36,445 bases of DNA from Dyella sp. EPa41 (lineage in GTDB: Bacteria > Pseudomonadota > Gammaproteobacteria > Xanthomonadales > Rhodanobacteraceae). Below the pieces are notes generated by a model that was not told the origin of the DNA, searched no databases, and was given only the letters and a program-made list of their open reading frames with translations. The translations under genes were made by a program, and so were the position numbers. Shown here in pieces: positions 1-36,445 of the stretch. The stretch's first letter is position 1, and every line of letters starts with the position of its first letter. The stretch lies in the NCBI RefSeq assembly GCF_016586165.1, contig NZ_BCPR01000047.1, positions 1-36,445 on the forward strand, read 5' to 3'.

Positions 1-500
1 TTGTCGCGTCCGACCGGGAAGCCCTCGGAAAAGCCGACTTCCGGCGCGTAGACATCGCCATCGGGCAGGCGCGTGAACGGCAGCTTGGCATCGAATGGAC
101 GCGTGTATTCCGGCGGAAGCTTGGCCTTGGCGCTGCCCAGCGGCTTGAGCTTGCTCTTGTCGCCGTTGTCGTCGTCTTCGGGGTCACCCCACTGGGTCAC
201 GAAATTGTCCTGCACGCGCACGATGGCGAGGCCATCGAAGTAGTGCTCGCGCACCAGCGTGCGGATGTTGGCGACGTGCTGCGGCGTGAAGTCCGGCGCC
301 AGCTCGATCAGCACCTGGCCCTTCGGCAGCTTCATGACCAGCAGGTTCTGCGGATCGGGCGTGCGCCATTCCTGCGGTTGCGACTTGGCCAGCAACTCCT
401 TCGGTGTCGGTGTATGTGCGGGGGGCTGATCGGCCGCAAGGGCGAGAGCGGGCAAGGCAATGGCGAAAGCAATGGCGGCAGCGAGGCAGTGGCGCAGCAT
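1..500 (-). CDS. Periplasmic peptidyl-prolyl cis-trans isomerase, cyclophilin type (C-terminus cut by window edge)
   Basis: The minus-strand frame opens with ATG at 500 behind a GGGAG ribosome site and runs off the left edge, so about 166 residues are visible and the end is missing. The first 22 residues are a Sec signal peptide (hydrophobic [14 protein letters not shown]). The mature part has cyclophilin features: a strand like [21 protein letters not shown], then [22 protein letters not shown], which corresponds to the FHRVI..FMIQGGD core of cyclophilins. The Phe-His-Arg active-site stretch reads Ala-Ile-Val-Arg, keeping the Arg. Family members catalyse prolyl isomerisation during folding of exported proteins. 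The 128-bp gap upstream to the FolE2 stop could hold its own promoter, but none is obvious. Confidence 0.85.
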
Positions 501-628
501 GGGGTCTCCCGGCATTGGAAAGACCTCACGTTAGCAGAGCCATGACATGGCCAGAAAGCGTGCGCGATATCCCGTGCCGCCGCTGCGCTGGCGTGGTGCG
601 GTGCGTGAGCCGGATCAGGCTTCGGCGC

Positions 629-1594
629 TCACCATGGGAGCGTTTCGAGGGATACGGGTGACGCGTCTTCCCTCGTGCCACCACTGGCATGGGCCACGGC
701 ATCGTGCGCGTGCAGGCTTTCGTGGTGGGCGACGCGCACGTCGAACGCGGCGATGCCTGGGTTGCCTTCGAGGGCCTGCCGGATCCGGCGCGCGGCGTCT
801 TCGCAGAACATGAGGTTGCTGCCGTTGGCCAGCGCGAAGGCCTGCTCGTCCTCTCGCTTGACGGCGGTCTGCACGGCGGTGCCCAGCGCGTGCTCGACGC
901 CGTCGAGCAGCGCGACCAGTGACAGGGGCGTAGCTGGTGCGGGCCGTACGCGCAGGCGCGCCGTGCTGCGTTGCGCGTGTGGCGTGGCGACGATGCCTTG
1001 TTCGCTGCCAAGCCATGCCATGACGCGCGAGTGATCCAACGCGCCATCGGGAGGAAATGCGCCGGCAAACTGCTGCTGGATGAGCTGGCGCGAGAGCGCC
1101 GCCGACGCGGGGCAGGTGGAGGAGTACACCACCTCGGTGCCAAGTTCGAAGCAGAACCCCCGTTCCGTCAGGCTGGCCTCGATCCGCACCGGATAGCTGC
1201 GCCAGCCATGGTTGTCGCTGCGAAGGGCGGCGCGGCGCACGAGCACATCGAAGCGAAGGCGGATGCAGGCACGGTCGGCGATCCCTTCATGCGAATGGAG
1301 GAAGGCGCGCAGCAGCCGCTCCAGCGATGCCGCGTCGACGGGCTTGCCGCCCAGCTGCGCATCCGCCAGCAGGTAGAGGCGCGACATGTGGATGCCGCGC
1401 TGCCGCGCGTGGACCAGGTTGACGAAGGCGTCGACCGTCGCGGCCGTGCGCTGCGGTTCGCCGATGCCGGCGTCGAAGCACACTGGCAGCGCGATGCCTT
1501 GCATGCCGACCCATGCGAGTCGTCCTGCCGCGTCCGCCGCCGCATCGATGCCGACATCGGGGAGGGGGCGTACGGCGCTGTCTCTGTTCTTCAC
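629..1594 (-). CDS. folE2: GTP cyclohydrolase I type B (FolE2)
   Basis: This 321-aa protein would convert GTP to 7,8-dihydroneopterin triphosphate, the first step of folate (and queuosine) synthesis, in the cytoplasm. Diagnostic stretches are RGIHMSRLY near residue 67, EVVYSSTCPASAALSR with Cys161 corresponding to the conserved catalytic/metal Cys of the type IB enzymes, and ANGSNLMFCEDAARRI near the C-terminus. The start chosen is GTG at 1594; the first 20 or so residues are variable in the family, so a later start is possible. It lies 37 bp downstream of the S8 protease stop on the same strand, so it may be the last gene of the sigma/anti-sigma/protease operon. In other bacteria this isoform often replaces zinc-dependent FolE under zinc limitation; no Zur-like site was recognised here. 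Confidence 0.92.
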   Translation of the reverse strand: MKNRDSAVRPLPDVGIDAAADAAGRLAWVGMQGIALPVCFDAGIGEPQRTAATVDAFVNLVHARQRGIHMSRLYLLADAQLGGKPVDAASLERLLRAFLHSHEGIADRACIRLRFDVLVRRAALRSDNHGWRSYPVRIEASLTERGFCFELGTEVVYSSTCPASAALSRQLIQQQFAGAFPPDGALDHSRVMAWLGSEQGIVATPHAQRSTARLRVRPAPATPLSLVALLDGVEHALGTAVQTAVKREDEQAFALANGSNLMFCEDAARRIRQALEGNPGIAAFDVRVAHHESLHAHDAVAHASGGTREDASPVSLETLPW

Positions 1595-1631
1595 CGGGGC
1601 ATCCGCGAGGAGAGTGGGTAGCGCACCGCGC

Positions 1632-2936
1632 TCAGGGCGATGCGTGACGTTGCGTGTCGAGCGCGGCGACCGCGGCCGCGGCGTTCACCTGCAACCTGCC
1701 ATGGGTGGCCTTGCTGGTGCGCAGCAACAGGTCGTGGACCGCGCGCGCGTCGAGCTTCGGCGCCATGGCCAGCAACAACGCGACGATGCCGCTGACGTGG
1801 GCGGCCGCCATCGAAGAACCCGTGGTGAAGTCGTAGCCGCCGTCGGGCTGGGTGGTGAGGATGTCATTGCCGGGCGCACTCAGCACGCCCGGCGGTGCGG
1901 GAGACGGCGCGCTTGTCCTCACCACGATGACCCCCGGCGTATCGTTCGGAAAGCCGCCGTTATTCCCTTCCGGCGGCATGGCCGCAATGACGATGCGGCC
2001 CTGTCTCAGCAATTCGGCGAGCAGCCGGTTGAGCAGCGGATCGGCGGGGCCGCCCAGGCTCAGGTTGACGATGCGTGCATCGGTATCGATCACCGCGGCC
2101 AATGCCTTGGCGAGCGTGAAGGAGTTGCAGTGCGCGCCGCTGTCGGCCCCGGGCGGATACCAGCATGCCTTGTAGACGTCGAGCACGGCCTTGGGAGCGA
2201 TGCCCACGATGCCCTGGTGGTTGTCGCCGATCGCCGTGATGATGCCCGCCACTTCGGTGCCGTGGCTGTCGGCGTTGAAGGCCGCGACGTTGGCGTCGAC
2301 GAGGTTGCGCGCCCGGGCGATGCTGCCCTGGATGTCGGGATGCATCATGTCCACGCCGGTGTCGACGATGGCGACGTGCACGCCAGTGCCCTGCGTGACG
2401 TTGTGCGCGAGCGCGGCGTCGGTGTCGACGAAGCCCTGCTGCAGGTTCGCGTAGGGATCGTTGTACTGGTGCGCGCCCTGGGTGGCGTCGGCGTAGACGG
2501 CATAGTCCTGCAACGGCTGCGCGAGCTGCACGCGGCTGTCCCTGGACAAGATGTCGAGCAGGGCCTCCCGCGTCATGCCCGGCGGTGGTTCGAGCACGAT
2601 GCAGTAGAGATCCAGCGACTTGATGGGCCAGCCGGTGATCTCGCGGATGCCGTAGCTCTGCTTCAGTTCGGCCAGCGTGGATACGGCACGCTGACCTGCG
2701 CCATACGTGGCGGCGGGCGTATAGCCGAGCAGGCTGGAGCCCGCGTGCGTGGCCGGTGGATCGAGCGGATTGGCAACCGCCAGCACGATATCGCGGCCCG
2801 TATCCATGGCCTGCACGTTGGCGATCGGCCCTTGCGACGGGTCGCCGTTGTCGGGCGCGGTGGGGCGGGGCGACGCGCAGGCGCCCAGCGCGGCCACGGC
2901 CACGATCAACAGGCATGCGAGAACGCCATGCTTCAT
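1632..2936 (-). CDS. S8 (subtilisin-like) serine protease, predicted lipoprotein, in an ECF sigma operon
   Basis: This 434-aa protein starts at 2936, overlapping the anti-sigma stop by ATGA. Residues 1-20 form a lipoprotein signal ending in the lipobox LGAC (Cys20). Residues about 85-145 look like an I9-type propeptide. The catalytic domain shows Asp192 (AIVDTGVD), His225 (DSHGTEVAG) and Ser375 (TGSSMAAAHVSG). The segment that normally reads AAGN around the oxyanion Asn instead reads AAMPPEGNN (319-326), so the oxyanion residue is displaced or replaced. It probably acts in the periplasm, anchored to a membrane. Its place directly behind an anti-sigma factor suggests a role in signalling, either cleaving the anti-sigma factor or acting as an envelope protease under the same control; this is inference. 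Confidence 0.9.
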   Translation of the reverse strand: MKHGVLACLLIVAVAALGACASPRPTAPDNGDPSQGPIANVQAMDTGRDIVLAVANPLDPPATHAGSSLLGYTPAATYGAGQRAVSTLAELKQSYGIREITGWPIKSLDLYCIVLEPPPGMTREALLDILSRDSRVQLAQPLQDYAVYADATQGAHQYNDPYANLQQGFVDTDAALAHNVTQGTGVHVAIVDTGVDMMHPDIQGSIARARNLVDANVAAFNADSHGTEVAGIITAIGDNHQGIVGIAPKAVLDVYKACWYPPGADSGAHCNSFTLAKALAAVIDTDARIVNLSLGGPADPLLNRLLAELLRQGRIVIAAMPPEGNNGGFPNDTPGVIVVRTSAPSPAPPGVLSAPGNDILTTQPDGGYDFTTGSSMAAAHVSGIVALLLAMAPKLDARAVHDLLLRTSKATHGRLQVNAAAAVAALDTQRHASP

Positions 2937-3562
2937 GGGGCGGAAGCGACGGGCTCCGCGAGGCGGATGCCGTGCGTGGTACGCAGCTTCTGCAGCGTAT
3001 CCCGCGGCATGGCGGACGAGCCCGAAGCCACCACGGTATACGCGCCGACGTCATTGGGGCCGTTCACCACCTGCAGGTGCAACGTGTGGAGCAGGCTGTT
3101 CCAATCTGCCAGCTTCATGGTGTCGTCCGGCACCACGTGGATCGCCCCGGCAGGCAGCGGTGCGGCCGCCTGGCTCAGCGTGCGGTAATCCGCCTGGTTT
3201 TCGGACCACAACCTCGCGCCCAGCACACCGATGCCGATGGCCTGCACCAGCACGGCGGCCACCAGGGCGCGCGTCACCCAGCTCGTGCGCGCGCGCGAAT
3301 GCGCGGCGTGGGTATCGGGCGCGTCGATGCGTGCAAGCAGCCGGCGCAATCCCGCGTCGGCGTCGACCGGGATATCCGACGGCAGCGAGATGGCCAGGCG
3401 CAGCCGGCTCTGTTGCTCGAACTCGCCGCGGCACGCCTCGCATTGCGAGAGGTGCTGGGTGAGCCATTCGTCTTGTTCGTGGCTTGCGCTGTTCTGCAAC
3501 GACCAGGGCATGGCTTCCCAGGCGCGGGCACAGTCCTTGCCGATGTCTGTCGGAAGCGTCAT
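2933..3562 (-). CDS. Zinc-finger (ZAS-type) transmembrane anti-sigma factor
   Basis: The 209-aa protein starts at ATG 3562, overlapping the sigma-factor stop by four bases; the open frame extends further upstream but inside the sigma gene. Residues 1-50 are a cytoplasmic anti-sigma domain with Cys11 and the motif His37-x3-Cys41-x2-Cys44 of zinc-binding anti-sigma factors. A single membrane span lies at about 98-117. The periplasmic part ends in a segment (about 170-205) resembling the propeptide of the protease encoded next: Tyr175/Tyr111, Val178/Val114, Met185/Met121, Arg187/Arg123, Leu190/Leu126 and LAEP/LAQP align with one single-residue gap. It should hold the ECF sigma factor inactive at the membrane until an envelope signal arrives. 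Confidence 0.88.
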   Translation of the reverse strand: MTLPTDIGKDCARAWEAMPWSLQNSASHEQDEWLTQHLSQCEACRGEFEQQSRLRLAISLPSDIPVDADAGLRRLLARIDAPDTHAAHSRARTSWVTRALVAAVLVQAIGIGVLGARLWSENQADYRTLSQAAAPLPAGAIHVVPDDTMKLADWNSLLHTLHLQVVNGPNDVGAYTVVASGSSAMPRDTLQKLRTTHGIRLAEPVASAP

Positions 3563-4140
3563 GACATGCTCTCTTTGCGAATGGGCGGTTCTCCCGCAAG
3601 TGCCGGCAGGGTATTGCGCAGCTTGACCCGCGCATGGAACAGGCGCGCCTTCACCGTGCCTACCGGGCACTGCATGATGACGGCGACGTCGTCGAGCGTA
3701 TGGCCCAGGCCGTACACCAGCTCGACCACGACGCGTTGGTCGGCGGAGAGCCGGCTGAGGCCTTTCGCGAGCCAGTCGCGCAGCTCGCGGTCCTCGTCGG
3801 GGCAGTGGGCAGGAAAGCGGTCCTCCTGCATGTCTTCTTCCACCGGCTCATCGCCGTGCTGGCGCAGCGCCTTGAGGCCGCAGCGGTAGGCAATGCCGAT
3901 GATCCAGGTGGAAACGCGCGAGTCGCCGTGGAAGGTGCCGGCCTTTTGCCAGGCGATCCAGAAACAATCGTTGATGACTTCCTCGATGACGTCGGGACGC
4001 CGCGTCAGGCGGGAGAGAAAACGGCACAGGCGACCGTGGTAGCTGCGATACAGCACGGCCAGCGCCGCGCGATCGCCGGCCGACATGCGTTGAAGCAGCA
4101 TGCGGTCGGTCGCGTCTGCATCGATGTCGGCTTCGTTCAT
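3559..4140 (-). CDS. ECF-family RNA polymerase sigma factor
   Basis: The 193-aa protein has sigma region 2 at about 25-95 (LYRSYHGRLCRFLSRL, then EEVINDCFWIAWQKAGTF, then STWIIGIAYRCGLKAL) and region 4 at about 130-180 (LSADQRVVVELVYGLG, then a DDVAVIMQCPVGTVKARLFHAR helix-turn-helix). Regions 1.1 and 3 are absent, as in all ECF sigmas. It is followed by an overlapping anti-sigma gene. Upstream, 30 bp before the start codon, is a copy (4170-4200) of the 31-bp promoter-like element repeated six times across 4.1-24.7 kb, which indicates autoregulation and makes this sigma factor the best candidate to recognise that element. Assigning the motif to this sigma factor is inference from proximity and architecture. 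Confidence 0.93.
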   Translation of the reverse strand: MNEADIDADATDRMLLQRMSAGDRAALAVLYRSYHGRLCRFLSRLTRRPDVIEEVINDCFWIAWQKAGTFHGDSRVSTWIIGIAYRCGLKALRQHGDEPVEEDMQEDRFPAHCPDEDRELRDWLAKGLSRLSADQRVVVELVYGLGHTLDDVAVIMQCPVGTVKARLFHARVKLRNTLPALAGEPPIRKESMS

Positions 4141-4169
4141 GGCCGTCTCAAAACGATGGTGGGTTGCCG

Positions 4170-4200
4170 CGTGAGTGCCCCGTGGGCGCCAAAAGGTTGC
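4170..4200 (-). promoter_or_regulatory. Putative ECF promoter, copy A (sigma factor gene itself)
   Basis: Read on the minus strand, GCAACC (4200-4195) is followed after 15 bases by GGCACTCACG (4179-4170). The same pair with exactly the same spacing occurs five more times in this window. The distal element lies 30 bp before the sigma-factor ATG at 4140, leaving room for a leader of about 20 nt. A second GCAACC at 4167-4162 has no matching downstream element and is probably chance. Confidence 0.75.
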
Positions 4201-4209
4201 CCCGCGGCC

Positions 4210-4968
4210 TCAAAACGACCATGAGATCGTGGCCACCCACGGCGCCGTATCCGGGTAGCCATGCCGGTGCGGGAGCCCGGAGGTCGCCACGCGATCCACT
4301 TCCACGCGCCAGGGCCCGTCGTTCCAGAGCAGGCCGGCATGGCCGTAGCTGTAGGTGTCCCAACGGTTGTATTCGTAGCGCCCATGGCCATGCCCATAGT
4401 ACGCGTAGTAGGAGTAGGTGGCCTGGGTCACGCCCAGGCCCGCGGACAGCGAGAAATGCCAGGGCAGCGGCCAGTGGAAGCCGATGTCGGCGGCCCCGTG
4501 CAGATGGTGGTCGGTCTTGCCCACGGGGTAGATGGCGGCCACGCCCAGCGTGAGCACGTCCCGGTAGATCCAGGCCATGCCGGCCTCGGTGCGGTCGAAG
4601 CTGCGTGCCTGCGGGTTGCCGGGGTAGTCGTAGTAGACCAGGTTGGCCTGCATCTGCCAGTCCGGCGACAGCGACCACGAACGCGCGACCTGGGCCAGCG
4701 TCTCGGCGAAGCGATCGGGTTTCCGCGTCTCCACGCTGGCGGACGCTCCCACGGACCAGCCCTTCGCAAAGGACCAGGACATGGCGCCCTGGAGGATCGG
4801 TGTCTGGGGCGTCACGGCCTGGCCGCGATCCACCAGCTGCGAACTCAGCGCCACGGTGCCGCTCACCGTCGATGATTGCGCGTGGACGGCGAAAGGCAGG
4901 CAGGCGAGGAGAAGCAACGCCAGGCGGCGATGACGATCGCCAGGCCGGTCACCCGCGCGGCGGCGCAT
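4210..4968 (-). CDS. Outer-membrane beta-barrel protein, TorF/Gcw_chp-like putative porin
   Basis: About 252 aa from ATG 4968 (start uncertain; ATG 5007 and GTG 5046 are in frame but lengthen the signal peptide's n-region). The signal peptide has an arginine-rich start, a LALLLLACLPFAV core and probable cleavage after VHA. The mature protein has alternating aromatic/polar strands, opens with TVSGTVALSSQLVDRG and ends in Phe (ATISWSF), typical of outer-membrane barrels. The first strands resemble the TorF family (SS.LVDRG...P.LQG...W), but length and sequence leave other small barrels possible. A Tyr/His/Gly-rich loop (YSYYAYYGHGHGRYEY) is unusual. The promoter-like element C (5514-5544) points towards this gene from about 550 bp upstream, implying either a long leader or something extra in between. 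Confidence 0.72.
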   Translation of the reverse strand: MRRRAGDRPGDRHRRLALLLLACLPFAVHAQSSTVSGTVALSSQLVDRGQAVTPQTPILQGAMSWSFAKGWSVGASASVETRKPDRFAETLAQVARSWSLSPDWQMQANLVYYDYPGNPQARSFDRTEAGMAWIYRDVLTLGVAAIYPVGKTDHHLHGAADIGFHWPLPWHFSLSAGLGVTQATYSYYAYYGHGHGRYEYNRWDTYSYGHAGLLWNDGPWRVEVDRVATSGLPHRHGYPDTAPWVATISWSF

Positions 4969-5513
4969 GCAACGGCGGCCTGGGCGAAGGGCAGATGGTG
5001 CGCTCATGGGCGAATCAGGCTGGCCCGCAACGCCGGCGCCGTCCACGGGCCCGAGCCGGGGCCTTCGGCAAGCTGTCGGAGTGCGCCGCCCTGGCGCGCA
5101 CGGCAGACGTTGGCGTGGTCCGTGCGAAACCTTCGGCGCATGCGCCGCTCCCCGGCATGAAGTCCCACGGACCTTATACAGCCGGATGGGCCGGGGCGCC
5201 TATTCGACGAAACCGGTTTCAATGGAGCCTGTCGAGACAGGAGCGCAGGTCGTCCAGCGGCCTGGGATCAACCGGCGCGCTGTATGTCATCCCGGTGCCG
5301 GGGTTCGCCCTGGCGGGTGGCGGCAGGTGGCCGTGCGGCCGGTCCGCGCGCGACACGCCATCGTGCTGGCCAGCCCTTTCCCGATACTGCCTTTCCATAT
5401 TCCAGGTTGCCCATGCGCGTCGTGGGATTCCCTCTTTCCCCATGCGTCGTGCGCACGCTCTCCACGCATCCTCGGATGCCGCGGGAAGTCCTGAGGCAGG
5501 GCGGTCGTTGCCA

Positions 5514-5544
5514 CGTGGGTGCCGCCGGCTTCGCGAAAGGTTGC
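5514..5544 (-). promoter_or_regulatory. Putative ECF promoter, copy C (towards the porin)
   Basis: On the minus strand GCAACC (5544-5539) is followed after 15 bases by GGCACCCACG (5523-5514); the only departure from the consensus in the distal element is C for T. The bases after GCAACC (TTTCGC) are the same as in copy B, which lies 83 bp away in the opposite direction. It points at the porin gene but is far from it. Confidence 0.6.
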
Positions 5545-5626
5545 ATTCGCCGCCTGGTTTCCCGTGGCGACAAAAGGGCATGGCTGCAAACCGGTGGCCT
5601 CGATGCCGCGATCGAATTCTGCGAGC

Positions 5627-5657
5627 GCAACCTTTCGCCGGTCAGTTGGCACTCAGC
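5627..5657 (+). promoter_or_regulatory. Putative ECF promoter, copy B (polysaccharide operon)
   Basis: GCAACC (5627-5632), 15-base spacer, then GGCACTCAGC (5648-5657). It is 41 bp before the start codon of the first gene of the nine-gene run 5698-13950, in which no other gap is long enough for an obvious promoter, so it probably drives the whole operon. Confidence 0.75.
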
Positions 5658-5697
5658 TAACGACATCGCTCACGCGCGTTCCCGCCGGGCTACGGAC

Positions 5698-6132
5698 ATG
5701 GACATCGAACGAATCCAGTTGCAGCAGCATGGCGACAGCCGCGGCATGCTCATCGCGTTGGAAAAGGATCGCAACGTGCCGTTCGAGATCCAGCGCGTGT
5801 ACTACCTGTTCGCCACCAAGTGCGATGTGCATCGGGGCATGCACGCGCACCGCAACCTCAACCAGCTCGCGGTGACGGTGCGCGGCTCGGTGACGTTCCT
5901 TCTCGACGACGGCAGCGGCCCCTGCGAAGTCGTGCTCAACGATCCCTCGCAGGGCCTGCTGTTGCGCCGCATGGTGTGGCGCGAGATGTACGACTTCACC
6001 GAGGACTGCGTGCTGATGGTGCTGGCCGACCAGTTGTACGACCCGGCCGACTACATCACCGACTATGCGCTGTTCCTGCACGAGGTAGGGACCGCCTACC
6101 GGGGAGACATGGCGGCATGCCAAAGCGGTTAG
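5698..6132 (+). CDS. TDP-4-oxo-6-deoxy-D-glucose 3,4-ketoisomerase, FdtA/QdtA-type cupin
   Basis: The 144-aa cupin starts at ATG 5698 (MDIERIQL); the frame is open further upstream but the translation there is not protein-like and overlaps promoter B. The signature RGMHAHRNLNQLAV (His49, His51) matches the catalytic RGxHAHK segment of the FdtA/QdtA family, and WREMYDFTEDCVLMVLAD matches its conserved C-terminal strand. The enzyme moves the keto group of dTDP-4-keto-6-deoxyglucose from C4 to C3, the step before 3-amination. Whether the product is the Fuc3N (galacto) or Qui3N (gluco) branch cannot be told here. It is the first gene of the operon, and its end overlaps the acetyltransferase start by 16 bp. 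The rmlA/rmlB functions that supply its substrate are not in this window. Confidence 0.88.
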   Translation: MDIERIQLQQHGDSRGMLIALEKDRNVPFEIQRVYYLFATKCDVHRGMHAHRNLNQLAVTVRGSVTFLLDDGSGPCEVVLNDPSQGLLLRRMVWREMYDFTEDCVLMVLADQLYDPADYITDYALFLHEVGTAYRGDMAACQSG

Positions 6133-6782
6133 TGCTCATCGGAGCGGGTGAGCTGGCGCTGATCGCCTGCGAATATTTCGAGCATGACAGCGACTACGAC
6201 GTGGTCGCCTTCAGCGTCGAGCGCGACTATCTGGACCAGCCCACGCTGGCCGATCGGCCCGTGGTGGCCTATGAAGACCTGGAGGCGCATTACCCGCCGT
6301 CGGACTACGACGCCTTCGTGGCCATTCCCGCCAGCCAGCTCAACCGCCTGCGCACGCGCTTCTACCAGGACGCCAAGGCAAGGGGTTATCGCTTCGCCAC
6401 CTATGTCAGCTCGCGTGCCTTCGTATGGCGCAACGCGCAGATCGGCGAGAACAGCTTCATCTTCGAGAACAACGTCATCCAGCCGTTCGTGCGCATCGGC
6501 AACAACTGCATCCTGTGGAGCGGCAATCACGTGGGCCACCGAACGGTTATGCGGGACAACGTGTTCGTCGCCTCGCACGCGGTGATCTCGGGCTATTGCG
6601 ACATCGGCGAAAGCAGCTTCATCGGCGTCAACACCACGTTCAACGACCACGTGAAGGTCGCCCGGGACAACGTGATCGGTTCCGGCGCCCTGGTGACGCG
6701 CGATACGGAGGCAGGGCGGGTCTATGTCGGTTCGCCCGCGCGTGCGGTGCCGGACCGCTCCAGCCTCGACGTGAGGCTTTGA
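6117..6782 (+). CDS. NeuD/PglD-like acetyltransferase with left-handed beta-helix
   Basis: The 221-aa protein starts at ATG 6117 within the end of the isomerase gene. Its N-terminus (RLVLIGAGELALIACEYFE) is the Rossmann-like sugar-nucleotide-binding domain of NeuD/PglD-type enzymes. From about residue 105 hexapeptide repeats form a left-handed beta-helix (AQIGENSFIFENNVIQPFVRIGNNCILWSGNHVGHRTVM and onward; His175-type catalytic His likely in the GNHVGH stretch). The C-terminus (GSGALVTRDTEAGRVYVGSPARAVP) is the usual end of hexapeptide acyltransferases. In context it may N-acetylate the 3-amino sugar made by the flanking isomerase and aminotransferase, although it is larger than classical FdtC/QdtC; O-acetylation is an alternative. 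Confidence 0.83.
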   Translation: MPKRLVLIGAGELALIACEYFEHDSDYDVVAFSVERDYLDQPTLADRPVVAYEDLEAHYPPSDYDAFVAIPASQLNRLRTRFYQDAKARGYRFATYVSSRAFVWRNAQIGENSFIFENNVIQPFVRIGNNCILWSGNHVGHRTVMRDNVFVASHAVISGYCDIGESSFIGVNTTFNDHVKVARDNVIGSGALVTRDTEAGRVYVGSPARAVPDRSSLDVRL

Positions 6783-6787
6783 CGCCC

Positions 6788-7741
6788 ATGTTCGACTGGA
6801 CCAAGAAGGGGCTGGTCTTCGACACCGCCCACCAGGGCGTGGGTGGCTGGATGGCGCATTCGGCGCTCACGCCGACGCCATGGCGCATCGACGACGACCT
6901 CATCCGGGTCTACGCGGGCTTTCGCGACGAGGACGGCGTGAGCCGCATCGGTTACGTGGACGTGCTGGCCGACGAGCCCTCATCGATCGTGCGCGTCAGT
7001 GGCGAGCCGGTGCTGGATGTGGGGCGGGGCGGATGCTTCGACGACAGCGGCATGATCCTCGGTGATCTCGTGGACACGTCCGACGGCCTGTACATGTTCT
7101 ATGTCGGCTTCCAGCGCGTGGCGCGGGCCAAGTTCCTCGCCTTCACCGGCTTGGCGGTATCGCGCGACGGCGGCGAAAGCTTCGAGCGCATGCAGGAGAC
7201 GCCGATCCTGGATCGCGCGCCCGGGCGAAGCACCATCGGCGCCGTGCATTCGGTGCTGCGCGAGGGCGACCGCTGGCGGTTGTGGTACGCCGTGGGCGAC
7301 GACTGGGAAGTCATCGGCGGACGCCCGTTTCCGCGCTACCACATACGTTGCGTGGAGACGGACGACCTCACGGCGATTCCGCGCGAGGACCATGTCTGCC
7401 TGCAGCCGCACGGCAACGAGTACCGTATCGGCCGCCCGCGGGTCTACCGCTGGGGCGATGGTTACGCCATGTATTTCACGCGCGGCAACCTCACCGGTGA
7501 GTATTTCCCGGGGCTGGCCTACAGCGCCGATGGCATCCATTGGGAGCGCCACGACGAAGCCCTGGGCCTCTCGCTGTCGCCGAGCGGCTGGGACTCGCGC
7601 GTCATCTGTTATCCCTCGCTGATCCGCCAGCGCGACAAGCTGTTGATGTTCTACAACGGCAACGACATGGGGGTGGATGGCTTTGGCCTGGCGGTCGCTG
7701 CATTGCCGCGTCGCAACGGAGGCTTCCATGCTCTCGGTTAG
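6788..7741 (+). CDS. Glycosidase-like five-bladed beta-propeller protein (GH43/GH130-like fold)
   Basis: The 317-aa protein begins at ATG 6788, 5 bp after the acetyltransferase stop. It has no signal peptide. Repeated motifs such as DGLYMFYVGF, DRWRLWYAVGDDW, DGYAMYFTRGN and DKLLMFYNGNDMG have the spacing of the W/Y-rich strands found in five-bladed propeller glycosidases and glycoside phosphorylases of clans related to GH43, GH32 and GH130. A cytoplasmic propeller inside a polysaccharide operon is more likely to act on an intracellular sugar (phosphorolysis or transfer) or to bind it than to degrade polymer outside. Catalytic acids cannot be assigned with confidence. Confidence 0.72.
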   Translation: MFDWTKKGLVFDTAHQGVGGWMAHSALTPTPWRIDDDLIRVYAGFRDEDGVSRIGYVDVLADEPSSIVRVSGEPVLDVGRGGCFDDSGMILGDLVDTSDGLYMFYVGFQRVARAKFLAFTGLAVSRDGGESFERMQETPILDRAPGRSTIGAVHSVLREGDRWRLWYAVGDDWEVIGGRPFPRYHIRCVETDDLTAIPREDHVCLQPHGNEYRIGRPRVYRWGDGYAMYFTRGNLTGEYFPGLAYSADGIHWERHDEALGLSLSPSGWDSRVICYPSLIRQRDKLLMFYNGNDMGVDGFGLAVAALPRRNGGFHALG

Positions 7742-8657
7742 GCCCTACGCGCCGGCGGATGCGGATGCCTGGGACACGGTGATCGCCGAATCGCGGAACG
7801 GCGTGCTGCTGCATCGGCGCGGCTACATGGACTATCACGCGGAACGCTTCACCGACCGTTCGCTGGTGGTCGAGCGCAACGGCGTGCCGGTGGCCGTGCT
7901 GCCCGCGAACGTGCAGGGCAAGACGGTGGTGAGCCATGGTGGTCTCACCTACGGCGGACTGGTCTCGACCCGCGCCCTGCGCGCGGAATCGACGCTGGAG
8001 GTGTTCGGGAAGATCGCCGCGTTCTATCGCTCGCTGGGCATCGAGAAGCTTATCTACAAGGCGATTCCGCATGTGTTCCACAGCTATCCCGCCGAGGAAG
8101 ACCTGTATGCGCTGCATCGATCCGGTGCGCGGCTGAAGCGGCGCGATATCGCGTCGGTGATTGCGCTACAGGAGCCTTTTCGCTTCACCGACGAGCGCAA
8201 GCGTGCCGTGAACAAGGCGCGCGACGCGGGCATGCGCATCCAGCCGAACAGTGATCCGGCCGGCTTCCATGCCCTGCTGACGGACGTGCTGCGCAGGCAT
8301 GACGCGGTACCTACCCATCGCCTGGACGAGCTGTGCCTGTTGCAGTCGCGTTTTCCGGAGCACATCGTGCTTTACGAGGCGCGGCGTGAGGACGAGCTGC
8401 TTGCCGGTGCCGTGGTCTACGACTTCGGGCGCGTGGTGCACACGCAGTACCTGGCCGCCTCGGAAGAGGGGCGGCGCCTGAATGCGCTCAGCCTCCTGCT
8501 TGCGGAACTCATCGGGCGGTATGCGGGCCGGCACTATTTCTCCTTCGGCATCTCCACCGAGCAGGAAGGCCAGGTGCTGAACGGCGGGCTGGTCGCGCAG
8601 AAGGAGTACTTCGGCGCGCGCGGCATCGCGCACGACTTCTATGAATGGGTGCTCTGA
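7728..8657 (+). CDS. FemAB/GNAT-like acyltransferase
   Basis: The 309-aa protein starts at ATG 7728, overlapping the preceding gene by 14 bp. It has the double-GNAT layout of FemAB-like/BioF2-like acyltransferases (PF13480 type): an N-terminal GNAT-like half ([21 protein letters not shown]), the conserved [16 protein letters not shown] segment near residue 165, and a C-terminal half with [20 protein letters not shown] and [12 protein letters not shown]. Such proteins in polysaccharide clusters often transfer an acyl or aminoacyl group to an amino sugar. Together with the NeuD-like enzyme this gives two acyltransferases for one 3-amino sugar, so one may add an unusual N-acyl group (inference). 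Confidence 0.75.
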
Positions 8658-9769
8658 TGAGCGTGCCCTTTCTCAGCGCCAGGGACGTGAACGCGCGATA
8701 CGCGGATGAGCTCAAGGCCGCGGCGGCGCGCGTGATCGATTCGGGCTGGTACATCCTCGGCGAAGAGCTTGCCGCCTTCGAGCAGGAGTTCGCGGCCTAT
8801 TGCGGCGTGCGGCACGCCGTGGGCGTGGGCAACGGGCTCGACGCGCTGTCGGTGATCCTGCGGGGCTATCGGCAGCTTGGCATGTTGTGCGAGGGCGACG
8901 AAGTGATCGTACCCGGCAACACCTTCATCGCCAGCTTCCTGGCCATCACCGAAAACCGGCTGGTGCCGGTGCCGGTGGAACCCGACCCGGCGACGTTCAA
9001 TCTCGATCCCGCACGCGTGGAAGACGCGGTGGGGCCGCGCACGCGGGCCATCATGGCGGTGCACCTGTACGGCCAGCTGGCGGACATGGCCACGCTGTCG
9101 GCAGTGGCCCGGCAGCGGGGCCTGCTGCTGATCGAGGACGCGGCACAGGCGCATGGCGCGAGCATTGCCGGGCGCAAGGCGGGCGCCTGGGGCGATGCGG
9201 CGGGTTTCAGTTTCTTTCCCACCAAGAACCTGGGCGCGCTGGGCGACGGCGGTGCCGTGGTCACCGACGATGATGCGCTCGCCCGGTGCATCGCGGCGCT
9301 GCGCAACTACGGGTCGGAGGTGAAGTACCACCACGCGTACCAGGGCATCAATTCGCGACTCGACGAAATGCAGGCCGCGATGCTTCGCGTGAAGCTGAAG
9401 CATCTGGATGAGGACATCGCCCGCCGCCGCGCAGTGGCGCGCGGTTACCTGGCAGCCGTCCGCCATCCGGACATCCTGCTTCCCTCGGTCATCGACGCGG
9501 AGCGGCATGCCTGGCACCTGTTCGTGGTGCGCAGCGACCGGCGCGACGCCTTGCAGCGCCACCTGCATGATCTTGGTGTGCAGAGCCAGATCCATTATCC
9601 GGTGCCGCCGCACCTGCAGCCGGCGTATCCGGTGCTGCACGACGTCCATCTGCCGCTGACCGAACGCCTTCATCGCGAAGTGCTCAGCCTGCCCATGGGG
9701 CCGACCCTGGACGAGCACGCCATGGCGCAGGTGATCGATGCCTGCAATGCCTTCGGAGCCGCGTCGTGA
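8657..9769 (+). CDS. DegT/DnrJ/EryC1/StrS sugar aminotransferase, FdtB/QdtB-like
   Basis: The 370-aa PLP enzyme starts at ATG 8657, sharing one base with the previous stop (TGATG). Features of the family: an [19 protein letters not shown]-terminus, [10 protein letters not shown] phosphate-binding region, EDAAQAHGA, and [14 protein letters not shown] with the Schiff-base Lys190. The [25 protein letters not shown] segment is typical of the group that aminates C3 of dTDP-3-keto-6-deoxyhexoses. With the isomerase at 5698 it makes dTDP-Fuc3N or dTDP-Qui3N. The next gene starts with GTG overlapping its stop. Confidence 0.92.
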
Positions 9770-11040
9770 ACATCGTGCGCGCCAGCTTCTACACCGCCGC
9801 TTCCACCGCTGCGCGCCTGCTTGCCGGGCTGGTGGTGATGAAGCTGGTGGCGTGGTTTGCCGGGCCCGAGGGCGTGGGCAGGCTCGGCCAGTTCATGAGC
9901 CTGATGTCGCTGCTCGCCGTGCTCGCCGGTGGCGGCATCAGCGCCGGCGTCGTGAAGTACGTGGCGGAGTATCGCGACGACCACCCGCGCCTGGTACGCC
10001 TGCTCGGCGCCGCCCTGTGGTACGCGCTGGGTGCCTCGCTGCTGATGGGCGTGGCAACGCTGGTCTTCAGCCAGCCGCTGGCCCGGTGGCTGCTCGGCGA
10101 TGGACGCTACGCGGATCTCATGCGCGTGCTTGCCGTGGCGCAGCTGGGGATCGCGCTCGCCAATTACGTGCTGGCGGTGATCAACGGGTTCATGGACGTG
10201 CGTCGTCTCGCGCTGGTGCAGATCGCCGGTTCCGCGCTCAACGTGGCGATGGTGGCATGGCTGGCGCATTGGCTGCAGCTCTACGGCGCGCTGCTGGCGC
10301 TGGTGCTGGGCCAGGTGCTGTGGCTTGCGGTGGGTTTGCCGGCGTGGTGGCGCAGCCCGTACTTCCAGCGCGGCATGCTGCGCCTGCGCTTCGACCGGGA
10401 GATGATCGGGCGCCTCGCCGGCTTCTCGGTGATGACGCTGACCGCGGCCCTGGTGTCACCGCTGGTGAACATCGCGGTGCGCGACCACCTGGCCGCCCTG
10501 TTCGGTTGGGAGCAGGTGGGCTACTGGCAGGCGGTCAGCAAGGTGTCGGACGCCTACCTGCTGTTCATCACCACGGCCATCAACGTCTACTACCTGCCGA
10601 AGCTCGCCTCGATCGACGAGCGCGCCTTGCTCATCGCCGAGATGCGCAACGCGTACCGCTTCCTGTTGCCGCTGGTGGCCGTGCTGGCGCTTGCGATATT
10701 CATCGCGCGCGGCTGGGTGACGTGGCTGTTGTTCAGCGAGGGCTTCTCGCCGGCCAATGCCTTGTATGGGCCGCAGCTCGCGGGCGATGTGATCAAGATC
10801 GCCTCGTTCATCCTTTCCTATCTGATGCTGGCGAAGGCGATGACGCGCCTGTTCGTCGTCTCCGAATGCGTCTTTGCGGCCAGCTATCTCGGGCTGGTCT
10901 ACCTGTTCACCGCGAGCTTCGGCCTGGTGGGGGCCGTGTATGCGTTTGCGGCCAACTACACGCTGTATCTCCTCTTCAATGTGTGGGTCGCGCGTCGCTT
11001 TCTGGGAGGGCTGGGGCAATGGCTGCCGCAATATCCATGA
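9766..11040 (+). CDS. wzx: Polysaccharide flippase Wzx (MATE/MOP superfamily)
   Basis: The 424-aa protein starts at GTG 9766 with a GTGA overlap. It has about 12 hydrophobic segments and the opening [21 protein letters not shown], followed by [11 protein letters not shown], which is characteristic of the O-antigen/enterobacterial common antigen flippase group (WzxE-like). It should move lipid-linked repeat units across the inner membrane. Its place between nucleotide-sugar genes and the glycosyltransferase, polymerase and Wzz genes supports a Wzx/Wzy-dependent pathway. Confidence 0.9.
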
Positions 11041-11966
11041 GTGCCCCGGCGATGCCGCTGGTCTCCATCCTCATCCCGGCGTTCAACCATGAGCGCTATA
11101 TCGAGCGGTGCCTGGACAGCGTGCTGGAAGATCCCTACCCGTCGAAAGAGCTGGTGATCATCGACGACGGCTCCACGGACGACACCGCCGGGCGGATCGA
11201 TGCGTGGATAGCGCGGCACCGGCACGAGCTGGCGGTGGAGTTCGTCCGTCGCGACAACCGCGGCATTGCAGCCACCTTGAACGAGCTGGCGGCGCGCGCG
11301 CGGGGCGAATTCCTGCGGCTGGGTTCCAGCGACGACTACCTGTTGCCCGGCGGCCTGGCGGCCATGGTGGACTACCTGTCCGCCCATGCGCGCAAGTGGG
11401 CGGTGATCGGCGATTCGGTGGTGGTCGACCAGGACGGCCGGAAACTGCACGAGAGCGGCATGCGCGACCTTCATCGCGCCGACAAGCGCCTCTATGCCTC
11501 CGACGAGGGCATACGCCTTGCCGTCATCACCCAATGGGCCGTCGGCGGCCCGGTGGCCCTGGTGCGCAAGCGCGCGCTGGAAACCGTGGCCGGATGGAGC
11601 GAAAGCCTGCGCATCGATGACTGGGATTTCTTCCTGCGGCTCGCTGCGCACGATGCCATCGGCTTCATCGACAAGAACGTGTGCGCCTACCGCATCCACG
11701 GCACCAACCTGAGCCGCACGCGCGACACCCGCGCGCGTATCCTCAACCTGCTGGAGGCGCAGAGCGTGGCGATGCGACGGGAGTGCCTGTTCCAGGAGCC
11801 GTACCGCACCTTGCTGAGGGCGCAGTCGCACTACCTTGGCGCGAAGATCTCGTTCCTGCAGCGGCGGTTCGGTTCGGTGACCGTCCACATGCTGGTCTAT
11901 CTGTCGCTGCTGGCCGCCTCGCGTGTCAAGCGGCGCAGCGCGCTGCACCTCGCGGAGGGCGCATGA
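11037..11966 (+). CDS. Family 2 glycosyltransferase
   Basis: About 309 aa from ATG 11037 (ATGA overlap with wzx; an in-frame ATG at 11019 is less likely). The N-terminal GT-A domain shows VSILIPAFNHERYIERCLDSV, then VIIDDGSTDDTAGRI (nucleotide-binding Asp pair) and GEFLRLGSSDDY (DxD region). The IDDWDFFLRLA segment matches the usual ED-type acceptor-site loop. The C-terminal 60 residues are basic and amphipathic, suitable for membrane association. It is the only GT in the first operon, so further GTs for the repeat unit, including the initiating transferase, are presumably the two GT4 enzymes at 18.4-20.7 kb or lie outside the window. Confidence 0.9.
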   Translation: MSAPAMPLVSILIPAFNHERYIERCLDSVLEDPYPSKELVIIDDGSTDDTAGRIDAWIARHRHELAVEFVRRDNRGIAATLNELAARARGEFLRLGSSDDYLLPGGLAAMVDYLSAHARKWAVIGDSVVVDQDGRKLHESGMRDLHRADKRLYASDEGIRLAVITQWAVGGPVALVRKRALETVAGWSESLRIDDWDFFLRLAAHDAIGFIDKNVCAYRIHGTNLSRTRDTRARILNLLEAQSVAMRRECLFQEPYRTLLRAQSHYLGAKISFLQRRFGSVTVHMLVYLSLLAASRVKRRSALHLAEGA

Positions 11967-13105
11967 AGGCGCTGCTGCGGCTGCCATCGGCCTACCTCTG
12001 CCTGCCCATGCTGCTGACGTGCGGGCTGACCATGTTCGTCTACGACCTGCCATCGGGCTACATGGAGGGGATCGTCCTGCTCATGACGGCGTCCGGGGCC
12101 ATCCTCGCGTTCGACGTCATGGCCGGCCTGCGACTGCCATCGCCAGCGCTGTTCCGCGCGCACAGTTACGTCGGCACCCGCGAATCGTTCGTGGCGCTGG
12201 CGTTTGCCGCGCTGGTCATCGTGTTCTGCGTGCTCGACCTCACGCTGTTTCCGATACCGTTGATCGATGCGCCGTCCTCCTACGCGCGCATGGAAGGCGG
12301 CCGCGATCATGTGCGCCACGTCTCGGACATGTGCTGGGTGCTGCCCCCCATCGGCATGCTGTGCACGCGGAACAAGTGGTTGCGCACGACGCTGATGCTG
12401 GTCGGCTTCGTGTTTCCGGTGCTGGTGATCGACCGCAACCGCATCTTCGCGGCCCTGTTCTCGACCGCGCTGGTCATCGTATTCCGCCGGGAGGCCTCGC
12501 GTCCGCTGCCGTGGAAGACGGTGCTGCTGCTCGCCGTGGTCGGCGCCACCGTGTTCTCGGTGCTTGGCGTACTGCGTTCGGGCACGCTGGAAACGGTGGC
12601 ATTGCCATTCAGCGACGACTACCGGTCGATGCCGGTGGGCGTGCGCTGGCTGCTGCTCTACGCGAGCGCGGGGCCGTACAACTTCGCCTCGTTGCTGGCC
12701 AAGCATTACGTGAACGCCACCTTCCTCATCAACCAGGTCGTGCCCATGGCCGGGTTGGTCGCCACGGCCGGTACCGATATCCCGCTGGATGCGTCGAACA
12801 TCAACGTAGGCTCGGAGTTCCTGCCGTTCCTGCTTGCGTTTGGACCGGTGGGCGCGATCGCCTCGATGATCGCGCTCTATGCATGGCTGCGCTGGAGCGT
12901 GTCGCGCCTGTACCCGCGGGTCTCGCTGTTCGGGCTGCTGATCTTCCTGCGCATGTCCTATGTCTGCCTCATGTCGCCGTTCGCGCCGCAGGCATTCACC
13001 TGGACCAATGTCGGCTTCATCGTCGTCTGCCTGCTGCTGCAGGCGCTCGTGGTGTTGCTTCCGAACCGGCGCGCCGGCGCCCCTGCATCCGCCGTATCGA
13101 CATGA
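11963..13105 (+). CDS. O-antigen/polysaccharide polymerase, Wzy-like membrane protein
   Basis: The 380-aa protein starts at ATG 11963 (ATGA overlap). It is highly hydrophobic with roughly ten membrane segments and a large central loop (about residues 100-140, then 195-260) containing IDAPSSYARMEGGRDHVRH and IDRNRIFAALFS. Wzy proteins are poorly conserved; the call rests on length, topology and position between a GT/flippase and Wzz. It is one of the most divergent proteins of the operon and no specific family motif was recognised. Confidence 0.72.
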   Translation: MKALLRLPSAYLCLPMLLTCGLTMFVYDLPSGYMEGIVLLMTASGAILAFDVMAGLRLPSPALFRAHSYVGTRESFVALAFAALVIVFCVLDLTLFPIPLIDAPSSYARMEGGRDHVRHVSDMCWVLPPIGMLCTRNKWLRTTLMLVGFVFPVLVIDRNRIFAALFSTALVIVFRREASRPLPWKTVLLLAVVGATVFSVLGVLRSGTLETVALPFSDDYRSMPVGVRWLLLYASAGPYNFASLLAKHYVNATFLINQVVPMAGLVATAGTDIPLDASNINVGSEFLPFLLAFGPVGAIASMIALYAWLRWSVSRLYPRVSLFGLLIFLRMSYVCLMSPFAPQAFTWTNVGFIVVCLLLQALVVLLPNRRAGAPASAVST

Positions 13106-13950
13106 ACTTCAAAGAGCCGACGACCATGGAAAGAGACGAGATCTACCTGATCGACATGTGGCGGATACTGGTCCGCGAATGGAAGTGGTGCCTGGCCGTG
13201 CTCTTGCTGGTGCTGGCGGGCACCTATGCCTTCGCGCATCTGGTGCGTCGGCAATGGGAAGCGTCGGCCTGGATCCTGATCGGACAAGTAGGGCAGGTAC
13301 CGCCGGGGCAGGACCCGAAGGTGGAGCCGATCGCCCGCGTGCTGGAGCGGCTGCAGACCGCCGCCTTCCAGGACGACGTCACCGGCAGCCTCGGCCTGGC
13401 GCGCGATTCGCGTACGGCGCAGCTCTATCGCAAGAGCATGAAACTCGAGCCACTGCCTTATGCGGGGCCCATGGTGCGCGTGAACGTGCGCGGCGACTCG
13501 CCGGCGCAGGCACGCCAGCTTGCCGAGGCAACCGTCGAACGCCTGCGCGCCGTGCACCGGGACATGGAATCCACGCCGCTGTCGCTGGCGCACACCCGCC
13601 TGGACGAAGTGCAGGCGGAGCTGAAGACCGCGATCGCCGATCGCGACCGGCTGCTGCAGGCGGCCAGCAAGGACGAGGCGAGCGGCAAGGGCGCATCCCT
13701 TGCCAGCGTGCTGCTGGCCGGCAAGAACGAGGACATCCGCAACCTGCAGACGCAGCAGAGCGACCTGGTCACCCGCCTGAGCGCGAACTTCACCTATGAG
13801 ACCTCGTTGCCGTGGCCGGTGTACGTGCCGGAACGGCAGGCCTTTCCCAACCCCGTGCTGACCTATGGCATCGGCCTGCTGGCGGGCCTGGGACTGGGCG
13901 TTTTTGCCGGTGTCGCGAGGAATGCCGCGCGGCGCCATGCCCAGGGTTGA
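13102..13950 (+). CDS. Polysaccharide chain-length regulator, Wzz family
   Basis: About 282 aa from ATG 13102 (ATGA overlap; ATG 13126 is an alternative). It has the Wzz layout: short cytoplasmic N-terminus (EIYLIDMWRILVREWKW), first membrane span at about 31-48, a long periplasmic part rich in helix (coiled segment RLDEVQAELKTAIADRDRLLQAA), and a second span at about 258-275 preceded by the proline-rich AFPNPV characteristic of the family. It controls the modal length of the Wzy-made polymer. No C-terminal tyrosine-kinase domain is present. It is the last gene of the first polysaccharide operon. Confidence 0.87.
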   Translation: MNFKEPTTMERDEIYLIDMWRILVREWKWCLAVLLLVLAGTYAFAHLVRRQWEASAWILIGQVGQVPPGQDPKVEPIARVLERLQTAAFQDDVTGSLGLARDSRTAQLYRKSMKLEPLPYAGPMVRVNVRGDSPAQARQLAEATVERLRAVHRDMESTPLSLAHTRLDEVQAELKTAIADRDRLLQAASKDEASGKGASLASVLLAGKNEDIRNLQTQQSDLVTRLSANFTYETSLPWPVYVPERQAFPNPVLTYGIGLLAGLGLGVFAGVARNAARRHAQG

Positions 13951-13986
13951 CGAGGGCAATCCCCGGCGACGCCTTGCGCGAATCAT

Positions 13987-14017
13987 TCAACCAAAGCGGC
14001 GCGCGACGGCACTCACC
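13987..14017 (+). promoter_or_regulatory. Putative ECF promoter, copy F (methyltransferase/radical SAM operon)
   Basis: TCAACC (13987-13992), 15-base spacer, then GGCACTCACC (14008-14017). It lies in the 134-bp gap after wzz and points at the next six-gene operon. It differs from the other copies only in the first base of the -35-like part. Confidence 0.72.
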
Positions 14018-14025
14018 GCAGAAGG

Positions 14026-14094
14026 ATGACGCCGTGCGACGCGTTGGGCACGGCATCGGTCGAAAGCAGCGAATCGGAGCGTGGATGGACATGA
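14026..14094 (+). CDS. Possible 22-codon leader ORF upstream of the methyltransferase
   Basis: ATG 14026 lies nine bases after promoter element F and the frame ends at TGA 14092-14094, overlapping the alternative methyltransferase start ATG 14091 as ATGA. A 7-bp perfect hairpin (GCCGTGC 14031-14037 with GCACGGC 14048-14054) lies inside it. Similar short frames follow elements D and E. The peptide itself has no recognisable function and the ORF may be chance. Confidence 0.3.
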   Translation: MTPCDALGTASVESSESERGWT

Positions 14095-14975
14095 GCGGGC
14101 AACATGGACTGGGCAGCGCGCCGGGCGGCGCCGCGGTGCGCATGCAGCGCCGGGGCGCCTGGGCGTCGTCGCTGGATGAAGGCCAGTTGCTCGATACACA
14201 GCACGCCTTCGACAGCGTGGCGGCCGACTACGACGGTCCACGCGGCAACAACGAGCTGATCCAGCGCATGCGGGTTTCCCTGTGGGAAACCGTGCTGGAA
14301 AAGGTTCCGGTGGGATCGAACCTGCTGGATCTGGGCTGTGGCACGGGCATCGATGCCATCGAATTCGCACGTTGTGGTTACCAGGTGACCGCCACCGACT
14401 GGTCCCCTCAGATGGTCGGGCGCACGAGGTCGCGCGCCGCCGTTGCCGGATTGGAATCCCACGTAACGGCCGCGCATCTCGGCATCCATCAGCTCGACCA
14501 ACTCCAGGAGCAGTTCGACGGCATCTACTCGAACTTCGGGCCCCTCAATTGCGTTCCCGACATGCCATCCATCGCGGGTGAATGCGCTCGACTGCTCAGG
14601 CCCGGCGGTCACCTGGTCTTTTCCGTCATCGGTCGCATCTGCCCGTGGGAGGTGGTGCACTACGTGTCACGCGGCCGCTTCCGGCGGGCCGGCGTGCGTG
14701 CAAGCCGTGGCGCCACCGCGGTAGGCATGAACCGCCACACGATCTGGACGTATTACTACCTGCCGCGCGAGTTCTATCGCGCGTTCGCCGGGCACTTCAC
14801 GCTGGAAAGCTACCGGGCGCTGAGCCTGTTCCTGCCGCCGCCCTACCTGGTGGACTACTACCGCCGCCATCGTCGCTGGTGCGATCGCCTGGGCCGGCTG
14901 GACGACCGTTTCGGTGGTCTTCCGTTGTTGCGCGACATGGGCGATCACTTCCTCATCGTGATGCGCCGGCGGTGA
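14085..14975 (+). CDS. Class I SAM-dependent methyltransferase (first of two)
   Basis: About 296 aa from ATG 14085, which has GGAG at 14076-14079; ATG 14091 is a close alternative. SAM-binding motif I is NLLDLGCGTGIDAIEFA at about residue 83, followed by an acidic post-I strand (VTATDWSPQM) and motif IV-like FDGIYSNFGPLNCV. The sequence before the motif (AFDSVAADYDGP) is the usual opening of small-molecule methyltransferases. The C-terminal part is basic and aromatic (YYYLPREFYRAF), perhaps contacting a lipid-linked or hydrophobic acceptor. It is the first gene of an operon with an amidohydrolase, a second methyltransferase, a radical SAM enzyme and two glycosyltransferases. Confidence 0.85.
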   Translation: MDMSGQHGLGSAPGGAAVRMQRRGAWASSLDEGQLLDTQHAFDSVAADYDGPRGNNELIQRMRVSLWETVLEKVPVGSNLLDLGCGTGIDAIEFARCGYQVTATDWSPQMVGRTRSRAAVAGLESHVTAAHLGIHQLDQLQEQFDGIYSNFGPLNCVPDMPSIAGECARLLRPGGHLVFSVIGRICPWEVVHYVSRGRFRRAGVRASRGATAVGMNRHTIWTYYYLPREFYRAFAGHFTLESYRALSLFLPPPYLVDYYRRHRRWCDRLGRLDDRFGGLPLLRDMGDHFLIVMRRR

Positions 14976-14979
14976 TGCG

Positions 14980-16209
14980 ATGGACACCGTGCCACCATCG
15001 CCGAGCGCCTGCCTCCAGCATGCCGGCATCGTGCTGCCGGACGGCGTGTCGCGCGCGCCGTTGTCCGTCCGCGACGGCCGGGTGGCCTCGGCGCCGGCGT
15101 CCCGCGCCCATCGGATCGACCTGCGCGATCACCTGATCTTCCCGGGCCTGCTCAACGCGCACGACCACCTCCAGGTGAATGCGGTGCCTCCGCTGCCGCA
15201 TGACGCGCCGTTCGCCAACAGCTATGCCTGGATCGAAGCGTTCCAACCCCATTTCCACGACGCGCCTGTCGCCTCGGCGTTGCGGCATCCCAAGGCGTTG
15301 CGGCTGCGCCACGGCGCGCTGAAGAATCTCCTGGCCGGCACCACCTTCGTGGTGCATCACGATCCGTGGCATCCGGCGCTGGATGCGGAGGATTTCCCCG
15401 TCGCCGTGCTGCGCGATGCGGGCTGGAGCTACGCGCTGGGCTGGCCGGCATACGGGCCCCCCGTGCCACAGAGCTTTGCCGAAACGCCGCCGGGTCAGGC
15501 ATGGATGATCCATCTGGCGGAAGGCACCGACGAAGCGGCGCGATCGGAACTGGCGACACTCGATGCGATGGGATGCCTCGCATCGAACTGCGTGCTGGTC
15601 CACGGCGTCGGCCTGCGCGATGCGGACATCCAACGCATCATCGACGTCGGCGCGGCGGTGGTGTGGTGTCCGTCGAGCAACCTGGCCTTGCTCGGTGCCA
15701 CGCTCGATCCGCAACCGTTGCAGGAGGCCGGCTGCCTGATGCTGGGCACCGATTCGCGCCTGAGCGGCGCACGCGACCTGCTGGAAGAAATGCGGGTCGC
15801 GCTTGCGCATTCGACGCTGACGACGCGCCAGCTGCTGGCGCTGGTCACCACCGACGCGGCGCGCATCCTGCGGCTGGAGAAGCGGGGCAGCCTGTTGCCC
15901 GGCGCCTCGGCCGACATGGTGATCGTGCGCGATGGCGGCGGCGATGAAGCCCGCTGCCTGCTTGCCATCGAACGCAGCGAGATTCGCGCCGTGGTGCGCG
16001 ATGGCCTGCCGCGCATCGCCGATCCCGATTTCGCCGAATGGTTCGAGGCGGCCGGCGTGGAGGCGGTGCCGGTGATGCTCGATGGACGTCCCAAACTGCT
16101 GGCGCGGAACCTGGCCGACCCCGCGTTGCTGGCGATGGAGCAAGGGCTGGAGCCGGCTTCTTCCGACGCCAGGCCTGCGTACGACCTGCGCATGGAGGCG
16201 CAGCGATGA
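14980..16209 (+). CDS. Metal-dependent amidohydrolase (TRZ/ATZ, chlorohydrolase/deaminase-like)
   Basis: The 409-aa protein starts 4 bp after the methyltransferase stop. It has the amidohydrolase metal site: His61-x-His63 (LLNAHDHLQ), His178 (HLAEG, with Glu181), His208 (LVHGVGL) and Asp258 (GTDSRLSG). CPSSNLALLG and the D-x-R-L-S-G segment place it with the deaminase/chlorohydrolase (ATZ/TRZ, SsnA-like) branch, which removes amino or other groups from heterocycles or cleaves C-N bonds. The beta-sandwich return strand (GSLLPGASADMVIVRDGG) is present. Such an enzyme is unusual in a polysaccharide locus, and the substrate is unknown. Confidence 0.85.
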   Translation: MDTVPPSPSACLQHAGIVLPDGVSRAPLSVRDGRVASAPASRAHRIDLRDHLIFPGLLNAHDHLQVNAVPPLPHDAPFANSYAWIEAFQPHFHDAPVASALRHPKALRLRHGALKNLLAGTTFVVHHDPWHPALDAEDFPVAVLRDAGWSYALGWPAYGPPVPQSFAETPPGQAWMIHLAEGTDEAARSELATLDAMGCLASNCVLVHGVGLRDADIQRIIDVGAAVVWCPSSNLALLGATLDPQPLQEAGCLMLGTDSRLSGARDLLEEMRVALAHSTLTTRQLLALVTTDAARILRLEKRGSLLPGASADMVIVRDGGGDEARCLLAIERSEIRAVVRDGLPRIADPDFAEWFEAAGVEAVPVMLDGRPKLLARNLADPALLAMEQGLEPASSDARPAYDLRMEAQR

Positions 16210-16907
16210 TGTCGCGTCCGCCGATCCTCGATCCGCTGGAGGCCTATGCGCTGTGGGCACCGCATTACCCGGCGCGCGCGCACAACCCGGTGATGCAGGC
16301 GGAAGAGCGTGCCATGCTCGCCTTGCTGCCCGGGAGCCTGAGTGGCTATTCGGTGCTTGATGCCGGCTGCGGCAGCGGGCGCTACGTGCTGCATGCGCTG
16401 GCACGCGGCGCCACGCGCGTGACCGGCGTGGATGCTTCGCCCGCCATGCTCTACCGCGCCAGCGAGGAACTGGCCAACCTGCCGGCCAGCGCCACCGTGG
16501 AGCTGGTGCAGGGTGATGTCACGCAGCTGCCGATGCCCAATGCCTGGGCCGATCTCACGCTGAGCGGCCTGGTGCTGGGTCATCTCGACGACCTCGAAAG
16601 CGCATTGGCCGAGTTGCGGCGCGTGACGCGTCCCGGCGGCCAGCTGTTGTGCAGCGACGTGCATCCGATCGGGCACGCGCTGGGTTGGCTGCGGGATTTC
16701 AGGTCGGGCGGCCAGCGCTATGCGGTGCGCCACATTACCCATCTGTACAGCCACTGGCACGCCGCCTGTGCGGCGCTGGGGCTGGAGATCGAACACGTGG
16801 TCGAGCCCATGCTGGACCCGTCGGACATTCCCGAAGGCGCACGTTTCGATCCGGTGGCGTTGGAGGTGCCGGTAGCCATCGTGTTCCAGCTGCGACGGAC
16901 GCCCTGA
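16206..16907 (+). CDS. Class I SAM-dependent methyltransferase (second of two)
   Basis: The 233-aa protein starts at ATG 16206, overlapping the amidohydrolase stop. Motif I is SVLDAGCGSGRYVLHAL (around residue 50), followed by VTGVDASPAMLYRA, VQGDVTQLPMPNAWADLTLSGLVLGHLDD and the LRRVTRPGGQLLCSD strand: a standard small-molecule (UbiE/BioC-like, Methyltransf_11) methyltransferase. The opening LEAYALWAPHYPA matches the usual start of this group. The substrate is unknown; it is distinct in sequence from the methyltransferase at 14085, so the operon product probably has two methylated positions. Confidence 0.88.
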   Translation: MMSRPPILDPLEAYALWAPHYPARAHNPVMQAEERAMLALLPGSLSGYSVLDAGCGSGRYVLHALARGATRVTGVDASPAMLYRASEELANLPASATVELVQGDVTQLPMPNAWADLTLSGLVLGHLDDLESALAELRRVTRPGGQLLCSDVHPIGHALGWLRDFRSGGQRYAVRHITHLYSHWHAACAALGLEIEHVVEPMLDPSDIPEGARFDPVALEVPVAIVFQLRRTP

Positions 16908-16927
16908 GGCTTTCCCGGACCACGCCC

Positions 16928-18433
16928 ATGGCCAACACCCTGCTGATCAATCCCACCATCACCTCGCGCAACAGCGCACGGTTTCCGCTGTCGCTGCTGA
17001 ACCTTGCATCCACGCTGGACCGCACCGGCAGCAGCCGCATCGTCGACGGCAATGTCGACCGCGACGTGGTCAACGAGGCATTGCGCGCGATGGAGAGCGA
17101 GCGGTTCCATGCCGTGGGCATCAGCGTGATGGGCGGCCCGCAACTGGCGCCGGCCATCGCGCTGTCCAAGGCGATTCGCGAGCGTCATCCGCGCGTGCCG
17201 ATCACCTGGGGTGGCTACTTCCCGACGCTCAACACCGAGGCGGCGCTAGCAGCGCCGTACGTGGACTACGCCATCCGGGGGCAGGGCGAGCAGACCTTCA
17301 GCGAACTGGTCGCGGCCTTGGGCAAGGCCGCCGTGCCCGATGTCAGCCGTATCGACGGCCTGTCGTGGAAGCAGGGCGCCACCATCGTGCACAACGCCCC
17401 TCGTCGTTTTACCTATGCCGATCCGGGCCGCGTGCTGCCCTACGACAAGCTGGGCGACCCGCGCCGCTACCTCGCGCGCACCTACCTCGGCCGTCGCACG
17501 GTGGCGCACCAGGCCGCGATCGGCTGTCGTTTCCACTGCACCTTCTGCGGCGTGGCGGCGATGTTCGGCGGCACCACGATGCTGTCGTCGGCGGAGCGCC
17601 TGGAGCGCGACCTGCGCTATTTCAAGCATGAGCTGGGCGCCGACTCGGTGCAGTACTTCGACAACAACTTCTTCGATCGCGAGGAGGACATGCTCCCGCT
17701 GCTCGAAGTGATGGCGCGCCATGAGCTGCCCTGGTGGTGTTTTGCCCGTTCGGACGCGCTGCTGAAGCTGTCCGACCAGGCGTGGAAGCTGGTGCGCAAG
17801 AGCAGGCTGCGGATGGCCTACATCGGTGCGGAGTCGCCCAGCGGCCAGATGCTCAAGGAGATCCGCAAGGGCACGCGTCCCGACCAGACGGTGGCGGTGG
17901 TGGAGGCATGCCGGCGGCATGGCGTGATTCCCGAGCTGTCCTTCATGGTCGCGCCGCCGGAGAACACCGAAGAGGAGACCGAACACACCTTCGAGTTCAT
18001 CCGCGAGCTGAAGAAGATCAATCCGCACACCGAGATCGTCATCTACGTCTACACGCCGTTGCCCGTCCACAGCCAGCACGAAAAGGACCGCGCCAGGCGG
18101 CCGTCCGCGCCGCTGTTCGACCTCAACGGCGAGCCCGTGGTTTTCCCGACGACGGTGGAAGAGTGGGCGCAGCCGCAGTGGGTCAACTACACCTGCCACG
18201 CGGATGCGCCGTGGCTGACCGACCGCATGCGCCAGCGCATCCACGATTTCGTCACCGTGCTGCGTTGCCGCTATCCCACCGTGCAGGACATGCGTTCGCC
18301 GCCGTGGGCCAAGCGTGCGCTGAGCACGGCGGCGTCATGGCGTTATCGCTTCCGTCGCTACGACCGGCCGTGGGAGCTCAATCTCGCCAATCGCCTGGTG
18401 CGCCTGCGCATGCCGCAGGTCTCGGGGCTCTGA
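16928..18433 (+). CDS. Radical SAM enzyme with B12-binding-like N-terminal domain (first of two)
   Basis: The 501-aa protein starts at ATG 16928. Residues about 1-145 form a cobalamin-binding-like Rossmann domain (LLINPT, AVGISVMGGPQLAPAI, ITWGGYFPT, YAIRGQGEQTF). The radical SAM domain has the cluster motif Cys200-x3-Cys204-x2-Cys207 (GCRFHCTFCGV) and later YIGAESPSGQMLKEIRKG and MVAPPENTEEE, as in the BchE/HpnJ-like group. Such enzymes do radical methylations, cyclisations or rearrangements on unactivated carbons. The adjacent methyltransferases, amidohydrolase and glycosyltransferases suggest modification of a sugar or small aglycone; the reaction cannot be named. Confidence 0.9.
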   Translation: MANTLLINPTITSRNSARFPLSLLNLASTLDRTGSSRIVDGNVDRDVVNEALRAMESERFHAVGISVMGGPQLAPAIALSKAIRERHPRVPITWGGYFPTLNTEAALAAPYVDYAIRGQGEQTFSELVAALGKAAVPDVSRIDGLSWKQGATIVHNAPRRFTYADPGRVLPYDKLGDPRRYLARTYLGRRTVAHQAAIGCRFHCTFCGVAAMFGGTTMLSSAERLERDLRYFKHELGADSVQYFDNNFFDREEDMLPLLEVMARHELPWWCFARSDALLKLSDQAWKLVRKSRLRMAYIGAESPSGQMLKEIRKGTRPDQTVAVVEACRRHGVIPELSFMVAPPENTEEETEHTFEFIRELKKINPHTEIVIYVYTPLPVHSQHEKDRARRPSAPLFDLNGEPVVFPTTVEEWAQPQWVNYTCHADAPWLTDRMRQRIHDFVTVLRCRYPTVQDMRSPPWAKRALSTAASWRYRFRRYDRPWELNLANRLVRLRMPQVSGL

Positions 18434-18437
18434 ACCG

Positions 18438-19580
18438 GTGGCCTCGCTGCACGTCGCCCAGATCAATTTCATACCTCCGCCGGCCACCTGGGAACCGGGC
18501 GAGGTGTTCCGGCATTGGCCGTCGCTGCCCAACGTGGCCGAAGCGGTACGCGGCAGCGGAACACGCGTGACGGTGATCCAGTTGGCGTCGCGCGCGGCGC
18601 GCATCGGGCGCCACGGCGTGGACTATCGCTTCGAGAGCATCGAGGGTGCGCCGCGGCCGGCCGATCGCGGCCGTCTCGTCGCGCGCGTGCTCGAATCCCT
18701 CGATGTCAATGTCGATGTCATCCATGTCAACGGGCTGGGCTTCGGCGAGGAAACCTTCGCCTTGGCAGGCCGCCTGCCTGACGTGCCCATCGTGCTGCAG
18801 GACCACGCCAATCGTCCGCCGCGCTGGTGGCAGCGGCCGCTGTGGCGCCGGTGGTATCGCGTGGCCTCGGGCATGGCTTTCACCGCCATCGAGCAGGCGA
18901 GGCCCTTCGTCGATGCCGGCCTGTTCGAGGCGTCGCTGCCCTTGTTTGCCATTCCCGAATCCAGCAGCCACTTCGAGCCGGGAAGCCGTATGCGGGCGCG
19001 GCTCGAGGCGGGGATGCATGGCGATCCCTGCGTGCTGTGGGTGGGGCATCTCAATCGCAACAAGGACCCGCTGACGATGCTCGAAGGCGTGGCCCAGGCC
19101 ACTTCGCGATTGCCGGGCCTGCAGCTGTGGTGCGCCTTCGGCAGCGCGCCGCTGATGGACGAGGTTCGGCAACGCATCGACGGCGATGCGCGACTGGCCG
19201 GTCGCGTCCATCTCATGGGCAGGGTGGAGCATGCGCGCGTGGAGACGCTCATGCGCGCCGCGGACATCTACCTCTCGGCCAGCCATGTGGAAGGCAGCGG
19301 CTACGCACTGCTGGAGGCCATGGCGTGCGGCGCCATGCCGTTGGTGACCGACATTCCGTCGTTCCGCTCGTTCACGGCGGGCGGCACGGTAGGGCGCCTC
19401 TGGCCGCGTGGCGACGCCGCGGCGCTTGCGGCCGCCTTGGTCGGCGCGGCGGTCGAATCGGCCTCGCGCGAACAGGTGCGCGCCCATTTCGAGGCGAGGC
19501 TGTCGTTCGAGGTGGTGGGGCGACTGTGGTCTCGCGCGTATGCGCAATTGATCGAGCAACGCCTGCGGAGAGCATCGTGA
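18438..19580 (+). CDS. Family 4 glycosyltransferase (first of two)
   Basis: The 380-aa protein starts at GTG 18438, 4 bp after the radical SAM stop. It has GT-B features: N-terminal domain ending in QDHANRPPRWW, then the C-terminal donor domain opening with CVLWVGHLNRNKDPLTMLEGV, RVHLMGRV and the ASHVEGSGYALLEAMACGAMPLVTD donor-binding motif (E-x7-E type; Glu of VEGSGYALLE). It should transfer a sugar from an activated donor in the cytoplasm. The next GT4 gene overlaps its stop (GTGA). Confidence 0.9.
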   Translation: MASLHVAQINFIPPPATWEPGEVFRHWPSLPNVAEAVRGSGTRVTVIQLASRAARIGRHGVDYRFESIEGAPRPADRGRLVARVLESLDVNVDVIHVNGLGFGEETFALAGRLPDVPIVLQDHANRPPRWWQRPLWRRWYRVASGMAFTAIEQARPFVDAGLFEASLPLFAIPESSSHFEPGSRMRARLEAGMHGDPCVLWVGHLNRNKDPLTMLEGVAQATSRLPGLQLWCAFGSAPLMDEVRQRIDGDARLAGRVHLMGRVEHARVETLMRAADIYLSASHVEGSGYALLEAMACGAMPLVTDIPSFRSFTAGGTVGRLWPRGDAAALAAALVGAAVESASREQVRAHFEARLSFEVVGRLWSRAYAQLIEQRLRRAS

Positions 19581-20689
19581 AGCTCGCCCTGGTGGTGCCG
19601 GGCGGGGTGGACCGCACGGGCGAGTTCCGGGTCATCCCGGTATTGCTCGCGTTGATCGAACGGCTGGCGCGCGTGCATGAAGTGCACGTGTTCGCGCTGC
19701 GGCAGGAGCCTGCGCCGGATTGCTGGGAGCTTGCCGGTTCGACGGTGCACAATATCGGCGACGGCTGGTCGCGCGTTCGCGCCATCGCCGCCATCCGGGG
19801 CGAACACCGCCGCCAGCCCTTCGACGTGGTGCAAGCGATCTTCTCCGGTTCCTGCGGCTTGGTCGCGGTGGCCGCCGCCAGGTTGCTGGGCCTGCCGAGC
19901 CTGGTGCATGTCGCGGGCGGCGAACTCGTCGCCATGCATGACATCGACTACGGCGGTCGCCGCCGCTGGAAAGGGCGGCTGCGCGAGGCAGTGGTGCTGC
20001 GCGCCGCGGACGTCGTGACGGGAGCCAGCGGGCCCATCGTCGACTCGCTGCGCGCGCTGGGCATCAAGGCACGTCGGGTACCGCTCGGCGTCGACCTGCG
20101 CTCCTGGCCGCCGGTCTGTCCGCGCGAACGTCGCAGCGAAACGGCGCGGCTCATCCACGTCGCCAGCCTCAATCGCGTGAAGGACCAGCCGACCCTGCTG
20201 CGCGCGCTTGCCGTGTTGGCGCGGCAGGGCGTGGCGTTCCGGATGGATATCGTCGGCGTGGATACGCTGCAGGGCGAAGTGCATGACCTAGTGCGCCAGC
20301 TCGACCTCGAACGCCACGTGCGCCTGCTCGGCTTCAAGACCCAGCGCGAGTTGCGGCCACTGATGGAAGCGGCCGACCTGCTCGTCATGTCCTCGTGCCA
20401 TGAGGCGGGACCGCTCGTTTTGCTGGAGGCCGCCGCCGTGGGCGTGCCTACGGTGGGTACGGCGGTGGGGCATATCGCCGAATGGACGCCGGCCGCGGCG
20501 CTGGCGGTGCCGGTGGGCGACTGGCGGGCGCTGGCGGGGGCTGTAGCGCGTGTGCTGGCCGATGAGCCGCTGCGCCTGCGCATGGCGTTGGCGGCGCAGC
20601 GCAAGGCCATGCTGGAGGACGCCGATTACACCGCCAAGTCGTTCGAGACGCTGTACCTGCAGCTGCTTACGGACGGCCTCGACGACTGA
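19577..20689 (+). CDS. Family 4 glycosyltransferase (second of two)
   Basis: The 370-aa protein starts at GTG 19577, overlapping the previous stop by four bases. N-terminal GT-B half: KLALVVPGGVDRTGEFRVIP and LVHVAGGELVAMHDIDYGG. Donor half: LIHVASLNRVKDQPTLLRAL, RHVRLLGFKTQRELRPLMEAADLLVMSS, then CHEAGPLVLLEAAAVGVPTVGT (E-x7-E). It is the last gene of the six-gene operon and ends 9 bp from the convergent nucleotidyltransferase gene. Confidence 0.9.
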   Translation: MKLALVVPGGVDRTGEFRVIPVLLALIERLARVHEVHVFALRQEPAPDCWELAGSTVHNIGDGWSRVRAIAAIRGEHRRQPFDVVQAIFSGSCGLVAVAAARLLGLPSLVHVAGGELVAMHDIDYGGRRRWKGRLREAVVLRAADVVTGASGPIVDSLRALGIKARRVPLGVDLRSWPPVCPRERRSETARLIHVASLNRVKDQPTLLRALAVLARQGVAFRMDIVGVDTLQGEVHDLVRQLDLERHVRLLGFKTQRELRPLMEAADLLVMSSCHEAGPLVLLEAAAVGVPTVGTAVGHIAEWTPAAALAVPVGDWRALAGAVARVLADEPLRLRMALAAQRKAMLEDADYTAKSFETLYLQLLTDGLDD

Positions 20690-20698
20690 CGGGTTGGA

Positions 20699-21909
20699 TT
20701 ATGCCGCCGGCGATTCCAACGCGACACGCACCGCAAACATCATGTCCATGCGCGGCACGGGCTGGGTCAGCCAGGTCAGCATGCGTCGCCTCTGGGGCGC
20801 GGTGACCCAGCGCTGGTCGCGCAGCCACAGCTGCGTGCGCACCATGTCCTTGCGCTGATCGATCGCCTCCTGGGGCGGCGGATGCGGTTCTTCACGTATT
20901 GCGCGGCGTCGCCCAGCGAGCGCGACCATTCGATGCCGGGAAAAGCGTGCAGCCACAGGTCGGAGCAGGACACCTGCGTCAGGGTCTGGCGGCGGGACAT
21001 GGTTCGCAGGATCGCCGGGCACGCGGCATGCAGTCGACTCAGTACCGCCTCGGGAATGGCGCCCGGGTAGTAACGTGCCGCCATCGTCAGCGGCGGAAAC
21101 GCCCACCATGCCGGCCCCACGATGCGTTCGTCGAGGCAGTGGCCCCAGTCGTCCGGTGACATGCGCGCCGACAGCTGGGCAATGTCATGCAAATGCAACA
21201 GGCGCAGGCTGCGGTTGCAGATATTGCCGGCCGCGTGCAGCAGCAGGTGGCTCATCAATGCGCCCGTCGACGGATAGGCATTCAGTCCGTCGTGGGGTTG
21301 CGAGGGATGGATCTGTTCCGAAATGTCCGTCACGGAGACGGGCAGGCGCTCCTGGATGTGGACATGCAGCTCGATATTGATCGGCGTGTCGCGGTGTTCA
21401 CCCAGCACTGCCGGCGGTTCGGCCGCACGCGGCTTGAACACGCGGTGCTTCCATTGCTCGAACGATGTCACGTAGCCGAGTTGCAGCAGCAGTCGCGACG
21501 TCCGCTCGGCGGCCGATCCGTGCACGAGCAGGTCGATGTCCGCCATGGGGCGCTCGCCGGGAACGTAGAGTCCCAGCGCATGCAGCGCGCAGCCTTTCAA
21601 CGGCACCAGGGCCACGCCGGCGGAACGTGCTGCCTGGTCGATCTGCTCCAGCAGGGCCGCGATCCGCAGGTGGCGCAGCGCGACATGCTCGCGCTGGGCG
21701 ACGAGGAAATGCCGCCACTCGGGCACGTCCCACGTGCAGCCCCGGCTGAGCAGGGGCGACACGCCATGCACCGCGGACGACACCGCAGCCAGCCGCCATT
21801 CCAGCTCGCTCCAGTCGGGCGTCGCGCTTCCCGGCTGCGCCAGCTCCGCCGCCAGCGCTTCGGTGGTGCGGCGCAGGCCATCCTTGATGATCTTCAGTGG
21901 AGGCAGCAT
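20699..21909 (-). pseudogene. Nucleotidyltransferase-fold protein (PF14907 type) with a frameshift near its C-terminus
   Basis: The minus-strand gene starts at ATG 21909. The N-terminal domain has VPLKGCALHALGLY and ERPMADIDLLV (Asp124, Asp126), the KG...D-x-D pattern of the NTP_transf_5 family, which occurs with HprK-like kinases and exporters in peptide and glycan clusters. After about residue 343 the reading frame turns into Arg-rich nonsense and stops at 20776, while the plus-one frame continues a good protein-like sequence (MVRTQLWLRDQRWV, then MLTWLTQPVPRMD) to TAA at 20699. Adding one base to the run of four C (plus-strand GGGG 20872-20875) restores one frame of about 403 aa. It is a real single-base loss or a sequencing error; the catalytic part is intact either way. 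It sits 10 bp downstream of the radical SAM gene. Confidence 0.8.
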
Positions 21910-21919
21910 GAGTCGGCGC

Positions 21920-23407
21920 TCAGAGCGATACCTGGGCCTTGCCCTTCGGCGCCGGCAACGGCATGGCCGGCACGGCTTCCGTGCGGTGCCCGGCCTCGGT
22001 GGCGATCAAGGCGTCCCAACGGGCGTCGAGCGCGATCCACGCACGATCATCCCGCCGCCGCGTCGGGGCCGACGCCTGTTGCAGTACGACCTGCTCGTGC
22101 AGCAGGTCGCGGAAGCTGCGGTAGAAATCGGAGTCGTAGGCGCCGCGGAACATCATGGCGAGGTCGTTGCTTTCGCGCCAATGCGTCTTCTCGCCCAGCT
22201 GCGCCTTCACCTGCTCGTAGAACTTGGTGCCCGGCAGCGGATAGGAGACGCTCACGCCGATATCGTCCGGCGCGGCGCGCTCGATCAGCTCGCGCGTCGC
22301 CAGCAGGTCCGCCAATTGTTCGCCAAGGTAGCCGAGCTGGATGAAGAAGCCGACGCGGATGCCGAGCGCGCCAAGGCGTTCGCGTGCCGCGATCAGGTCG
22401 GCGACATGCGTGCCCTTGTTCATGCGGTCCAGCACGCGTTGGCTGCCGCTCTCGGCGCCCAGCCACGCTTCCGCGCAGCCGGCGCGTTTCAGCGCGGCTG
22501 CCATGCGCTCGCTGATGAGGTCGGCGCGGGTCTGGATGGTGAAGGGCACGGAGCCATCGACCGCTTCGAGATGGTCGGCGAATTCCTCCACCCAGTTCAC
22601 GTGGAAGCCGAAGATGTCGTCGGCCATCCAGACGTGGTCGGGGCGGAAGCTCGCCTTGAGGTGGCTCATTTCCTCGGCTACGTCCTGCGCGGTGCGACGG
22701 TTGTAGTGATTGCCCCAGATCGGTTTCGCGCACCAGTTGCAGCGGAAGGGGCAGCCGCGCGATGCGGCCATGTTGAGGCTGAAGTAGCCGTGCCGCTCCT
22801 GCCACATCGCGCGGTAGCGATCGACGTCGACCAGATCCCACGCCGGATGGCCGACGATGCGCGGATCGGGCGGCAACACGCCGACGCGAGTGAGCCGGGT
22901 TTCGCCGCTGTCCAGCGATGCCACGCCGGCGATGCCCGACACCCAGGTGCGCGTATCGATATCCGGTTCGCGTTCGAGCCGGCCGATAAGCTCGATCAGC
23001 GGCGCAACACCTTCGCCGATCAATACGGCATGCGCGCCCGCGGCAAGAAAGGCGTCGGGCTGGTCCGAGGCATCGGAGCCGGCGACGATCACCCGTGCGC
23101 CGGCGGCACGCGCTTCGCCGATCATCTGGCACGCTGCCTCGCGCATGCGGGCCAGGCACATCTTGGTCAGGTAATTGAAGTTGTCCTCGTAGAGCACGAC
23201 CACGTCGGGCCGTCGTGCGCGCACGTCGTGTCCGAACGATTCCACGTCGTCCGCGAGCATCGCATCGAACAGTGCGACGGCATGGCCCATGCGCCGCAGC
23301 AGCGCAGCGACCTGGATGGTGGCCAGCGGAGGGTAGGGTTTACCGCGCTCCCACTGTTTCCGGTCGAACCTCAGGTAATAGGAATGGCCGACCTGGATTT
23401 TCAGCAT
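21920..23407 (-). CDS. Radical SAM enzyme with B12-binding-like N-terminal domain (second of two)
   Basis: The 495-aa protein starts at ATG 23407 (MLKIQVGHS); an in-frame start at 23461 would add 18 Arg-rich residues that do not look like protein. Residues 1-145: cobalamin-binding-like domain (ATIQVAALLRRMGHAVALFDAM, VIVAGSDASDQPDAFLAAGAHAVLIGEG). The cluster motif is Cys219-x3-Cys223-x2-Cys226 (SRGCPFRCNWCAKPIWG), followed by VWMADDIFGF and WLGAESGSQRVLDRMNKGT. The C-terminus has VSYPLPGTKFYEQVKAQLG, typical of BchE-like enzymes and different from the first copy. It is the first gene of a two-gene minus operon under element E. Confidence 0.9.
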   Translation of the reverse strand: MLKIQVGHSYYLRFDRKQWERGKPYPPLATIQVAALLRRMGHAVALFDAMLADDVESFGHDVRARRPDVVVLYEDNFNYLTKMCLARMREAACQMIGEARAAGARVIVAGSDASDQPDAFLAAGAHAVLIGEGVAPLIELIGRLEREPDIDTRTWVSGIAGVASLDSGETRLTRVGVLPPDPRIVGHPAWDLVDVDRYRAMWQERHGYFSLNMAASRGCPFRCNWCAKPIWGNHYNRRTAQDVAEEMSHLKASFRPDHVWMADDIFGFHVNWVEEFADHLEAVDGSVPFTIQTRADLISERMAAALKRAGCAEAWLGAESGSQRVLDRMNKGTHVADLIAARERLGALGIRVGFFIQLGYLGEQLADLLATRELIERAAPDDIGVSVSYPLPGTKFYEQVKAQLGEKTHWRESNDLAMMFRGAYDSDFYRSFRDLLHEQVVLQQASAPTRRRDDRAWIALDARWDALIATEAGHRTEAVPAMPLPAPKGKAQVSL

Positions 23408-23463
23408 TGCCGGGAAGCCTCTATCGGGGCGCCGGATCCGGCAGGTTCGCCGTCCAGGCACAT
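23401..23463 (-). CDS. Possible 20-codon leader ORF upstream of the second radical SAM gene
   Basis: ATG at 23463 lies 12 bases after promoter element E and the frame ends at TGA 23403-23401, overlapping the radical SAM start by seven bases. No function is suggested by the peptide. Its position parallels the short frames after elements D and F, so translational coupling is possible, but chance cannot be excluded. Confidence 0.25.
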   Translation of the reverse strand: MCLDGEPAGSGAPIEASRQC

Positions 23464-23475
23464 CGCTCAGTTGGA

Positions 23476-23506
23476 CGTGAGTGCCCTGTGGCAGCGCCGG
23501 GGTTGC
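23476..23506 (-). promoter_or_regulatory. Putative ECF promoter, copy E (second radical SAM operon)
   Basis: On the minus strand GCAACC (23506-23501), 15-base spacer, GGCACTCACG (23485-23476). It is 69 bp before the radical SAM start codon, in the 177-bp divergent gap. No equivalent element points the other way towards the HprK-like kinase gene. Confidence 0.75.
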
Positions 23507-23584
23507 CTGCGCGGCAAAAAATATTTGGATGTCCGTACGGGTGGCGATGTGCTATCACATGGCCGGGCTCTTCTCCCCGCATCC

Positions 23585-24607
23585 ATGGCCATTTCTTCTC
23601 TTTCCGACCTCGGCGAAACCAGCCTCGATCCGTTCCTGGAGCGGACCGGCGAGCGCGAGGTCGTACGCGTCCACGCGCTGGGTGGCGATTTCCGTTTCGA
23701 AAGCGACAGCCCCGAGCTGCTGCACCTGGTCCGGCTTGCCTATGCGGGCCTGCCGGCGCACCGCCTGCCGGTATCCGCACCACAGTTCCATATCGAACTG
23801 CGTTTGCTGCCGGGCCGCGCGGGGCAGGGTGCCGGCGAGCCGCCGATGGTGCGTGCGCAGTCGGGAGCAGGCCTGCTGTGTGGCGTGATGGACGAGTGCA
23901 ATTACGTCGTGATGTCGCCGCAGCAGGGCAGGGCCCTGGTGGTCGCTTCGCGCGACATGCTGGCCAACCCCTACCACCTGCGCTACGAACTCATCGAGTT
24001 CGCGGTGTTCACCCTGGCGACGCGCCGGTTGGGCCTGGTGCCCTTGCACGGCGCCTGCGTGGGCCTGCATGGCCGCGGCCTGCTGTTGCTCGGGGCCAGT
24101 GGCGCGGGCAAGTCCACCCTGGCCTTGCACAGCCTGCTGCGCGGGCTGGATTTTCTCGCGGAAGACGCGGTTTTCGTCGAGCCGGCGAGCCTCTGCGCCA
24201 CCGGCGTCGCCAACTTTCTCCACGTGAAGGACGATGCACTCGGCTTCGTCGACGATGGCGCCGTGCAGTCGTGGATTCGCGGCGCGCCGGTGATCCGGCG
24301 CCGCAGCGGCGTGGAGAAACACGAAGCGGATCTGCGGCGTGCCCCCGTTCCGCATGCCACCGGTCCGCTCGAGTTGATCGGCGCCGTATTCGTATCGGGC
24401 CAGCCGGCAAGCGATCCGGGCCGACTGCTGCGCGCCATGCCTGCCGATGCCATCGCTGCGAGGCTGGTGGGAGACCAGCCGTACGCAAGCGGCCAGCCCG
24501 GCTGGCAGGGCTTCCAGCAGCGCATGGTGGAGCGGGGCGCCTACGAGTTGCATCGCGGCGTGCATCCCCAGGCCTCCGTCGATGCCTTGCTGACCCTGCT
24601 CGCCTGA
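23585..24607 (+). CDS. HPr kinase/phosphorylase-like kinase (HprK-related)
   Basis: The 340-aa protein starts at ATG 23585. Its C-terminal half has the HprK fold: PLHGACVG (His155), P-loop LLGASGAGKSTLAL (Gly170-Thr178), and FLAEDAVFV (Glu193, Asp194), the counterpart of the acidic segment after the HprK P-loop. The N-terminal part has VVRVHALGGDFRFESDSPEL, similar to the opening of HprK-related kinases that accompany PqqD-like proteins and nucleotidyltransferases in exosortase or lasso-peptide loci. True HPr kinases act on HPr of the PTS; this relative more likely phosphorylates a peptide or sugar. No PqqD-like or precursor gene is visible here. It is transcribed alone or with the ABC gene; no element of the repeated promoter type precedes it. 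Confidence 0.82.
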   Translation: MAISSLSDLGETSLDPFLERTGEREVVRVHALGGDFRFESDSPELLHLVRLAYAGLPAHRLPVSAPQFHIELRLLPGRAGQGAGEPPMVRAQSGAGLLCGVMDECNYVVMSPQQGRALVVASRDMLANPYHLRYELIEFAVFTLATRRLGLVPLHGACVGLHGRGLLLLGASGAGKSTLALHSLLRGLDFLAEDAVFVEPASLCATGVANFLHVKDDALGFVDDGAVQSWIRGAPVIRRRSGVEKHEADLRRAPVPHATGPLELIGAVFVSGQPASDPGRLLRAMPADAIAARLVGDQPYASGQPGWQGFQQRMVERGAYELHRGVHPQASVDALLTLLA

Positions 24608-24615
24608 CGCGCAAG

Positions 24616-24646
24616 GCAACCGTTTCGCCCCTGGCAGGCACTCACC
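24616..24646 (+). promoter_or_regulatory. Putative ECF promoter, copy D (ABC exporter)
   Basis: GCAACC (24616-24621), 15-base spacer, GGCACTCACC (24637-24646). It starts 9 bp after the kinase stop codon and lies 68 bp before the ABC exporter start. Its presence between two same-strand genes shows that the exporter can be switched on separately from the kinase. Confidence 0.73.
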
Positions 24647-24649
24647 GCC

Positions 24650-24718
24650 ATGGTTGCCCGATACGCCAGCCCGGGGCGTGTATCGGGCAGGCCGTTGTCT
24701 GGCAACGCGGGTGAATGA
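24650..24718 (+). CDS. Possible 22-codon leader ORF upstream of the ABC exporter
   Basis: ATG 24650 falls about where transcription from element D would start, so it could be leaderless. The frame ends at TGA 24716-24718, overlapping the exporter ATG (24715) as ATGA. A long hairpin lies inside it: CCCGATACGCC (24657-24667) pairs with GGCGTGTATCGGG (24675-24687) with a 2-base bulge and a 7-base loop. Peptide function is unknown; a regulatory leader is possible, chance is not excluded. Confidence 0.3.
   Translation: MVARYASPGRVSGRPLSGNAGE
24657..24687 (+). promoter_or_regulatory. Leader hairpin between element D and the ABC exporter
   Basis: An 11-bp stem with one 2-base bulge and a 7-base loop (24668-24674), located after the putative transcription start and before the exporter ATG. 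There is no T tract, so it is not a simple intrinsic terminator; it could affect translation or message stability. Confidence 0.4.
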
Positions 24719-26466
24719 GCATGGCAGTTCCTCCAGCGCGGTCGAACGACCGTGCCCACGACAGCTGGCGACTGGTATGGGCCTCGCTTACGCGGGCGGA
24801 CACGGTCGGCCTGGGCATCTACGTCGCGTTGTCGCTTGCCGCGGCGTTGGCCGGCGGCATCGCGGCCGTCGCCCTGGTGCCCTTGATCCAGCCGGATCAT
24901 GCATGGCCCATCGCGACGCACGTGCCGGGCCTGGATGGCGGCATGGGGATGCGTATCGCGGTGTTCGCCATCGCCATGGGCAGCTTCGCGCTGTTGCGCT
25001 GGCAGGCCGCGCGATGCGGTGCGCGCCAGATCAGCGCCTACGGCATGCGCTTGCGCCGGCAGGTGCATGCGCGCCTCATCGGCGCGTCGTTGGGCTCACT
25101 GGCCGATGCCACCTCGGCCGAGATCGCCAACGTGCTCACGCACAACGTCGAGGTCATCGTGCAAGGCCTGAGCGCCCTGCAACAGTTGCTGCTCGCCGGC
25201 CTCACCTGCGCCGTCAGCCTGGGTCTCGCCCTGTGGGTATCGCCGCCGCTCGCATTGGCGGCGCCGCTGCTGGCCGGGGTGGGGCTGCTGGCGTCGCGCC
25301 TGTTCGGGCGCGAGCAATCGGAAGTGGCCCGCCAGTACGTGGCGGACATGACGCGCCTGTTCTGGCACAGCGAGGATTTTCCCCGCCGCCTACGCCACGT
25401 GCGTTCGTTCGGGCGTGAAGACGCGGAAAAGGCCAGCTATGCCGACGTGTCCGCGCGGCTCGGGCAGGGGTATCGTCGCCAGCTCGAACTCGTGGCGAGC
25501 GGCCGCCTCGTGCTGGAATGGCTGGCCGCGGCGGCGATCACCGCGATCTTCCTGCTGGCGCAGCGCTGGCATGGCGTGGACCAGGCATCGGTCATCGCGG
25601 TGTGCCTCCTGCTCGGCCGGCTGCTGCCTTACCTCGTTTCCACGCGCCAGAGCTTCCAGCAGTTGCGCTCGGCCGGCCCCGCGCTCGAACTGCGGGAGCG
25701 CTACATGCGCATGTCGCCGGCGCTTGCGTCCACGCCCGCGACGCCGTCGAGCGTGCGCCGCGACGCGTTGCATATCGAACGCCTGCGCGTGGAACCTCCG
25801 ATCCCCGGCATCCTGGTCGAGCAGCTCGCCTTGATCCCTGGCGAGATGACGCTGGTCTCCGGCGACTCGGGCATCGGCAAGAGCAGCCTGGTCGATGCGC
25901 TGGCGGGCATGGCCGCGCCGCAGGTCTTCGCGGCGCGCGTGGGCGGACACGAGATCGACTTCGATGCGTATCGCCAGCGCGTGCGCAACAGCGCTTATGT
26001 AAGCCAGAGCGTGCGGCCATGGCAGCGCACCGTGCGCGAGTGCCTGCATTGGGCCGATCCGGCCGCCAGCGACGAGGCCCTGCATCGGGTGCTGAAAGAC
26101 GTGGGGCTGGACCAGCGACTGTCCATCTCGCGCCAGGGCCTCGACACCGATCTGCACAGCTCGTCCAGCCGCCTGTCCGGCGGCGAGCTGCAGCGCCTGC
26201 TGCTCGCGCAGGTGATATTGCGGCAGCCTTACATCGCCTTGCTGGACGAGGCGACCAGCGCGCTGGATGCCACTTCGGAACTGCGCGTGCTGTCGGCGTT
26301 GAAGGCACGGCTTTCGCACACCATCCTCATCGTGGTGTCGCATCGGCCCGGCGTCGCCGCCCTGGCGGACCAGCAGCTCGATATCGGCGGCGGCATGCCG
26401 GCCGCATTGGCGCGACGGATCGTGGACGAGCAGGCATCCGCGGGCAGGCAGTCGATGGGTTCCTGA
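24715..26466 (+). CDS. ABC exporter half-transporter (membrane plus ATPase domains)
   Basis: The 583-aa protein starts at ATG 24715 (ATG 24721 is an alternative). Residues about 25-300 have six hydrophobic segments (YVALSLAAALAGGIAAVALVPL, LLAGLTCAVSLGLALWV, LEWLAAAAITAIFLLA among them) of a type IV exporter fold. The ATPase domain has Walker A GDSGIGKSSL (about 385), Q-loop YVSQSVRPW, signature LSGGELQR, Walker B IALLDEATSALD and H-loop VVSHRP. It probably works as a homodimer that exports a peptide, lipid or lipid-linked glycan. It has no peptidase domain. Closest general resemblance is to the exporters of RiPP and lipid-linked product clusters; the substrate is unknown. Promoter element D precedes it. 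Confidence 0.9.
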   Translation: MSMAVPPARSNDRAHDSWRLVWASLTRADTVGLGIYVALSLAAALAGGIAAVALVPLIQPDHAWPIATHVPGLDGGMGMRIAVFAIAMGSFALLRWQAARCGARQISAYGMRLRRQVHARLIGASLGSLADATSAEIANVLTHNVEVIVQGLSALQQLLLAGLTCAVSLGLALWVSPPLALAAPLLAGVGLLASRLFGREQSEVARQYVADMTRLFWHSEDFPRRLRHVRSFGREDAEKASYADVSARLGQGYRRQLELVASGRLVLEWLAAAAITAIFLLAQRWHGVDQASVIAVCLLLGRLLPYLVSTRQSFQQLRSAGPALELRERYMRMSPALASTPATPSSVRRDALHIERLRVEPPIPGILVEQLALIPGEMTLVSGDSGIGKSSLVDALAGMAAPQVFAARVGGHEIDFDAYRQRVRNSAYVSQSVRPWQRTVRECLHWADPAASDEALHRVLKDVGLDQRLSISRQGLDTDLHSSSSRLSGGELQRLLLAQVILRQPYIALLDEATSALDATSELRVLSALKARLSHTILIVVSHRPGVAALADQQLDIGGGMPAALARRIVDEQASAGRQSMGS

Positions 26467-26596
26467 GCAGCCGAAGCGAACGTACCGTACGCGTGGAGCA
26501 GGAGTGCTCGACGGCCCGTTCCCGGAGTGGTGAAATCGCGGCGTTGCCGCGTCGCCTGGCGCGGATCACCTCACGTCGCCACGAGAGCCGTCGCCT

Positions 26597-27568
26597 ATGG
26601 ATCGTCTCGATGCCATGAAAGTCTTTGTCGCGGCACTCGATGAAGGCAGCCTCGCCGGGGCGAGTCGAAAGACCGGCCGTTCGGCCGCGGCCGTGAGCCG
26701 CGCCATCGCATTCCTCGAGGAGCACGTGGGCGTGCCGTTGCTGCACCGGACCACGCGTTCGCTCAAGTTGAGCGAAGCCGGTGAACGTTATGCGACGGCT
26801 TGCCGGAGGGTATTGGCGGACCTCGAGGAGGCCGATCGCAACGCCGCCGGCGAGCGTTCCGTGCCGCGCGGCACGCTGACCATCACGTCCACCGTGTTTG
26901 CCGGCGTGGAAATCCTGCGTCCCATCGTCGATGCGTTCATGGACGAGTACCCCACGGTCGGCGTGCGCATGTACATGCTGGAGCGGGCGGTGAACCTGAT
27001 CGACGAAGGCATGGACCTCGCCCTACGCATCACGCACCTGGCCGATTCCACGCTGGTTGCGCATCGCATCGGCGAAGTGCGCCGCGTGGTGGTGGCTTCA
27101 CCGCGTTACCTGGCGACGCATCCGCACATCAAGGAACCGGCTGACCTCGCCAAGCACGCGATCGTGACCATGGCGCACATGGGCCAGGATTCATGGAGCT
27201 TCCCGCCGCCGGAAGGTTCGTCCGTGCCGCGCTCGGTCTCGTTCACGCCACGGCTGGTGATCAACAACGTGCGCGGCGCGATCTCCTCGGTGGTGGATGG
27301 CCATGGCGTGTCGCGGCTGTTGTCGTACCACGTGGCGCCGGAAATAAACCGTGGCGACCTGCGCATCGTGCTGGCGGATGCGGAGCCCGCGCCCATACCG
27401 GTGAATCTCGTGTCGCCCTTCGGGCGGCTGGCGGTGCCCAAGGTGCGCGCCTTCGCGGATTTTGCGCTGCCGCGCCTTCGCGCCCAGTTCGCGGCGCTCA
27501 CGCCCGCTCCGGAAGCACCGCCACCGGCGCCGATTCGTACGCGGCGCGGAAGAATGTCTGCCGGATAG
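26597..27568 (+). CDS. LysR-family transcriptional regulator
   Basis: The 323-aa protein has the LysR N-terminal winged helix (MDRLDAMKVFVAALDEGSLAGASRKTGRSAAAVSRAIAFLE is the usual opening, here split: helix-turn-helix at about 18-40) and a substrate-binding domain from about 90. It starts with ATG 26597. The 130 bp between the ABC exporter and this gene show no repeated promoter element, so it is outside the ECF regulon. It is followed on the same strand by an SDR, a tautomerase and an MFS gene, which it may control. The Pro/Ala-rich C-terminal tail (APEAPPPAP) is unusual. Confidence 0.92.
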   Translation: MDRLDAMKVFVAALDEGSLAGASRKTGRSAAAVSRAIAFLEEHVGVPLLHRTTRSLKLSEAGERYATACRRVLADLEEADRNAAGERSVPRGTLTITSTVFAGVEILRPIVDAFMDEYPTVGVRMYMLERAVNLIDEGMDLALRITHLADSTLVAHRIGEVRRVVVASPRYLATHPHIKEPADLAKHAIVTMAHMGQDSWSFPPPEGSSVPRSVSFTPRLVINNVRGAISSVVDGHGVSRLLSYHVAPEINRGDLRIVLADAEPAPIPVNLVSPFGRLAVPKVRAFADFALPRLRAQFAALTPAPEAPPPAPIRTRRGRMSAG

Positions 27569-27673
27569 CAGGGATTCGCTAATCGCTGTTGCACGCCTAG
27601 ATTGACGGACGTCGGACCTGTCGGCCCGATCGGCATCACGCCGACATCCATGAATCTTCGGAGTCAACACATC

Positions 27674-28384
27674 ATGAACAATGCACGCAAAGTGGTAGTG
27701 ATCACCGGCGCCTCGCAGGGCATCGGTGCCGGGCTGGTCCAGGCATTCCGCGATCGCGACTATCGCGTCGTCGCGAACTCGCGTTCGATCAAGCCGTCGA
27801 ACGATCCCGACATCCTGGCGGTGCCGGGCGACGTCGCCGATCCGGAGGTGGCCAAGCGCCTCGTGGCAGAGGCGGTGGCGCGTTTCGGCCGCATCGACAC
27901 CCTGGTGAACAATGCCGGCGTCTTCATGGCCAAGCCGTTCACGGCGTACACCGCCGAAGACTACGCCAGCACGCTCTCGGTCAATCTCAACGGCTTCTTC
28001 CACATCACCCAGGCCGCGATCACCGAAATGGAGAAGCAGGGCAGCGGCCACGTGGTGAACGTCACCACCAGCCTCGCCGACCATGCGATCGACGGCGTGC
28101 CGTCGGTGCTTGCCTCGCTGACCAAGGGTGGCCTCAACTCGGCCACCAAGTCGCTGGCCATCGAGTACGCCAAGCGCGGCATCCGCGTGAACGCCGTATC
28201 GCCCGGCGTGATCAAGACGCCGATGCATGCACCCGAGACGCACGAATGGCTCGCTGCCCTGCATCCGGTCAATCGCATCGGCGAGATCGGCGACGTCGCG
28301 CAGGCCGTGATCTTCCTCGAGACCTCGAACTTCGTGACGGGCGAGATCCTCCATGTCGATGGCGGCCAGAGCGCCGGCCACTGA
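27674..28384 (+). CDS. SDR-family oxidoreductase lacking the usual catalytic Tyr
   Basis: The 236-aa protein starts at ATG 27674. NAD(P)-binding GASQGIGAG is at 10-18 and the NNAG motif follows (LVNNAGVF). In classical SDRs the active site reads Y-x3-K; here the segment is VPSVLASLTKGGLN, so the Lys is present but the residue four before it is Ala. The rest (YAKRGIRVNAVSPGVIKTPMH) is standard. This may be a known non-canonical subfamily or a non-oxidoreductase. The LysR gene lies just upstream and a tautomerase gene just downstream. Confidence 0.88.
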   Translation: MNNARKVVVITGASQGIGAGLVQAFRDRDYRVVANSRSIKPSNDPDILAVPGDVADPEVAKRLVAEAVARFGRIDTLVNNAGVFMAKPFTAYTAEDYASTLSVNLNGFFHITQAAITEMEKQGSGHVVNVTTSLADHAIDGVPSVLASLTKGGLNSATKSLAIEYAKRGIRVNAVSPGVIKTPMHAPETHEWLAALHPVNRIGEIGDVAQAVIFLETSNFVTGEILHVDGGQSAGH

Positions 28385-28393
28385 TCCATCCAT

Positions 28394-28415
28394 GGGCGGG
28401 CGTTCGCGCCCGCCC
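28394..28415 (+). terminator. Intercistronic hairpin after the SDR gene
   Basis: A perfect 9-bp GC stem GGGCGGGCG (28394-28402) and CGCCCGCCC (28407-28415) with loop TTCG. It starts 10 bp after the SDR stop and ends 24 bp before the tautomerase start. There is no T tract, so termination may be partial or it may protect message ends. Confidence 0.5.
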
Positions 28416-28438
28416 TCCGAAGCCAACGGAGAGACACC

Positions 28439-28675
28439 ATGCCTTTCGTCAATATCAAGGTCACCCGCGAGGGCACGGCACCCGATCGTCATGCCGTCAC
28501 GCCCGAGGAAAAGGCGGCGCTGATCAAGGGCGTCAGCGAGTTGCTGTTGCAGGTGCTGAACAAGCCGCTGGACTCCACCTTCGTGGTGATCGACGAAGTG
28601 GAGATGGAAAACTGGGGCTGGGGCGGCTTGCCCGCCGCCGAGTTCCGCAGGCAGCGAAGCGCCGGAAAACCCTGA
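28439..28675 (+). CDS. Tautomerase family protein (4-oxalocrotonate tautomerase-like)
   Basis: The 78-aa protein begins Met-Pro-Phe, so processing exposes the catalytic Pro1 of this family. A GGAGAG ribosome site precedes the ATG. The sequence TPEEKAALIKGVSELLLQVLNK then FVVIDEVEMENWGWGG matches the strand-helix-strand unit of small tautomerases that assemble as hexamers. The substrate is unknown. It lies in the same direction behind the SDR gene and is probably co-transcribed with it, subject to the hairpin between them. Confidence 0.88.
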   Translation: MPFVNIKVTREGTAPDRHAVTPEEKAALIKGVSELLLQVLNKPLDSTFVVIDEVEMENWGWGGLPAAEFRRQRSAGKP

Positions 28676-28848
28676 CGCGCGCCGCCTTGGGTGTCGCCGC
28701 CTTGTTCGATCGAGGCGGCGGGATCGTGCGTCTCGGCCACGACGCAAGGCCGCGAAGCACACGCGAGAACTGATTTCTGTCAGCCGTACCTGTCCGCGAC
28801 TGGGCAATAGTCGTGGACGCATCTCCCTCGACTCGCAAGACCACCTCC

Positions 28849-30042
28849 ATGCATGCATCCCAATCCGCCGGCTGGCGCGCGACACTGGCCGGCTTCAGCG
28901 CCAGTCTCGTCGGCATCGGCCTGGCTCGCTTCGCCTACACGCCGCTGTTGCCCGCCATCATCGACGCCCACTGGTTCGCGGCTTCGTCGGCGGCGTATCT
29001 CGGGGCGGCCAACCTGGCCGGCTATCTTGCCGGTGCGCTCCTCGCGCGCCGCATGGCGCGTTCACTGCGGGCGGCGAACGCCATCAGGCTGATGATGGTG
29101 CTTGCCACGCTGGCATTGTTCGCGTGCGCGATGCCGGTGTCCTTTGCCTGGTTTTTTGCGTGGCGTTTTGCCTCCGGGCTTTCGGGCGGCGTGTTGATGG
29201 TGCTGGCGGCGCCGACCGTGCTTCCGCTGGTGCCGGCGTCGCGCCGTGGGCTCGCCGGCGGTGTCATCTTCATGGGCGTGGGCGCGGGCATCGCGCTTTC
29301 GGGGACGGTGGTGCCGTTGCTGCTGCGCCAGGGTTTGACCGCGACATGGCTGGGGCTCGGCGCGATGGCGGCGCTGCTTACGCTTGCCTCATGGAGCAGC
29401 TGGCCGAAAGACAGCGTGCAGCAAGCCGCTGCGCGACAGCAGGTGCCTGTGCATCGCAACGGCAGGCTGCGCGTGCTTTATGCCGGCTATGCGCTCAATG
29501 CCGTGGGCCTGGTGCCGCACATGGTTTTCCTGGTCGATTTCGTGGCGCACGGTCTCGGCCTGGGTTTGCATGCGGGTGCCCAGTACTGGGTGCTGTTTGG
29601 CATCGGCGCCGTGATGGGGCCCTTGGTCACGGGGCATCTGGCCGACCGGACCGGATTCGCGCCGGCGTTGCGCCTGGCGTTTCTGGTCGAGGCCGTGGCC
29701 GTGCTGCTGCCGGCCCTGGGCCTGGGCAAGTTCGCGCTGATGTTGTCGAGCGTGGTGATCGGTGCCTTCACGCCGGGCATCGTTCCACTGGCGCTGGGGC
29801 GCGTACACGAGCTGCTGCCGCATCATCCGCAGGAACAGAAAACCGCCTGGGGCGCGGCCACCACGAGCTTCGCCGTGCTGCAGGCCATGGCGGCCTATGG
29901 CATGTCGTTCCTGTTCGCGCACAACGGTGGCGACTATCGCGACCTGTTCGTCATCGGTGCGATGGCCATGGCATTGGCGCTTGCGATCGACCTGGTGGCA
30001 TCCGTCGTGGCCGGGGACAAGGAACGCTCCCCGGCCGGTTAG
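28849..30042 (+). CDS. MFS transporter, YbfB/YjiJ family
   Basis: About 397 aa from ATG 28849 (GTG 28813 would add 12 hydrophilic residues). It has 12 predicted membrane segments; the opening LAGFSASLVGIGLARFAYTPLLPAII is characteristic of the YbfB/YjiJ-type major facilitator group. It probably exports a small organic compound through the inner membrane. The LysR, SDR and tautomerase genes upstream on the same strand could concern the same compound. Confidence 0.88.
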   Translation: MHASQSAGWRATLAGFSASLVGIGLARFAYTPLLPAIIDAHWFAASSAAYLGAANLAGYLAGALLARRMARSLRAANAIRLMMVLATLALFACAMPVSFAWFFAWRFASGLSGGVLMVLAAPTVLPLVPASRRGLAGGVIFMGVGAGIALSGTVVPLLLRQGLTATWLGLGAMAALLTLASWSSWPKDSVQQAAARQQVPVHRNGRLRVLYAGYALNAVGLVPHMVFLVDFVAHGLGLGLHAGAQYWVLFGIGAVMGPLVTGHLADRTGFAPALRLAFLVEAVAVLLPALGLGKFALMLSSVVIGAFTPGIVPLALGRVHELLPHHPQEQKTAWGAATTSFAVLQAMAAYGMSFLFAHNGGDYRDLFVIGAMAMALALAIDLVASVVAGDKERSPAG

Positions 30043-30066
30043 CCGGATGCAAGCATGGACGCTTGT

Positions 30067-30387
30067 TCAGAACTGCTCATTCGCGTCCTGGTCCACGGTC
30101 GATGCCACCTTGTTGATGGTCGCGTTGCTTGCCACGCGAACCGGCTGCGGCGCCAGCTGCGAGGGATAGTCCACGTTCCAGTTGCTGCGGCTGGCCGCTT
30201 CATCGCGTGCCTGGGTCGGCACGATCTTCGCCTGCAGCGCGGCCTGATAAGTGGTCGACGCCGGCTGCGGCGCAGCCTCGTGGGCGGTGGCGAAGCCGGA
30301 GACGGCGAGCGCCATGGCGCCGAGCCACAGCGACTTGATGGCGCGGTTGCGAGCGGAGGAGATCGTGGTGGACGTAGGAATGTTCAT
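30067..30387 (-). CDS. Small secreted protein of unknown function
   Basis: About 106 aa from ATG 30387, which has GGAG in good position; a longer frame to 30450 exists but its start lacks a ribosome site and overlaps a hairpin. A signal peptide (about residues 20-37, LWLGAMALAVSGFATAHEA) is followed by a short, Gln/Ala/Asn-rich, low-hydrophobicity mature part without cysteines. No family was recognised. It is convergent with the MFS gene, 24 bp apart, and downstream of the OsmC/Ohr gene. Confidence 0.7.
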   Translation of the reverse strand: MNIPTSTTISSARNRAIKSLWLGAMALAVSGFATAHEAAPQPASTTYQAALQAKIVPTQARDEAASRSNWNVDYPSQLAPQPVRVASNATINKVASTVDQDANEQF

Positions 30388-30428
30388 GGTGTGCTCCAGG
30401 GGAATGGCTGTGGGGGCGGCGGCCGGGC

Positions 30429-30451
30429 GGTGTCGCGATGGCCGCGACACC
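30429..30451 (-). terminator. Hairpin downstream of the OsmC/Ohr gene
   Basis: A perfect 9-bp stem GGTGTCGCG (30429-30437) and CGCGACACC (30443-30451) with loop ATGGC. It lies 75 bp beyond the OsmC/Ohr stop and 41 bp before the small secreted gene. No T tract follows on the minus strand, so it may be a weak or Rho-assisted terminator. Confidence 0.45.
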
Positions 30452-30525
30452 TTGGGTATTTCGCTGCCCGGACGGGATCGGTTACAGGACGACCAGCGGT
30501 TTCCGCGCGATGAGGAGGGCTGGTT

Positions 30526-30936
30526 TCAGACGAGCGTGAAGGCGACGTCGATGTTTCCGCGTGTCGCCTTGGAATACGGGCAGGTCTGGTGCGCGGCTTC
30601 GATGAGCGACTGCGCCACCTCACGGTCGAGGCCCGGCAACGCCACGGTGAGACGCGCCTGCAGGAAGTAGCCGGTCTCGCCATTGCCCAGGTCGATCTCG
30701 GCGGACACGCTGGTGCCGGCGGGCAGGGCGATCTTGCGGGCGCGGGCCGCGTGGTTCATGGCGCCGATGAAGCAGGCCGACCAGCCCGCGCCGAACAGCT
30801 GCTCAGGATTGGTGCCGGCGCCGTTGGAACCCGGCGTCGAAAGCTTCACGTCGAGGCGGCCGTCGTCGCTGCGGCTCTGGCCGTCGCGGCCGCCGGTGGT
30901 GTGGGTCTTGCCGGTGTAGAGGATGCTGTTGGACAT
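30526..30936 (-). CDS. OsmC/Ohr family peroxiredoxin (organic hydroperoxide resistance)
   Basis: The 136-aa protein starts at ATG 30936 (MSNSILYTGKTHTTGGRDG). It has the two redox cysteines of the Ohr type: Cys55 (GWSACFIGAM) and Cys119 (HQTCPYSKATRGN). These reduce organic peroxides using lipoyl-type thiols. The start here is preferred over upstream codons because those give a non-protein-like extension. It is divergent from the redoxin at 31235, with a 298-bp intergenic region holding two TACA-N6-TACA boxes. No OhrR gene is adjacent. Confidence 0.92.
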   Translation of the reverse strand: MSNSILYTGKTHTTGGRDGQSRSDDGRLDVKLSTPGSNGAGTNPEQLFGAGWSACFIGAMNHAARARKIALPAGTSVSAEIDLGNGETGYFLQARLTVALPGLDREVAQSLIEAAHQTCPYSKATRGNIDVAFTLV

Positions 30937-31067
30937 GGTGGTTTCCTTGGGAAGATGGGGTCCGGGCTGGTGATCAGCCGGTGTGCCCAGGAAACCGCCG
31001 GCGCGTATCTCCGATGTGTCCCGCAACGGGCCAAAACGCGTCGAAATGTGTAGCCGCGGGTGGTGGA

Positions 31068-31081
31068 TACACTCCGATACA
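31068..31081 (+). promoter_or_regulatory. TACA-N6-TACA box 1 (RstA-like)
   Basis: TACACTCCGATACA, 14 bp, with the direct-repeat spacing of the RstA box (TACA-N6-TACA) bound by an OmpR-family response regulator in enterobacteria. The second box lies 55 bp further on (about five helical turns). Both lie between the OsmC/Ohr gene (minus) and the redoxin/two-component genes (plus). Confidence 0.55.
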
Positions 31082-31122
31082 AGCCCGCCCCGGCCAGGCG
31101 TCGCGGGCACCGGGGCTGCTGC

Positions 31123-31136
31123 TACAAAGCGATACA
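31123..31136 (+). promoter_or_regulatory. TACA-N6-TACA box 2 (RstA-like)
   Basis: TACAAAGCGATACA, again with six bases between the two TACA half-sites and the same CGATACA second half-site as box 1. It is 99 bp before the redoxin start codon. A response regulator gene of the OmpR type lies 680 bp downstream. Confidence 0.55.
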
Positions 31137-31234
31137 AAAAGCCGGCCGGGCCGACATGCCCGGGATAAACGGGGTTGTTCCAATGCGCATACGCCGCACA
31201 TCCCGCGGCGCCCCTCATGTCCTGGAGACACGCC

Positions 31235-31777
31235 ATGATTTCCCTTCGTTATGCCGCTGCCGCCCTCGCCCTCGTGGCGGCACTGTTCGCCGCCTGGCCC
31301 GGCACCGGCAGCGTCGCCAACGCCGGAACGCCGGTGGCCTCATCGTCGGCCCCCGGTTTCGACGGCGCGACGCGCTGGTTCAACTCTTCGCCGTTGTCGA
31401 TGGATCAGCTGAAGGGCAAGGTGGTGCTGGTGGAGTTCTGGACGCGCGAATGCATCAACTGCCTCCACGTGCTGCCGCATACCAAGGCGCTGTATGAGCG
31501 GTACGCCGGCGATGGCCTGGTCGTGGTCGGCGTGCACACGCCCGAGTACGACGAAGAACGCGACCCCGCGGCGTTGAAGGCGGCCATCCATCGCCTGGGC
31601 ATCACCTATCCGGTGGCCATGGACAACGACAACCGCGTGTGGAATGCCTACGGCAACCAGTTCTGGCCGGCCATCTACCTGATCGACCGCAACGGGCAGG
31701 TGGTGTATCGCCACGTGGGTGAGGGAAACTACGAGCAGACCGAGGCCGCTGTCCGCAAGCTGCTGGGCAAGGCCTGA
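31235..31777 (+). CDS. Secreted thioredoxin-like (redoxin/TlpA-type) protein with CINC motif
   Basis: The 180-aa protein starts at ATG 31235 (GGAG site; an in-frame ATG at 31175 is less likely). A Sec signal covers about residues 1-30. The redox motif is WTRECINCLHVLP with Cys73 and Cys76, followed by YERYAGDGLVVVGVHTPEY and a cis-Pro segment (NQFWPAIYLIDRNG). The CINC pattern is typical of thioredoxin domains linked to DipZ or TlpA-like proteins that reduce or oxidise periplasmic thiols. It lies 39 bp before the response regulator gene and probably shares its operon. Confidence 0.9.
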   Translation: MISLRYAAAALALVAALFAAWPGTGSVANAGTPVASSSAPGFDGATRWFNSSPLSMDQLKGKVVLVEFWTRECINCLHVLPHTKALYERYAGDGLVVVGVHTPEYDEERDPAALKAAIHRLGITYPVAMDNDNRVWNAYGNQFWPAIYLIDRNGQVVYRHVGEGNYEQTEAAVRKLLGKA

Positions 31778-31816
31778 CGTATTCCCACCGCACGCCATCC
31801 AACCCACGGAGACGGC

Positions 31817-32557
31817 ATGGAACATGTCGACCACATCCTCGTCGTCGATGACGACCACGGCATCCGCACCGGCATCGTCGACTACCTGCGCAAGAACGGC
31901 CTGCGCGCCACCCCGGCCAGCGATGGGCGGGAGATGTTCGCGCAGCTGGACACCTCGGCCTTCGACCTGGTCGTGCTCGACATCATGATGCCGGGCGACG
32001 ATGGCCTGGTGCTGTGCCGCAACCTGCGCGGCGGCAAGCATCGCCACGTGCCCGTCGTGCTGCTGACGGCGCGCGACGATGAAACCGATCGTATCATCGG
32101 CCTGGAAATGGGCGCGGACGACTACGTCACCAAGCCGTTCTCGCCCCGCGAACTGCTGGCGCGCATCAAGGCGGTGATCCGCCGTACGCGCATGCTGCCG
32201 CCCAACCTGCGCGTCACCGAAACCAGCGAGACGATCTCGTTCGGGCGCTGGCGACTGGACACCACGGCGCGGCACCTGCTGGACGAGGACGGCACGGTGG
32301 TATCGCTGAGCGGCGCGGAGTTTCGCCTGCTGCGCGTGTTTCTCGATCACCCGCAGCGCGTGCTCTCGCGCGACCAGCTGCTCAACCTCACGCAGGGCAG
32401 GGATGCGGAGCTGTTCGACCGCTCCATCGACCTGCTGGTGAGCCGCCTGCGCCAGCGCCTGCTCGACGGCGCCAAGGACCAGGCCTACATCAAGACCGTG
32501 CGCAGCGAAGGCTATGTGTTCAGCATGCCGGTGACCGTGCACGGGTCGGACGCATGA
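31817..32557 (+). CDS. OmpR-family response regulator
   Basis: The 246-aa protein has a receiver domain with the phosphorylatable Asp55 (VVLDIMMPGDDG), acidic pocket VVDDDHG and the switch residues LLTAR and TKPFSPREL. The C-terminal winged-helix (about 140-240) carries VVSLSGAEFRLLRVFLDHPQRVLSR and the recognition region LFDRSIDLLVSRLRQRL. Its partner kinase starts at 32554, overlapping the stop. Two TACA-N6-TACA boxes lie 0.7 kb upstream of this gene and may be its sites. Confidence 0.95.
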   Translation: MEHVDHILVVDDDHGIRTGIVDYLRKNGLRATPASDGREMFAQLDTSAFDLVVLDIMMPGDDGLVLCRNLRGGKHRHVPVVLLTARDDETDRIIGLEMGADDYVTKPFSPRELLARIKAVIRRTRMLPPNLRVTETSETISFGRWRLDTTARHLLDEDGTVVSLSGAEFRLLRVFLDHPQRVLSRDQLLNLTQGRDAELFDRSIDLLVSRLRQRLLDGAKDQAYIKTVRSEGYVFSMPVTVHGSDA

Positions 32558-33870
32558 ACGCATCCGCCGCCACGCGCCGAAGCTGGCTGCCGCCCAGCAT
32601 GGCCGCGCGCCTGTACGTCATCATCTTCGCCGGGCTGATGCTGGCGCAGGGGTTGTCGTTCGCGCTGCTTTACTTCGAGCGCATGCAGAGCGCGACGGCG
32701 GTGATGTTCAACACGCTGGAGCACGACGTCGGCACTTCCGTCGCCGTGTTCGATCGGCTGCCGGCGCCGGAGCGGCCGCATTGGCTCAACCGGCTGGAGC
32801 GCGACAATTACTTCTACATCCTCGGCGCGGGCGAGCCGGGGCATACGCTGGAGACGCCGCGGTCGAAGGGCGCGGTCGGCATGATCGCCCGCGAAGTCGG
32901 GCCCGATTACCACGTGTACGGCAACACCATCTCCATGGCGCCGGAACGCTACCAGGTGCACTTCACCCTGCACGATGGCGCGCCGCTGACGCTGGAGATC
33001 ACGCCACGCATGAAACCCGTGGCTTCCTGGCTGCCGTTCGTGTTCGTGCTGCAGGTGGTATTGCTGCTGCTGTGCACGTGGCTTGCCGTGCGGTTGGCGA
33101 CACGCCCGCTGGCGACGCTGGCCGAAGCGGCCGACGCCATGAAGCCCACCGCCGACGGCCCGCGCATGCCGCAGGACGGCCCCACGGAAGTGGCGCGCGC
33201 GGCCCGCGCGTTCAACACCATGCAGGACCGCATCGCCCAGCACCTGAAGGAACGCCTGCATATCCTCGCGTCCATCTCGCATGACCTGCAGACGCCGATC
33301 ACGCGCATGCGCCTGCATGTGGAGGCGCTGGACGAATCGCCCGAGCAGAACAAGCTGCTCGATGACCTGCGCGAGATGGAACATCTCGTGCGCGAGGGCG
33401 TGACCTATGCGCGCAGTGCGCATGGCGGCTCGGAAACGCCGGTGCGCATCAATCTCGGGTCCTTCCTGGAAAGCCTCGCGTTCGACTACCAGGACGTCGG
33501 GCAACCGGTGTCGTTGTCCGGCAACATCGAAGGCACGCCCACGGTGCGCGCGCAGGCGTTGCGGCGCGTGCTCGGCAACCTCGTGGACAACGCGATCAAG
33601 TACGGCGGCTCGGCCGAGATCGGCGCCAAGCACGATCCGCATGGCGTGTTGTGCATCACCGTGTCCGATCGCGGCCCGGGCATTCCCGAGCAAGAACTCG
33701 AACGCGTGCTGCAGCCGTTTTACCGGCTGGAGGCTTCGCGCAACCGCGGCACGGGCGGTTCGGGCCTTGGCTTGGCGATCGCCGCGCAGTTGACCAGTTC
33801 CATCGGCGGGCAGCTGCAATTGAGCCGCCGTGATGGCGGCGGACTCGTCGCAACGGTATCGCTGCCCTGA
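32554..33870 (+). CDS. Sensor histidine kinase
   Basis: The 438-aa protein starts at ATG 32554, overlapping the response regulator stop by four bases. Two membrane spans (about 19-40 and 159-178) flank a periplasmic domain of about 118 residues. A HAMP segment follows (residues about 180-230), then the H box SISHDLQTPITRMRL (His243), N box NLVDNAIKYG and G boxes DRGPGIP and GGSGLGLAI. It autophosphorylates His243 and passes the phosphate to Asp55 of the response regulator. The sensory domain is not recognisable. Confidence 0.94.
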   Translation: MNASAATRRSWLPPSMAARLYVIIFAGLMLAQGLSFALLYFERMQSATAVMFNTLEHDVGTSVAVFDRLPAPERPHWLNRLERDNYFYILGAGEPGHTLETPRSKGAVGMIAREVGPDYHVYGNTISMAPERYQVHFTLHDGAPLTLEITPRMKPVASWLPFVFVLQVVLLLLCTWLAVRLATRPLATLAEAADAMKPTADGPRMPQDGPTEVARAARAFNTMQDRIAQHLKERLHILASISHDLQTPITRMRLHVEALDESPEQNKLLDDLREMEHLVREGVTYARSAHGGSETPVRINLGSFLESLAFDYQDVGQPVSLSGNIEGTPTVRAQALRRVLGNLVDNAIKYGGSAEIGAKHDPHGVLCITVSDRGPGIPEQELERVLQPFYRLEASRNRGTGGSGLGLAIAAQLTSSIGGQLQLSRRDGGGLVATVSLP

Positions 33871-33873
33871 CCA

Positions 33874-33901
33874 CGATGCGCTCCCCGAAGGGAGCGCATC
33901 G
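33874..33901. terminator. Perfect 12-bp hairpin between the kinase and the convergent SDR gene
   Basis: CGATGCGCTCCC (33874-33885) pairs completely with GGGAGCGCATCG (33890-33901), loop CGAA. It lies 3 bp after the kinase stop and 23 bp before the SDR stop, so it could terminate both transcripts. There is no T tract on either side. Confidence 0.65.
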
Positions 33902-33924
33902 TTCCTGGCCCGAGCGGTCAGCGC

Positions 33925-34737
33925 TCAGGCAACCTGTTTGCGCCCGACACCGTAGCGAGCCGCGGGCTGGGCGTGCGAAAGGTTCGGTGCCAGCTGCTTG
34001 CGCGCACCTTCGAAGGTCGCCCATTCGGCCGCTTCAGGCAGTGCGGGGATGGTCACGAGTTCGCCCTGGTCGAGTCCGGCCAGCGAGGCGTCGACCATGT
34101 CCTCCGAGCTCATCACGATCTGGGTCGGCAGGTGTTCGATCGGCACGCCGGCCACGCCCCAGAATTCGGTGGCCGTGGCACCCGGCAACACCGCCTGCAC
34201 GCGCACGCCCTTGCCGGCCAGTTCGTGGTGCAGCGACTGGCTGAAAGCCAGCACATAGGCCTTGGTGCCGCCGTACACGCCGTTGAGCAGCTCGGGCGCA
34301 ATCGCGACGATCGACGCGATGTTGATGATGGTGCCGCCGCCGCGCGCGACAAAGCCCGGTGCCGCCGCGTGGGTAAGGCGGGTCAGCGCGGTCACGTTGA
34401 GCGAGATCATCTCGTCCATCGTGTCGATGTCCGAGTCGAGCAGCGGCGCGCCTGCGCCGAAGCCGGCGTTGTTCACCAGCGTGGTGATGCTCTGGTCCTT
34501 GCGCAGCAGGTCTTCGACCCTGGCCAGTTCGGCCTTGTTGTTCAGGTCGGCCGGAAAGACCTGCACCGAGCGCCCGGTGGCGTCGGTGAGGCGCGTCGCC
34601 AGCTGGTTGAGACGATCGCGATTGCGCGCGACCAGGATCAGGTCGTAGCCGCGGCGCGCCAGGCGATCGGCGTAGACCGCGCCGATGCCGGAGGACGCGC
34701 CGGTAACGAGGGCGGTGCCGAGGTGTTGGGTGTTCAT
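33925..34737 (-). CDS. SDR-family oxidoreductase (divergent from a GlxA regulator)
   Basis: The 270-aa protein starts at ATG 34737. It has TALVTGASSGIGAVYADRLA, NNAGFGAGAP and the active-site segment YGGTKAYVLAFSQSL with Tyr-x3-Lys. The active site is therefore intact, unlike that of the SDR at 27674. The closest general resemblance is to oxidoreductases of the DltE/YqjQ group. The GlxA-type regulator on the opposite strand, 119 bp away, probably controls it. Confidence 0.9.
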   Translation of the reverse strand: MNTQHLGTALVTGASSGIGAVYADRLARRGYDLILVARNRDRLNQLATRLTDATGRSVQVFPADLNNKAELARVEDLLRKDQSITTLVNNAGFGAGAPLLDSDIDTMDEMISLNVTALTRLTHAAAPGFVARGGGTIINIASIVAIAPELLNGVYGGTKAYVLAFSQSLHHELAGKGVRVQAVLPGATATEFWGVAGVPIEHLPTQIVMSSEDMVDASLAGLDQGELVTIPALPEAAEWATFEGARKQLAPNLSHAQPAARYGVGRKQVA

Positions 34738-34811
34738 GAACAAGGCTCCAAGTGGCCGGCGGGATGCCGGTTTCCTTGCCGCCTGTTGTACGCCGGCGTC
34801 GAAATGGCTTA

Positions 34812-34841
34812 AATGTCGTATATACCACGTTTCAGGACATT
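34812..34841. promoter_or_regulatory. Inverted repeat AATGTC-N18-GACATT in the SDR/GlxA gap
   Basis: AATGTC (34812-34817) and GACATT (34836-34841) form an inverted repeat; a TATATA sequence lies at 34819-34824, between them. It is 16 bp before the GlxA start codon and 75 bp before the SDR start, so it could be an operator for the GlxA regulator. A 6-bp arm is short and chance is possible. Confidence 0.35.
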
Positions 34842-34856
34842 GGTCCGGAGGCCCCC

Positions 34857-35795
34857 ATGCAGCGCATCGGTTTCGTCGTCTTTCCAGGCTTCCAGGTCAT
34901 GAGCCTGGCGGCCGCCTCGGTGTTCGAGTTTGCCAACCTCGTCCTGGAGAAGACCGTCTACCGCGTCAGCCACGTATCGGAGCAGGGCGGCATGACCGGC
35001 AGTTCGCTCGGCATGGCGATGCAGACCGAACCGTTCTCGCGCAAGCGCTTTGACACCTTGCTGGTGTGCGGCGGCACCGGCATTCCCGAAACCACGCCCG
35101 GTTTGCTCGCCTACGTGCGGCGCTCGGCCAGGAGCACGCGACGGATGGCGTCCATCTGCACGGGCGCTTTCATCCTCGCCGGGGCGGGGCTGCTCGACGG
35201 ACGCCGCGCCACCACGCATTGGCTGCTCGCGCGCGACCTGCGCCAGCGGTTTCCGGCGGTGAAAGTGGAGGACGACCGCATCTTCATCATCGACGGCGAC
35301 ATCTGGACGTCCGCCGGCATGAGCGCGGGCATCGATCTCGCCCTGGCCATGGTGGAAAAGGACCACGGCGCCGAAGTGGCGCATGGCGTCGCGCAACAGC
35401 TGGTGGTGTACCACCGGCGCGCAGGCGGCCAGTCGCAGTTCTCCGCGCTGCTGGAACTGGAGCCCAAGTCCGACCGCATCCAGAGCGCGTTGAGCTACGC
35501 GAGAAGCCACCTGCAGTCCGGGCTGTCGGTCGAGGAGCTCGCGGCGGTGGCGAACCTGAGCCCACGGCAGTTCAGCCGCAGTTTTCGCGCCGAAACCGGG
35601 CAATCGCCCGCCAAGGCCATCGAACACCTGCGCGTGGAAGCGGCGCGCCTGATGATGGAGCAGAGCCGCCACCCCGTCGAAGTGGTGGCTCGCGAAACGG
35701 GCTTTGCCGATCGCGAGCGCATGCGCCGTGCCTTCGTGCGTGCCTTCGGCCAGCCGCCGCAGGCGATTCGCCGGCTGGCCTCCGCGGGCGCGTGA
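34857..35795 (+). CDS. GlxA-family AraC-type transcriptional regulator (DJ-1/PfpI plus AraC domains)
   Basis: The 312-aa protein starts at ATG 34857 with CCGGAGG upstream. Residues 1-170 form a DJ-1/PfpI-like domain (IGFVVFPGFQVMSLAAASVFEFAN; SICTGAFILAGAGLLDGRRATTHW, with a Cys at the nucleophile elbow). The C-terminal AraC helix-turn-helix pair is at about 220-305 (VEELAAVANLSPRQFSRSFRAETG). Such regulators act on divergent metabolic genes, here the SDR at 33925. Its signal is unknown. Confidence 0.93.
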   Translation: MQRIGFVVFPGFQVMSLAAASVFEFANLVLEKTVYRVSHVSEQGGMTGSSLGMAMQTEPFSRKRFDTLLVCGGTGIPETTPGLLAYVRRSARSTRRMASICTGAFILAGAGLLDGRRATTHWLLARDLRQRFPAVKVEDDRIFIIDGDIWTSAGMSAGIDLALAMVEKDHGAEVAHGVAQQLVVYHRRAGGQSQFSALLELEPKSDRIQSALSYARSHLQSGLSVEELAAVANLSPRQFSRSFRAETGQSPAKAIEHLRVEAARLMMEQSRHPVEVVARETGFADRERMRRAFVRAFGQPPQAIRRLASAGA

Positions 35796-35798
35796 GGC

Positions 35799-35999
35799 TC
35801 AGCTTCCGTTTGGACGGCTGTCCATGCGGACGGCAGGCATGCCGCGCGTACCGTTGCCGCGCTGCGGCGCCTGGTTTTCGGCCGTGGCGGTGGTTTTCTT
35901 CCTGCGTCCCAAGGTCCGCAACGACACCGCGGTAATGCCGCCCGCCGAACCGGCACCGCCGAGTACGAGCAGCAGGGTTCCTATGCATGCCGGGCACAT
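35799..35999 (-). CDS. Small membrane protein with MCPAC start, paired with DUF899
   Basis: The 66-aa protein begins MCPACIGTLLLVLGGAGSAGGIT: a Cys-x2-Cys at the very N-terminus and one membrane span, then a basic tail. Proteins opening this way are often found next to DUF899/redox genes in proteobacteria; function unknown. It lies 14 bp downstream of the DUF899 gene on the same strand and only 3 bp from the GlxA stop on the other strand. Confidence 0.75.
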   Translation of the reverse strand: MCPACIGTLLLVLGGAGSAGGITAVSLRTLGRRKKTTATAENQAPQRGNGTRGMPAVRMDSRPNGS

Positions 36000-36013
36000 G
36001 GCGCGTCCTCCTC

Positions 36014-36445
36014 TCAATGGCTGGAACAGCACGAAGGCTTCTTCGCGACATGCGGCCAGTCGCCGACGCCTCCCGGCAGCATGTCGAAGAAGTGCCAGAG
36101 CGAGCAGAAGTCGTCGCCGGGACTGAAGCCGGTGTCGGACACACGCTTGATGGCGTCGCCTTCGCGCCGGAACACGGACACGCCCGGCAACCATCCTCCG
36201 CTGTTGGACACGTAGCCCATGTCGGCGGCGAATTCCGTGCCTTCATGGCTCACGATGGGGAACTTCCAGCCGCGGCTTTCGGCGAACTTCTTCTGGACGC
36301 CGGGGCGATCGGGGCTGGTGACCACGAAGCCCGCGCGCGAAACGACGTGCTGGTGGATGCCGTTGTAGCCATCCGCCCACAGCGTGCAGTACGAGCAGGC
36401 CGCGCCCATGTTGTGGATGAGGATGAGGTCTTCATGGTCGCCGAA
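36014..36445 (-). CDS. DUF899 family thioredoxin-like protein (N-terminus cut by window edge)
   Basis: The minus-strand frame enters from beyond the right edge (FGDHEDLILIHN precedes the first ATG in view), so the true start is outside. The visible part of about 143 residues has the CSYCTLW redox pair (Cys-x2-Cys), WADGYNGI and the YVSNSGGWLPGVSVF segment of the DUF899 group of thioredoxin-fold proteins, ending in KKPSCCSSH. The C-terminal Cys pair is an extra feature. Its biological role is not established. Confidence 0.85.
   Translation of the reverse strand, partial: FGDHEDLILIHNMGAACSYCTLWADGYNGIHQHVVSRAGFVVTSPDRPGVQKKFAESRGWKFPIVSHEGTEFAADMGYVSNSGGWLPGVSVFRREGDAIKRVSDTGFSPGDDFCSLWHFFDMLPGGVGDWPHVAKKPSCCSSH

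Follow-up and report, generated by a model that had tools for sequence, protein, structure and literature searches.

Six copies of one bipartite element lie between the genes of a polysaccharide island in the soil bacterium Dyella, and we infer that RNA polymerase very probably uses them as promoters when loaded with the extracytoplasmic function (ECF) sigma factor encoded at 3559-4140 of the window, the 36,445-nucleotide stretch of DNA analysed here. Sequence comparisons support the original prediction of such a regulon, with corrections to the length of the element, to the target of one of its copies and to the reach of the regulon.

Results

The pattern KCAACC-N15-GGCACYCA has exactly six matches in the window and none in 100 dinucleotide shuffles (Table 1). 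All six lie at the predicted places and between genes, and twelve of their positions are invariant, as proposed; the length of 31 bp given for the element did not hold, since it included two flanking bases. The element comprises 29 bp, with conserved boxes and a spacer that is fixed at 15 bp but free in its letters. Its -35 box would be GCAACC(TTT) and its -10 box GGCACYCA.

Table 1. Predicted genes and promoter elements of the window (positions in nucleotides)
Feature	Position	Strand	Remarks
FolE2 GTP cyclohydrolase	629..1594	-	downstream of subtilase
Subtilase (Peptidase_S8)	1632..2936	-	prodomain; lipoprotein signal judged by eye
Membrane anti-sigma	2933..3562	-	anti-sigma domain with HxxxCxxC at the N terminus; single TM segment (sequence and model); putative subtilisin-propeptide-like domain in the periplasm, residues ~138-209
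ECF sigma factor	3559..4140	-	Sigma70_r2, Sigma70_r4_2
Element 1	4172..4200	-	-35 GCAACC, -10 GGCACTCA; 31 bp ahead of sigma gene
TorF/Gcw_chp family putative porin	4210..4968	-	above cut-off in one profile search; Pfam below cut-off
Cytochrome c remnant	5219..5362	-	C-terminal 48 residues, 46% identity, E 5.6e-9, no CxxCH
Element 2	5516..5544	-	ahead of cytochrome c remnant and porin gene; 547 bp from next gene
Element 3	5627..5655	+	ahead of fdtA-wzz operon; 42 bp to fdtA start codon
Operon: FdtA, hexapeptide acyltransferase, GH32-like, GNAT, DegT aminotransferase, Wzx, GT2, Wzy-like, Wzz	5698..13950	+	GH32-like and Wzy-like below cut-off
Element 4	13987..14015	+	ahead of methyltransferase/amidohydrolase/radical SAM/GT operon; 69 bp to methyltransferase start codon
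Operon: methyltransferase, amidohydrolase, methyltransferase, B12-radical SAM, two group-1 glycosyltransferases	14085..20689	+	
Operon: B12-radical SAM 2, NTP_transf_5 nucleotidyltransferase	20776..23407	-	
Element 5	23478..23506	-	ahead of radical SAM 2/NTP_transf_5 operon; 70 bp to start codon
HPr-kinase-like gene	23540..24607	+	between elements 5 and 6; 33.1 bits (cut-off 33.3); absent from earlier gene list
Element 6	24616..24644	+	ahead of ABC exporter; 70 bp to start codon
ABC exporter (membrane domain and ATPase)	24715..26466	+	

The HPr-kinase-like gene replaces a call on the opposite strand (23555-24565, minus), and the N-terminal half of an EamA call in L009 looks, by eye, like an antisense artefact.

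Rather than being spread over the genome, exact matches number eight in total, six of them in the island, and a reversed control pattern gives none. The exact set stands apart, with eight matches free of mismatches followed by three with one. When up to two mismatches are allowed, the genome yields 179 matches versus 256 for the control pattern, and near-matches with one or two mismatches were rejected as further regulon members because the control gives more. Two of the three one-mismatch sites have a repeat-like appearance (TGTAGGAGCGCACC). In 20 Dyella genomes, the exact pattern matches 67 times and the control 10 times, so that about half a match per genome can be due to chance. A bit-score matrix, trained on exact matches drawn partly from the same loci that were scored, finds no site of 12 bits in reversed loci totalling 2.17 Mb; the promoter word is thus specific, and scanning can find more members. 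For strict sites in loci such as L160, L166 and L168, no conserved target could be named, single sites in L166, L167, L168, L169 and L174 could be assigned to no conserved target, and L160, chosen for its strict match, contains no site above 18 bits.

The element is conserved at orthologous genes, as is its association with the sigma gene, both in line with the original prediction. Its first copy does precede the sigma gene, and 75 of 80 sigma loci, spanning Dyella to Xanthomonas, contain an orthologous site with the bipartite -35 (AAC) and -10 parts expected of an autoregulated ECF gene; the sigma orthologs of Xanthomonas are 69-73% identical. Among the 71 loci holding fdtA, 68 carry the element, 33-47 bp ahead of the start codon. 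Element 4 has an ortholog in nine of the 11 loci whose examined stretch contained the gene, and elements 5 and 6 are both orthologous in one further genome (G005, locus L165), the latter at 25.9 bits (CGCACTCA). Over 147 genomes of the family, motif and sigma gene co-occur with a Fisher p of 1.6e-23, a value that overstates the evidence given the relatedness of the genomes, with four negative Dyella genomes that may represent one clade. In seven genomes, the motif occurs although no close sigma homolog is present; six of these hold a sigma gene of about 50% identity, preceded by the motif at 65-91 bp in four cases, and one (G138) has no sigma match. In G044, motif and sigma gene lie on different contigs. 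Conversely, a looser form of the motif is missing from seven sigma-positive genomes, two of which (G005 and G012) match the strict pattern, though without TT.

These data bear on whether the elements are promoters at all. An activator site and a promoter look alike by sequence alone, and a gene pair at 31.8-33.9 kb of the window resembles, by eye, a two-component system, so that the elements could in principle be bound by some other transcription factor whose gene lies in the island or close to it. We consider this improbable: the fixed 15-bp spacer and the short distance to the start codon at the fdtA loci fit a sigma promoter, the element does not read as a palindrome, and the motif stays attached to the sigma gene even in the case of the roughly 50%-identical paralogs, which have no island gene nearby. 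A second possibility arises from the likeness of GGCAC to the -24 element of sigma-54 promoters, with two window copies (at 4172 and 5516) also showing the GG-N10-GC spacing. However, just 11 of the 113 distinct instances have this spacing, a frequency much like that of several neighbouring offsets, and a conserved GCAACC at a fixed upstream distance is not known as part of a sigma-54 promoter. The sigma-54 reading was rejected on these grounds and appears barely credible, leaving promoters of the ECF sigma factor as the favoured interpretation.

The presumed reader of these promoters has 193 residues and contains only Sigma70 regions 2 and 4 (PF04542 and PF08281, with TIGR02937, sigma70-ECF, all above cut-off in a profile search), the composition and approximate size (about 190 residues) of ECF (group 4) factors. 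The gene overlaps that of the anti-sigma factor by 4 bp in the window, and an anti-sigma homolog lies downstream of the sigma gene in all 80 loci. The zinc-binding anti-sigma (ZAS) motif HxxxCxxC is present, with H37, C41 and C44 invariant in 52 aligned sequences; among six anti-sigmas tested for zf-HC2, the window copy scores below the Pfam cut-off and those of L067, L095 and L097 score above it. The subtilase (PF00082, E 9e-30) has the S8 triad, with Asp192, His225 and Ser375 invariant in 36 sequences, and its best fold match is pro-subtilisin E (3whi, E 1e-15). By eye, no lipoprotein cysteine is present in two subtilases of Xanthomonas, those of L067 and L087.

According to structural models, the periplasmic domain of the anti-sigma factor may resemble a subtilisin propeptide (I9-like fold, beta-alpha-beta-beta-alpha-beta), which hints that the switch is gated by the neighbouring subtilase. 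By title, 31 of the 50 structure matches listed are subtilisin-family prodomains, pro-forms or POIA1, and LAEPV-like residues end the anti-sigma factor at the place of LAQPL in the subtilase prodomain. The propeptide match is of middling strength: the best Foldseek E value is 0.03, with unrelated folds reaching similar Z scores (ribosomal protein 7.6, FtsX 7.1); hhalign assigns the match a probability of only 9%, and one of six anti-sigmas gave a Fervidolysin_NPro-like Pfam match, below cut-off. The likeness could reflect chance sharing of a common fold, with the subtilase acting outside signalling as an output that processes exported proteins, a possibility to which we give somewhat less than an even chance. 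The structure matches and the similar end residues speak against it, as does the unbroken linkage of the three genes, both in the sigma loci and in five diverged loci.

The proposal that the island at 4-26 kb forms a single local regulon held for the island sites but not for their exclusiveness. The two further exact matches lie on other contigs, ahead of a peroxiredoxin gene and of a methyltransferase/flavin-reductase pair, and both sites are conserved in other species; the regulon is thus not only local. AhpC lacks a site in four of 16 genomes (G007, G012, G013 and G016; G002 and G003, in which AhpC follows the flavin reductase, are uncounted) and the flavin reductase in two of 14. In L170, folE2 lies behind one element together with methyltransferase, flavin reductase and AhpC genes.

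Element 2 had been assigned to the porin region. The porin gene is indeed the next gene, but the same slot in relatives drives a cytochrome b561/outer-membrane protein/cytochrome c module or a decaheme module, which, to judge from the sequence, is lost from the clade studied here, except for a fragment. Of the 80 sigma loci, 70 contain genes for b561 (55) or decaheme cytochromes (15); in 51 of the 55 with b561, that gene shares the promoter slot. In L095, a decaheme cytochrome (ten CxxCH) and an MtrB/PioB-type porin were recognised, with TIGR03508 and PF11854 above and TIGR03509 below cut-off. With 71 of the sigma loci containing it, the fdtA operon is a very steady companion, and the primary regulon might accordingly be the island, with the haem conduit as an incidental neighbour. 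The prevalence of b561 and decaheme genes and four diverged loci make this unlikely: in L149, L150, L151 and L154, the sigma/anti-sigma/subtilase cassette accompanies decaheme, MtrB/PioB and diheme genes, with no island gene in the 19 kb read. Because the cassette of distant relatives runs with this electron conduit, the regulon probably has parts older than the polysaccharide island, which would be a later recruit.

Discussion

E. coli RpoE-RseA and P. aeruginosa AlgU-MucA are autoregulated regulons of an ECF sigma factor and a membrane anti-sigma factor, and AlgU targets alginate, an extracellular polysaccharide. The Dyella system resembles them in its Sigma70 region 2/region 4 protein, in an anti-sigma factor with a cytoplasmic anti-sigma domain and one transmembrane segment, and in a -35/-10 element ahead of the sigma gene and targets; as for AlgU, extracellular polysaccharide is among the predicted targets. 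Structures of AlgU-MucA and SigW-RsiW are among the structure matches listed. The Dyella system differs in its boxes (GCAACC and GGCACYCA), in the putatively propeptide-like periplasmic part of its anti-sigma factor, in the subtilase gene of its operon and in its predicted targets, among them B12-radical SAM genes and, for relatives, haem conduits.

Mtr/Mto/Pio porin-cytochrome conduits (PMC5566968, PMC10654088) show the same pairing as the relatives, whose decaheme DmsE/MtrA-type cytochrome adjoins an MtrB/PioB porin, whereas the relatives' conduit also adjoins an ECF sigma cassette and has a diheme cytochrome. Xanthomonas campestris 8004 has ten ECF factors, rpoE1-rpoE10, with work centred on RpoE1 according to passages of PMC6085468; these passages on Xanthomonas ECF factors give no promoter motif for the sigma ortholog. 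One of the ten may, by sequence, be the ortholog of the Dyella factor. The titles and abstract openings returned by a literature search, which are no proof of absence, contain no description of this sigma factor, of the promoter it would read, of a subtilase that cleaves anti-sigma factors or of an MtrB/PioB module under ECF control.

In the mechanism we propose, the zinc-finger domain of the membrane anti-sigma factor would hold the sigma factor, and on the periplasmic side the propeptide-like domain would dock on the product of the adjacent subtilase gene. An envelope or redox signal would let the subtilase make the site-1 cut, and a site-2 protease would complete the cleavage and free the sigma factor. 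We advance this release route tentatively, and rate as similarly doubtful the broader idea that the anti-sigma factor copies a subtilisin propeptide, which the subtilase of the same operon recognises and cuts, coupling such signals to an ECF regulon of surface polysaccharide, redox defence and, in relatives, a haem conduit. Once free, the sigma factor would switch on its own operon (sigma, anti-sigma, subtilase and probably folE2), the polysaccharide island and the unlinked redox genes for an exported-looking AhpC/TSA peroxiredoxin and the methyltransferase/flavin-reductase pair. Originally, the output was probably a haem conduit across the outer membrane, to which the polysaccharide island would have been added later.

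If the propeptide-like nature of the anti-sigma factor is real, subtilases would be added to the proteases believed to initiate the cleavage of anti-sigma factors. Collectively, our findings point to one predicted regulon across the Rhodanobacteraceae and Xanthomonas, whose promoter and sigma factor are defined and whose release step can be tested; it would unite surface polysaccharide, radical SAM enzymes, cytochrome and MtrB/PioB-type modules, peroxiredoxin and flavin reductase.

Results

All six elements of the form KCAACC-N15-GGCACYCA predicted in the window are exact matches at their proposed positions (Table). The requested comparison at the level of the whole genome (4.92 Mb) revealed eight exact matches and none for the reversed control pattern. 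Six of them lie in the polysaccharide island (4-26 kb), in line with the local regulon of the original prediction, whereas the other two, on contigs 5 and 56, precede conserved targets and extend it beyond this region. The exact set stands apart, because at up to two mismatches the control yields more matches than the motif (256 versus 179), with three one-mismatch matches listed. Across 20 Dyella genomes, the exact pattern occurs 67 times and the control 10 times, so that a chance match is expected in some of them. A dispersed TGTAGGAGCGCACCCA repeat that resembles a -10 box lies behind several near-matches (C31:32619, C50:3353, C2:128469 and others). The window corresponds to contig 47 of the source genome, which is close to Dyella jiangningensis, its sigma factor being 99% identical to that of strain SBZ 3-12.

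Table. Promoter elements and genes associated with them
Feature	Position	Strand	Context
ECF sigma gene	3559-4140	minus	element 1 located 31 bp upstream
Element 1	4172-4200	minus	ECF sigma gene
Element 2	5516-5544	minus	547 bp upstream of TorF-type porin
Element 3	5627-5655	plus	upstream of FdtA to Wzz
Element 4	13987-14015	plus	upstream of methyltransferase/amidohydrolase/B12-radical SAM/glycosyltransferase operon
Element 5	23478-23506	minus	upstream of second radical SAM gene and NTP_transf_5 gene
HPr-kinase-like gene			between elements 5 and 6
Element 6	24616-24644	plus	upstream of ABC exporter
Additional site	contig 5		upstream of AhpC/TSA peroxiredoxin
Additional site	contig 56		upstream of methyltransferase/flavin-reductase pair

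The sigma gene overlaps the anti-sigma gene, which in turn overlaps the subtilase gene, followed by folE2; the putative operon boundaries in the window are deduced from gene spacing. The second radical SAM, NTP_transf_5, HPr-kinase-like and ABC exporter genes form one block (20776-26466), which looks like a tailoring/export unit.

For the analysis of orthologous loci, a matrix built from exact sites was applied at a threshold of at least 12 bits to the best 80 of 112 sigma-ortholog loci found (1.55 Mb). Among the 222 sites obtained, conserved copies precede sigma in 75/80 loci, fdtA in 68/71, cytochrome b561 in 51/55, the methyltransferase gene in 9/11 and the decaheme gene in 7/15. In four of the eight uncounted decaheme loci (L062, L063, L066, L076), the gene follows subtilase or folE2 and is collinear with the sigma operon; in one, the site falls 124 bp within the called frame (L095), another is cut by a contig end (L044), and the scan detected no site upstream of the decaheme gene in L022 and L097. 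Twelve sites fit no counted target class: five face outwards at the edge of the fetched stretch (L019, L020, L055, L070, L077), five lie in the haem slot described below, with b561/decaheme absent or its start called differently (L019, L020, L033, L057, L095), and two remain (L022, L059). The reversed loci (2.17 Mb, partly overlapping) contained no site at 12 bits and three at 10 bits. The spacer measures 15 bp in 79 exact matches, 16 in three and 17 in one, with no exact matches at 10-14 or 18-21 bp; the boxes are conserved, the spacer sequence is not. In the Xanthomonas loci, most copies on the fdtA side finish with CGCACTCA or TGCACTCA, and those on the sigma side with, for example, GGCACTGA, GGCACCTA or CGCACTGA; the -10 box has therefore drifted in these loci.

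The strict motif is present in 16 of the 20 Dyella genomes, the same 16 that encode sigma at 81% identity or more; the other four have neither, one of them containing a 46% paralog. Among 147 family genomes, a looser motif occurs in 48/55 sigma-positive versus 7/92 sigma-negative cases, although p-values for this co-occurrence are optimistic because the genomes are related. Six of these seven exceptions encode a 49-54% identical sigma factor: in four (G066, G080, G115, G048), the motif precedes the matched part of this sigma by 65-91 bp; G104 has an exact motif about 1 kb away in divergent orientation and, 146 bp upstream, an ACAACC variant; and in G044 motif and sigma are on separate contigs. 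No sigma match was found in the seventh (G138). That the motif stays with sigma factors only about 50% identical is the strongest sign of autoregulation. The original prediction is correct in essence, and the discrete, conserved and sigma-linked promoter set has better support than the window itself could provide. One Dyella genome carries a second sigma gene (75-76% identical; L164, G019:C1:3009600-3017600), accompanied by anti-sigma, subtilase and porin homologs and preceded by its own promoter element at about 30 bp.

All 16 sigma-positive Dyella genomes, and none of the other four, encode an AhpC ortholog (E <=1e-60); the flavin reductase (E <=1e-40) is present in 14 of the 16 and likewise absent from the other four. 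Sites precede AhpC in 10/16 genomes and the methyltransferase/flavin-reductase pair in 12/14; in two of the six genomes without an AhpC site of its own (G002, G003), AhpC directly follows the flavin reductase. At locus L170, the methyltransferase, flavin reductase, folE2 and AhpC genes all lie in this order on one strand behind a single site, an arrangement that ties the other three to folE2 of the sigma operon.

Discussion

In the window, element 2 and the porin gene are 547 bp apart; at this place, the haem slot, relatives have a haem module, of which the window retains only a 48-residue C-terminal fragment of the cytochrome c. One type comprises cytochrome b561 (55/80 loci), a cytochrome c and an outer-membrane protein that carries a single CxxCH; the other combines a decaheme cytochrome of the DmsE type with an MtrB/PioB porin and a diheme cytochrome c (15/80, in four of which it lies behind the sigma operon rather than in the haem slot). 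Among loci without a haem module, the slot element is kept in L019 (D. jiangningensis, 39.6 bits) and L057 (Rhodanobacter, 35.1 bits), and no element of 15 bits faces the slot in Rhodanobacter L054 and L064.

Literature searches returned no paper describing this system in titles or abstract openings; the excerpts retrieved concern MtrAB/PioAB conduits (PMC10654088, PMC5566968) and ten ECF factors in Xanthomonas (PMC6085468). The regulon is an unusual target set on a known kind of system, and its protease link is possibly new.

Four loci (L149, L150, L151, L154) contain a diverged sigma/anti-sigma/subtilase cassette followed by the decaheme-MtrB/PioB-diheme genes, and no island genes were found in the 19 kb read there; L152 has the cassette and lacks the conduit. 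The source genome contains a separate decaheme/MtrB-PioB/diheme set (L205, contig 98, 9519-13488), with the contig end falling inside the decaheme gene. No site of at least 9 bits was found on this contig (13.5 kb) or in the decaheme/MtrB/diheme stretches read in G001, G008 and G010. Judging from these gene arrangements, the conduit is probably the older output, uncoupled at a later stage in the Dyella sp. EPa41 clade, and the polysaccharide island was probably recruited to the regulon afterwards.
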